NCBI GenBank assembly: GCA_032358255.1
Contig: JAULBX010025053.1
Span: 215,249-279,248, forward strand
Reading direction: 5' to 3'
DNA length: 64,000 bases
Source of the DNA: Heterotrichella gracilis
Taxonomy: Eukaryota; Sar; Xanthophyceae; Tribonematales; Xanthonemataceae
Below are positions 1-64,000 of the stretch, piece after piece; position 1 is the first letter of the stretch; the number at the start of each line of letters is the position of its first letter. The notes beneath the pieces were generated by a model. It searched no databases. It worked only from the letters and a program-made list of their open reading frames with translations, and was not told the origin of the DNA. The translations under genes were made by a program, and so were the position numbers.

Positions 1-116
1 TGTGTCATAGGTTTGGGTCGGGCGAGGGATGAAATTGCACTAAGTTAATGTAAAAGGGAAACAAATACTGACCCTTTTTCTTCATTCTTCCCTTTTACTC
101 ACCCTCCCCTCTGCAG

Positions 117-3100
117 CTGTCTGCCGAGGTTGCCCGCCTGCAGCGCGAGCTAGGCGAAGCCACCTCAAGCGCCGAGGCCAACGCCAACGCTGCGGCCCGC
201 CTTGAGAAGGTGACAGGCATCCTGAAGGAGGTGGAGGTGCGCGCCACAGGCGAGATCAGCAGGCTGCAGCGGGGGGTGAACGAGGCGGAGGGCAAGCTGG
301 CGGTGGTGGAGGCAGACAGGGTCAAGCTGCAGGAGCAGGTGCGGACGGTTGTAGGGTTCAGGGGTTGAAGTTAGGGTTTTGGGTTAGGGTTTTATAAGGG
401 TTTTACAAGCTGTATTTGGGTGTGAAGGAGGCGAAGGGCAAGCGGGCAGTGGTGAGGGTGAAGCTGCAGGAGCAGGTGCAAACGGTTCTAGGGTTCAGGG
501 GTTGATATTAGGGTTTAGGTTAGGGTCTCGCGAGCTGCTGCGGGGTGTGACATGTAGCCCTGCACCTTGCCATCAGACCCATACACACCGCACCCTCCTG
601 GGTTAGGGCTTCTCTCACCATAAACCCACCCGATGTCCTTACACCCCATCATCAACCTCCAACCCCCCGCCCCCAGGTTGCCAGCCTGAAGGGCATTGCC
701 TCCAAGCATGATGCGCTGCAGGGCGAGGTGGCGGCTATGGCGATGCAGCTGGAGCAGGCGGGGGGGGCGCTGGCCGCGGCAGAGGCCATGCAGGTTGGGG
801 CCCTAATAAGACTGGCCTGGCCATGGATGTAACAGTGTGATGTAGTCTAATAGGCTACATCACATCATGACATGTGATGTCATGTACCCGCAATGACACG
901 GAGCTTATCGCCTGCACCCTTGGCTTTTTCATGTATATCCCTAGCAATAGCGCAGCCACTTCTTTTGAAGCAGCCCAACGTTTCCCTTTGTCGCTAGAGG
1001 AATGGGGGGAAATATGTTGCATGCCTCATCCCCCTCCCTCCCCTCCCTCCCCTGCAGCGTGAGGCTGAGGCTGCCCTGTCTGCTCGCGAGCGCCTGCAGC
1101 GTGAGCTGGCCTCCACTCAGGCCATGGTGCGCCAGCTGGAGGAGAAGCTGAGGGTTGCTGAGGAGGAGTGCGAGGCGGCGGGAGGTGAGGGGGCGGAGTG
1201 GGAGGGGAAGGGAGGGGGGTTGGTGTGTGGGAGTAGGATATGGAGGAGGAGGGGGAAGGGGTGCGCAGGATGAGGATGGGATGTGGAAGCTAGTTACTGC
1301 TGCAATAGAGCATCACTTAGATGTAGTCTGGAACGCCATGCTCCAAACATACGGGCCTTCATATGCACCCCACCAGAAACGGGTGTCATCATACAAGCAG
1401 GACAGATTCCAACATCACAGCAGAAGTTTATTGCTTTCCCAAATCTTTAGCATTTGTTTCAGAAAACGCGCATATACTCCCCCGCCCAATGACGCCCCTC
1501 TGAACCTTGAACCCACTGTTACCCACCACCCCACCCCGCAGCGCAACTGGAGGCCGAGCGCCGCAAGGGTAGCGTGACAGCGCGCGCCCAGGCGGAGGAC
1601 CTGGAGGGCCTCCTGGCGCGCAGCGGCGAGCGCGACACCTGGCCGCTGCCTGTGCGGCGCCTGGTGGAGGAGATGGAGGGGGCTGCGGCTGAGGCTGCGG
1701 CTGCTGAGGCTCGGCAAGAGGCGGGGGCGCACATGGCTGAGGTGGAGGGGGAGGCGGAGGGGCTGCGGGGGGTGGCGGGGAGGGCGCAGGCGGCCGAGCG
1801 GGCGGCGCAGCAGGCCAGGTGGGTGGTTGTTGGGGGGGGGGAGTGGCGCCGGCAACCTTAGCCGGCGTTTTTGCTTAACTGTCCATCACCTTTGCCCCTT
1901 GTAGTCACCCCGAGTGTGACTACCCCCACCCAACTGTCATTGCAAGCCTGTGTGGCTCGGTGTGTGCCCTGCGCCATCTTTTCCCACCTGACCCTCCATG
2001 CATACACATGCGCAGGGCGGTTGCGGAGGCGCGTGTTGCCCAGCTGGAGGTTGAGCTCCAAGAGCGGGAGCGCATCCTGCGGGGCAAGCTGCAGACAAGC
2101 ACCTCGGACTCTGCCTCGCGCATCGAGGCGCTGGCGGGGGAGAACACAAAGTGAGGGCCGGAGGGAGTTTAGGGTGTTAGGTTGAGAGGCATTTACTAGC
2201 AGATATTACAGAGATTTAGGTGTGCAGGGGAAGTCGCCCACGATCAGCTTTGCACAATGTTAGTCACATGCATCCCAACAATGCAGCCAGATAGCCAGAT
2301 TATACAAAATGTGCACAGCTTACAAGTGAAACATGTCAACCATGCGAAGCACATGCCTCCCATGCGCCAGCAATCAAACCAGGATTTAACCACAATTCTC
2401 ATCCTCTTACGAACACTCAACATCCCTGCAGGCTGCGTGATGAGATTGTCACCCTGCGTGGCTGGGCGGAGAAGTACGCGCTGCAGTGGAAGGACCGGTT
2501 TGAGGGTTGTGTGCGCGAGCTGGAGGTGACCAAGGCGCGCGCTCGGGCCATGATGGAGCAGAAGGACCAGGAGATGGGGCAGCTCAAGGTGTGTGTGGGG
2601 GGGATAATGCAATTTTGATTTAGATATGGTCTCTTGGTCCACTGATCAGTAGATGTTGCAATAGTTCCTAAGATTGGAAAGTGCGGCAACTCCAGGTGGG
2701 GGTTTGATGGGGGGAGGCGCTGCGTGTGGTAAGAGTCCAAAGTTACATGCACGCCACAATGCAGCCGGCGGATTAAGGCTTCAAATCGTAGCCCACTTTG
2801 CTGCCCCACCCTCACAGGCGCGCATGAAGCAAGCGGGCAGCGGAGGAGGGCAGCTGGAGGCGCTCACCGCCCTGGTGGGCCACCAACAACCCCCCACCCC
2901 CACCCACCCCTCCGCCCCCCACCCCGACGTGGCCACCATGGAGGCGCTGCCCAGCTCACCCTCCCTGCCAGTACCCACCAGCACCAGCGCGGGCCTGGTG
3001 TCAGAGATCACCCCTGTGGAGGAGGCCTTTGTTGGTCAGAGCCTGGCTGAGCAGGGCAGCAGCTACTCCATGGAGCTGGTGCGCAGGGCGGGGAGCAGCG

Positions 3101-3757
3101 GGGTGGGGGATGGGGACGGCGGTGGCGGGATGGCTGCGCGCCTGGCGTGGCTGGAGATGCGCAACGCGCAGCTGGAGGCTGAGCTGGCGGACGAGCAGAC
3201 GACGCACGAGCTGAGGTGGGTTTAGGGTTCTGTTGGGGTTGTACTGTTTCTGGCCTCCCCCCCACCCCGGCTCCCTTCTATCACTCGCACGCACGCACCC
3301 ACTGCCACACACACACACACACGCTCTTTCTCACACTTGAGGGCGCACATGCACACGCTCTGTCCGCTGCTCTGTGTGCCATGCCCCTGCTGTCTGCCTG
3401 ATCCCTCCTCGATGTGCATCGCCACACACCTGCCCAACCAAGCGAATCATGCTCCACTTCAGGACCACCGCGGCCAGCGTCTTGAAGGAGGAGATTGCGG
3501 AGCTGCACCGCAAGGAGGCGCGCGGCACGGTGGACATTGACTACGTCAAGCATGTGCTGGTGTCAGGCTTTGAGTCGGGGGCGCTGTCCGCCAGCAGCGG
3601 CCTGGTGCCTGTGCTGGCCCGCCTGCTGCACTTCAGCCCTGGCGAGGTGGCGCGCATCGAGGAGCATGCGCAGAGGTCCAGGTTCAGCCTGCCGCAGCTG
3701 CACAGCCCCATCAAGGGGCTGCCAAACCTGTTTGGGGGGGCCGGGGGCGCCAAGTAG
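117..3757 (+). CDS. Golgin-type coiled-coil protein with C-terminal GRIP domain (5' partial)
   Basis: Eight exons join in phase (117-338, 677-793, 1058-1184, 1542-1818, 2016-2150, 2432-2588, 2818-3215, 3463-3757) to give 575 codons ending in TAG. Bases 1-116 are intron, so the start lies outside the window. Most of the protein is Glu/Gln/Arg/Leu-rich heptad sequence typical of a long coiled coil. Exon 7 holds a Pro/His-rich linker. The last exon contains IDYVKHVLVSGFES followed by LARLLHFSPGEVARIEEH, which fits a GRIP domain, including the conserved Tyr that binds Arl1-type GTPases in known golgins. GRIP golgins tether vesicles at the trans-Golgi, so a Golgi role is inferred. An intronic duplicate of the first exon's end follows at 422-526. 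I am confident of the family; an orthologue name is not justified. Confidence 0.85.
422..526 (+). repeat. Mutated intronic copy of the 276-390 exon end
   Basis: Bases 422-526 repeat 276-390, which spans the last 63 bases of the first visible golgin exon, its GT donor and the following telomere-like intron start. The copy has substitutions and a 9-base deletion, but keeps GCTGCAGGAGCAGGTGC and the TAGGGTTCAGGGGTTGA block. It lies inside the intron and has lost the reading frame, so it is an exon relic, not an exon. Confidence 0.85.
3305..3322. repeat. (CA)n microsatellite
   Basis: A short CA dinucleotide run in the last golgin intron, upstream of the acceptor at 3461-3462. Confidence 0.8.
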
Positions 3758-5230
3758 GGGCTGGGTGCCGTGTGGGGATGGGGTGGGGTGGGATGGGGTG
3801 GGTGGGTGGGGCGCGTTGGCTGCGGGATGGACCAGGGTTGCAGGGCAGTTTAAAGTGGGCTGGGCATGTATTACATGTGTATATTGCAGGGGGGGTGATT
3901 TACTAACGTATAGAATGCAGGAGGGGTGAGCTGGGAGGTGATGGTGCGGTTCCGGTTGACACCTGGTGGTTGTGTGATACCGTATGGCTAGTTCTGGTGT
4001 CTGGGTTGCGGTCACTGTTGGTTTTGTCATCCATCACCACCGGCAAAATGGAACTACGTATCATGCCACTGGTGAATGACTCCCTGATCATCGGTCGATT
4101 GCATGCAGATTGCCGTTGACCGTGATATTGCAAATATGTTTGGGCGCAGACTGCTGAGTGTAATACAATTAATGCTTGGCCAATCCGCTACATCACATCC
4201 AATGGCGGTCCCACACCACCAGTGCTCCATATAATATTATTATGCTCCACATCATTCACTAGATACGAGCTCAAAATTTGATGAGTTCAACTGCAATTGA
4301 ATTTCACCGTCCATGCCAGCATGATGCTGTCACATCCGGACTGGTGACCACTGAGTCAGTCAGACACGGGTTCCACAGTTCCACAGTTTTCATGCATGCC
4401 TTCACATATTATTAATTCGCAAATTGCATTCAATGCTGACCATTGACTTGCTAGCGCTATGTTACGCTACCCCTTAGAATCTTCTTATAAAACAAAGGTA
4501 AAGAGTAGCACTAGTGTCTATTAATTCTAGCCACTGTGGCAGTTGCCCATGCCACACTCTGCGGCATATTTAACTAGCCTCATTCCTCACACTGTCGTAC
4601 AGCCAGGTGCCTCGAATAAAAGACAAGATAGAAGCTATGCCACTGTACATTCCTATAGCCTACGTCATGTCTTTGCTGCACTGCAGGCAGGTCAACAGCA
4701 GGCAAAATGACCAAAGCAAAATAAGCAACCAACATCAAAATCATCCAAGGATGTCGCAGGTTGCACAACATAATCTAGGTGAATGTGTTGCGCCTCAAGT
4801 TGCAATCCTAATCAATGGGTACCCATGCTGTGCGCAGGCAAACACGTACAAACAAATCCCTTAAAGGACTACCCAAAGCTGCAGGAATGGCAACAGCCCG
4901 ATACGTACAACATGCATGTACAAAGCACAATGAAATGGCTTCACAAGCCTACATTTACAAAGGCACAAAGCTGCGATTACTTAACCACGTTTTTCAAACA
5001 CATTCCTGCAAAATATGTTGCAGGTTGTGTCCCACATTACCGTCCCGGGTGCGGCGATCTGGTGCTGTTTGAGTTTTTTATTGGCAATCTGTATGCTACA
5101 AGGGTTGAGGCGCGCTCATTGACCTCAGCCCCAATTGGCTCCCATGCGACTGTTCTTTGAGGTCCTGTAAATGCCTCCTTCCTTCAACAGGCAACCGTTG
5201 CGTGGCTCGCACTCTCACCGTTCGCTGCGT
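3758..5230. other. Convergent intergenic region with two 3' UTRs
   Basis: This stretch lies between the golgin stop and the RING gene stop, which face each other. It holds the likely 3' UTRs of both genes. A TGTAA lies on the plus strand at 4159-4163, and a minus-strand TGTAA is near 4955. The sequence is TG/CA-rich with scattered short open frames on both strands. I see no spliceable gene, RNA gene or mobile element. Confidence 0.6.
4159..4163 (+). terminator. Candidate polyadenylation signal TGTAA (golgin)
   Basis: TGTAA is the usual poly(A) signal in volvocine and many other chlorophyte genes. This copy is about 400 bases after the golgin stop. It is a pentamer, so it could occur by chance. 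Confidence 0.4.
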
Positions 5231-6017
5231 TCACTGGAAGATATTGACAACTTTCTCAAAAGCCACACTGCAAACTGGGCAGTTGCCATTCCCAACTACT
5301 TGCCACTCGTCCGCGCAACTTTGACAACAGCATTGGTGGATCCTGCGGGGACAGCAGGCCGCACAGCTTCAGCCAGTGGTCGGGACGACAGCAAGGCGTA
5401 GTGTGGCAACGGGAGCAGCAATCAGGTGGGTGATGACGCAGCAGATGCATGGGTCCCACCCAGGGAGGCACAATACACAACCCAGAGTGCCACTTACGTG
5501 CTTCCATGCAGGAACCCGACGCTCTGCTCAGCCTCCATGCACACGATGCACTTGTCCCTGGGTGCACGCCTGCGCCACAGCCAGTGGAAAGTCAGCACAG
5601 GCTGCACAAACCAAGTGGGGCCAGTCCAATAGGGTGCTGCATACCTTGACAGTGTCCTGAGGCGCCCCCTGTCTGGCACTGCAACTCTCCTTTCCTCCTC
5701 ACCACTGCACGCAAACGGGTTGGCCGGCTTAGTGAAGGCTGCAACTGTAAAGAGTTATTAGTACTGACCGTGCACTTGTGGTGGGCGCTTCCTCTTGTAT
5801 ACCTTTTTGACACCCCCTGGGCAACCTCTCAAAAGCCCGAGTCAAAGTGACCAGGCCCACACCCGCACCTGTTGTCAGTAGAGGGGTTCTGGTTGAAGAA
5901 AGGGCCATTTTCTTCTGTCAGGTCGACGTAGAGCTGAGAGAGCGCCATGGTCGCCATTACTGCAATAACCACTGGCGGTAGCAGGGCCACAGCCAGCCGG
6001 AGTGCACCATACATCAT
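5231..6017 (-). CDS. Small membrane-anchored protein with MDM2-like C2H2C4 RING finger
   Basis: Four exons on the minus strand (5869-6017, a 14-base microexon 5803-5816, 5498-5744, 5231-5342) total 522 bases, giving 173 residues with phases that agree. Residues 5-27 are a hydrophobic signal anchor. The C-terminus reads CIVCMEAEQSVGFLHGST, then IHQCCCQSCADEWQVVGNGN, then CPVC. The spacing C-x2-C-x10-H-x4-H-x3-C-x2-C-x11-C-x2-C matches the MDM2-type RING rather than the common C3HC4 form. The protein ends 12 residues after the last zinc ligand, as in MDM2-like ligases, where the extreme C-terminus supports dimerisation. A role as a membrane-bound ubiquitin E3 ligase is inferred. The microexon is supported only by phase and GT/AG borders; skipping it breaks the frame. 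There is no p53-binding domain, so it is not an MDM2 orthologue. Confidence 0.75.
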
Positions 6018-8059
6018 CGAAGTTAAGCTCCAGACTCCCGATATTACTTATACGGTGAACAGTCGACGACGCTCGCTTTCACTCAGCACCCAGCAAGGAG
6101 GTTCACACTAGCGCCAACCTGAAGTGGGTGCATGCATGCGTGTGGACACACGAAAGTGGGTGGACATGCCACGCGTGTAGCCCAGCTGCATACACAAGTT
6201 CAGGCAGACCAGAGTAGCAGCGCGCCCCAGTCTTTTTGAACGAGTTCCTGTGCCTAATAACCGCCTGTTTGTTTTCAGCATGGCCGACACACAAACCATA
6301 TGCATGCACTGTGCCGTCTGGGGACGGCAACCATATTCGCGAGGATAGGCACAACCCACCATGTTCCCGACATGGTTTCGTACCTTTACCGATTGCCACG
6401 ACAGCACCGGTTACTCACCAAATCACCGAGTGGAATTACACGCCTGGCTATGCGGCATAGTACCGTACCGCTGCCGGTGTACCGCCATCATTAAAATTGT
6501 TGCGGTTTTGGAGGCCTCGTTGTCGCGCTGGAGGACAAGAACGTGTGCTTGCCGCCTCCAATCAGGCATTCCAACTTGGTCTAGCCGTCCTGAATGCTTG
6601 ATCTGCGTCTGCGGTTACTTACACGCCCCGGACACACCGTTGCCTGCTACCACTGTGGGCTCCAACCATCGGTGGGACGGTGCACAAGCTGCGTGTACCA
6701 GTAGAGAGGAGGCCCCTCAGAGGTAGGGGCATGGCAGCGGTCTTGGGCAGCGTCACAGGGTAACAGCTGAGCACGCACCCACGCCAAAACGGCTCGTTTG
6801 TCACCAGTCAGCGCCCGGCAGCCACAGTTCTGCTGGTATTACATAGGCACGCAGACACCCAGTACCGATCCCCCGCGCCACCGTTTTTCTAGGAACGTAC
6901 ACCCGTACCCCCGGTATCCGTTGGCCAATGTGCGTTTCCGCCTTGATTGCGTCGTGTTTCCAGGTGGATGAACTAGTCAGGCTGCCCACGAACGCACCCG
7001 CCACACCTACCCCGCTGTATCGTTGTACACTTGTCTTTTACGGCATCGGAGTTGGGCGCTTCCACTGTCACTTATTGCACCCTTGCATCTGCACTGTTGG
7101 AGGGTGAAATAGGCTTGCAGTACTGTCTGGACGCCTACCTTCTTGTGTGGCTCCGCCCATTCACGGGTTTTGACCCGGCAATGCTCTTCGTCTGTGCCCC
7201 TGTATGCCCACGTGTTTAGGTGCCTTCTGCCGTCGTTGTACCGAAATAAAAGCTGGGCCGGTGTAGGAGAAGCTGGCCCCTTCCAGGCGCGCAGTCGGTC
7301 CATTTGGCATCCTTGCACGCCCCCGCTGCCTTTTTTGTTTGCACGCTTGGGTACTGGGTTGTTTTGCAGTGAGGTTTGTCGCTCTGCACTTAGGTGGGAA
7401 GGGACACAAGTGTACGAACGAAAGTGTGCCCATCCGCAGTACGTTTGCTTGCAGCGGCGGGGAGAGAGGGTTGCCTGCTTCGTAGCGACCGTGTACGCAG
7501 CTTGGCCGTGCAGGATTCCGCCTGTGTCGTGTGTATCCGCCATCTGTACTGCTCGCCCACGGCCCAAATGCCTGTACTGGGGCCTGACACGAAGCTACCT
7601 CCTTACTGCATGTAGGTTGCTGGTTACTGAATCTTCGGCAAGGCAGGCGTCAAGAACCTATGGACGCTCACTTTGCAACCGAGTTCGTCTCTTGAAGTTC
7701 TACGTGGTGTTTGTGGGGATTCACCTTCACATCTGGGAGGCATGGCTGAGGAGGCTGCTGAAACTCTCAAGTCTCTGCTTGGGAATGGTAAGCCTTGCCC
7801 CCTTGATGGCGCTTGTTGCGAGGCATTGGAACTTGTGTTTGGGCCGTGAGAGTCCTTCCAGATGTGTGAGCAGAGTCACTGCTCCAACTTCAGGCATAGA
7901 TGGACCTGACCAGGGCTTGTGGTAGCAGTTGCACAGCGCTCCCTTCGCTGCACAATACCCTGTAAAAAAAGCAGTAGCCTGGGTTCCCCCGCATGGTGGA
8001 CTCAGCTGATCCACCAGCGGCGGCCCACGATCTGTCGGCTGGCTTCCACTTTGGCACCC
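6018..8059. promoter_or_regulatory. Divergent upstream region of the RING gene and the coiled-coil gene
   Basis: About 2 kb separates two divergent start codons. The part from about 6.4 to 7.9 kb keeps many CpG dinucleotides and has a base composition unlike the TG/CA-rich 3' regions, as do the other gene starts in this window. Open frames of 186 and 260 codons occur on opposite strands here, but they overlap, lack family resemblance and have no supported splice partners. I read the region as promoters and 5' UTRs. Confidence 0.5.
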
Positions 8060-11000
8060 ATGCCTGCAGGCCCCTCGGAGCCAGAGCCCGAGGCCCCACC
8101 AGCAGAACTCAGTGTGGCCCCTTCCTCTCCAACAGCGAGTGGCCCATCAGAGCACGAGGAGGAGCCACCCGCACCCAGCCCCAAGGGCCAAGACCCAGAG
8201 CCCGGCGGCGCCAGCCCGCCCCAAGACAAGCACCCGTTTGCGTTCACAGTGCGCAGGAAGCGCACAGCCAATGGCAGCTACCTACCAGACCCCTCAGACC
8301 TGAGCCAGCAGGCAGCGGGCGCCACCCTCTCGACCCAGAATCCCGGCAGTCCCCCGCCTCAGCCAATGGAGGGTGTGGAGGCTAGCCATGAACCCAGCCC
8401 CCGGGACCCAAGCAGGCCCCCACGGGGACCCCCGCTGGCAGACTTCCCCTTCCCCCACCTGGCGACAGCTCCCACAGAGCCAATGGCCAGCCTGTACGAG
8501 CCGGACGCGCTCCCCGTGTGCGGCGCCGCAGCCGGCGAGCCGCACCGGGATGTGCAGGACAGGCGGTGGGAGTACCAGCCGTGGGCGGGCCTAGCACCCC
8601 CCACTGACCCCCTGCAGACGCTGGCTGCTGCTGCAGACCTCGGTGAGATGGGCATGCGCGACGAGCGCGGAGCCTACCACCCTGGCCACCAGCCAAACCC
8701 CTTCCAGGCCGCCGCCGCCGCAGCAGCAGCGGCGCAGCATGAGCGCCTGCGCGACGCCCACGCACAGATCTCGCCGCAGACCTGGCTTGGGCGCGGCCAG
8801 CCGGAGCGGCCGCACCCAGAGCAACGCGCCAGGTCCTCCGGGAGGCCCAGCCAGCAGACGCAGCAGCACGCGCCCGCCTCCTGGGCTGCCAAGCCGCTGT
8901 ATGCGGTGCCGTTTGAGGCGGCGGCGGGGGGCCGACAGGCCGCGGCGCCCAGCTACCCGCACAGCCACAGCCAGGGGCAGGCGAGGGCGTCGCACGGCGG
9001 CGGCGCTTCCGGGGATGGCGCGCGCGCCGCCAAGAAGCACTCGCGCAAGGACAGCCAGGCGGGGCAGGAGCCTGCTAACAGGGTGGGTGCCGTAGGGGGC
9101 TGTTGGCCATAAGGGAGGCTGAGACACTGGCTGCACGCTAGTGGCACAGGTGCTCTGCACCGGCACATGAGATATGGGGCCTAGTGTGTGACGGAGAGCA
9201 AGGGGAGATCTTGGCATGGGGCCCTTGCTTCTGCACATGTTTGTCCCTTGCACCGTGCAACCAGGCATGCCCTTATGCCTCGTGCGTGGCGCGCCGCAGG
9301 ACGCCGCCTCGCCCTACCACCAGTCGTCGCGCGGCAAGGACAGCATGCCCACCCCATCTGGCGCGTCGGACGTGCTCAGCAGCGGGCGCGCCTCCCAGGG
9401 CGACGCGCCAGCTGTGAGCTGGGGAACCAAGCGCCAGCGCAGCGTCAGGCCGTCAAACTCCTCGGTGAGCAACATACGTCAATAAATAGCGGGCAAAATA
9501 CTTGAATAAAATGTATGAGTATCTACGCAGCCTGTCCTTGAACAGGCGCGTTGGTTAGGGAAGAGGGTTTAGCAAAGGGAACGGCCATGCCTTCTGTGCA
9601 CTGTTTCCCCTCCCATCACCTCCGTGAGCACCTAGGCACCCACCGACTGTGCATGTGCGCCCTGCTCACCCGGCGTGTCAGTTCAAGCGGGGACAGCGGC
9701 GAGGAGTGGGGAATTTGTGTATGTGGGGACAGCGCTGTGTATGTGCAGGAGGGGTGGGGGGTAATCGCACCAGTATTTGTTGCGGGGCACACAAGGCTGC
9801 CCGCTGTCTGTGCATTTGTTGGGCAGGCTTGCGAAAGGGGGCAGGCAGCAACTCACAACATAAACATCTACGCAGCCTGTCCCAAAGGGCTGTGCAAGGC
9901 TGACTGCTAACCCTAACCTGTTTGGCTTTAAGAAAACCCTGCGCCCCCAGATTACACACTGGCAGACTTTAAAGAGTTGCATGTCAGCAGCTGAATACCT
10001 AAGCGTGTGCTGTGCCCCCCTGGCAGGTTTCTGGCGACAGTGCGCGTGGTGGTGGTGGTGGTGGCGGCGAGCGTGAGCACAGGGAGCGCAGCCACAGCAC
10101 CAGCCCAATCAGGCGCAAGCAGCGGAGGGCGCAGGAGGACGTGGTGCGTGCGCTTGGATGACGCTGGGTCCTCATTGGGGCTAGTGTGTGCTGCATGCCC
10201 AGAACGCCTACGCGCGGTGTATCGATGCATGGTTGTGCATTCTTGGTGCATACTTCATAGTGAGCCTGGTAATGAACGTTGGGTACATCTTGCCATGCTG
10301 AATTATGAGATATGGCCTGTGACCAGCGCCTGGATGCGCACCAGATGGCGTATGGGCAGCAGTCGAGGAGGGCCGCGAGGTCTGAACCCTAAAGGCTGCG
10401 CCCCTGACCCTACACCCTACCATCCGTAGGCCACCCTTGAGCAGCGCCTGAACGCCTACGAGATGGTGTCTGGGCTGCAGCGCGAGGTGCAGGAGTGGCG
10501 CGGGCGCTACTCCTCGCTGCAGCAGGACTACAACCAGCTGAAGCAGTCGCTGATCGTGATGAAGGACAAAGGGGAGGAGCTGTTCCAGAAGATGGCCAGC
10601 CAGTTCAGCGAGCAGGAGAGAGGTAGGGGGTACACTACAGAGCGCTCGGAGCATTGTTTGCGCCATTGTCACTGTGCCACCACAATATCCTACCTCATGT
10701 GCCACCACACCATGGTACCTCAAAAGCCTGCCCCCTCGTCTCTTAACACTCTTTTTCCTTGTCCCTGAAAACCCTATCACCGTGCCTTAAAAATCCTACC
10801 TCGTCGCCCCAAAACCCTGGGCGCAAACCCACACCCCATGTCCACTTCTTCAATTCCACTAACACCGCCCCACACCCCGCAGGCCGCGACATCCTGCGGC
10901 GCAAGGAGGACGAGCTCGACCTGAAGGAGGTCAAGCTGTGCCACCTGTTTGGCAAGGTGGCGGGGGACCTGCAGGAGACGCTGGCGGAGCGCAGGCAGGC

Positions 11001-14000
11001 GGAGGCATTCTGGAAGCAGGTGAGGGGAGTTGCACAGGGATAAGGGTATAGGGTCATGGTAGTTTTGTGGGGTACCACTGGTTCTGCAGCCTGTTGTGTT
11101 AGCTTCATTGTACCAATGGATGCAACCTACCCTGTAATTTCCTGCCCGCATGCCCAGGAGACCTTCAAGGTCTTTGTCTACATTATCAGGGTGTTGTTCC
11201 TCCTGAAACCCTCCAGCTAAACCCTCCCCTGGGGTTCCCTGCCCGCAGGCCCAGGAGATCTTCAAGGTCCAAGCTGCATACATGCCGGAGCTTCTGCAGT
11301 TGCTGCCCAAGCCCGACGGGGATGGGCGGCCGGGGATGGACCAGCCAGGCATGCAGCAGCGCTTTGGCAAGCTGAGCAGCATCCCGTCCAACGCACGCTC
11401 ACGAGGTGGGGCGCTGGGGGCTGGTTGCATGTGTGGAGGGATCGGGAGGAGGAATGGGGGGGAGGGGTGATATGTCTTGACGGGTGCAGCGCGCGAGGGG
11501 TTGGGGGGTGAGGGGTTTGGGCCGGCTAGTGTGCACCGTGGTCGGTTTTGGGTTGACGATACTCGCTGGACGCGGGAGTGAGGCCGGTTGGATGCCACAT
11601 GTCATTTGCATATACCAAGGTTTCATGAATGAGTTTAGCATCTGCCCTCACGCTCCTCCCCCGCTCACCCTGTTCCCTCTTTCCCCCCCTCCCCAGCCGA
11701 TGAGCTCAGCATGCTGCTGCCTCCACCCGAGCAAGCGGGGCTGCTTTCCTCCCTGAAGAACCTCAAGGACATCCCCAGGGACATGGTCATGCATCCCCGG
11801 GGCTCCTCCCTGGTCAAGTTCCTGACCTCGCCACCCATCCTCAGCAACAAGGGCATGCACAAGGGGGCGCAGCTGGGCCCAGGTGGGGCGCGCACCCAAA
11901 CCCTAAACCATAGAACCTGTCTCGCAACCCCTTGGCGCAGCGGTGTGCTGTGGTGCTCGGGTCAAGAAGGGTCCCTGGCTTGGTGGGCAGTGTTAATACA
12001 CTGGTTGGCGACATGTGTTGGGTGCATGTGGGCAATGTGTTCCAGGTGAAAAAGGGCGTGTACAAAAAACCGTAGGCTTTAAAGAGCATGGCATCACTGC
12101 CTGGAAACCACTCATTGAGCAGTGGTAATCGACATCTCGTGATTTAGGTGACAATGCTATGCACTTGATACCATCCCCTTTGCTCCACCAAGGGTCCTTC
12201 ATGCACTCCTGTCCTCTGGCAAACGACCCTGACACACCTTGCCCACGGTGCTCTTCCTGTTGTTCATAGACGGTCATGACTTCCACCCCTTGACATTCTC
12301 CCCCCCTTGGCAGGCCCTTCGCAGGGGCCGGGCAGCAACATGCAGTCCCAGCGGGGCCTGCAGCGCAGCTCATCCATTGGCGTGCAGCAGGGCCACCAGG
12401 CGTCAAAGTCCCTCCCCGCTCCATCCGTGCGCCCCTCCTCCCCCTCACAGGCCTACCGGGAGGGGGGCAAGCGCCAGCAGTCCCCACCACCCGCCGGCCA
12501 GAGCGGCCGCGGGTCGCCCCCGCCCATGGTGCGTGACTGAACCCTAAAACCTGAACCTATTTAGAGCTGCCGCGGATCACCCCCGCCCATGATGCGCAAC
12601 TGATCATATTTCAGACAGACAGAGTTGCATTTGGCATGCACAACGAGGATCACTTCACGACTGCATGCATGCTGCTTCACACCTGTGTGGTCACCGTGAC
12701 CCTACCAGTGCTTGACAACCCTTCTTCCCCACCCCCAATGGAACTGCTGGGGAGCATTCCAGCACTTCACGCCTGCTGTGATGTCCTCCATTCACCTGCC
12801 GTGGTACCCTAATGACACCCCCACAATCTCATGCTCCCCTTTCCCCCCTTCCAGGCGGGCCCCCCTCAGGCCAAGGGGGAGCGCCCCTACCTCCCCACAT
12901 CATCCGCCCAGCAGCCCGCAGCAGGTTTCCGTGACTTGTTCAAGGAGGGGGGGCCACAGGCGCCAGGCAAGCACCAGATACCCATTCCGCTGTCTTGTGA
13001 GGGACCAACATTTTTTTGTTGTGGTACCGTACCGGGGGTGTATATTTTATTAAATTATATTCAATTATTTTGGTTCCATATAAGCTAAGAAATTGATGCA
13101 CGGGGCACCACAACAAGTTAAAAACTCTTCGAAATGTCAAATTTGGTCACATTTGTCCAGATTTGGGGGTTTAGGCTCGATTTTGCCCGGTTTAGGCACT
13201 ATTTTGACCCTCACAAAATTCCGGAAATTCGGCCTTCGGCCTCCACAAAATGTTAAATGAAATTCCCCGAAATGCTTCGGGGCCCTCCACAAAAGTTTAG
13301 TTTCACAAAATATATACCCCCGGTACGGTAGTGAGAGGGACCCTTTTATGCTTTGTTGTGTTTCTCCAAGTATCATCCTCACTTTTGGTCGCATGTCTCC
13401 ATCATTGTGCACATAAACAACATGGTGTGCTGTGTGAGGCGTCAAATTATCATGTGTGTTTGTTAATTTCATGCACTCCGTAATGCATTCACACCATTGC
13501 AATGGCATCCAATGCAGCAGTATGGGGCAGGTGGCAGGGAGGGGTGGCTGACTCTGCTTGTCTTGATCCCATTTACCCTTGCGTAGGATTTGGAGGCATG
13601 CCAGGGGCCGCACCCAGGGGCACTTCCTCCCCTGGCTCGTCACTACAAGCGCCCTCTTCGCCTCGCCCGGCGCCGCCCTCCGCCAACGTGCCTCGCTCAC
13701 AGCAGCAGCAGCCTCCATCAGGTGCGCACCAAATCCTAAACCCAAACCCTAAACCCTAACCAGCAGCCCCCATTATGTGCATCAGGGCGATTCGCTCCTG
13801 ATACACTTGCTTCCTGGTTGTCAAGTTTTTTGCCCTATAAACCCTAAAACGCCCCAATTTTTGCGCAGGTCCGCCGCAGTACGAGGGCGGCCCCTCTGTG
13901 CCTCAGCAGGCGGAGCGGGGCGAGATGCGCCCTCCCCCGCAGCACCAGCAGCAGCAGCACCCAGACGATGACCAGCCAGGCGAGCCCTCGCCCTTCATCC

Positions 14001-16375
14001 CCCGGCCAGGTAATAGACATACATCTTGTAGGGCTTTGTTATAATGATAATAATCATATTAATCATGTAAGTAATGCCTCTCCCATACCATGTGCCCCTC
14101 CTCCTGCACTCCATGTATCCCTTCTCATGCCTTGTCTGCGTCCTCAGACCCCACATGGCGTATCCACCATCCAACCATGTGTGCTCCCCCCCCTCCCACA
14201 GCCAGCGCCTTCAAGCGCAGCCAGAGCGGCAACCAGCGCGGCCCCCTCCACCCCCCCTCCCACCCCCCCATGCCCGGCATGGGCCCCGCGCGCCCCGGCT
14301 CCGCCCCGCTGCACAGCACGCTGTTCAACGCATGGAAGCAGCTGTTCTCAACTGTGAACGGCCCGCTGGGCAAGATGGAGGGCGGGATGGCGGGGGCTGG
14401 CAAACCTGGAGGTGCGTGGCCACTTGGGCTTTGGTCGGGTGGAAAAGGGGAGGGCGTCTCACGTCATCAACAGCTTTTCTTATCTGTTCTGGTGTTACTA
14501 GGCAAAATTGTGGATCAAATAAGATGGGTTTGGTGAAAGCGCAAAGGTATCTGCCCGTCTTGCCGCCACTGCAATAGAAATTGGTCATCCTGTAGCTCTG
14601 GAATGCTGGGTAAGGGATACCCGCAAGAACCTCAAATCGACATGCTTGGCTACCCTTAGTTTGGAAAAAGAAAACTCTTAGTGCACCCCATGGCAGATGA
14701 CATGGTGGACAGGAAAGCAATGCCTCTGCCTTTCCTTTCTGCAAAGCTCGCCCAACGCACCTGTCCAAAGGTGGCTGCATCTATGATTTTTGAATGTAAC
14801 ACAGGTTCGTAAATGCCCTCCATTGACCCCTCCGCCTGCCCCCCCGCAGGCCCCCCAGGTGGCAAGCCCTACCCCTTCCGACCAATGCAGGGCATGGGCA
14901 AGATGCCAATGCCCATGCCAGGTGGCGGCAAGCAAGCCGCGCCACCAGGCTTCCACAGCCAGCAAGGCATGATGCGTCCCCGGGGCCCGGGCTATGGCCC
15001 CCGCCCCTCCGCCGGCCCCATCCCGGATGTTGGGGATGGGTATGCGCGAGGGGGCCCGGGCAGGGCCGCAGCCCCGAGGTTTGCGCCCCCTGCAGGACAT
15101 CCCCGTCGCTCTGAGCAGGTGTGGTTCCCTTGCGGGCTGTTTTACCTGGCCCTTGTACATGCATGTGCTGTGCATGCGCCCAGTGGTGAGCCGTGTTTAG
15201 GGCGTGTTTCCCTAGCAGGCTGTTTCACCTGGCCGTTATAGCATGCCTGTGAGCAGTATTGAGCTGCATGTGGGACACAGGAGCGGTGCCTGGTTGGGGG
15301 CGGTAGCTGTTTAGGGTTAAGGGTTTGGGGTGGGCAGCTGTAGTTGTCGCGAGCGCTGGCCCGTGTTGGCTCCTTGCCACATGGCGCAGTTGCCAAATGG
15401 TCCATGTGGCACAGCCAAACATTTGGATGGGAAGCCAACCCACAGACGTTTGTACCAACCTGGTGTATTGAAACTAAACACAGGAGTGCACACGTGCAAC
15501 ATTGCACCCATGCGTATTACACAAGCAGGGTGACACTCAAATGTGTAAACGTCCCTCTTTCTCCAAGTCCCAACACCATGTTCCCATCCCCAGGATCCCC
15601 AGGGCCTGAGCTCTGAGATTGAGCAGGCTCTGATGGACTTTGACTTTGGGGCGGCACAGGCAGGCCTCGGCAAGGTACTTTTCGACCCTAAACTCTAAAC
15701 CCTCACCTGGCGTTTGTGCCGGAACGACGCTTGTAGTAAATAACCCTAAACCCTGGGTATATGTCTCCATATGATATCGCTTGCTGGTGTGGGTTGGGCC
15801 TCATTCTTTATCATCGCCGTGTGCAAATATTCAATGAGAGAAATGGCATGCGAGAACAGTCCTAGCTCGCGGGCTTGAGTGGCATGTATGATGTGCCAGC
15901 ATGTAGTTTATATGTAGTTTAGCGGAACAGCCAGGTTAGGCGCGAGGCTTGCACATGCCAGCACCAAGCACCTCAACCTGGCACAGGTTACACCTTGGCA
16001 TGCACATACAATTGCAGTTACCCAGCTTTTTTACCAAAGTCAAGTACAAAAGTGATGCACCTAGTCACACTGGTCACCGGCTTCCCTACAGGCTGGCTTC
16101 CTCTCTAAACCCTACACCCACCCGGGCAGGCCGGCTTCCTCACTAAATTCCAATTCCTCGTTGTTACCCTAACCCCCCCCACCCTGCAGGCTGGCTTCCT
16201 CCCCGACGCCTTTGAGTTCCTGAAGAAGGTGTGGCAGCGCAGCTCGCCACGCGTGCACGAGATGGTGCTGGCCTATCGCGAGCACGTGCTGCAGCGGGAT
16301 GGCGCGCCCGACTGGCGCGCGTTCATGTTCAAGCTGTTTGGGGAGGACGCGCTCAAGCCCTTCATGCGCCATTGA
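8060..16375 (+). CDS. Large Pro/Gln-rich protein with a central coiled coil, function unknown
   Basis: Fifteen exons (8060-9082, 9300-9464, 10027-10143, 10430-10622, 10883-11019, 11249-11405, 11697-11882, 12314-12528, 12855-12996, 13596-13721, 13869-14009, 14202-14411, 14850-15118, 15594-15674, 16190-16375) give about 1,115 residues ending in TGA. ATG 8060 is the first ATG in frame. Residues 1-390 are Pro/Ala/Gln-rich and contain basic runs (VRRKRTANG, RRKQRRAQED) that could serve nuclear import. Residues of about 436-550 form a coiled coil (LNAYEMVSGLQREVQEW, LQQDYNQLKQSLIVMKDKG). A long disordered Pro/Gly/Gln/Met tract follows. The final 62 residues are compact and conserved-looking (DAFEFLKKVWQRSSPRVHEM). 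I recognise no family; scaffold or RNA/chromatin roles are only guesses. The acceptor of exon 10 is uncertain (see findings). Confidence 0.75.
9523..9882 (+). repeat. 17-bp direct repeat pair in intron 2 of the coiled-coil gene
   Basis: ATCTACGCAGCCTGTCC occurs at 9523-9539 and again at about 9866-9882, inside the intron between exons 9300-9464 and 10027-10143. The coordinates given cover both copies. It is one more short internal duplication in these introns. Confidence 0.7.
10313..10370 (+). repeat. Intronic relic of the start of exon 10430-10622
   Basis: Bases 10321-10362 resemble 10439-10480 (about 34 of 42 identical): GACCAGCGCCTGGATGCG against the exon's GAGCAGCGCCTGAACGCC. The relic precedes the true exon by 118 bases. 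Degenerate CCCTAAA-like sequence (10384-10427) lies between the copies. Confidence 0.75.
11141..11172 (+). repeat. Intronic relic of an acceptor and exon start, acceptor destroyed
   Basis: Bases 11141-11172 match 11238-11269 at 30 of 32 positions. The true copy reads CCTGCCCGCAG followed by GCCCAGGAGATC. In the relic the acceptor AG has become AT, so only the downstream copy can be used for splicing. Confidence 0.85.
12563..12603 (+). repeat. Intronic relic of an exon end and donor, donor destroyed
   Basis: Bases 12563-12603 match 12500-12540 at about 35 of 41 positions. The true copy spans the exon end at 12528 and its donor GTGCGT. In the relic the donor GT has become AT. A telomere-like ACCCTAAAACCTGAACC separates the copies. 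Confidence 0.85.
13024..13330. mobile_element. Short terminal-inverted-repeat element (MITE-like)
   Basis: The ends are a 24-bp inverted repeat with one mismatch: TACCGTACCGGGGGT followed by GTATATTTT at 13025-13048, and its reverse complement at 13307-13330. The 306-bp interior is AT-rich, has no coding frame, and contains a small palindrome (CCCCGAAATGCTTCGGGG). A 3-bp GTG flanks both sides if the 5' end is set at 13024, a possible target-site duplication. It lies in the coiled-coil gene's intron, 28 bases after the splice donor. The superfamily is not assignable from this copy alone. Confidence 0.7.
13731..13760 (-). repeat. Interstitial telomere-like (CCCTAAA)n
   Basis: About four CCCTAAA-type units, some imperfect, begin nine bases after the splice donor at 13722. 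The plant and green-algal telomere repeat is TTTAGGG, so the motif is in reverse orientation here. Confidence 0.8.
15685..15755 (-). repeat. Interstitial telomere-like motifs next to a splice donor
   Basis: CCCTAAACTCTAAACCCT begins ten bases after the donor at 15675, and TAACCCTAAACCCTGGG follows at 15740-15756. Both are degenerate CCCTAAA repeats within the last-but-one intron of the coiled-coil gene. Confidence 0.7.
16088..16147 (+). repeat. Two intronic relics of the last exon's acceptor and start
   Basis: The true last exon starts GCTGGCTTCCTCC at 16190, after a CAG. The same acceptor-plus-exon edge appears twice upstream, at 16088-16109 (ACAGGCTGGCTTCCTCTC) and 16126-16147 (GCAGGCCGGCTTCCTCAC), each followed by CTAAA-type sequence. 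Using the first copy would run into an in-frame stop before the true exon. Confidence 0.8.
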
Positions 16376-17527
16376 GACCCTAGCTGAGGATTTTCGCTGC
16401 ATGCTTTTATGAAGCCCTGCGTGCGCGAGACCCTGGCTAAGGGTATGCATTTGAGCTGCTCATGGGGTAATGAGTTGGGAGGCACTCACCTAAGCCTACA
16501 TTGAAATATCCTTTGTACCGGAGGGGCCGAGTCTGCGTTGCCTGGTTTTCTTTTCAGTAACGAGGGTTTAACACTTAGGAGTTGGGAGCACAGGTCCATG
16601 CCTGCTACTGCCGCTGGCAGTACACAATATTATTTTTATTCCATTTGCTTTCCAAGAAAGGAAGACCTTATATCAGTGTTGATGTTCACATGCGCTATTG
16701 CTCAAGCCACATGTTTTGAAGCCAGGCAGACTTGCTGAAAGTTCCTGTGTGTGCTGTTGACTAGGATTTCGTTCAAAGAATTGTCGGGCCCGGGGCACAA
16801 AAGGCAGGGATGCATATAACTGCTCCATGCCTAGCTCTCATCAAGAGGTGCCCCTGCTCCGTTGCTCAGCCTGTCAAGCCCTTGTTTAATACGTGCAAGC
16901 ATGGCCTGTTTTACTTACAAGTATCTGTTGTCACAATGTTGTTTATCGTGCTGTATTAATACAATACTGCATTTCTGACACACCTGCACTGCATGTTGGT
17001 TGGGTGGTGGCATCATGTTGACATGATGGGTGGGTGATAGAGCTGCTGCTGCAGCCATCTGTAAATGACTGGTCACCTCGGGAACGCGCTGTGTGGGTCA
17101 CCCATTGGCAATACCTTGGACCAGCTGCATCTTTACTAAGTTAGTAAACGTTCAACGGGGGGTTGAACCCATGGGTCATGCTCGTGGAAAAGTTGCTGCC
17201 CAATCACACACATTGACATCGACATTACCACTGCCACCACTCACATACCCATAGCCAACGTCGTGCTACACAGTGTGCAGATTGTCGAAGTTACCGGGTC
17301 GGGCTTGTGCTGCGAAGATGGCTTCCTGTTGGCCCGGAAAATGCTTGGAAACTGTTTAGGGTTTAGGGTTTACGCCCCGCCACCCCCGTGGGGCCCATAC
17401 TATGAGTCAAACTTGCCGGGTTATAAACAGGGGGCCCTAGCATGCATCGATATCAAGTTATAATCGAGTTGCGCACACTGGCTTTCTTCGCCAAGCCAGA
17501 GTCGAAGTGCAGCAGTTGCAGAACAAA
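16376..17527. other. Intergenic region
   Basis: This holds the 3' UTR of the coiled-coil gene (a TGTAA near 17060 is one candidate poly(A) signal) and the upstream region of the oxygenase gene. An AG-rich telomere-like block sits at 17354-17372. I see no gene. Confidence 0.55.
17354..17372 (+). repeat. Interstitial telomere-like (TTTAGGG)n
   Basis: GTTTAGGGTTTAGGGTTTA contains two exact TTTAGGG units. It lies about 155 bases upstream of the oxygenase start codon. Confidence 0.85.
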
Positions 17528-19494
17528 ATGGCGGTGTCGTACAGTGACCTGGACTTGCGGCGTGACGTGCATGCAGCCAGATATGCCGGTGCTGCGAGCT
17601 GCGTTGTCAGCGAGCTGAAGCACAATGGCTACTGCACCGTTCGGCTGGACCCCGAGGCATACGGCTTGCTGAGCCTATATGAGGGTGCTCTGAACGGAAA
17701 CAGCATTCCCAGCTGCAGCGCACCAGAGAACGGAGTGGAGTTCGGCACCTGCCAACCAGGGAGGTTGCGGAATTTACAGCAGGGTGCAGGGCAATGGGGC
17801 CCATCACAGCGAACAAGGCGCACGCAGCGAACAAGGTGAGGTCTGCTCTTTTTGGAACTGTGTGAGGTGCCAGCTGCCACTGGGTTGTAAGCTGTCGGAG
17901 GCAACGGTCTTCTGTTCCGCTATCCCCCGGGCGTCTAACCCTAACAACGTTTACGCCTTTGCCCCACACAAACCGGACGCAAGACTCAGTCTTAGACTGT
18001 GCTTGCCTTTCAAGCTCGAACCCACTGAGCCTGCTACGCACTTGGACTCCTGACACCTGTTGCGCTGTTGGCAACCGTTTGCCACACTGTGAAACTGAGC
18101 CTGCTACACAGCGAACTTCTGCCACCCTGCACCCAGCTACCCGAGCTTGCAGTAAGGGCAGGGATGCTATCTGGAACGCCGTGTACTTACCACCTTGCAA
18201 CTGCTTGCAGGCTGGTGCCCTGCTGGATGACGTGGCCCGTGCCGTGCTGTGTGCCACCACTTACAACGCCGGCCTGCCCACCTACAGCCTGCACCTGATG
18301 CTGGATGACGTGGTGCCTTAGCACGAGGCCTTCGCCAGCGTGCTGCATGCCGTGCGCTACTCGCCAGTGCCCAGCATGGCGCAGGCGCTGCGCATTGCTT
18401 CAGGCGATGTGCACGAGGACAGGGGTGTTCTGACGGTGGTGGCAATAAGCTGCTCAGGCCTGCAGGTGGGTGCCCAGGCTGAGCAGGGAAGCTGGGTTCT
18501 ACAATCGTGCTGCTTAGCTTGAAAGCACACCTGCTGGGCAATGGCAAAGGCAAAAACTAAGTTTCGCAAAGGCAAAAACTATTTTTTGCAGCAAGCAGCA
18601 CCTGCTTGTACTGAAGGCTGTGTGTGCTTCACTTGCCAGGTGTTGGGCTTTGATGGGTGGCGTGACGTGGTGCTGCGGCCCAACGAGGTGGCTGTGTTTG
18701 CTGGCCACACCCTGAGCTACGCCACACAGGGATACATCAAGGCGGCAGTGCACAGAGTGGTAGGGGCGCAACCCTTTGGCAGTTCTTGTGCCATGTGGCT
18801 TGCTGTTACTGGTGGGATAAGCACTATGGCCAGTTGGTTCCTTTGTCAATGTCATGTACCTTGCTTGGTTGGGTCAGCGTGATAATGCAACTGTGAGCCT
18901 CTCAAGGTCTGCAGCAGCTGCCAGTTGCCCGAAAGCATCATATGAGCGGCCAACGGGCTCCGCTCGCTCGCAATCTGCGTCAACTCTTTCATGGACCTGC
19001 ACCAAGTGGTGATCCGTATGTACGCTCTGTACGTAATGGGTGTGGGTATGTTCAAATCCTGCTCCCACGTTGATCTGCCACATTCTCCTCCCACAGGTCC
19101 CGCCCTTCCAACTAGTGCCGCTGCGCACCAGCCTTGCATACAAGCTGAGGGCCAGGAGCAGTGCTGTGGTTGACCCACGCATGTGCACAGAGGCTGCCAA
19201 CTGGCGCATGCAGCCAGAATGGTGGGTGGTGAAACTTGCATCGTGCGGCAGGAATCGCACTGCACTGCACCGGTGATGTCAACATATGTGGTTGTTTGCA
19301 ATGTCACAGCAGGCTTTGAGAGCGCATGCTTTGCTTGTTGAACATACCTGGTGTTTAAAGTCACTTGGGCATATGCCAGCTGCGCAGCATCCAATGGAAA
19401 GCCTACTGACTGTGCCTCTTCGCCTGCCATGTGGTATAGGGTACGTTTGATTCGCAACATCGCGCCACCATGCCGGGTCAGCGACCTGATGTAG
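17528..19494 (+). pseudogene. 2-oxoglutarate/Fe(II) oxygenase (isopenicillin N synthase-like), interrupted by a stop
   Basis: Exons at 17528-17835, 18211-18465, 18640-18759, 19097-19221 and probably 19440-19494 encode an IPNS-like dioxygenase. The iron-binding H-x-D is VHEDRGVLTVV in exon 2, the distal His is AAVHRVV in exon 3, and the 2OG-binding R-x-S is PLRTSLAYKLRAR in exon 4. Exons 2 to 4 join in phase. Two defects are visible. An in-frame TAG at 18319-18321 interrupts exon 2 between LDDVVP and HEAFASVL, a position where family members read straight through. The first exon's natural donor (17836) leaves the wrong phase for exon 2. A 96-base intron from the GTGGCC at 18229 to that TAG would remove the stop, but would delete part of the fold. 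I favour a recent pseudogene; an assembly error is possible. Confidence 0.6.
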
Positions 19495-19497
19495 CAT

Positions 19498-19975
19498 TTT
19501 GAGCTCACGCATGGGGGGTCAGTCACGGTGCTCCCCCACTCGCACCTCACCCCGGGAGCAGCCACAGCACGCGGCATGCTACAACAACCCTCGGCACAGG
19601 ACAAGCGCAGCCGCCTGTCACAAACAGCCTGCCAGTGCAGGCACCGCCCGCTGCACTTGCAAGGGATAACAGGAACCGGCGCCCACAGCCAGCAAGTGGC
19701 CCCATGGTGGTGTTTGGCAGGACTTTGCGTGGGGAGACGTTGCGCGTGGATATGGAGTCAGGGGAGGAGACTATTGAAACGAAGTTAAAATACTGCCTGC
19801 GAACCAGAATGTACAGCATATCAAGGGAAAGATTTGGCTCCTCACTAGCAAGCACCCAGACGAGCAGAGGTTGATCTTTGCTGGCAGGCAGCTGGAGGAT
19901 GGCCGATCGCTGAATGATTATAATGTAGTTCATGAGTCTACTGTGCACCTTGTTGAGAGGATTCGGGGTGACTGA
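19498..19975 (+). pseudogene. Ubiquitin-like domain with an internal frameshift
   Basis: From ATG 19704 the frame reads MVVFGRTLRGETLRVDME and then EETIETKLK, matching the first half of ubiquitin. After about 41 bases the match resumes in another frame: [18 protein letters not shown], then [20 protein letters not shown], ending at TGA 19973-19975. No GT-AG intron within that interval restores the frame, and the interval is longer than the corresponding ubiquitin segment, so an indel is the simplest reading. The terminal residues are RGD rather than RGG, so it could not be conjugated like ubiquitin. The upstream frame (from 19498) is open, and an AG at 19527 would join it in phase to the oxygenase exon ending at 19221. 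This raises an oxygenase-linker-Ubl fusion as an alternative. Confidence 0.5.
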
Positions 19976-20889
19976 GTGGGGCGGCACCTATGTGGCTTGC
20001 ACTACAGGATGGGTATTGCGCAGTGATTGATATTTGGTGCGCAATCACTGGCAGCCCATCACAGCCACCATCAAACAATGACAGGCTATCGCAAAACAAC
20101 CGCTTGGCCCACTCTGCGGTAGCCACCCACCCCCCAACCCCTCGTAGCCTTGTCCCCACCACCGCCAGTTTGTTCTTTGCTCCCTGCGACTCATACACTG
20201 ACAGGCATTTATCGGGGCTATGCTTAGGTGCTATGTTTTTCTTTACCACGCCATGTTCCACTGGTTGCTGCCCGTTCTGTCTGTGTTTTGCAACATTGCG
20301 GCTTCTGTTGTGCTGCTGTGTGTGGGGGCGTGTTGTTCTCCTTTCTTTCTTCTTCCTTGTTGACAGCTTGGGACCCACACATAGCACTAGCCTTCTGTTT
20401 ATCATTTACGCTGCCGCACCGCTCACACAGCCTCCAGAAACACTCGTTCTGCAGTGTCTTTGACACAAAAATATGGGAATATACCCTAGGGTAAAACAGC
20501 CTATTGCAATACCTGCGCAAAGGACACCTGGCGACCTAGGGCTCCTGTGCTTTTAACGCACGCTTCAAGCTCGAGGCCCCTCAACTTCGCTGCTGGTGTC
20601 ACAACATCTGTTTGTGCAAAACTTGGCGACTAAGCCAGCAACCCAGTTGTCACGCTGGACCGCTCTGGTTGGCGTGCGGTAGTTCTTGCGCACCCCAACT
20701 TGGGGCCCAAGTGTTCTCTGGTACAGCCTCGAGCTCTTGAGATCAGCAACGCCGCACTTTCCTGCCTAGTTATGGAATACGAGGGTGAACCAAAGTTGCC
20801 GCAACAAAGGTCGCCCTGAGGTGCCATCACAATGTAGCCTGCACATTTGGCGTCTTGGGCTGTGTGCGCCCAGCAAGTTTGCGTTCAAA
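19976..20889. other. Intergenic region between the Ubl segment and the PC-esterase gene
   Basis: The first half is T-rich 3' UTR-like sequence. The second half (from about 20.5 kb) keeps CpG and looks like an upstream region. A 157-codon open frame at 19990-20463 has low-complexity Cys/Leu/Phe composition and no recognisable domain. Confidence 0.5.
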
Positions 20890-22746
20890 ATGGCGCCGTG
20901 GGCCTTGTTATCCTTCCTGATCTCACTCTTGGTTCTCTCAAACCACCTGTACAACGATGCTGCTATGGGCACTGCGGCAGCTTGCCCCCTAGAATATGAC
21001 CCGATCAGCCTGGACAGCGTGGAGAGGCAGGGGGTGAAACCTTACATCCTAGGTGGGCCCCGTCGTCCTGTATGCAGCACCTGCAGCAACAGTACACTGT
21101 GGACCAACTTTTGCCGCTTCGGAGCTGGAAAGCAGCAAGGACCCACCTGCAGCAAGGAGCTGCAGTCGCAGGTACGTCAGGATTGGAAGAGGCTGTGACA
21201 TGCATGATCTGGGAAGGGGGTTGTTGCCCTCAGCTCCTGGGGACCTCCCAGACGCAAAATTGCCACAGGGTTCTTTGTCAACCACCTAGCACTTTTTTCC
21301 AGTAAGTGGGCAGCTTGTGATTGCGTGCATGCATATAGTTCCAATGCATATAGTTCCACGCCATGCACGACTCCCGGGGGTTGGGAACCGCCTCGCCCCC
21401 AAGTAGCCATGGCTGTCCTGAACGCGGAGGGCTGTTATGGTATTATATGCTATTGTTGCATACATAAATACCTCTGAGTCACAGGCAACTGGTCTGCGCA
21501 GATGTTGGAAGACTTTGTGAAGCGGGGGTTCTCATCCCTCCTGGCGCTGTCGCCGTGTGACTTGTGGCACTACATCAAGGGGCGAACGCTGTTCTTTGTG
21601 GGGGACTCGCAGATGCTGGACTTTTACAAAGCGGCTTTCTGCTTCATGATTGAGTTCTGGGTCCTGCCAGACCTGCAGCCTCTGCCCCTGGATGAGGTGT
21701 CAAAGAGGCTGTTCAGCAAGTCTGTCAACCCCTCGTGCGCTGTCCTCATGGGGAACACCAGGATCTGCTACATCAGGAAGGACAAGGGCAAGGAATTGAT
21801 ACAAGACGTGCTGCATCGAACCGCAAGGTACACCATAATTGAAGCATTGCACAAGTGTACATTGCAATTACCATAGGAACCCATCGTACATGTAGTCAGT
21901 GCGTTCTCTGCAGCAGATGGCATAGTATAGGTTATTTTGGCAAGAACCCCAAATACACTGTTGCTGTGCACAGCCTGCCCTGCTGTATTGGTGCCTGGAA
22001 ATGGTATTAAATAATACCTGTTACAAATACCCGGTCCTAGCCACACCAGTCCATGTTTGCTAAGGCATACTCAATGTCACCATGCAGCTCAAAGCACTGA
22101 CTTTTTGTGCCCCCCATGCAGCTTTGCAAAGACATCAGACATCATGGTAGTCAACTTTGGGCTACACCATGGCGTGCCCAGCGAGTATGAGGATGCACTC
22201 ACTGGCTTCAAGCAATTCCACAGGAGGCGCAGGCACAAGCTCCCGTACCTTATCTGGAAGGACACTCCTCCACAGCACTTTGAGTCCGTAGATGGAGAGT
22301 ATCCTGGCGGCTTTCGCCCACCCTTCACATGCAGGCCCATAGCCAACATCACACTGCAGCCCGACCACACCCTGCAGTTGGTGGGAGAAGACGCCGACGA
22401 GCGCACAAAGGCGGTGATCCAAGGGGGATGGCGGAACATCGTGGCGCGCAGGGTGCTGCAAAGGACCAGGATACCCATTATACAGTCATGGAATGAATCA
22501 GCGCAGTTTTGGGAGAACCACAGGGACAACGGGAACGGGTATGAGTGCACACACTTTTGCATGCCCAGTGCGCCACAAGTCTGGGTGTACTACCTACATC
22601 AAACTCTTCGGGAAACCGAGGGACGCTTTAAGCTGCACGTTGCTGGCGCCACTATGCATTCACATGCTGTAGCAATTCGCCGCAGCGGTGCATTGAGGGC
22701 ACAGGGCGCCCTCTTTATCCGACGCCATGCTCCCTCCAGGGAGTAA
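20890..22746 (+). CDS. PC-esterase (PMR5/Cas1p-type SGNH acyl-esterase/acetyltransferase)
   Basis: Three exons (20890-21171, 21502-21827, 22122-22746) join in phase to 410 residues ending in TAA. Residues 4-20 are a signal anchor, suggesting a Golgi type II membrane protein. The GDS block is TLFFVGDSQMLDFY with the nucleophile near Ser130. VNFGLHHGVP matches the conserved Gly/His block of the family. The C-terminal block is YECTHFCMPSAPQVW, with the catalytic His near residue 347. In the family this block is DxxH (DCSHWC or similar), so Glu replaces the catalytic Asp here. Relatives O-acetylate cell-wall polysaccharides (TBL) or sialic acid (CASD1), so a polysaccharide O-acetylation role is inferred, with the substrate unknown. 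Confidence 0.8.
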
Positions 22747-23038
22747 TACTAGTTCCATTGAACGCGTGATCAACTATGCTGCGTTAGCTGGGGCGTATTC
22801 AATTGCCTTGTTTACATGAATGGTTACCGTTATATATATGTAGGTGATGGGAGGGGGGGGGGGTGCCAGATTTGGAAAACCTATCACTGATGTGGCATGC
22901 AGTACGTTGTTGCCAATTTTTGTACCATATTCAATTAATACACCAGTGGTATGCCATAGCAGTGCTTTGAACACTAGGATCCATACAACCACTAGGAACG
23001 TTTACCAATTTGTTGGGCCGTGGTATACAGTACAACCG

Positions 23039-23043
23039 TGTAA
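23039..23043 (+). terminator. Candidate polyadenylation signal TGTAA (PC-esterase)
   Basis: TGTAA lies 293 bases after the PC-esterase stop, a typical chlorophyte 3' UTR length. Confidence 0.45.
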
Positions 23044-24268
23044 GGGTTGAACTGTTGTTGAGCTCCACAATACTGCAGTGGACAAGGCATTACTAATTAT
23101 TTATTCAAGTACAAGTGATTACACCCAGATCTGTCCCAGACAAATAACTCCATCTTAGGATCATTTGAAGTAGCTTTAGGTCTATCCAGAGCCCTCAAAT
23201 CTGTGATGTCATGGCAGGGTGGCAACGAGGCCTGCAGGGCGCCTGATGTTTTGCTATAGTATATTATGCTTTTTTTTGCTGAGTCAGACCACATTTTTGT
23301 GGTATTTCTTATTTATTACTAATCTAGTATCTATAGGTACGTACAGTAATTGCAGTCATGAGACTTGCAGCTGCAGATCTAGGCACTTATCTAGATACTC
23401 GATCTGAGAACCGTGTCGGCAGCTGTTTTAAACTAGGCATGACATAGTACCATTGGCAACCATTCAACAGTTGTTGCTAGTAGCTGAACATTATGATTGT
23501 GAACGAATATGAATATCCAGGCATGCATTGACATCTTCACGAGTTCTTGGCGGCACTGAGTGAGTCACCCTTGGGGTAATCAATATCAAATTTGGCAAAT
23601 TATGCCCAGGGCCCAGGCAGTGCCCACATTGAATGGCAGAAAATTAGAATACTGCTGCCTGGCGGCCACGTCGGCTGAGCGGGGCCCTGAGGGGTTACTC
23701 ACAGACTATTGAAGTTGGCAAGGTTACGCTAGATAAAAAGGTCCTCTAAATTAGCTGTGCATGTTGTTGTGGGACTGCTGCTGCACAGCTTGGAAACATA
23801 AAAAAAAAATATTCTCATCAAAGAAAAGCTGTGCACAAGTCATACTGTAAGTCAGACAGACATGGTGAAACACATTATCAGGTTTGTGATGCTCAACTGT
23901 GTAACAGGTTTAACTATAGTTTGATTTGAAAAGAACCAGTGCTTGTTCCAATGACCGCGAGATTGGCACAAGAATCCAAATCTCAGTGCAGCTCGTGGTC
24001 ATGTCATGCACGCCGGCATAAAATGCTACTCTTGTCCTATATGTCATTGGCGATATGGCATTGAATGCCACTGAGTGGATGCCATTGTAAAACGGTAAGC
24101 TCATAGCTTGAGATGAACAGCAAAGAAGTTGTAATTGAGATAAATTGCCACACAGTAATATGTCACAGCATACCAGCTGCTACGACCTCTACAGCATATA
24201 TCGCTCTCCTCCCAGCCAAGCCATTGGCATCACACATGGCCGTATGAATCCTGCTTTGCTGCCTCCAG

Positions 24269-24670
24269 TACAGCAACGCAACACGCCAGCCGTGCGCTCT
24301 TGCCCAAACGCCAGGCGTGCACCGTCATGCAGATCCCCTTGCCCTGCTGCTCCCCAGCGGACCCGGCTCCAGCAACAACAACGAGGTTGGTGCTTGGTCC
24401 GATTCGGCTGTGCCAATGTCGAAACAGGGTGTGGCAATGCAAGGCCGGTCGTTGTTCCTGTCGACAGCACAGACACAGTAAGCCTCTCCAAATGATTGCC
24501 AGGACCTGTCGTATGCTCAGGTTGGAACAAGAATTACTATCATGACATGACATCATGACAGGCACAGTGCTCATCAAGTGGATTTGGGCACGAATCAATT
24601 GCAAGCCAGGGGTGATGCTCCCTGCTGTGTGCGTGCATTGCCTGAAGTTGCGACTCCCAACCAATGCTAG
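24269..24670 (+). CDS. Weak candidate: two-exon 3' end of an unknown gene
   Basis: An open stretch at 24269-24477, read from TAC after a CCTCCAG acceptor, ends at a GTAAGC donor with two bases left over. A second exon at 24562-24670, after a TGACAG acceptor, continues that frame and ends in TAG. The product would include QYSNATRQPCALAQTP and SNNNEVGAWSDSAVPMSKQG, with ordinary amino-acid balance. No start exon or family is recognisable, and another frame of the first stretch is also open. It could be chance. Confidence 0.2.
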
Positions 24671-25366
24671 ACAAAGCTGCATTGGTAGTCAGGATGGTAA
24701 TGCCATCAGGTGGTTGGTGCCATTGCCTGCAGCAGCTCATTGCAATGGCATCCTAGTGCACAACACAGCCCATAAGCCCTTTTAGTCTCTACTGGCGGCA
24801 ACCCGTATGAACCCATGTCTGGACGCCATAAACCCCTGGCAAAATGAGGCCTTCAAAAGAAGGGCGTGCATGATGTGGTCTGCATGTGCATTGGCAATGG
24901 CAGGTGCTCCATGGCATGGTGGTGGGCGTGACCCAATTGTGACTTGTGCAGCACACCTGAACAGCCATAGTGTCATCAGTGAGTGATCCGGACTTGGGAC
25001 ATGGCGCCAAGGGTGTGGCCCTGCCAACAGCTCCTTCTGCCTGTCATGATCCTCCTCATACCAGCTGCAACCACACCAAATGCTGAGTGGCATGGGATAT
25101 GACCCATGCGCCGCATGGCCATGCATTTTGCAATCATGGAAATATCCGTAGCAGAATTGAGCACGGACAACAGCTGGGACAGTGGACATTGCATGCCAAG
25201 CATTTAGTTAAACATACATGTGCCTTCCACTATGCAGTGTGTCTATAGCAAGTCACACATAGTCATAGACAAGCCGAGGAAGGCATAAACAATATGGTTG
25301 ATACTGACATGCCTCAAAAAAATGACCCACCACCAACAGCATGAGGCATGAGGCGGCATGCCTCAC

Positions 25367-27496
25367 TTACTCTGCATCAGTCAGCCACACTCCTGGCTGC
25401 TTTTCATTTGCCCAGCCCAATGTTGAGCTCAGGTCCCAGTACCACAGAACGCTGTTCTCTGCTCTGCCAACCAACACATCACCGTCTGTGGATAACGACA
25501 TTCCCTGGTGGAGAGAATCCACCACTGCTGGCATGGTTGGGCGCATCTCAGCAGCCAACAGGCTGGTCAGTGGCCGCTCCTCATACACTGTAAGGCTCAT
25601 GTACCTGCAAACCACATGAAGCATTAACCACCATGGACCAGGGTTTGGTAGCCAAGCAGCACCTGGTGGCAAAGACGATTGAGCACTCCGGTCAACAGCG
25701 CAGAGACCGGTGATGAGTTCGCGCCAGGCAGGGTGATCAGTGTTGTTCAAAGACTGACTGTTTGTCCACTGCCAGCTACATGCATCTAGGCAGCAATTTC
25801 TCAAGTACAGAAATGATGGTTTCCTTCTGAGGATGTTATGCAGCAATACCTACCAGCAGTAGCTGAATGGGACATAGACAGAATCGTGTGGCATGAACCA
25901 TTATATCGATTGTGAATGTAGCAGACAATGCTTGCAAGCCTCTGCAATGGCCTCTGCAATAACCAGATGCCGACACCAGCTGCATCGCAACTCCACTTGC
26001 AACATGCAGCCCACATGGACAGTTGCACGCCACTTGCCTGAGGTCCCACACCGACAGCGGCGTGCCTGCGTGGCTGGTGAAAACATAGTGCTGCTTGGCA
26101 GTGCAGATGCCAGGGTACATGCTGCGGTGGTTGGTGCTGTACCGCTGCGCCATGTGGCACCCCTGGCGCAGGTCGAACACGCAGATGGAAGCCGCGCGCA
26201 TTTTGCTCTTGTGGAAACACAGGAACGAGATGCCGGCATTATAACAATCCTGGCAGCATTCTGCGGGGCCAAGGCGCTTGAATCAGATTGGTCACAGATG
26301 CTGCAGCAGGGCAGCATGCCCACCATCCTAGCCCATGATCATCTGCAATGATGCATGCAGCAACATTCGAAATGACGGGAGTTCAATTACATAGTTGAGG
26401 GACCAAAGGCCAGTTACTGGCAGGTTTAAGGCTGTGCATGGGGGTATTTTTGTGGCACCCGCGCCAGCCACACCATGTTCCCTCACTGACCTGCGTGTAC
26501 CCCCCCTGCAACAACCTCGTTCCCTGCCCCAAGTGATCTGAAGCACACAAGGTTGTAGCTGTCCAGGATCTCCTGTGCGTGCCCTGCCTCCTGCTGAGCC
26601 TGCACATCCCACACCCTCAACACTGCGGGCATCTGCGGTACCGGATCCAGACATCTGGGGTCGTTGAGAGTGATCAGTTTCCCCTGCTGTGGGACGTACT
26701 GCATATCCGTCAGGGGTGCTCTGCGAGAGGATGTATCATCAAGGGCGTTGCTGTAAACAGATTGCAAATACTGTGATGTCCGCTAACACCACCCGCAAGC
26801 AGATATTGTGTTCACTGAACCAAAGTATTAAATTGAATAAAGCAACTGAACACAAGCCTCCGCTCCGCTGATGCTTGTGAACCACTTGTGCCCATACAAC
26901 CTGGCTCACCTTGCCGCCTCCAAAACTGCTCTGTGTACCCTGCATTGCTCTGCCTGTGAAGCAAACTCTGTAGGTTTCAGGATATCCAGTGCGCCATCAA
27001 GGCCCCCAGCTGCCAGGTGTCCGTTTCCAAGGTTGCAAACTGAGAAGTAGGCTTCTCCCTCAGAGGCTTTTACCACGCCCACTCGCCGAGGAGGCTCCCC
27101 AGGTGCCCTCTCAAAACCCTCCAGCCCAGTGGGTGTGGTGACCCATATTGAACAACCGCTGTGACCATCAGAGGCTGAGGTTTGGTGTAGGTCGTAGCTT
27201 GTGGTGCCAAAGGGATCCTGTGCGCGGACCTCAAAACTTGCAAAGTCTGGCGATTGCCTCCACCCGTTAGTGCTGCCATACAGCCCTTGCCAGTCCACCC
27301 TTTGTCCTTGTTGCGCTAAGGCTGTGTTGCAACAGTGCCAGCGCGAGACGCAGAGGTTTTCCCACAGCTCTGAGCTTGAGGTAACAGAGTGGCACAAACG
27401 GGACGCACAACCTAGGTGTACAAGGGACTTTGCATCAAGGAACTTGCAACAGTGCAGTAGTAAGTCTTCACTAAGTGAGTGGAACCCAGAGTCCAT
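25367..27496 (-). CDS. F-box protein with WD40 repeats
   Basis: Four exons on the minus strand (26910-27496, 26491-26750, 26038-26260, 25367-25604) give 435 residues ending in TAA. Residues 4-50 form an F-box (FHSLSEDLLLHCCKFLDAKS, then LVHLGCASRLCHSV and LWENLCVSRW), which would bind Skp1 in an SCF ubiquitin ligase. The remainder contains WD-type repeats, visible as AVLRVWDVQ, TPLSVWDLR and VLWYWDLS. These usually fold into a propeller that recruits substrate. The third intron starts with GC instead of GT (CAG|GCAAGT, 26036-26037 on the plus strand); the nearby GT would leave the wrong phase. The gene diverges from GCP6 with 651 bases between start codons. The substrate is unknown. Confidence 0.8.
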
Positions 27497-28147
27497 TGCG
27501 CCTTGACGTGAAGGCCTCGAGGGCGGTGTTACCAACGTTGCCGTAGTTTGGGTTATATAAAACCCAGTTGAGCCTCAATGTATGGCGGGATCAGAGATCA
27601 CCCACATCAAATATAACCCAGGTGAGCCTCCAGGCGACTTCAACGCCCTTATATTCCGCTTATGCATGCCAATCTATATATATGCATGCATATGTTGCTG
27701 GCACTCGAGTGGAACCCCAAAACTTTGCAAAAGCCAGTGCATGGATATGTGATATGCACCGGTTGTACAACTCCGGGTCCAGCTGTTGCTATTCGCTACT
27801 CTTTAAATAGCTATTCTCTGACGGCCAATCAGAATAGTCCAATTGTGCACACAACTTTGAGCCGAAAATTGAATCCCTGCCGATGCATGCCCACTTGGCG
27901 TTTTGCCTATGTGCCCTTTTGTGTGTGTGTTTTAGCGGGTGGTTAAGAGCACAACTATTTCCAACACAGGATGGCATGGCATCAACCTAGTTGAAGTGGT
28001 ACCCTGGTGAATATCCTCTGCAATAAGTCATCAGCTCACAGACTGGCCTTTTTCCTCCCAGACCCACGCTGTATCATAGCTCAAGCTGATTTTGGTCCCT
28101 AAACAGGAGTTTTCTATTGACATGGGTGCTGCATACGGAATGTGAAG
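27497..28147. promoter_or_regulatory. Shared upstream region of the F-box and GCP6 genes
   Basis: This is 651 bases between divergent start codons. The first 150 bases next to the F-box start keep CpG; the rest is AT-rich, with TATATATGCATGCATA at about 27677. No gene is visible. I cannot place transcription starts. Confidence 0.5.
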
Positions 28148-31100
28148 ATGGAAACGAGGCACTTGTCCGTGCCTTCACTGGTGTACCAGCTGGTTGAAAA
28201 GTTGGCAGCAAATGCACAGGTGGAGGTCTCAGAATCACTGCAGAAGCTTGCAGTGAGCAAGTCATTTGAGGTTCTGTTAGACCTTGGCGCGGAGGTAATT
28301 GTGGTTTGTGCCGCTTGGTGCCCATCACCTTCACCGGGTCATCAATTATGTTTATCATGGATGGATACCGGGTTGTCAAGGTTGATACACCTGATTCTGT
28401 AGGAGAAATTTTATTCGTCATTGCACGGAAACCGCTCTGATCAGAACAAAGGAAGCATATGCAAGGTACGCAGTTTGCTGATGCCAGTGACATCAAGTCA
28501 CTATATATCAAGATGGCGCCATCAGCATGTAGCATAGCCACAAGATGTACGTGGGTTGTCAACGCTCATCACACTATTTACAGGTGCTTCATACACAAAA
28601 GGATGATAGCCACTTGCAAAGGCTTCTTGGCTTGATCACCGAACTCGAAAGGTATGCGTTCACTGGTATGGCCTCACTGCCTGTTCCCAATAACCAAACT
28701 CCTACCCTAGACCTGCAAGCACTGGACCCTATACATTCAACCTTGTTATGCGGTTCTGCAGCCAGCAGCATGTCTGGTTGGAGCTGCCTGCCGTGCAACT
28801 GCAGGCGCACACCCAGGGATTTGCAGTCCCCCTGCAAGAAAAGGATGCCCTGCTCTCCTTCTTGCTGCTCCTCAAGGTACAGAACATACTCTTCAGCTCC
28901 TCGTTTGTACAATTGTGGAACCCCAGGTATATGCTATACTTAGTCGTTCATTTAATCAGTTGTGAAACCCATCTCACCATTGTTGTGTTTCAGAACCCTC
29001 CACCGGACGTTGCTCCTCGGCAGCCTGATCCCAGGACCGGTAGCACAACCACAGATGGGGCCATGGGCAGTGCGGAGGTTACAAACTCTTTTAAACAGCA
29101 GGATATGCTTGATGCGTTTCCCAGCCTACCGCATGCAATCGATTTTGGGAGCAGCCAGGTACGTGAAGGGATGAGCAGGAAGCAGCCAAGGTGGAGTTGC
29201 AGAATAAATAATGTATAAGCAGCTCACTGCATGTGCGATTGCTTCTTGCCGTCGTTTTGACGGGTTTATCACATGCCTTGATGCAGGCATGCGCCGCACA
29301 GATGGACAATGTGCCATGCTGGACGGACACAAATGCAGTCACTGGCAGCCAAGCGGGCAGTTACAAGCATGGCCCCCACCCTGCTGCTACCAGAGGGCAC
29401 GCCTCAGTTCAAAGCACAGCACTGGAACCTGCCACAGCTGCAGCCATGGATGCTTTGCCTGGTTCTGGGACACTATTTGGAGCCCAGTTGCTGAGCACCC
29501 GGGAGCCTGGTGTGGGCGCTGTGCGGGGGGCAGGGCTGGAACCTCCCAGCAGCTCTGAAAAGCAAGGACAGGATTTAGCTGATGGGGACTTGTCAGATCC
29601 TGTTGTACCGTATGATGCAGACCTCCTGCAGCTCATCCTGCTGGCGCTCCAGGTACAGCATCTGCTATCTTTGCATGCATTGTATGCGGGCTCTTTACAC
29701 CGTCGCCGGATACCGTCTAGGCGCTGCTGGGCAAATCTGATTGTGAGTCTATGTCGTGGCATGTGACAAAAAATCATCTCCATTAAAAACAATGGTGACT
29801 GACTCCATGTATATTCACACCTGACTCAGTGTATTTTCATACCAGGGAGTGCGGCAAGCAGTTTCCAAGCTGCAAGCCATTCAGGAAGCGACAGATGGCG
29901 TGACAGTGACGTGCCTGCACAGCATGCTGACAGATGTACTGGCGGCTGCTGAGCTGCACATGCGCCTCGATGTGTTCGTGTCCGCTCAAGGCGTGCTGGC
30001 AGGGTACGCCATGGGCTATGGGGTCTATAACCACTGTGCTTGCTATGTGGCGTGGTGCAGCTGGGATGCGTGCACTGTCGCCACTCAATTGTGTGTCTTG
30101 TACATGCACAGTACCCTACTTGCACTGTGGCGCATGGCAGCAGAGCGCAATTGAGGCTGTATTCGCAAACTCATTGCAGTACCCACTGACCATATCTCCG
30201 TCATTACCCAGGGTGCAAGGCCACCCCGCAGCACACCCAAAGGTCATGAATTCCCCATACACAGGGTGGATTCCGACCCCACAACCCATGCCTTTGTGGC
30301 AGCCATCAGCCAGCTGCTTCGGCTCCAGGACGCAGCTGTGCAGGCCATTCCTGCGGCGGTGTTCAAGCGCAGGCAGCAGGAGGCGCTGCTGGGTGACCTG
30401 GCACAGTGGACCAGGCTGCCGCGGTTCCCTGTAGAGGCGGCTCACCAGCCCATCTCTCTGCTCGAAGTGCTTCTCCACACCCGCAGGTTGGGATTTGAAC
30501 AATGGTTGAAGTGCATGGCATGGCCTGCTTAATTGCACCAGGCTAGTACCTGTGCAAATGACACACGTGTCTAGTCCTAGGATTACATCGGTTGTGACTG
30601 CTATATGCACCATTGCTGCTCTCCTGGCCATTGGAATTGGCAAGCTATGTATGTATGTTAGGCATGCACCTCATACCATATACCTGCCCTATATATTCTA
30701 GAAATCAAATTGTTTGGATTTGAAAGGTCAAATGGCTCTGCATTCAGTGCGTGGATGGCGCGAGCTGCTCCGCGCGCACCGCATGTACCCGGATTTCCCC
30801 CAAAATCTGCCTATGCCAATCTGCCTATTGTGCAGGCTGGCTGAGCAGGTGCAGTGGATGGCTGAGCTGTGTGCGTGCCTTCCTGCATATGCCAGCGATG
30901 ACAGCGATGATGGCAATGATGGCAACATGAGTAAGTGCACCATACAGTTGGAGGTAATATTAGCTACGTGCACAAAATTACGCGACGCATCGGTAAATGC
31001 GCGTTGCTCAGCAACCCTAATCCCTAAAAGCTGGGCCTCATTGTCCTGTGATGTCCCAAGGTTTATTCTCATGACAGGTGGAAGGCTTCCTTGTTGGTCC

Positions 31101-34100
31101 ACGCCCTGCTGTCGACCTGTGCCAGCACCTGCCATATGCCCCCTAGACTCTCCACAATATACCCAACACACCAAAACCCGACAAGGCAAACCAGGGAATC
31201 CTAGTAGCTGAGCCACTGCCCCGCAGGCCCCTCTTTGTGGCAGGTGGACGGCTTCCCCGTTGGCCCCCACCTGCTCTCCTCCCTGTACCAGCACCTGCTG
31301 TATGCCACCAACGAGGAGCACCTGCTGCTGCGCTACCTGTTCAGCGCATGCATGCGGCCCTACGTGGTGCACATGCGCTCCTGGCTGTACACGTGTGAGA
31401 GCATGCACGCGGGCTGGGCGCAGGCAGGCGCTGGCGAGGGCTGGCTGGCGCAGCAGGTGCGGGTTGGTTGAAACTGAATCCAATTGCGCCCGGCGCAGCA
31501 AGTGCAGGTTGTCCCTGATGCAACTGGTGCAACTTGCTCGCAGTGGAATGAATTTGTGTCGTCACCGCAATCAGGCACGCACTTAACCCACTGTGTGCAT
31601 TGCAGCATCACAGCCAGATGAGCGGATATGTGTAATGCTCTGAACTTGATTTGGCTGCGCAGGACCATCCCACTCCCCTGCCCGCCTTTTTGGCCCACCT
31701 CCAGCAGCAATTTGACCGAGCTGGCGCCCAACTGAGGGTGTTGGCCCGCCTCAATCTGCCCTGCGTCACCTCCATGTTGACCAAGATGGCGCAGCTGGCC
31801 CGTGAGGAGAGCACAGCAGTGCAGGCTGTGGAGCGGGGCAGCTGCCAAGGAGGCGCTGCACATGTCAGGCGCAGGTTGGACCACGGCGTAGTCGGCAAGG
31901 CTTCTGTGGGTGGGCTGGACTGCCCACTGGTCTACACTGCCAGTGCTCTAGAGGAGGTGAGATGGGACACATGCTGCTGCACACACAAAAATGCACAATT
32001 TTAATAGTTCTCCCCTTGCCATTACACCTCCCATCAGAAAATCGTCTTAATTGTTCCGCATGGCTATCGGTCCATATGAAATTCAGACTTACGTGTACTG
32101 CTATTGCAGGTGCGCCAGGTGTTGGGCGACGTGTGTCAGGCACAGGATGAGGTGGTGCAGCGCATGCCCCGCCAGCTGGCAGCAGCACGTGAGCGCCACC
32201 TGGCACAGGTGCATGCTGAGGTGGCACAGCGCAAGCAGCAGCTGGCAGCGGCCAGGTGGGCATGCAATTGGTTGGCTGTGAGCATGCAGTCTGATCTTTT
32301 GCACCACGCGTGAACAACGCGTACGCCAGCCGCTGTCACAGCCGCTGTGCTGCTTTTGGAGGACGCCATGCGCGCACCTCCAGGCATGCGCTTACCCCGT
32401 GAACATAATTACTCCCCCTTGACTCAAGTGATGTGTTAGTGCAGCAAAGCTGTGTGTCAGAGGTGTATCACATTCCCACATTGCACATGGGTGTGGTTAA
32501 TTTCTGCAACAATACAAACTGTCTCAAGTTGGCTCCTGCATGACTGGACAAAATCCTGACGATGTCCAACACTGTGGCATGTAGGGAAACCCAGGCTGCG
32601 CACGCAGCCGCAGTGCAGGCGGAGACCGCTGAGGCCCAGGCTGTGATGCGCAAGGAGCTGCTGCAGCAGATCCATGACGTGCAGCAGGAGCGGGTGGTGC
32701 GCAAGGAGCAGCGCATAAGGTAAGTGATGGGCATGCGGCATGTGGCTGCTCCCAGCTGCAGTAAGACCATGTGCCTGCTCTCTGCTGCAGTCAGACCATG
32801 TCAGACCACCTCTGCTGGGTTCACTGTGTTACTTGATGGTTTGCTATGCACTCGTTGCTTCAAAGGTGTTAACCCTGTCTTGTGACAATGGAACAATGTG
32901 TGTGGTTTTTGCAGGGAGGAGCGTGAGGTGCTGTTGGATCAAGCCAGGCGGGAGCGGGACATCCTTGCGCAGGAGCTGGGTCGATCCATATCAGCTGCAC
33001 AGGCGGCGCTGCAGGCAGGTGGCGGGGCGGCGCAGCCCGAGGCTACAGAAGAGATGCAGCCCAATCAGGGTGATGACCTGGATGCCAGCAGCCAGATGGA
33101 ACTGGAGGCGGCGAGCATGGACCCTCCTGTAGAGTTTTCTGGTGAGGAGGAGGCAGCCATCCCGCATGAAAGCGCAAATGGCGAGAACCCTACTGTCAGC
33201 TTAGTGGAGTCCATTGTGGAGGGAGAGCATGCGCACAGCCAGAGCTCCCAATGGATTACATCAGAGGCGCATCAAGCTGCAAGAGGCGATGCGGGCGGTG
33301 GTGCCCCTTCCAGCAGCCTTACAGCAGACACACTTCCAGGGCACCATGTGGTTGAGAGTGGGTCAGACACGAGGGAGGGGGTCATGCTTGACAGGCTGGG
33401 GAGTGAGGCAGATGCAGCACCTTTGGGCGGTGCTCCAGACTCATGGGTGTCAGCAGCAGCTGCAGGGCTTGGGGACACAGGCTCTGACCCTCTTGAGGGT
33501 AACGCAGGTGATGCAAACTGCCATGCAGAGGGTGCCTCTCTGCAGCAACCATCGGCAGATGGCGGTTTACACGCGGCTTGGGTGCAGCAGAAGTCAAAGA
33601 GCAGCAGCAGTGCAGGCGATGCACCTGCGCCGCTTCAAGCGGTAATCGACAGCTGCTTGGCGCACGGCATCAGATCCCAGTACCACAGGATTAGCCGCGC
33701 ATGCCTGGAGGTATTCCTGCATGAGCTCCACCTGGAACAGCATTGGCAGGCAGTGCAGAGGTACTTCTTCCTCGGGGCAGCTGACTGGGCAACTGGCCTG
33801 GTGGCGGCCATCAGCCAGCACGCCGCGCGGCTGCGGCCCTTGGATGACAGGGTTTTGCAAGGGTTTCTGGAAGACGCGGTCAAGGTGGGTTTGCAATGTT
33901 GTAGCTCATTCGGGACTAGTGTGCACATGTGACACAGTTTTTGCCAAAATGCTTGTCTAGGGCATGTGTGCAATTGCGATGTATTTATATACAAACAAAT
34001 GACAACACATATCAGGTCTACTCACCACATTACTGTGCTGTATTGTCAGGGTTCCAGTCTGGAGCATGACACATTCGCGCCCATGTTCACCTTGCGGATG

Positions 34101-35631
34101 GGTGAGACCAGGTCGCTGGAAGTGGGTGCAGTGGACCCATCGGCAGCAGCTTCGCCCAGCAATGCAGTGCGGCATCGAGATATTGGGTCAGACGTGCTGG
34201 ATCTGTATGCGGTTGGGCTCATGGATGGCGTGTACCTGCAATGCAGCATCGAGGGGCCGCTCTCAGCTGTTGTGACCCCGGTAAGCACAGAGTACGTTGG
34301 CCAATTCCTGCCAAGGTTCTGCCACTGCAAGCCTGGTTACTGTCTGTTATACAGTAGTAGTGTGATTTCCTTGGGGCGCATTTTTTAGCAACACACTATT
34401 GGCTTCTGTGCAGGAATGCCTCATCACAGCAGGGCAAATCTTCTCATGGCTGCTGCGGCTGCACCACTTGTCATATACATTTGACCAAATCTGGCTGGCA
34501 ACATCTTCATTGGCTGGTACGGTGAATGGCTTATCCTCAATTCTAGCTCCAATCCTTTACTTTGCCTTCTTCTCCCCTTTTCCGACCAAAATACCAATCA
34601 CTGCACTTGTGAACCAACTCCTTTGTCTTCACTTCCAGACCAAGTCAGTGCATCTGATGGAGAAGGCACGCAGCGGGTGCGGCAGCTGAACAACTGGCGG
34701 TACACAGCCTCGCACTTTGTGCAGAGTGTGCACCAGGCCATGCAGGCCCAGATGCTGCACACCTTGCACCACGATCTCGAAGCCAAACTGCACAAGGTGA
34801 GGAAGCATCATTGACTTCAGCACAACCTCGCTGTGGCTCATGCGGCATGGTGGTTGAAACATGCATGCCCTGTGGCAGATGACAACTTGACGTTCTCATG
34901 TTGGCTGGCAGCCAGAGTACTGTACCATGCATTGGGTTCCATTGTTTGCATACTGATATGTGTTTGAGGCCCTTTTGGACAAGGCGGCCCTCTTCACCTA
35001 GCACAGCACGTTGGACAATGCCCAACTGTTGACAACTGAGTTGCATTCTGCACCTCTGGCTGCACAGGGCAAAATCCAGGATCTGTTTGACTTGAAAGCG
35101 GCGTACAGTCAGTACATGTTCGACTGCGCAAGGTGCTGCCTGCTGACTTTGGAGAGCAGAGATGCACGGGTAGCGCTGGAGGCATGTCTGGCGCAGCTGC
35201 TTGGCCTAGCTGCGCATCTCAGCCCATCAGGGTGAGCATTCTTGCATGATTCACATGGATGCTAGGAGGGCCGTGATAAAATGTTGGGTGTTCTTCTCTG
35301 CACATTGGCGCAATTTGGCATGATTGAATTGCAAATTTGCTAGCTCGTAGGTGTGCTGACCCACAGCCTTGCATGGCATCGCGTCAGCAATTGCTTTACC
35401 ATAAAGTGAGCACAATGTTGGTTTATCACGAAATGCCATGGCTGCTGCAGGTTGATGGACACGAGAGATGGACCAGTGGCAATCATTGCTGATGACGGCA
35501 AATGGGAGCGCGTCAGGCAGGACATGGACGCATTCAGGGCATGCAGGCATGAGTTCATGAAAGCAATGGTGGCTTGCAAGAACGTTGAGCTGCTAGCAGC
35601 GCTGAGTGGCATGACACATGTTGACCTGTAG
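28148..35631 (+). CDS. GCP6: Gamma-tubulin complex component 6
   Basis: Nineteen exons (28148-28294, 28403-28465, 28584-28651, 28762-28876, 28994-29158, 29287-29652, 29846-30003, 30265-30486, 30836-30930, 31227-31456, 31663-31956, 32110-32255, 32585-32719, 32915-33884, 34050-34280, 34414-34516, 34639-34796, 35068-35231, 35451-35631) total 4,011 bases, giving 1,336 residues ending in TAG. The Spc97/Spc98 signature is clear in LLRYLFSACMRPYVVHMRSW (exon 10). A long charged coiled-coil and low-complexity insert (exons 12-14) separates the N- and C-terminal tubulin-complex domains, which is the mark of GCP6. The C-terminal domain includes LNNWRYTASHFVQSVHQAMQ. The protein is expected to help assemble the gamma-tubulin ring complex that nucleates microtubules. 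Exon 10 and its donor have mutated copies in the flanking introns. The start of exon 18 could instead be earlier, near 35000, in the same frame. Confidence 0.9.
31077..31140 (+). repeat. Intronic relic of GCP6 exon 10
   Basis: Bases 31077-31140 resemble 31243-31306 (roughly 80 percent identity), covering GGTGGACGGCTTCC through GTACCAGCACCTGCTGTATG. The relic has lost the coding frame. CCTAATCCCTAAAAG, a degenerate telomere-like motif, lies just upstream at 31017-31031. Confidence 0.8.
31492..31512 (+). repeat. Intronic copy of GCP6 exon 10's end and donor
   Basis: Bases 31492-31512 match 31447-31467 at 18 of 21 positions, spanning the exon end GCGCAGCAG and the donor GTGCGG. The copy lies 24 bases further into the intron. 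Confidence 0.7.
32756..32803 (+). repeat. Tandem 18-bp repeat in a GCP6 intron
   Basis: GCTGCAGTAAGACCATGT near 32756 is followed 30 bases later by GCTGCAGTCAGACCATGT, one mismatch apart. Both lie inside the intron after exon 32585-32719 and do not derive from an exon edge. Confidence 0.7.
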
Positions 35632-35913
35632 TCCTAGAACACACAGATGCCCTACGGTATAAGAGCCAGGTAGTGGGATGCCGAATCGTGCATTGTGAGG
35701 CCGTATTGGGCACCAATGTTTGCAAGAATTTGTATAGTATTGGAGTTTGCATTATATGATTGAGGGCCAGTGCTTTTAAATTAAATGGATGCGCATCAAT
35801 GATGGGGCAACATACTATTAGTGCGCTGGTAATGACAGAGAGCTTGACGAGTCACTTGTCAGTGTTGCTTTCAATGCTAATGCTGACAGTGTACCAGGTA
35901 CAGGGGCCGTTAT

Positions 35914-35918
35914 TGTAA
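35914..35918 (+). terminator. Candidate polyadenylation signal TGTAA (GCP6)
   Basis: TGTAA lies 283 bases after the GCP6 stop. Confidence 0.45.
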
Positions 35919-35990
35919 TTGCGTAATAGTTACGCACTGCTGGCATTGCCAAGAATTCACAGTCCATTAGGTAGCCGGTATAGCATTGAA

Positions 35991-35995
35991 TTACA
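35991..35995 (-). terminator. Candidate polyadenylation signal TGTAA (beta-tubulin)
   Basis: TTACA on the plus strand reads TGTAA on the beta-tubulin strand, 437 bases after its stop. Confidence 0.45.
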
Positions 35996-36431
35996 TCGAT
36001 GCCATTTGGCCATTTAAAATGTAATGCCAAATGCTGGCCAGAGAAACCCGATGTCACCCCGAGAATAGCCCAATGACACACATTGCCAGGTACTTGCAAA
36101 TCATGATTAGCCATGCATGCACGAGGAGTCAAATCAATTCATGTGCACAAGCTTATAAGCCTTGGGGCAGTGAAATTGACGGTATACGGTATTGCTGGGT
36201 ATATAGTGCAGCAAAGCCAATCCCCAGCTAGTAAATCAGATATGTACCATTAAATGATACCACGTTGTGCCTTGACAAGCAGAAGCAAAGCCATAATGGC
36301 AATGATTGCGCTTGGACAGAACCCACACTGTGACAGCCTGTGCATATCTATCTGACAGTGTCTGGCAGTGCACCATGATCCCATATCCCTGGAGAACATT
36401 CCCAACCATAGCATCAGCATGTGGAGGACGC

Positions 36432-38825
<2,394 letters not shown>

Positions 38826-40798
38826 ATGGCTGTAGCTAGGTTGGTGCCCAGCCCAGTGGCCCATGTATTGAGTAGAATATACACCCCTACAACCTCCTCC
38901 TGTCATGCTCTGGCTGCCAGGGCTCAGCGCTATGGACATGCCCCAGCTACTACCTCCCGCAGCCACCCACAGCTGACGGGAAGATATACACAGCGGCAAC
39001 ATAGGAGGTTAGTGAGACATTTCAGTAGCAAAGCGGCAATCCCAAGTGTCTCAGATGACAATACCAATATAAGCACAGGGAGCCTTGATGTATTAAACCC
39101 TTCACTTAAGGGTTTACCACATCGCTAGCGGCGCTAGCGCCACAGATGATACCATCAACCTGCACCAAGATTCCACATAATGACAGGATGTGTTTGACAG
39201 TCACATCATTTCATGTCATCATTTTCGACCAATTACCTCTCGTCCTCCCTACCCCAGGTGCACCGCTTTGCCGAGCGCGTCGCAAGTCTGCCAGCCTCAG
39301 GCCGCAAAGGCCAAGGTCATACTGTTTGGCTGGCTGGGAGGAAGGGAGAAGTACCTGGCAAAGTACGCATTGCCGGTTTCTATCCAGCATAGACGTGGGC
39401 CACTGGGTTTTGCTGCGCACTACCTACTTAGGGTTCAGGGTTTTAGGGTTTGAACCCTCCTGTCCCATGTGCAGGTACCAGCAGCTCTGGCAGTCGATGG
39501 GCCATGAAACCCACATGGTGCGGCCGCCAGTGTCAGCTGTTGTGTTCCCTCCCTTTGCAGCCTACAAGGCCAAGGCTGTTGTGAAGCATCTTGATGACCT
39601 TGGGTGTTTTGACGACGGCAGTAAAGTGTTGTATCACGTGTTCAGCAATGGTGGGTGCTTCACCTTTGGCCAGTTGCTCCTGGAAATCGCCAACCGAGAA
39701 AGCAACGTGCTACATGAAAGGCTGTTGAGAAGCACGCAAGGCATCATCTTTGATTCAGCCCCTGCGAGGCTTGAACCAGGCATGGCAGCAAGGTGACAGC
39801 AGTTGAGGTTTCTCCCCTATTTACCTGGCTTGCCATCAGCAGCATGCATTCTCATGCGGCACCATCTCATGCAGGGGAACAGTTTCTGCTGTGCTGTCAG
39901 AGCCAGTGGAAGGGATAGAAGTACGGAGGCCCAAACTTGTCCAATTTATAAGGGAGATCTACCGCAATGTGCTGCAGACGCCATTGTATGCTGAACGCGT
40001 CTCCCAGGTACATGGCTGATGGAGTTGACAATGGATGCATTGAGTTGACTATGGCATCAAGCATGCACTGGCAGTCACTTGTGTGTTGTATACCAAATAA
40101 CATACATGAGAGCAGCCACATCTGAATGGGTGGTGTGGCATTGCGACTGTAAACACCACAATGGGTGGGCAAAAATTGCAGTGTTAGTGTAATTATCATT
40201 ATGCACACTGTATGGGACATGCAATGTGCCTGACTTCATGCGATGTATTTCAAACAGATACTCCACGCAATGCGTGCACGTCATGCCACTGGCCTTCAGC
40301 TTGCCCACAATCACTCCACCCCTGATTGCATTTTGAATTTGCTGCAGATTTTTGACGGGTATGTCAAGATTGCTCCTCCATGCCCACAGTTGTACTTGTA
40401 CTCCAGTGCTGATGTACTCATTCGCGACACTGAGATTGAGATCTTCATGGATGAACAGGTAAACGCACTTTTCGCTGGTTGCAGATGATTGATGCACAAT
40501 GCTTCAATGGTTGAAATGATGCAATGTCTCTGTGGGGAATACATAGGTATCAGCAAGGACATGTACCTGTAGCCGTGCCATTGCGACATTAATGATTTGA
40601 TTGTGTGAGCATCACGTCATTGTCATGCTGCATAATTGACGGCTGAGTCCCCCCTTGCAGAAGCAAAGAGGTGTTGCAGTGAGCGCAAGGAAGTGGGACA
40701 ATTCTCCGCATTGCGAACACTATCGCTACCATCCTTTGGAGTATGAAGAGGAGCTGCAGAGGTTTGTGGAAAGGGTCATGCCCACAGCACAGCAATAG
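38826..40798 (+). CDS. TMEM53/DUF829 family alpha/beta-hydrolase-like protein
   Basis: Six exons (38826-39007, 39258-39362, 39475-39792, 39875-40007, 40348-40458, 40661-40798) give 328 residues ending in TAG. The family core is visible as KVILFGWLGGREKYLAK, then YHVFSNGGCFTFGQLL (the nucleophile-elbow-like segment), APPCPQLYLYSSADVLI, and a C-terminal HCEHYRYHPLEYEEEL. The first 60 residues are Ser/Thr/Arg-rich and nearly free of acidic residues, like an organelle transit peptide. The biochemical activity of this family is not firmly known. The fifth exon could start earlier at 40241 in the same frame; I chose 40348 because the joined sequence then fits the family length. The intron 39363-39474 carries a telomere-like block. 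Confidence 0.85.
39428..39452 (+). repeat. Interstitial telomere-like motif in a TMEM53 intron
   Basis: TTAGGGTTCAGGG and TTTTAGGGTTTGAACCC are degenerate TTTAGGG repeats filling the middle of a 112-base intron, 22 bases before the acceptor. Confidence 0.75.
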
Positions 40799-42067
40799 AA
40801 TGGCAATGCCTTGTGTTGCAATGCAATTTGATGGGAATGATGGTGGTTACACGGTACTCTGAGGATGGTCGATTTGCCAAATGCAAACACTTTGCCAGGC
40901 ATTGCCAAGCGCAAACTTTGCCAAATACATTGCCAGATATTGTCATTACGGTGTGAATGCATTGCCATATGGCATTGCCAAGCATCTTCTTTATGCCAAT
41001 CTGGCAAACGGTCATACATGGGCTGCACCTATTAACTGGTGTAGACGCTGCAAATTAATTCCTTCAGCTCTGCACCACCGGTTACCGGGCAGCATTCACC
41101 TGCATTGGTGATTCATTCAGCACTTACAAGTGTTGTAGTAACGTTTTTAGCCGTTCTAGCTGGTCGCGGTGCCTTCGTGCGATCGCTCGAGCCGGTGGCC
41201 TCCGCCTTTGTGCGTCCCCTTTTTTCCTTTCTTCTTTCTAAACACGTCGTGTCAGTGACACTTGTCAAGGTTTGTGACTCCGAATGGGTTTCAATTAATT
41301 TTAAATTTGTAATAAGGCGCCATGCAATGCAGTCAGCCGCGGCGCTGCTGCAGCACTCAGTGAATTTCTACTTTGAAGCATTATGCGCTGCAATCAGTGA
41401 AAAGTTACTTCTACTTTGAAGCATTATGCTACGAGGCGTATTGTACTTGCCCCATGATACTTGCAAGTGATTGTAACACACTGTGTTGGCTATTGTTTGA
41501 ATGATGCATATACTTTGTGGGGCACAAACTGATTACAGAGAATCTTCACTCTGAGAGAGTGGTGGCACTGGGTGATAACGGGCATGGATGAGGATCATGT
41601 AACATTCAATAATTTATAACAGCATGGAAGGTTGCCGCAAGTTAGCATAGATGACGTAGGCCAAACGCAGTGCACTGCATCTGCTGATCGTAGACTACTA
41701 AGTATGATAATCATTGTTCAAATGGCAGTTCATAACATCAATCGTGGGATGACACCCAGAGGGGAGTCCGGAAGAAAAAACAAAAAAATATATATCTCCA
41801 TACGACTTAGGTCTTTTGACGCAATTGCAAATGACGATGTCTGGTCACAACCATGCAGTGAAATTACGCCAGGGTCACATGAGGTCCAGCTCCTGGGATT
41901 ACTGAAGCACAATCTTTTTTTCAATTGCCTGCAGGATCCAAGACTCGTGGCATACTCCAAATAAAATAGGTGATATGCAATGCTAATTGACTTGATATTC
42001 CTCAATCTGCTTCCAACCGTCCTCCTCCGGGCCATAATACCTCACGCTTTGCTAAGCACATCCAGGC
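40799..42067. other. Convergent intergenic region
   Basis: This lies between the TMEM53 (+) and cysteine protease (-) stops. A TTGCCA-rich stretch at 40873-40982 repeats loosely. TGTAA candidates are near 41472 (+) and at 41537-41533 (-). No gene is visible; the 104-codon frame at 41105-41419 contains no recognisable domain. Confidence 0.55.
41366..41429 (+). repeat. 21-bp direct repeat pair
   Basis: TTCTACTTTGAAGCATTATGC occurs exactly at 41366-41386 and 41409-41429, each preceded by a CAGTGAA. It is intergenic, a short local duplication like those in the introns. Confidence 0.85.
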
Positions 42068-43835
42068 TTACGCCCAGCTGGTTGAGGATTGCATGGCCAC
42101 CTTCGTTGATGGTTGTGTGGGCTCCTTGAACACAATGGTTGGCAGGTGGAAGATCCCCAGAGGCCCATCGTCCCCTCCAGTGCCCCGGATGAGCTTCAGG
42201 TACCCCTGCTCACCCCAGTGCTCTCCCCACGAGTTCTTGATCAGCCAGTAGGGCACCCCGTCCTCCTCGCCGTACCCCACAACCACGATTGCATGGTCCT
42301 GGGGCTCCACGCATTGTCCAGGGTTGAAGATACCACCAGTGTACAGGTGCCACTCGGCAATGAATGTGCCGCAGCAGATGGCAGTGACCACAGGGCGATG
42401 AGCCAAAGCCTGAAAATTGACGGTGCAAAAGGGGTTTCAGCAGCATGCTTGGCAATTCAGACCGTGCATAAGAATATAACACGGACTTGCTGGTGGCAGA
42501 ATTGCATGGTATTGATCATTTTAGTGCCTGGTAGCACAGCAATGAACGCATGATGTGCAGCTGCTACTAGCCCTGCATGCTGCGTGCTGCTGCAAATCAT
42601 TTGTGACAGGGCACTAAAGACCAGGTGACAATGGGGCCATTTGTCCGCACCTGCATGAGCGCCTTCTCGTCCTTCTTTGGCACCTTCTCCCAGCCATCAA
42701 TCGTGACATCCTTGTGCTCCTGGGCTGTCCTGTTGCACACACCATCCTCTGCCTGGTAGGGGTAGGTAGACTCCAATGCAAGCCCCTTGTTGTACATGAT
42801 GTAATCCAGTGCGTCATGGATCTCGCCACCCTCGCACCCCCAGTCGCGTGTGTCACAGTCGATCAGCTGCTGCTCACTCACAGACACAGTCTGCAACAGG
42901 ATGACACACATTTATTAATATTGTCATTCAGCTTGCCGCCTAGGAGGATAAATTTGGCCACTGGCAAACCTGACAATCAAAAGTATGAAAGGCAACAATT
43001 AAATCATGGCAAGCAGGTGTCCACTGGCTGGACAATGAGGCGCCAAGGAAGGCGTAGTGCCGGTGGCATGAAAACCTGCACAGCAGTGCATGCACAGCCG
43101 TTTGGGTATGGATGCGGCACTTGTGCACATGGCATGCTCAGAGCAACTTATATGCGCTTACCTCGCCGGTGGCAAGGCCATGGGTCGCCTCGACGATGCC
43201 GGAGGTGGCAAACGCCCAGCAGCAGCCGCAGGGCGCCCCGTTGACGTGCTGGTCCTTGACAGGCCCCATGATGCCCTTCTGCCTCCAGTCAACGCTGTCG
43301 AGCACCTTGGTGTCTGCATACCTCCAGGCCTTGTTGCTGGCCGCCGAGGCTGCTGCAGACTGACCAAAGGGGCGCTTGGAAAGGTAGCGGTCCTTGAACT
43401 CCTCTGTCGTGAGGTCAGCAAACGCGTTCAGACCCAGCTGGAGGGTAGAAGTGGCGTCCTTGGAAGCCTCATGCTTGGTGACGTAGTCCAGGTTGGCGGT
43501 CCAGACCTGGTACTTTGCGTTGAACTCCTCTGAGCCTTCCTGGTATGTGCGCCCGTGCTGCTGTGTCCACTGCTTGAAGGCATCCAGTGGGTTGCTCTGC
43601 AACCACAGTGCCACAGCTCAGCCACAATGGGTAGCGGGGGTGGGCCCTAAACCAGTCACTGAGAACCCAGGGCTGCATGCATACAAACAGCTGGACACGA
43701 CAAGTGGTTGTTGCTGCAGTGGAGCTTCAAGACATCAGAAGTTGTGCAGCTTACCTTTGCAATGGTCAGCAGATCTGTCGTCGCATGCGCTGCCCCAGCC
43801 AATGCTAGCAGAGTGGCCACAGCAAGCCCAGCCAT
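42068..43835 (-). CDS. Papain-family cysteine protease (C1A) with I29 propeptide
   Basis: Four exons on the minus strand (43755-43835, 43162-43596, 42651-42890, 42068-42409) give 365 residues. Residues 1-19 are a signal peptide, so it enters the secretory pathway and probably the vacuole. Residues of about 30-95 form the I29 inhibitor propeptide. The mature enzyme starts near [11 protein letters not shown]. Catalytic residues are Gln in VKDQ, Cys153 in CGCCWAFA, His291 in [10 protein letters not shown] and Asn311 in IKNSWG. The motif reads CGCCW rather than CGSCW; SAG12-like plant proteases share this. The Cys pairs (GCEGGE, CDT, ICC) fit the usual disulfides. There is no granulin or ER-retention tail; the last 20 residues are polar and without a match. 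Confidence 0.92.
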
Positions 43836-44094
43836 AGTTGCAAGGTGCCTTTGGTCCCAGCAAATATATGTGGCCAATGCCTACCCAGGCCAACCTGCAA
43901 AGCAACCGACTTCACTACAATAGTGTACCACTGGGCAAGCCAGACAAGTCCTTGAGGGTGACAGGGGACCAGAGGACAGGGTGTCATGTGATCTACAACC
44001 AACTTTACAGTAGAACACTGTCGAGGTTGTGCTAGGACGCCCAAGTGCTGCAAATCACAAGAATATTTTCGGACGCGGGCTTGTTGTGTGTGCT

Positions 44095-44432
44095 ATGATA
44101 CCACGAAGTTGTAAGTAAAAACTTTGGGCAGTCTGGGGTGCAGACAAAACGGCCCACTATGGCATGCGCCGGCGAAGTCAAACACCCAGCAGCTATGTCA
44201 TAGCTAAGCTAAAGCCCATCAAGCACATTCCTTGACCTGGGCAGTTGAGGGGGCTGCCAGAAAGCTAGGTACGACAAAGTGCGTCCTAGACATAACACAC
44301 CAAGGGGTGCATGCGGCAGCACAAACGGCCGTGATACAGGCTACCGACGGCAAGCACACCTCCACAAACACCTCGGAGGAACAGCGTTTGGCAATTCGAC
44401 CGTCTATGCTGAAGGGCAACGTGAAGAAGTAG
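44095..44432 (+). CDS. Possible small two-exon gene, 67 residues, unknown
   Basis: A short first exon (44095-44110, ATG plus five codons and one base) ends at a perfect GTAAGT donor. A second exon (44245-44432) after CCTGGGCAG continues in phase to a TAG. The product begins MIPRSFEGAARKLGTTKCVL and ends RLAIRPSMLKGNVKK; it is basic, soluble-looking and not low-complexity. It lies between the divergent protease and pseudouridine synthase genes, in CpG-rich DNA. The good donor, matching phase and balanced composition support it; the lack of a known family is against. The antisense frame is also open, so chance cannot be excluded. Confidence 0.4.
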
Positions 44433-44662
44433 CGCTGGAGCCGTACCTGCCACCAGCAAGTCGAGGGGGTTATACGACCCTGAGCGGAGGTTGAGCAAGT
44501 GTTACCCACGACGCAATTAGAATACTGGCAGCTGCTGCTGTTAGTTACAACTGAACATAACAAACTAGCCTAGGCTGCAAGTAGATCCTTTTGTCTTTCG
44601 CCGCCAGGCAACGCTTCAGCTCAGGTGGACAACGTGACTTGGGGTCATGTCAGGTGGCCCAG

Positions 44663-44681
44663 CAAACCCTAAACCCTAAAC
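44663..44681 (-). repeat. Interstitial telomere-like (CCCTAAA)n
   Basis: CAAACCCTAAACCCTAAAC contains two exact CCCTAAA units, 306 bases upstream of the tentative pseudouridine synthase start. Confidence 0.85.
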
Positions 44682-44986
44682 ACCTGCCAGCATGCCATGG
44701 TGGCCTCAGTGATGACTGCAAAACTGACGGCGGGGACTCGGAACAGCAGGTTTTCTGGCAGTAAACATATTTCTGTATATTGGGAAAGGTTTCTTACGAA
44801 CCTTCACGTTGGGACAAACGCACCGCCCACAGGGTATCAGGTGACCTGTCACTGTCACTCTCACTGTCACTGCTTGCACAGCCAGTGAACTATCAAACCT
44901 GCTCACCTGATTTGGGAGGGGTTTTTAAACAGCTTTTGGTACCATGCCTGCTATTTGCAGCACAAAACGCCACACAGAATCTGGCC

Positions 44987-47900
44987 ATGTTGAGGGTGGC
45001 TCGGCGCTGGTACTGTTCCCACTCAAAGGGTGCGTCGCCGAGCAGTACTCGTTTCACTGGAGCATGACGTCTCTGAGTGTCATGATTCACCGTCTGTGGC
45101 GGTGGTGCCCGCTAATCACAACTGCATGCATATGACATGACCCTCTCATTGCATCTCCCAAACACATGGCGGCATGGAATGGAGTTGGACGGCGACTAGT
45201 GAAGTGTACACTGTCTTCAAACCCCTTTCCTTGCAGTGTATCACATGTTGCACGGTTGGGTTCCCTGGAGGCAGTGATGGCTAAATCAAAATCTCTGATC
45301 ATTGTGATGCCAACATTGTGCTGAGCCTCTTGCACCATCCTGCACCAGCGTGGCGCCTTGGCGTGTAGCTTAATACATCACATATTTGCATCCCTTAGCA
45401 TACACCGCTGATTCTTCATTGTGCCAATGAACCCTAGGGTTGGGCACCTGGCTTCAACAGTGGCAGGCGACGCCTCAGGTTGCGCACCAATCAGGCACTG
45501 AGCCACCCACTGGTGAGTAGAGCAAGACCCTTGTAAAGTTCCATTTTTTCTGCTGTGCATACGTTGACCTCACAGCGGCATTGTATGTGCACGGGGAGCG
45601 ATTGGCGCCTCATAGCGCAAGGTGTTCAGTGGCAGACCCTAAACCACAAACAGTGGCCACTTTTGCGAAATATTGCCTCCCTCCCCCACACACCTTGCAC
45701 ACGTTGGCCATCGACCATGCGCCTGTCCACCTGCAGCCCTGCAATGGCTGCGCAAACAAGGCCCTGCCCTCCCGTTGCCGCTCCTCCACAGCCTGTTCCG
45801 CAAGAGGGTGGTGCGGGTGGCCTCCCAAGGTGGCACCCGAGTCGCCCGCGTGGCAGCCCACGCCCACCTGGCACCTGGTGACTGCCTGCTGGTGCCAAAG
45901 TCAGTTGTGGCAGCGCAGCCAGTGGAGCCAGCAGGTGGGTGAACATGAATGGCTGCATCTGGATGTGTGTTGCCGGCCATCCAGTGGCTGGGATGGTGCC
46001 CAAGTGGCTTGCATTGCCATTGCTGGTCATGTCCTAATGATGGAGGGCTGGGGAGATGATGATCGTGTCATGTTTCCTGTCTGCATGGGATTGATTAATC
46101 CTGCACGCGTTACGATTGGACCATGGGCTACCCAGATGATAATATGATGATGGTGACATGGCTCATGACCGCATGAGATTTAGTAATCCTGCATGCGTCA
46201 CTGGCTGCAGGGCATTTGAAAATTAACCTCTCTTTTGCCCCTCGCACAGCCAATGACAGTGGCTTGAGGCCTCAGCTGACCGCCCACCAGCAATCTCTGG
46301 CGCGTGGGCTCGCGCGCCAGCTGCTGTACAGTGACAATGACCTGCTGGCCATCAACAAGCCTGCAGGGCTGGCAGTACAGGGGGGCAAGGGCATTGCGGT
46401 GTCCGTTGACACCCTCATGCACCATGGGTTCCAGCACCTAGAGGGGGCGGATGGCAGTGGGCTGCGGTGAGTGGGATCAGATTTTGGGATCATATTGGCA
46501 ATGTGTAGTGTGGAATAATGCATCCCAGGGGTCCATCTACATGGTTGTGTGCCATCATGCATGCCACTGGGATGCAAATGTCCACTGTCTCCTCGCACGT
46601 GAACTCAGTCTGGCGGTAGAAAACCGATCTTAGGATGGCAAGATGGTGGTAATGTTTGCAGTTGCTGGAGATAGTCACGCATCGAATGGCATTTGGCACT
46701 GAAACATCGTGGCTGGCTGGTCTGCGTGTGCGCAGGCTGGTGCACCGGCTGGATAAAGACACAAGTGGTGTGCTGCTGCTGGCACGCAGTGCACATGCGG
46801 CTGCCTGGCTGAGTGCAGCCTTCAGGCAGGGGGCTACCAGCTTGGGGCAGGACTGCAGCAAAGGCGCCGCACATGGTGCGAGGTGTTGTAGGCAATCGGC
46901 GTCTCATCAGGTTGTTGCAAAAAGTTGGGGATGCCTGCTCAAGGCACCATCTCTTGGTGATGGTTAGATAGCAATTGCAATTGATGATGGTGTGGTGAGG
47001 GATATTTTCGGTGTTGTGATTGGGACCTGCACGGCACCTTATTGGCATAGGCATCTATTGTGCTTCCATTGTATATATATATATATATATATCCAGTCCA
47101 TGACAAAGGTTGCTTGCTGTGCAAGAAGAGGATGGATTGTTGTAGAATTGGCATTGATGAATACTGCATGGCACAGGTGAAGTAGGTGTCTCCAAGAGAT
47201 ACTGGGCCCTAGTAGAAGCTCCATCTCAACGGTTGACTAGGGGGACAATCAGTGACCCAGTTCCTGCCAAGAGAGACCAGAATTGGGCACCAGGGCATGA
47301 TGGAACAGCGGGGCCGGCAGAGCCCTTGCAAGGGGCGGTCACGCACTACAAAACCCTAGCTGCTGGGTACGGCCTGGCGTGGCTGGAACTGCAACCAGTC
47401 ACAGGTGCGAGAAGCATACCTGATTGTGGTTGCTTTCAGGATATAGGGGACCAACAGGTTTTATAATGTACTGATTAGATCCTGATGCATCAGGATCGAT
47501 GTTGATCTGGTACAACAGCCTCCACATGTGATCTGCTAGGTTACTCCTTGGGCATCAGTGATGCATACGTTGGCAGCTATCAAGTCGGTGTGTAACTGGC
47601 CTTGTGACTTTGCAGGGCGCAAGCACCAGCTGCGCATCCACTGTGCACACAGCCTGGGGACGCCAATCGTGGGGGACAGCAAGTATGGGTGCACGCGCAA
47701 CGCCACGCAGGTACTGGGTTAAGGGTTTAGGGTGCAGTCACTATGCCACGCAGGTACTGTTCCTTGTGATTCATGTTGACCCAAACGACTCTTGATGTGA
47801 CATACAGCGCCACGGATTACCTTGTGAGTTGTTAGTATGTGCAATGTTTATCGCTTCCCAGTTGCGTACTACCATGCATGCATGCCATGCACCTCCACCT

Positions 47901-48402
47901 GTCACAGGCATGCACCTCCACCTGGCACACATGGGATGGGTTTGGCCCATCGTTCTCAATTGCAGTTATGATCTCTGGCATTGCAATCGTGTGGGCCTCG
48001 GAACAACGGGCCCCTTGCAGCTCTCGCATTGTCACAGTTTGAGACAGCATGTTGGCATGCCATTGGCCAAATGCCCGCCTGGCCCTTTGAATGGTGTGTG
48101 GTGTCCTGGTTTGAGCCAGTGGCCCCCTAACTACGTCTCTGTGCGTTCCCTTTCTTCCTTTCTTTCTATATCCTGTGCAGGTGGCACTTCTAGCCGATTT
48201 GACCGCCCACGGCAACGAGCGCCACCGCAGCAGCAAGGGGCCACCAGTGGCGCAGCTCAAGGGCCTGCAGCTGCACTGCCGCAGTATTGAGGTGACGCCA
48301 CCTGGCGGCTATGCGCCAATCGCCATCCAGGCACCGCCGCCGCCTCACATGGCAGCAGTGCTGGAGCTGTGTGGGTGGAACAAGTCTGGACAGCATAATT
48401 GA
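44987..48402 (+). CDS. RluA-type RNA pseudouridine synthase (N-terminus tentative)
   Basis: Secure exons: 45737-45934, 46250-46466, 46736-46875, 47177-47404, 47616-47710, 48181-48402. Tentative N-terminal exons: 44987-45009, 45479-45512, 45576-45621. Together they give 400 residues in phase. Catalytic motif II is RLVHRLDKDTSGVLLLA with the catalytic Asp. Other family blocks are NDLLAINKPAGLAVQGG, KRYWALVEAP and GRKHQLRIHCAHSLGTPIVG. An S4-like RNA-binding segment (HSLFRKRVVRV through HLAPGDCLLVP) precedes the catalytic domain. MLRVARRW would be the start of an organelle presequence, so a mitochondrial or plastid target is possible. An upstream ATG at 44697 could be the true start if another exon exists. 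It probably modifies organellar rRNA or tRNA; the site is unknown. Confidence 0.82.
46083..46198 (+). repeat. Tandem 28-bp intronic repeat in the pseudouridine synthase gene
   Basis: GCATGGGATTGATTAATCCT followed by GCACGCGT at 46083-46110 recurs with four differences at 46171-46198. It lies within the intron 45935-46249. Confidence 0.7.
47071..47092. repeat. (TA)n microsatellite
   Basis: A 22-base TA run in the intron upstream of exon 47177-47404. Confidence 0.9.
47745..47758 (+). repeat. Intronic copy of an exon end and donor
   Basis: GCCACGCAGGTACTG at 47745-47759 repeats 47702-47716 exactly. The first copy holds the true exon end (47710) and donor GTACTG. GGTTAAGGGTTTAGGGT, a telomere-like motif, lies between the copies. 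The second copy keeps a usable GT. Confidence 0.8.
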
Positions 48403-48990
48403 TTCCTTATTCTCGTCTTTTACAAGTTTTACGATAGTATTACCCATGGATATATACTGGTTCTTTTCCTTTTCCTATCAGCACTATTGATGATTATTAT
48501 CAGTTCACAACATATCCGGCTTTTCAGATTTAGACACATTATTTTGTTTGTGTAGATGGTTTTTAATACCCTGCACATAAACATCTTCTCTGGTACCCTT
48601 AACCATCTCCTATCATTTATTATTGGTTTAGGTTGCTTGTGTTGCCATGCATTTAATGTTTGCTTTATTCTTGTGATGCTTTTCAGAAATAGAGAGAGCG
48701 GCTATGTTTGCACAGCCAATGCTCAGTTGATGCAAAACTGCTGTTATATATATACATGTGTCACATCAGCAATCCATAACTAGTAGGTTAAGCCTGCTGT
48801 GCAGCACAGAAAGGATTTTCTTGAAATTTCAAGCAATGGTCAACAAAGCTGTAGCATCCATGGCTTTGGCTTTATAGCCATGCATGCGCAACTGCACGCA
48901 GGGTAGGGTACCCCATACGGCTGTCAACCTCCTGCCTCCTCTCTGACATAAGTCTGGCAATGACATGTCAGAGGAATGTCAGAAACTCCA
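48403..48990. other. Convergent spacer between pseudouridine synthase and BCAT
   Basis: This is AT-rich 3' UTR sequence of two genes whose stops face each other. A minus-strand TGTAA is at 48423-48419, beyond the opposite stop, so if used the two transcripts would overlap by their ends. No gene is visible. Confidence 0.5.
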
Positions 48991-51720
48991 TCACTCAAAG
49001 GGCACGCTCCAGTCGCTGGGCGTTGTCCCATAGTGGATGTCCACAAGGTCGTTACGGATGCGGTGGGTGAGACTGTGCGCAGGGCTGCCCTCGTGATAGG
49101 GTGCCTCTAGGGTCTGGCCGCCCACGCGCACCAGGCGGTCCACCGGCTGCACAATGCACGCGGTGCCGCAGCCGAAAATGGCCTTGAGGCGCCTCTCGCG
49201 GTGCGCCTGCGTGTGGTGGGGGGATGCGGGTGTGGTTAGTGGCAGGGACCAGTGGGGCATGGCATGATGCTGGGCAATGTCACATCTTTGTGTGCGGAAG
49301 GCAAGTGCAAATCAGCAGCTGCAGTGATAATTTTGTAACAGGCACAGGTTAACAATTGTATGCAACAATCTATGGTCCATCAATATAGCCTAAAGACGCT
49401 TTGCCGCATGCACTGTGTAAGCGCTTCCAAGTTCAGAGTTAAAGCTTTGCATTTGCTGCCACAACATGCCGACACTCCTCAGAACCCCTCCAAACCCTCC
49501 TGGCCCCCCACCTGTGTCAGCTCAGACACGCTGATGTGGCGCTCCACCACATCAAACTCCCCCCAGCCACGCGTCAGCTCCACCACAGACGCGCGTGTCA
49601 CCCCCGGCAAGATAGTCCCATCCAGCGGTGGTGTGACCAGCTCTTGCCCGGTGCCATCCGGCTTGTCCAGGAAGAAGAACACGTTCATGGCCCCGGATTC
49701 AGAGATGATCGCGTCCGGTGGCTGCCCCAGGGAGGGAATGGTGTACAGCACTTGGGAGGCGCCGTGGTCGCGTGCAGCGTCAGACTGCACAGACAATCAC
49801 AGTATGGGCCCCATGCTGTGATAATTGAAAGTCTTTCAACTGGTGGTGCAACGTCCAGCCCCACGTGAGGGTGGGATGCCACTGTGGTGGACATCACATT
49901 GCAACAGGATGGGTGGCACATGAAACCCTAAACCCTATCACCAGCATGATGCATTTCAAACCATGGCATGCATGCGAGAAAATATGGGCAGGAAGGCATT
50001 GCTTGCAGCTTTACTGCCGTTTAAAACACGCAGTAGTGACACTGACATTTAAACACATGAGATCAGCTTAAACACAGCTTGACAAAACACCCTGGCTGGC
50101 ATGCACATGCGTACATCTGCGCCGCACCAGCAGCAGCAGCAGCAGCAGCAGCGGTGTGGTCCTCGCATACCTGTGGTTTGATAGTGGGTGCGTAGTTGCC
50201 CCCGCACTTGTACTGCCCAATCCCCCCTGGCCACGCGCGCACATTCTCCTCATCAAGGAACAACGTGATGGGGCGCATGCCTGTGGCAAAATATGGCCCC
50301 ACAGGGGACAGTATTATGGCAATGCTGGTCCTGCTGGGGAGGCTGACGCCCAGGTTGTAGGATGACGCAAACACAAAGGGGCGGCAGTAGATGGAGTAGC
50401 CTGTGCGTTCGGGCAGCCATGAGCGGTCAATCTGCAGCAGGCGCTTGAGACACTCCAGCAGCTCCTGAACCAGAGCAGATGCAAATGGCACGTCAATGGG
50501 ACAGGAAATAACGGGAGAAAGTTGTTTTGGCCGTGCAGATGCACCATCTATATAGCCATTGCAGCGGTGCAATGGGACGCGCCACGCTCACCATGTACAC
50601 CAATTTCATATACATTTTTTAGTCAAATGGACCTGCACCTGACAAGTTAATTACCGCAAGTATCTCGGCACAGGGCCCCTTCTGAACCCTTCATACCTCT
50701 TTATCAAAATTGGCGAGAGATAGGCGCTGTGCAGAGCGATGTAGTCTTGCCATGTTGAGGTCCGGCCTGCGCAACAGGAGGTACTTGTTGTGCACATTGT
50801 GCAAAAGGTAAATTGGGGCAGTAAATCCCTGCATAGCGATACACTGCCCATGATGCATGTGATGTGTTTTTATCAATTGTGAGGCACGTGCCTGAACAGT
50901 AGCCCCTTGCCACTGGCGCCAGCGTACGCTTTCATCCCTTCGAAGCAGCTCATGCCGTAGTGCAGCACTTGCGCCGCGGGGTGGATGGGTATCATTCCAA
51001 AGGGCATGATGCGCGGTTCACACCAGCCTTCGCCGTTCACGTACTCCACAAGAAACATGTGGTCTGTGAACACTTCGCCAAACTTGACGTTCTGTATACA
51101 GGGTAGGGTTTAGGGTTTAGGGTTTGGCCTGTGCGGAGACATGCCGCTGGGAACCCAATCACGTATCAGCGAACAGGTGGGCAATGCGATGCAGAGTAAC
51201 AGTATAAATGAGGTCTTTGATGTGTAAGTTGAGGCCGCCAACAACAAGCTTGCAAGTGGTTGTTCAGCCAAATACCTGCCAGATCTGCCAGATCTGTGAG
51301 CAGAATGAGTGCTATGTTGACCTCCGATATGGCGACCCAAAAAGGTCAAGGTCTTTCTTTACCTCAAGATTCGGTTTTTGCTTTGGGGACTTTGTCAACT
51401 CTATTTGTAGATCTGACGCCTTGAACGAATCTCTTTGTACCTGCATGCATGCATATACATGCGTCACTATCCGGGAACAGGCGCAGGCTGTCGCTGCGGT
51501 GCCGGAACGTAAAGTTTACATATCAGGCACTGCATTGCCAAGAGACTTCGCTGTTTACTGGAATTCGAATGCAGTGCTGGCGTGTCTGCAGTGTCAGCAT
51601 GCACGTGAACGGGTATGCGAGCAGGAACAGCAACAAACTTTTGGTCTTGCTCATGCAACCTCAACCAACCTCGGAAGCAGTGGTAGAAGCTTGTCGCGAC
51701 AGCAATATCCGTTGCAACAT
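48991..51720 (-). CDS. BCAT: Branched-chain amino acid aminotransferase (class IV PLP enzyme)
   Basis: Seven exons on the minus strand (51670-51720, 51363-51440, 50892-51091, 50697-50766, 50171-50464, 49512-49784, 48991-49206) give 393 residues ending in TGA. The first 17 residues, MLQRILLSRQASTTASE, look like a mitochondrial presequence. FKASDLQIELTKSPKQKP, TDHMFLVEY and LLFRPDLNMARLHRSA are BCAT blocks. The PLP lysine is in GQYKCGGNYAPTIKPQ near residue 219, and SGAMNVFFFLDK is the following cofactor-binding strand. It interconverts Leu, Ile and Val with their 2-oxo acids. The intron between exons 3 and 4 begins GC (CAG|GCACGT, 50890-50891); the alternative GT leaves the wrong phase. The intron before exon 3 has telomere-like repeats eight bases from its acceptor. 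Confidence 0.93.
50128..50152. repeat. (CAG)8 microsatellite
   Basis: Eight CAG units lie inside the BCAT intron 49785-50170, 19 bases from the splice donor on the gene strand, where they read CTG. Confidence 0.9.
51101..51126 (+). repeat. Interstitial telomere-like (TTTAGGG)n
   Basis: GGGTAGGGTTTAGGGTTTAG followed by GGTTTG contains two exact units and begins eight bases from the BCAT acceptor at 51092-51093. On the gene strand it reads CCCTAAA. Confidence 0.85.
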
Positions 51721-52355
51721 CCAAGAATCTCCCAAGTCTGTCGCTGGGGTTGACTCAGCATGGCGCACGGCATTCACAGATGCACAGAGCCTCCTGGCCA
51801 GTGGAACCCCGCGCTGCAGGAACCGCATTGTCGTATTCCTCCAACAGTGTCTCTATCCTGTTGACGGTTGCTGTGGCTGCTGCGCTGGAACTGAAAGGGT
51901 GCTTATGCCTGTATTAGGCCGGCATGCATGAATTGCCCCGTTTTGCGCGCCCTCGATGCACAAACCTTCTTGGAGCGAAAGAAAATAACGTGCAATAAAC
52001 GACGTTCCCCTGATCCCATCAACGCTGACACCACACCTGCTTTATAGATCCCGTATTCCGAAGCATGTGGGCATTTCCCACCCACCCAGCTGGCTGGGCA
52101 GGTCACTCAGTGCCCTCTTTCATCGCAGAGCCCACTGCTGGCCAACACCTCAGGCCAACCGGGCCGGTGGGCAGTAACGTACATATGCTTTTACTGCTTC
52201 CCGTCTTGTCACGAACCTGTGATAGTGCTCTTCCGTTTGGTACGCAAGCTTAGGTGCCTGTCTAGGGCGTTCCAGACACCATTGCTATACAGCCAAGCCT
52301 TGCACGGTGCAACGCCACACCCAAAACCCAGCTAACGAGCAGAGGGCGCTTTTTC
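51721..52355. promoter_or_regulatory. Divergent upstream region of BCAT and septin
   Basis: This is 635 bases between divergent start codons, with many CpGs (for example CGGTGGAACCCCGCGCTGC-like stretches near 51.8 kb). No coding frame is supported. Confidence 0.5.
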
Positions 52356-55300
52356 ATGTCGCTGCCCAAACCCAGCACTGCTGGAGAGGTTTTGGATATG
52401 GAAAGCTGGTCGCTGTGTTCAAAAACCGAATCAGAAATTTCAGACACTGAAATGGCCATGGTGTCGGAAGGTAGGGCTCCGAAAGACAAGGCGATACCGT
52501 GCCGAGTCTATGCACGTTTTTATCATACGCGCTTTTTGTTTTATTCTTCTGTGGGCGCGTTGGTATTCACGCATCCTTGGCAGCTTAGGCCTGGTTTGGT
52601 GACCCTTTTTCAGTACTGGGGATGAGCTCATGTATGGCCCAGGTCGGTTAGGTAAGGTCTGCCTGTGCCGACTCTGTCGCAGGGGTCAATGCACGGACTT
52701 CACACGCCATTCCAGGGGCACATTCCGGCGAAAGAGAGCTCGCTGCAGCTTTCGGAAGCTCAAGGTGCGTGTCACATGGTAAACGTCTGCTTAGTAAGCG
52801 CACCAACAGCAGTAGACACCACACCTGAAAACTAAAGTGCGTTCACTGACTGTCACGCCCATAGATGCGTTTGCTTATGAGTATGTTCTGCCACGGCGCC
52901 TTCCTGTGTGTGCACCCCATTCTCCCTGCCCAACCCGTGATCCTGAGTGGCCATATGGTGGAGGGGTTGGTGTGTGGGGTGCAGGGAACCACTACCACCA
53001 GGTGCAGGCACAGACAGCCCCCTGCCAGCCTCTCCCTACCAGCAACTCCAGCAAGGCCACAGCAGCTCGCCCCACGCGGGTGCTGCCTCTGATTCAGAGC
53101 AGAGCGATGGCAGCGACTCGGAGTGCGAGCAGCTGATGGCCATGGGTTCCCTGCCCCTCACACAGGCTCCAGAGTATCCAGGGCAGGAAGCCAAACCTGC
53201 AGCTGCTCCCCTCACGCCAGAGAACATCCACACACTGCCAGCTGCTGACATAGCAGAGGGAGGAGTCGATGCTGGTGCTTCAGTCACCCCGGAGCACGTG
53301 CACACCTGGCCTACCGCGGAGCACGGTGGCGTGCCAGAGGATGCTCTACCTGGCAGCGAGCAGTCCTGGACTGAGCATGAGCAGCCGCCCTCATCAGCCA
53401 GTGGCGCCCCCAATGCATTGGACAACCTTAGTGAAATACAGCCTGACGCACCCATCAGTGGCGGTAGCGGGAACGAAGCACCGAGCCATGGATCGTATGA
53501 CAATTTGCCCAGCGCTGGAGCCGCAGCCTGGAGCAAAGTGGAGCAGTATGCGAAGGATATCCGCGTGGCGTTTTCTGCCCAGCCCTCTGCTCCTCCGGAT
53601 CGCAGGAAGGTGGTCTTGACGGTGCTGGTGGCCGGAGAGGAAGGGGTAGGCAAAACAGCTCTGATCAGGGTGCTGTTTGAGGCATATGGGCTCCAGCCTG
53701 CACCGGATTCGAGTGGTGCTGATCTCTGGGCGTTGCGGCAGTTCGGGGAGCCAAATGCGCTTCTGAGCACAGCCCAGGTGGTTGATGAGGCGCATGGGGT
53801 GGAATACTGTTTCCGCATCCAGGTGCGCTATGCTCACCAAATGGTTTTGCAAATTGATATGTGTTTGTCAAAAGCGCCTACAATGCACATGGGTTGCTAA
53901 TGGCATGTCCTGATTGTGTATGGTCTGCCATGCGTGTTAGGACCAAGTGCATAACAGTCTGTCAGAGCAGCCATGCATTATTGGTCTGATTTGGCAAGAT
54001 CTCCCCCCAGAGCTCATGGGAGCATGGTTCTGTGTTTTACCAGGAGACACCCGGCTGCACCACCACATCCTCCTGCACCCGCAAAGCAGTCCTGCGCCAC
54101 ATCAAAGCACAGAGCCAGCACTACCTGGATGCTGAAAGGAACAGCCAGCGCAGTGTGCCCGTGTCAGAGATCGAAGACAGGCGGGTGGATGTGTGCCTGT
54201 ACCTGATCCCCCCCCACAGCCTCAAGGACCAGGATGTGGCTGTGATGCGCCAGCTGTCGGAGCATGTGCCTGTCATCCCAGTACTGGCCAAGGTATGTAC
54301 CCATGGCTGGGCAGACATATTGTCTGGTGGAAAGACTATTCACACATGTGCAGCCAGCGTTTAGCTTGATAATTGAGGTGCAGCAGAAACATACCATTCA
54401 ACTTCTACTAGCAGCTAGCTAAAGCTGCAAAAATGTAATCGCAATTGATGTGATTATCGATGCCATGCCCCTGGCTTAGGCCCTACTTTCAGGGTGGATG
54501 CTTCACTAGCCAAACCACAATGTAGCTTTGCAGCTGCCTAGGCATTGCGTACCAGCCATGTGCAGTTGGCCAAACCGGCGTTGCCCACTGGACGATACTC
54601 GCAAGTATCCTTTGCTTGGTAGCGAAGGAGCTAGTTGTGCAGCGCATGATCACTCCAGCCGGTCTTCAATGCTGATTCACACTTGGGGGTTTCCTACTGG
54701 CTGGATTATGTCCTTGCCTCTAATGTTTAATTGCAAATGTATGCCCTAAGAAAAAAGCACTAAACACTTGGTGCGCTGCTGCTTCCAGGCAGATTGCATG
54801 ACCCCCAAGGAGCGTGCAGCCTTCAGCACCCACGTCAGGACCGCACTGCTGGCTGCGTGCAACAGCAAGGGCGAACCCATCATGCACCAGTTCCCAGCTG
54901 AGCTGCTGGAGGCGGCAGGTGCAGCCAGCGCTGTCCCGCCATTTGCGGTCATTGGGGGAGACACAGTAGAGCTGAGTGTGGGCAGGTACGTGCTTGGAAA
55001 CACATATCAGCCGGCTGGGTTCACTAACGACACATCATGTCATTGGGTGCAGTACGCATGGCCCAAGTGTTGGGGCCATCACAGAAAGGCAAGGTGGACT
55101 GGTCCACATACAATTGCAAATACCAATTACACAATTTTGTACGGTATGCCCCACATTGCAGAGTGTGTAAACCCATGCGCTGTAGGCTACATTGAACATT
55201 TGTTCGCTAGCTCATATATTGGACTTGGTTGACATCATCTGGTTCGACTTCTTGTCTTTTTTTGGAGGAGAACTCTTTTCAATATACCTTGTTGCTTGGC

Positions 55301-56938
55301 ATGAGTAGCGTCATATGTATGTCACATTACGCACCTGCCATGTTGTCTGATAATTTTACATATGTATTGTGCGCATTATATTCCTAGCTAATTGCCTCAC
55401 CCCTTCTGCCAGGTGCTGGTGGGTTCGCAAGTACCCATGGGGCACCGCTGAGGCATACTCCTCTCCACTCTCCGACCTGGCGCTGCTCAAGCATGTGTTG
55501 CTGGACAAGGGGATTGCACACCTGAAGCGCGGCACAGAGGAAAGGTACCTGGCTTCACGGGCAGAAGCGCCAGCAGTGAGGGCTAATGGGGCGAGGAAGA
55601 GCAGCAGGTGCGCTCATTGCTCTCCAAGGCTGACTTGCACAACCGCGAACTAATGGTGCAATTGCACAGCCACGCCACACCCTGGTCGCCATGTTTGTCC
55701 CCAGCGTGGATTGGGTGGGGTGGTGGGTTGGTACTATGCATGACCATGACGCTTATCCCAAGGGTGGTGACTTGTTGCCGCGCTATATAGTTATACACGT
55801 GTTCACATCCTATGATATATTGGTAGTCACAAAACAAATAAATGCAAATTTAATGCGCAGCATTGGTCACTTACTAGTGCGACTGGCGTGCAGGGACAAG
55901 GCCCCGAGGGGTGACAGGGTGCAGCCAGACGTGCCCAAACCCCGGCCCGAGCGGACAGCCAGTGACAGGGTGCAGCCAGACGCACCCAAACCCCAGCACG
56001 AGCAGACAGCCAGTAAGGTCACACCGTCCAGCCAGCTTGCCAAAATTGCTTTCTTCTTTCTTGCCCTGGGCTGTGCTATGGGACTTTTGGTTGGCATTGG
56101 CACAAGCTACATTGCATCAGCCGGCCCGCGGGTGGACAGCGCCGCTGCCCCGCCTGCAGTGCAGCAACTGCACAGTCAGGTGAACCGCCTGGAAGAAACT
56201 GTTTCATCGCTGGCAGCACTGCTGAAGGAGGAACAGGCAGCGGCCTGGCGGAAGGGTGCATGGCCATTTGGTGACACAGCACCTGATGGCGATGCAGCTG
56301 ACAGCAATGGCATGCCACAAAAGGAGGGTCCAACCAATACAATAGCATGTGCAGACTCTTCCAAGAAGCGCAAGGTAAGTGGGCCCTGCACTCATTGGGT
56401 ATCTGCGGGTCCCGGGCGCATTTTCTTGGATGCAATTTCCTGGTAGCACTGAATGTCGTGATTCTCCACATGCAAACGTGCACTATGTAAAGAATATCAA
56501 TACATTTAAATGTTTACAAGAGTCTATATTATAAATATATATACAAGTGTGCTTTCAAGGTAAACATGTGATCACTGAGGCAGCTGGGACTGTTCACTCG
56601 TCACAAATGTGCAGGACGGCACGTGTACTGGACCAAAGGACAGCAATCAGACGTCAAGCAGTGTGGGAGGATGGGCCAAATGGCTGGAGGCTGTGAAGGA
56701 AGATCTCCACAAACCGGGGTTGAACAAGTTTGACATGCTTTCCAAATTGCTTGAGGATTCGCAGCAGCTGAAGGAGCAGGTGGCCAACGTTTTGGACTTG
56801 CAGCACAAGCTGGGTGCGTTGGTGCAGCGCAGCGCCCGCGAGGTGGCGGCAGGTGTGGAGGCCAGGTTGGCTGAGGTGGAGCGGGACATGCTGGTGAAGG
56901 CAGTCAGGATTGAGAAGCTGTTTGGGCAGAACGAGTGA
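52356..56938 (+). CDS. Septin GTPase with a C-terminal transmembrane helix and coiled coil
   Basis: Seven exons (52356-52470, 53002-53822, 54044-54292, 54789-54985, 55413-55607, 55894-56374, 56615-56938) give 793 residues ending in TGA. The first 230 residues are acidic and disordered. The GTPase shows the P-loop GEEGVGKTAL (residues 250-259), switch II as ETPGCTTTSS (313 onward) where septins normally have DTPG, the septin block RRVDVCLYLIPPHSLKDQD, AKAD (G4) across the exon 3/4 junction, and VRKYPWGTAEAY, the septin-specific WG element. Two 17-residue repeats (DRVQPD-type) precede a helix near residues 577-597 (IAFFFLALGCAMGLLVGIG). A Glu/Leu-rich coiled coil follows. Septins form division-site filaments; the helix suggests direct membrane insertion. 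The last donor-like GTGAGT allows an alternative ending via 57191-57307. Confidence 0.88.
55913..56014 (+). repeat. In-frame tandem duplication, 2 x 51 bp, in septin
   Basis: Copies at 55913-55963 and 55964-56014 encode DRVQPDVPKPRPERTAS and DRVQPDAPKPQHEQTAS. They lie between the GTPase domain and the membrane helix. The copies differ at both synonymous and non-synonymous sites, so the duplication is not very recent. Confidence 0.9.
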
Positions 56939-59301
56939 GTTGGTGCAAGCTGAGGCTAATATTAATTCCATTGGCTGGCTGAAGAGGTTGTGGGTGCACC
57001 GCAGTGGTGGGTGCCACACGACTGGGCAGGGGCGCCGAGAACGACCTGGAAGCAAAAGTGTCTGCGCTGCCGCACAGAACCACCATTTTTCCAGCATGAG
57101 GCAATTTTCTTTAGCGCTGAGCGCTTTCAAGTTGTAGTACGTCATCAAGGTCCATTAGTCGTTTTTCATGCATGGCATGCTTTCTACTAGTGCTGATGCG
57201 GCGCCAAGCAGTTCTGTGTATCCTGGCACTATTTTGCCTGACGTGTATGTTTGCAAAGGTCTTCAAGGGTCTGAACAGCGCATCTGGTCCTGGACCTTTC
57301 CAAGGTAATAGACAATACCCCTGTTTTGCGGGCATCTATCTGCGCTCAAACATCTCATCCAGCATACCATATTCCAACCGTTTGCGATATTCGTCAGTTG
57401 CATGCCTTAAAGTTGTGGGTGTATCTTTGTCGCGGTGCCATGCCAGTGCCATGTATGACCCACATAATACACCCCATCTTGGAAGCCTAAAGGGGGCCTA
57501 GGCTCCCGAGGCCCTCTTGTGCACAGACACGATTATTACGTGTAGGCTTATTGATACCTGAGTGGCCTAGGTTATGGGGGTTCCTCCCTAGGGCACCTCC
57601 CAGGGATTGTGGTGTTCACAACAGACTGTCAGGGCCAGGTTGGTTATAAGAAGTTGGAGAATGAAAGGACCACAAGTCAACAGGCCTGGTAGAACAGTGG
57701 GTGAAACTCAAGGCTTGTCAACTGGAGTTGTGGCGTGTGACAGATTCAACACAAGTTTGATTGCGTTGTGGCAACTCACCAAACGTGGTGACCAACATAG
57801 GCCCGGCCTGGAGTGGAGTGGCACTGGCACTTTTGGACGGGGATTACTGTGCGGGTTTGGCAACCCTTCAAGCAATCATCAGCCTCGCTGCTTAGGGTTT
57901 TGATCGGGGCCCTAGCTCTAGGGTTTGGTTGCAGCAAAAAGGGTTTAGGCCAGGAGTTCTGGAGTGTTCCGCTTCGCCATCTACTCAACCCAAAATTACG
58001 TGATTACATCAGAGGTGGCGCGCTGTTGACCAATCAAAATGGCTGACTCGGACTGAGGCGGCAACGGCGGCCCTCCCAGCACTGCACCGGCGGCTTCTTC
58101 GTCACAAGAACTTGGCAACAGTCGAGTGCTACTTCAACACACCACACCACAGAACTTCCCCCCAAATCCCAGTGCGACTTTACATCGCAGAGCTCATTCA
58201 AGTGCGAGTGAACCAATGTGATACAGAGTGAGAGGGGCCCAATTGTCTATTGAACTAGCGTACGAGAGTGGTTTCGACGCAACCTCGGGTGTGACGTTTT
58301 TCCGTGGTTGTATCCAACAAGGCTCGCTTTGGGTGCTGTGAGAGCACTTAGCTTGGAGCTTGCCTTCCTAACGCTTGACCTGCCATTGGCATCGGAGCGT
58401 TTCGGCCGAGGAGGAGGAGATCCTTCCAAAAAACAGAGCTGGTAAGTGCCTTCAACTCAGCTCCCCACGCCAAGCTCGCCGTTCGTTCACACACTTTGGT
58501 GCAGCGTGGCCGCTGCTCCCTAGCAACCTTCCCTTTGTTCTCGAGCCCGGTGCAATTGAGCCTCTTTCTGGCAGCACGCCGTTTCCACTGGAACCTCAGC
58601 ACTCGTAGCACCCCTTGGCCCCTCACCCGTCATGGGACCCCCCGGTGGCGTTGCATGCCCCCTCCGCCCACGTCTCGTTGCACTACGGTCCCCCTTTTCT
58701 CTAGACAGCGCCGTTAAGACTCGGTCACGAACAGCCGTTGCCTCGTGGCTGCTGGTGGCGCTTCTCGCCTGGCCATACGCCCGTTCGCTTGAGGGAGTGT
58801 GTGGTGCCTAGGCCCTTGTACGACGCAGCAGCCCATTTCCCCCGCTTCTCGTTGCCTTGGTGGCAAGCAACAGGCTGCGTGTGTCATAACACTGCGTTGT
58901 AGAGTCCATTGCAATTTGGTCCAGCACCAAGGCATGTCCTGGGGCGTAGTCGCCCTGCAACCCACCCGTTCACACTCAGGACTGTGATTCGCTTCCGTCG
59001 ATTCTAACGGCGTGCATGTGGTGGTGGGTGGGACAATACGGTGTCTGCACCTACTCAACCCTGATTTTAGGCATCAAATTTGCCGGCATGTTGGTTAGTC
59101 AGCTGGCATGGGGGGTGGTTTCAGGTCGGACAATGGGTCCTTTTCTTTGGTGTTGGCGAGGCTGGCATATGGCAAAGCTTTCGTATTACCGCAGCTACAA
59201 ACCTGCGTTGATTTTGTACCGTTTGGCCCACTCTGCACACCAGAATAGTTTTATTGCCATCGTGTAGTGCCTTTCAGTGGATACTCACCTAGCTGTGTGT
59301 G
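56939..59301. promoter_or_regulatory. Septin 3' region and EPL1 upstream region
   Basis: The first part contains septin 3' UTR or an alternative last exon (57191-57307). From about 57.9 kb the DNA is CpG-rich and looks like a promoter and 5' UTR. A perfect donor GTAAGT lies at 58442-58447 with an AG-ended acceptor at 59304-59306 (GTGATGCAG), consistent with an 865-base intron in the 5' UTR of the EPL1 gene. No coding gene is visible. Confidence 0.45.
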
Positions 59302-62300
59302 ATGCAGGCTCTCGAGAAAGGAGCCATGACAATACCTTCCAGGAGCCCCTACAACTATTCTGGCAACGGGATACAACCCCCTTCGCTGGAGCAGCAGATG
59401 CCGATCCTGTTTGGCACCCACCAGAGCGCAAACTCAGGCACCGGCAACGAGTATGGCAAGTGTCAGCCCCTGCAAACCACAGCAGGGTCACACAGCATAC
59501 CCGCGCGGCCCAAAATGCCTGCCTCCACCATCCTCCCCAGCGGCAGCCGGGGAATTGCTACCCCATCCTTCCGGTTACTGGAGGACCCCGTGCCTCAGCT
59601 GGCCTCGGGAGACAGCACTGGTTCGGATGATGACTTGGCCTTTGTCCAGTATGGAGGTGGCTTGGAAGGTGACTGCATAGACTACCTGATGGACGAGGAT
59701 GACGAGCAGTGGCTGCAGCAATTCAACAAGCAGGTAGGTCGCTGGTTGCCAGGGCAGGCGACCTGCCCCACTCCCTGTGCTTGCCTGTTTTGACGGACAC
59801 CCACACTCTGCAGTAGTAACCCTATTTCTTGGGAGGGAAGCTCGTCGTTTCCTCGCGACTTTCACTGCGTTTGCAACGTGCCATGGTTTGAGGCTTTTAT
59901 TTCATGTTTGCAGGCCTTGCAGGCTGGTGAGCCTCCACTGAGCCCTGAGAGTTTCGAGGAGCTGATGGATACAATGGAGAAGTGCCACTTGGCCCTGCTA
60001 GAAACGCGCATTGGAGCACAGACTATGGGCACCAGCCCGGCAGCTGCCCCTAAACTACCACCTGCAGATGAGGTGTTGCCTCTGCAAGAAGCACAGCAGG
60101 TATGTGTGACCTGACTTCACTGTCCTGGTTTTCAGTTGTTCATCCTGTCAGGAACTGCTGTGCGCTGTGCCTTGACACCAGCTGGAGTTGTACTGACACT
60201 GGTTTTGGACTGTTTCGTATAGGCGCTGCCTCTGGTGTCAAGTGACACAGTCACCGCAGTGTACACGCACTGGACCACCAAGAAGTCCCAGCAGTACCCC
60301 TTCCCCCTCATCCCACAGCACAGCTTCCAGTTCCCTTACACGCTGGTGGCATTCCCAGACGTGGGTGACGCCCTCCCCTTCTCTTGCCACCATGGCGAGG
60401 AGGGGGAGTATGGTTATTACCCCAACCAGGGGTATGCGCAGTATCCCAACCAGTCCCTGAGGCCTGAGGATGTCTCCAAGACTGTCAGCAAGCTGAGGGT
60501 TGTCAAGTAAGTACAAAATTGGAGAATGTTCTGTGCTGTGTGTCTGGTTCTGCACGCGCTTCCGCGTGCTGTGGTGCATCACAGCTGACTTCCCTCCTCA
60601 ACAAAGTGGGTTCCTAATAGTACATTTTCTGTTGTTGCAGGGATGACTTGACCAGTTTGAGACCGCTGGCCGCCAAGATGACTGAGCGGGAGTCCAAGAA
60701 GCGTGAGCTGGCAGCTGCATGGACGTGGGATGTGGAGCGGGCCATGGAGGGGTTGATGCACCCTGACGGTGGCATGGACCTGGAGCCAGAGCTGTCCTTT
60801 GCCTTCCAAGCATCGGGCGACATGCTGTCTGGCATGGACTCAGGGATGTCTCAGCGCGAGCCAAGCAGCCACACACGCCGCGGCAGGCTGGCGCGCGGCC
60901 CACCTCCCCGCAGCATGGCCGACAGTGTGTCACGGCCCCGCCGGGAGAGGAGCTATGAGCCCCTGAAGGGTGTGCGCGGTCCCCCGCCCCCTGATGGCAT
61001 GGAGCGTGACGACAAGTGCTTCTGGTGCAAGGCGGAGGCCAACTGCGTGGGGTGCGCCAGGTGCCCCCGCAGCTTCTGCTTCAAGTGCTTCAAGCGGCGC
61101 CCCAAGTTTGGCATCAACAACTGGTCCCGCGCGCTGAAGAACCCGGACTACGTGTGCGCCATCTGCCTGGGTACTGAGGCTCCTGAGAGCGAAGGAGGTA
61201 TGTATGCCCCCCCCTTGTTGTCCTCATGCATTGTTGGTCTGCACATGATGGCACACAAGAACTGACTCCAAATGGATGGGTATAGTCATGCTTTTGCCTG
61301 CATCCAAGCCAACTGACACCGCCTGTACAAGCACAGCAACCGTAGCGTGAAATTGACCCAAGCATTGCCCCTGCAGATATGTGCAAGGACTACACCAAGA
61401 CTGACGGCAGCCAGGCGGGCACAGCCACTGTGGGCAGCCCCTCAGTGGGACCCACCACCACCAGCTCCATGGGCAACCGTGGCCCACCACCAGCCGCCTT
61501 AGCCGGCACTGCCCCTGTCAACACCGCCGCCATGGGGGCCGCTGAGCGTGGGGAGGTGCGCGTCGGCAACCAGATCATCTTCCCTGCCCGCAATGTGCTG
61601 GGGCGTGGGCGGGGCCGCGGTCGCAAGGGTCGCCCTCCAGGTCCCGGACGCGGCCACAAGGGTCCAATGAAGCGCAAGCTTGGAGGTAAGAATGTTGGTG
61701 ACCTTGCTGAACCTTGAGTTAGGCAACCTTGACCAACTAATGGTCAATATAGTGGCATGTTGTGTGTTCTATTATTACTGCTCATTGCACATGGATATGT
61801 ACTTGCATTGTGTATCCTGATTTATCCATCCTGTATGTGTACTGAGTGTTGCTTGCTTTCCGATGCAGAGGAGGTTGTGTACGTGCGCCCAGCCCCTCAG
61901 ACCTTCAAGCACCGCCCTGCGGCATCAGCGCTGTCCACCCAACCCCATGTGGCAGCATCTGCCAACTCCCACCTGGCAGCGCAGCCAGATCGGGGCCTGG
62001 AGCTGACGTCACCTGCCCCAATGCCGCACATCAAGGTGGAGCCAGGCCTATATCAGGCGGCGCATTCTGGGCCTCAAATGGGCTTCGGCGTGCACCACCC
62101 GCCCACCCCTGAGGTGCCAGCTGGCATGTCCATGGTGCCCAGCCCCTTAGCCCTTGCGCCTTTGGCAGGCAACACCATCTTCGCCTCCCACGACGAGCTG
62201 ATGGACAATGAGCTTGGACAGGAGACGGCTGCCGCGCAGCTTCTGCCGGCGCACCTGACCCCCTTCCAGGATGTTGCAGCAGCGGGGGAGGACAACGTGC

Positions 62301-62764
62301 TGGCAGAAGTGGGCAACATCAGGCGCTCATCGACCCTCATGCACAAGCAGCCGTCAGTGGGGGACATGAATGATCTTCAGGGCAAGGGCCAGCTGAAGCG
62401 CATGCGGTCCCGGGGACCCTCTTTTGCTGGCGCCCCTCCGCTGTCCAACCGGCCCAGCTTTGGAGACCGCGCCAACTCCTTTGAGATGTTTCCCTCTGGC
62501 GTCTTCGACTTCAACTTTGGGTCCCTGCCGGGGTCGCCCAACCGCCTCGACAACCTGGACATCCCGCTGCCAACGCTGAGCGACAACTTTGGGAGCGGGC
62601 TGGAGGCCTCCCTGCAGCAGTCTGGGGATATCACGCCCGAGGCGTATGCCGAGAGGGTGGCGGCGTCAAGCTTGTCAAGCGGCAAGATTCCATCTTATGA
62701 GGCCAACAAGCGCGCAGCTGGTGATGGAGATGGAGCAGACAGCCCAAGCCCTCATTTCGGATGA
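59302..62764 (+). CDS. EPL1-domain chromatin protein with CxxC-rich zinc finger and AT-hook-like segment
   Basis: Six exons (59302-59733, 59914-60099, 60223-60506, 60641-61197, 61377-61685, 61869-62764) give up to 887 residues ending in TGA. The EPL1 (enhancer of polycomb-like) region is visible as YLMDEDDEQWLQQFN, LSPESFEELMDTMEK and VYTHWTTKKS. Next is a finger with paired cysteines, CFWCKAEANCVGCARCP then SFCFKCFKRR, and after NPDYVCAICLG. This resembles the CXXC_R1/CDCA7-type finger more than a PHD. GRGRGRGRKGRPPGPGRG is AT-hook-like. The C-terminal 300 residues are disordered. EPL1 proteins scaffold NuA4-type histone acetyltransferase complexes, so a chromatin-bound nuclear role is inferred. 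If the 5' UTR intron is real, the first usable ATG is 59326 (GCCATGA context), shortening the product by 8 residues. Confidence 0.85.
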
Positions 62765-64000
62765 GCTGTATGTGTAGCAACATATATGCTAGCTAGGTAA
62801 ATGGTTAATCGGTGGTTACTCAACGGATGTAAATATACATGATCAGTGTCTTACTGCTGTTACTCGGATTTGCAGCGGCCTCTATGCCACTGCCTGTTTT
62901 TACTTGTATTTGGACCTTGCAGCCAATTGCCCAAGGAATCCACCTGTTATGGTCGCTGCTCCCTTTTTTTGCAGCAGCAGCCAACATAGTGCGCGTGCAG
63001 ATGTGTACTGTGCTTGTTAGTGTTTTTGGGACTCTTTTTTGCCAAGCCTCCCATCACACACACTTTTCAGAAACTCAACCTACTAATGCCTTTAGCTTGC
63101 CTGTATTTGGGTTTCCATTTAACTTTAGTTTGTTAGAAAACATTGCTGGGATTTGTTGTGGACAGGATATATCTGATCATATGAAGAGCCTTTTGCAGAA
63201 CATTTGCGTCGATGTGTGTGGGTGTGGTTCGTGACAGTGACTATGTGGACTCACGTCAACCTCGCACACGGCAATTTTCACGCAAGCATACCTACTTGAA
63301 TGTATTCCGGTCGTGCCAGATGTTATGTGCAGGCTTTGCCAGCTTTTTGCCTTTTACCCACTTAGATATAGGTTGACGGCTGTGAATGCCTTTCTGTTTG
63401 TTTCTCTGTATGACGCTAAGTCTTGTGTACATTAGCACGGCACACGCCGGGTCCTGTTGGATGGTGTGTATGTCTTTTTTAACTTGATGGGGGTAGCCAA
63501 TTTGATCCGACAAGCTGTTGTTCTTGGTCGGCAGCATTTTCAATGCAGTGCAATTGCAATTGTTTTTACAAATCATAGACGTCCTACTAGGCAGTGATAA
63601 AAGCTAGAAAGTGTACGTCGGTGGGGTACCTATCATGGTGCACTGACTATGTATGGGGAGGTTAGCCAGCCATGGATTGTAGATCCTCAATCACACTTTG
63701 TTTCGGTCCACTTTTGCCAACAGTCAGCCAGATGAGGTTGCGCTAGGGGACAAAATTTCCAAAAATATCATACGTTACAGCTTTTGGTGGATAAAAGCTA
63801 GAACACTTTGCAGCCGCTGTGAGACAGAGTGGATTACATGTAACAGATGTGCAAGCAACTTATCATGGTGACGCGGTGCATTGCAATATTATTATTACAC
63901 GCGTACCTGTTGCGACCTGTCTCGCTGGGGTATGTATTTACAAGCGATGTCCAGAGTAAAGGTTACAAGCGCATGTGTCTAACAGGTAGTAAGCGTACCT
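62765..64000. other. EPL1 3' UTR and downstream intergenic DNA
   Basis: A TGTAA at 62828 lies 64 bases after the stop. The rest is T-rich with a 131-codon frame (62839-63234) and a 94-codon minus-strand frame (63292-63576), neither with a recognisable domain. No gene start is identified before the window ends. Confidence 0.5.
62828..62832 (+). terminator. Candidate polyadenylation signal TGTAA (EPL1 gene)
   Basis: TGTAA lies 64 bases after the stop in GGATGTAAATATAC. The 3' UTR would be unusually short; if it is not used, a later signal near 63838 (ATGTAACAG) is an option. Confidence 0.4.

Follow-up and report, generated by a model that had tools for sequence, protein, structure and literature searches.

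Why should introns of unrelated genes carry, close to their borders, a second and mutated copy of the exon-intron junction that they adjoin? The question is raised by a window of 64,000 nt (the whole stretch of DNA presented above), in which a sequence-only reading had listed eight such sites and ascribed them to a local process, slippage or break repair, that lengthens introns. To our knowledge, intron lengthening apart from transposons is poorly documented at the level of the single event; here, single steps can be read, each with source, filler and copy, in events of many ages, in ordinary genes and in about one in nine of the introns sampled. In many cases the filler consists of telomere repeat, and it is found at splice junctions, which provides a testable link between the telomere machinery and gene structure. 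Telomere-laced as they are, these junction copies suggest that introns have been lengthened by break repair in which telomere sequence takes part.

All eight sites align, with bounds that had been placed correctly to about 15 bp, and the originals and relics lie on the plus strand. On the donor side, the end of the exon modeled at 117-338, together with the start of its intron (272-390), recurs as an intronic relic at 418-526 (97/119 identity, score 126; 82% by blastn) beyond a TTTAGGG-like spacer at 391-417; positions 12500-12540, which cross the exon end at 12528, recur at 12563-12603 (35/41, score 52) beyond a CCCTAAA-like spacer at 12541-12562, with the GT of the relic changed to AT; and positions 47687-47716, which cross the exon end at 47710 in an RNA pseudouridylate synthase gene (PF00849, E = 6.7e-23), recur at 47730-47759 (25/30, score 35) beyond a spacer at 47717-47729 that is nearly pure telomere repeat. 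The donor junction at 31447-31466 has a short relic at 31492-31511 (18/20, score 30). On the acceptor side, the exon start at 10438-10480 has an intronic relic at 10320-10362 (34/43, score 41), and motifs in the CCCTAAA sense lie in the spacer at 10363-10437; motifs of the same sense occur at 11173-11222, between the acceptor junction at 11223-11269 and its relic at 11126-11172 (40/47, score 59), in which AG has become AT. Two relics precede a further acceptor junction, one at 16084-16103 (19/20 with 16182-16201, score 35) and the other at 16117-16141 (22/25 with 16178-16201, score 30), and the acceptor junction at 31238-31309 is repeated at 31072-31143 (57/73, score 56). A ninth event, absent from the earlier list, pairs an intron start including its donor (15118-15167) with a relic at 15201-15251 (42/51, score 52); the spacer between them, 15168-15200, ends in GTTTAG.

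The analysis covered 314 kb, namely the window and 25 stretches of 10 kb, divided into a first sample of 264 kb and a hold-out of 50 kb that was sampled later. Genes were predicted ab initio with a finder self-trained on window exons picked by eye; predicted exons shorter than 45 bp and genes with fewer than 150 coding bp were left out of the counts, a relic at window positions 428-475 that had been predicted as an exon was removed by hand beforehand, and pairs in which at least half of the bases were of low complexity were discarded. With matches scored +2 and mismatches -3, 127 pairs in the 264 kb scored at least 30 and 95 at least 34; five block-wise dinucleotide shuffles gave 3, 0, 3, 3 and 0 pairs at the lower threshold and none at the higher, so that the repeats far exceed the shuffled expectation. 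Since the shuffles reach 30, two copies are weak when taken singly, the inner one at 16117-16141 and the relic at 31492-31511; the other sites are not chance.

A copy of a junction or exon edge was present in 39 of the 339 introns predicted in the 314 kb, on the donor side in 25 and on the acceptor side in 14. The claims made for the window, that copies occur on both sides and that junction regions are duplicated by a local process into the intron next to them, are supported in the wider sample; the copies make introns longer, and all intronic kinds of detected local duplication together contribute about 6% of the intron sequence sampled. The proposal that exon edges would match their own introns beyond exon-swapped and mid-exon controls was likewise borne out in the sampled introns: the nearest 60 exon bases matched the same intron at a score of at least 30 in 32 of 648 comparisons, against 0 of 1,808 with swapped introns, and mid-exon segments, taken from exons of at least 180 bases, did so in 1 of 312. 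Events were found in genes encoding a protein kinase (L008), an EF-Tu-type GTPase (L014), a histidine-kinase ATPase domain (L017) and an MFS transporter (L022).

The 339 introns contained 47 direct copies and 1 inverted copy, and fold-back or inverted copying was rejected on this count; the median copy length was 54.5 bp (42 junction pairs). The duplications are thus local, direct and tens of bases long, as are tandem duplications formed at staggered breaks. Compared with 300 rolls of the annotation, pairs formed by a junction and the adjacent intron and scoring at least 40 were in excess in the 264 kb (25 versus 8.3 expected, with 0 of 300 rolls reaching 25) and again in the hold-out (7 versus 2.6, reached by 1 of 300 rolls). 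At the same threshold, intron-intron pairs numbered 21 versus 15.3 expected in the 264 kb and 4 versus 5.7 in the hold-out, intergenic pairs 8 versus 20.5 and 3 versus 3.9, and exon-exon pairs 3 versus 7.5 and 6 versus 2.7 (21 versus 7.3 in the hold-out at a score of at least 28); exon-intron pairs numbered 5 versus 5.8 in the 264 kb. Of these classes, the junction excess alone recurred in the hold-out. The earlier contention that the process acts at splice junctions is nevertheless only partly supported, and targeting judged from junctions alone is inseparable from the effects of selection and detection. Exon-only duplications would mostly be purged, and intron-only duplications, in which both copies are free of constraint, would probably fade sooner, so that the junction excess is likely to be in part the product of a filter; the exon-exon deficit in the 264 kb and excess in the hold-out count against a purge that is uniform. 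Telomere motifs, which can be detected whether or not exon sequence is conserved, are likewise densest close to splice sites, their density in the donor zone being 2.64-fold that of the intron interior (95% interval, 1.91 to 3.59), and this argues for some real preference.

Staggered-break tandem duplication would be expected to leave copies that abut without long filler, whereas in 33 of the 39 edge-copy introns the copies were separated by a spacer of at least 8 bp, with 6 lacking one. The telomere repeat of this genome is TTTAGGG, arrays of which begin six contigs, and the exact heptamer was found in 21 of the 33 spacers, where matching for distance and length would predict 4.5; the first sample accounted for 18 of these, among its 24 spacers, and the hold-out for 3 among its 9. 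The inserted sequence is therefore the telomere repeat of the species, as in telomere-repeat insertion at breaks, save in the 12 spacers without an exact heptamer. This filler had been missed by the sequence-only reading, which had left slippage and break repair side by side; the proportions of spaced copies and of heptamer-bearing spacers favor break repair, and plain slippage less so.

Telomere heptamers were concentrated in introns as a whole, at 7.46 per kb compared with 2.25 in intergenic DNA and 0.34 in exons (264 kb), while 19 control families of the same composition reached 0.58 to 1.99 per kb in introns; the corresponding hold-out values for the telomere heptamers were 5.72, 2.89 and 0.35. 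An exact motif was present in 132 of 339 introns (approximately 39%). With telomere bases masked, a repeat straddled 44 of 205 intronic telomere clusters, against 59 of 1,653 matched motif-free points, 85 of 1,814 control-motif clusters (35 of 1,467 for those far from telomere motifs) and 2 of 85 intergenic telomere clusters. As expected of telomere-repeat insertion at breaks, motifs were of one sense only in all 37 spaced pairs that bore them (every class pooled, with some overlap between pairs) and in 197 of 205 intronic clusters. Genome-wide, CAGGTG was followed by TTTAGGG within 5 to 35 bases 1,877 times, overlapping matches being counted, and the reverse order occurred 941 times; backwards controls gave 76 and 92.

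We suggest, with a probability of about 60%, that local break repair, comprising a staggered break, fill-in, telomere addition and joining, lengthens introns and that selection keeps the intronic events. A nick in each strand, the two separated by some tens of bases, would generate overhangs common to a stretch U; both ends would be filled in, short runs of telomere repeat would be added at one end, and joining would convert L-U-R to L-U-telomere-U-R. Where U lies across a splice junction, the outer copy would stay spliced and the inner copy would be left in the intron with its telomere scrap, both then decaying as neutral DNA, whereas exon-only events would mostly be lost to selection, with intronic and junction-crossing events persisting. 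The local direct duplication, junction-spanning geometry, telomeric spacers, neutral decay and lengthening without intron birth that this scheme draws upon can be read from the sequence itself; the staggered break, the fill-in and the selective filter are presumed. The CST fill-in complex is known from telomeres, and in plants Schiml and coworkers reportedly described, in 2016, tandem duplications arising from paired nicks or 3'-overhang breaks. Telomerase, rather than the capture of telomere fragments, would be the presumptive source of the filler; extension by telomerase should favor one side, but no such bias emerged, the first U base bordering the filler being in register at 8 of 13 edges of the primed kind and at 8 of the 14 others. 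The scarcity of straddled clusters in intergenic DNA ties the process to genes in a way that the model leaves unexplained. The smaller share of heptamer-bearing spacers in the hold-out, the 12 spacers devoid of an exact heptamer and the 6 edge-copy introns devoid of a spacer also count against it. We offer as a tentative and somewhat doubtful extension that, in this lineage, telomerase and the telomere fill-in machinery routinely act at breaks near exon-intron borders and that introns grow stepwise as junction-telomere-junction units.

The strongest competitor, which we consider unlikely, is that slippage or unequal exchange acted on telomere-like motifs already present beside splice sites, creating a tandem unit of junction plus motif whose motif part then scrambled and came to mimic a spacer. 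Motifs are indeed present in both copies at L008 3511-3616, L003 494-580 and window positions 272-526, 5 of the 25 junction pairs scoring at least 40 in the 264 kb have a gap of less than 8 bp, and motifs occur in 70 of 219 introns of the 264 kb in which no repeat was detected. Intron-intron pairs, in which motifs make up 14.7% of copy bases and 9.3% of spacer bases (20 pairs), also fit duplicated units that already bore the motif. A tandem unit would, however, leave a second motif copy in the flanks or copies, and in the 32 spaced edge pairs motifs account for 15.1% of spacer bases but for only 4.3% of the copies and 5.2% of the non-exon flanks; moreover, the spacers at window positions 12541-12562 and 47717-47729, L014 8666-8704 and L019 1659-1696 hold the sole telomere motif within 25 bases on each side. 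Less probable again is the coincidence of two independent processes, a tandem duplication of the general kind that break repair produces in plants and a separate insertion of telomere motifs into the same fragile stretches near junctions. Such independence would accommodate the 19 introns of the 264 kb with a local repeat and no motif, as well as the 70 with a motif alone, but the placement of the motif between the copies so far above expectation means that shared hot spots are insufficient by themselves.

It is very improbable that the motifs and decoy junctions are functional elements retained because they aid or regulate splicing. Between 20 and 70 bases from the acceptor, the CCCTAAA sense, which is rich in pyrimidines and similar to a branch point, occupies 2.24% of bases and the opposite sense 0.30%, but this bias could reflect avoidance of a new AG, the two senses are alike near donors (2.12% and 2.07%) and the copies decay neutrally. 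Least credible of all are chance, low complexity, faulty gene models or real alternative or mutually exclusive exons, since, although the genes were predicted ab initio and some relics were themselves called as exons by the finder (window 428-475 and L017 9138-9182), no shuffle of the 264 kb contained more than 3 pairs scoring at least 30 or any scoring at least 34, swapped introns gave no match, events fall in genes with known domains and the copies conserve neither frame nor codon positions, on which ground alternative exons were rejected.

Insertion of telomere repeats and duplication at breaks each have precedents. The relevant passages of Nergadze et al. (2007; PMC2246262) describe telomeric insertions at double-strand breaks, with the target duplicated in 6 of 130 rodent and 4 of 25 primate cases, deletion or no modification at most insertions, and in-register microhomology at the break well over expectation; the runs reported here resemble those mammalian interstitial sequences in being brief, internal to chromosomes and made of the telomere repeat native to the species, and differ in that the flanks are commonly duplicated over tens of bases and that the events lie in introns near splice junctions. 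Schimmel et al. (2021; PMC8355091) also record duplications that are direct, local and some tens of bases long; these arise at 3'-overhang breaks through CST-Pol alpha fill-in of complementary overhangs, and the relevant sections mention neither telomere filler nor a link to splice junctions. Plant telo boxes are likewise telomere-unit motifs in genes, but the pertinent part of Gaspin et al. (2010; PMC3022908), which proposes telomerase at recombination ends, places the enrichment in Arabidopsis in 5' UTRs, with introns showing none (150.7 per Mb versus 155.2 genome-wide), whereas here AAACCCTA, counted on both strands, is commoner in introns (92 in 97,040 bases) than in intergenic DNA (28 in 95,969 bases). 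In the sections concerned, Rogers and Bendich (2025; PMC11782384) ascribe direct repeats near splice sites to break repair and treat repeats at intron borders as insertion marks, comparing the 5' with the 3' border; the repeat described here instead joins one border to the interior of the same intron. A literature search that reached few subscription journals found no description of telomere-bearing junction duplications.

Intron birth by tandem duplication was rejected for this sample, the surroundings of donor and acceptor matching at chance level: in-register donor-acceptor repeats of at least 10 were found in 0 of 337 introns (0.93 expected) and of at least 8 in 7 (5.93 expected), and splice sites lay within a telomere heptamer at 0 of 337 donors and 1 of 337 acceptors. 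The copies decay as neutral DNA, with mismatch frequencies of 0.118, 0.156 and 0.183 at the three codon positions and 0.177 in the intronic part, and with 11 of 47 gaps being a multiple of three in length. The destroyed splice sites noted at 11126-11172 and 12563-12603 are real, but their loss is not a feature of the process: the splice dinucleotide is retained in 31 of 42 junction pairs, compared with 29.0 under neutral decay, and selective destruction of copied splice sites was rejected. The view that the relics differ in divergence was upheld, since identity ranges from 0.72 to 0.95 across the 42 junction pairs, some of which share an intron, and a pair in L017 is identical at 76 of 78 positions, indicative of events of many ages.

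Self-alignment of 264 kb of nuclear sequence for direct repeats no more than 1 kb apart (+2 for a match, -3 for a mismatch) returned 127 pairs at a score of at least 30, against 3, 0, 3, 3, and 0 in five dinucleotide shuffles made block by block; at a score of at least 40 there were 69 pairs, and none in the shuffles. The sequence-only reading had named eight places where a mutated copy of an exon-intron junction lies in the adjacent intron, and all eight were recovered among the window pairs, with scores of 30 to 126; the site at 31492-31511, with a score of just 30, is individually weak, as is the inner copy at 16117-16141, also at 30, and a ninth pair lies at 15118-15167 and 15201-15251. 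The 264 kb comprise the window and 20 arbitrarily chosen 10-kb stretches of large contigs (L003 to L022) in a nuclear genome of 68.5 Mb in 903 contigs; a hold-out of 50 kb (L023 to L027) was taken later, and two of its stretches adjoin the window. Exons were predicted with a small self-trained finder, seeded with 23 exons that had been identified by eye, plus one tubulin reading frame, and then iterated, which yielded 402 exons in the 264 kb. Parts of four predicted proteins, with exons joined and relic exons excluded, match Pfam domains, and the predicted beta-tubulin, inspected by eye, reads through from the usual start, preceded by a spurious extension; the best solved-structure match of the genome's beta-tubulin is 6u42, a Chlamydomonas structure. 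Short exons and one relic that the finder had mistaken for an exon were removed, which left 339 introns for analysis, 279 from the first sample and 60 from the hold-out.

The junction copies are the product neither of chance nor of general exon copying. Pairs scoring at least 40 that combine a junction-spanning copy with a copy in the intron numbered 25 in the first sample, against a mean of 8.3 when the annotation was slid over the same loci, a level reached in 0 of 300 rolls; the hold-out gave 7 against 2.6 expected, a level attained in 1 of 300 rolls. When the nearest 60 exon bases were aligned to introns at a score of at least 30, 16 of 324 segments at donors matched their own intron, as did 16 of 324 at acceptors, compared with 0 of 905 and 0 of 903 for swapped introns, and the expectation that junctions would exceed mid-exon positions was borne out in exons 180 bases long or longer, where segments 100 to 160 bases from the junction matched in 0 of 153 and 1 of 159 cases and far exon edges in none of 153 and none of 159. 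In the rest of their own intron, junction segments have 47 direct matches and 1 inverted match; copies lie close to their own junction, at a median of 51 bases once the first 25 are set aside, and 89% of them are in the half of the intron nearer that junction. With every intron counted a single time, a junction or edge copy is present in 39 of the 339 introns; in 25 it lies on the donor side and in 14 on the acceptor side. The last introns of a predicted MFS transporter gene in sampled stretch L022 (6637-8255) hold a dense cluster of events, with several nested junction copies and a junction-to-junction pair of 113/126 identity.

The intronic copies are dead. The splice dinucleotide is retained in 31 of 42 junction pairs, against 29.0 under neutral decay; mismatch at codon positions 1, 2, and 3 is 0.118, 0.156, and 0.183 in 44 exon-derived pairs, compared with 0.177 for the intronic part; and of 47 gaps, 11 have a length divisible by three. 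The events differ in age, as the earlier impression of unequal divergence had implied, because copy identity spans 0.72 to 0.95 over the 42 junction pairs and reaches 76/78 in one junction-to-junction pair in sampled stretch L017. That duplicate (9122-9199 and 9303-9380, 103 bases apart) crosses an acceptor into an exon that presumably encodes a response-regulator domain, and since it is the youngest such event seen, repetition of the exon in the transcript is possible there. The direction of change is intron lengthening, not intron birth, since donor surroundings and acceptor surroundings repeat each other no more than chance in 337 introns; the 79 nonoverlapping intronic events detected, junction and intron-intron together, contribute 6,999 of 118,736 intron bases (5.9%). 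Direct repeats joining the two borders of an intron, the geometry described in extracts of PMC11782384, were sought here and were no commoner than chance.

In pairs inspected by reading, the stretch between the copies frequently consists of TTTAGGG or CCCTAAA repeats; examples are GGTTAAGGGTTTA at window positions 47717-47729 and TTTAGGGTTTAG separating two 43-base copies in hold-out stretch L025. TTTAGGG is the telomere repeat of this genome, with arrays beginning 4 to 138 bases from the first base in six contigs, and is described in extracts of PMC8226300 as ancestral to green algae. Together with the beta-tubulin match to 6u42, this repeat pointed to a green alga as the most likely source of the sequence. 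Densities of exact heptamers in the first sample are 7.46 per kb for introns, 2.25 for intergenic sequence, and 0.34 for exons, and 19 motif families of equal composition have intron densities of 0.58 to 1.99 per kb; the corresponding heptamer densities in the hold-out are 5.72, 2.89, and 0.35 per kb. Intronic density peaks near splice sites, being 2.64 times that of the interior at 10 to 70 bases from the donor (95% interval, 1.91 to 3.59); the two senses are equal on the donor side (2.12% and 2.07% of bases), and the CCCTAAA sense alone is common on the acceptor side (2.24% versus 0.30%). Plant telo boxes, according to parts of PMC3022908, are concentrated in 5' UTRs rather than introns, whereas here the motif is densest in introns.

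The telomere motif and the duplication belong together, with exceptions. When each intron contributes a single pair, a heptamer is present in 21 of the 33 spacers, and segments drawn from other introns at equal length and junction distance predict 4.5. The first sample accounts for 18 of 24, and filler tests there are not independent because the filler idea arose from those data; the hold-out accounts for 3 of 9. With telomere bases masked, a local repeat straddles 44 of 205 intronic telomere clusters, compared with 59 of 1,653 matched motif-free points, 85 of 1,814 control-motif clusters (35 of the 1,467 away from telomere motifs), and 2 of 85 intergenic telomere clusters; with one cluster per intron, the figures are 22 of 132 versus 4 of 207. 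All 37 telomere-bearing pairs among the 79 spaced pairs of all classes have a single motif sense. Genome-wide, CAGGTG followed by TTTAGGG at 5 to 35 bases has 1,877 matches and the opposite order 941 (overlaps included), with 76 and 92 for backwards-read control patterns; the CCCTAAA counts are 1,586 and, in the opposite order, which also catches acceptors, 1,324 (backwards, 64 and 65). Among the genome-wide matches listed, words that join a donor to telomere repeat, or telomere repeat to an acceptor, reappear almost unchanged two to four times, in steps of about 70 to 170 bases, at C13:260943-261266, C12:125981-126119, C16:146481-146628, and C21:119727-119932 of this genome (G000), a pattern that looks like serial duplication of a single junction.

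We suggest that the junction-telomere-junction units probably originated through staggered breakage, fill-in, and telomere addition. The overhangs of such a break would span a stretch U, and both ends would be filled in and telomere repeats added before joining, giving U-telomere-U; with U lying across a junction, the outer copy would remain in use and the inner copy would pass to the intron. Extracts of two sources describe direct duplications of tens of bases left by fill-in of staggered breaks (PMC8355091) and, in mammals, repaired breaks that carry telomere repeats and in some cases a duplication of the target (PMC2246262). Both ingredients, telomere insertion at breaks and break-made duplication, are already known, and the portions of the literature searched gave no account of their combination, its frequency, or its place at splice junctions. 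A priming test on the copy-filler edges gave no side bias, so the part of telomerase itself is inferred rather than shown. The main rival holds that telomere motifs were present first and then promoted tandem duplication, which as a general rule is opposed by the enrichment of the motif in the spacers of edge pairs. In the 32 such pairs with a spacer from the first sample, it makes up 15.1% of spacer bases, compared with 4.3% in copies, 5.2% in nonexon flanks, and 2.2% in all intron bases. The rival nevertheless fits the loci L008 3511-3616 and L003 494-580 and is the better account of intron-intron pairs, 20 of which, spaced and from the first sample, have 14.7% in copies versus 9.3% in spacers.

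Under staggered breakage with fill-in, exon-internal duplications would mostly be purged and intron-internal ones would decay beyond recognition sooner, and these two effects would explain some of the junction excess; the exon purge is visible in the first sample (3 exon-exon pairs versus 7.5 expected) and not in the hold-out (6 versus 2.7 expected). That motif density is highest near splice sites further suggests that these are also preferred places of breakage or insertion, for which linker DNA beside exon nucleosomes and transcription-linked nicks are speculative candidate causes.

Three further features of the window were recorded. A predicted coding exon contains a 51-base in-frame tandem duplication at 55911-56014 (48/53 identity at an offset of 51; 17 amino acids repeated), a kind tolerable to an exon. 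Outside predicted genes, an exact 21-base direct repeat at 41366-41386 and 41409-41429 flanks a 22-base spacer that lacks the telomere motif. Within the predicted intron at 12967-13586, a stretch of about 310 bases (13024-13330) with ends that by eye are near-inverted, GTACCGTACCGGGGGTGTATATTTT and AAAATATATACCCCCGGTACGGTA, resembles the remnant of a small inverted-repeat transposon.
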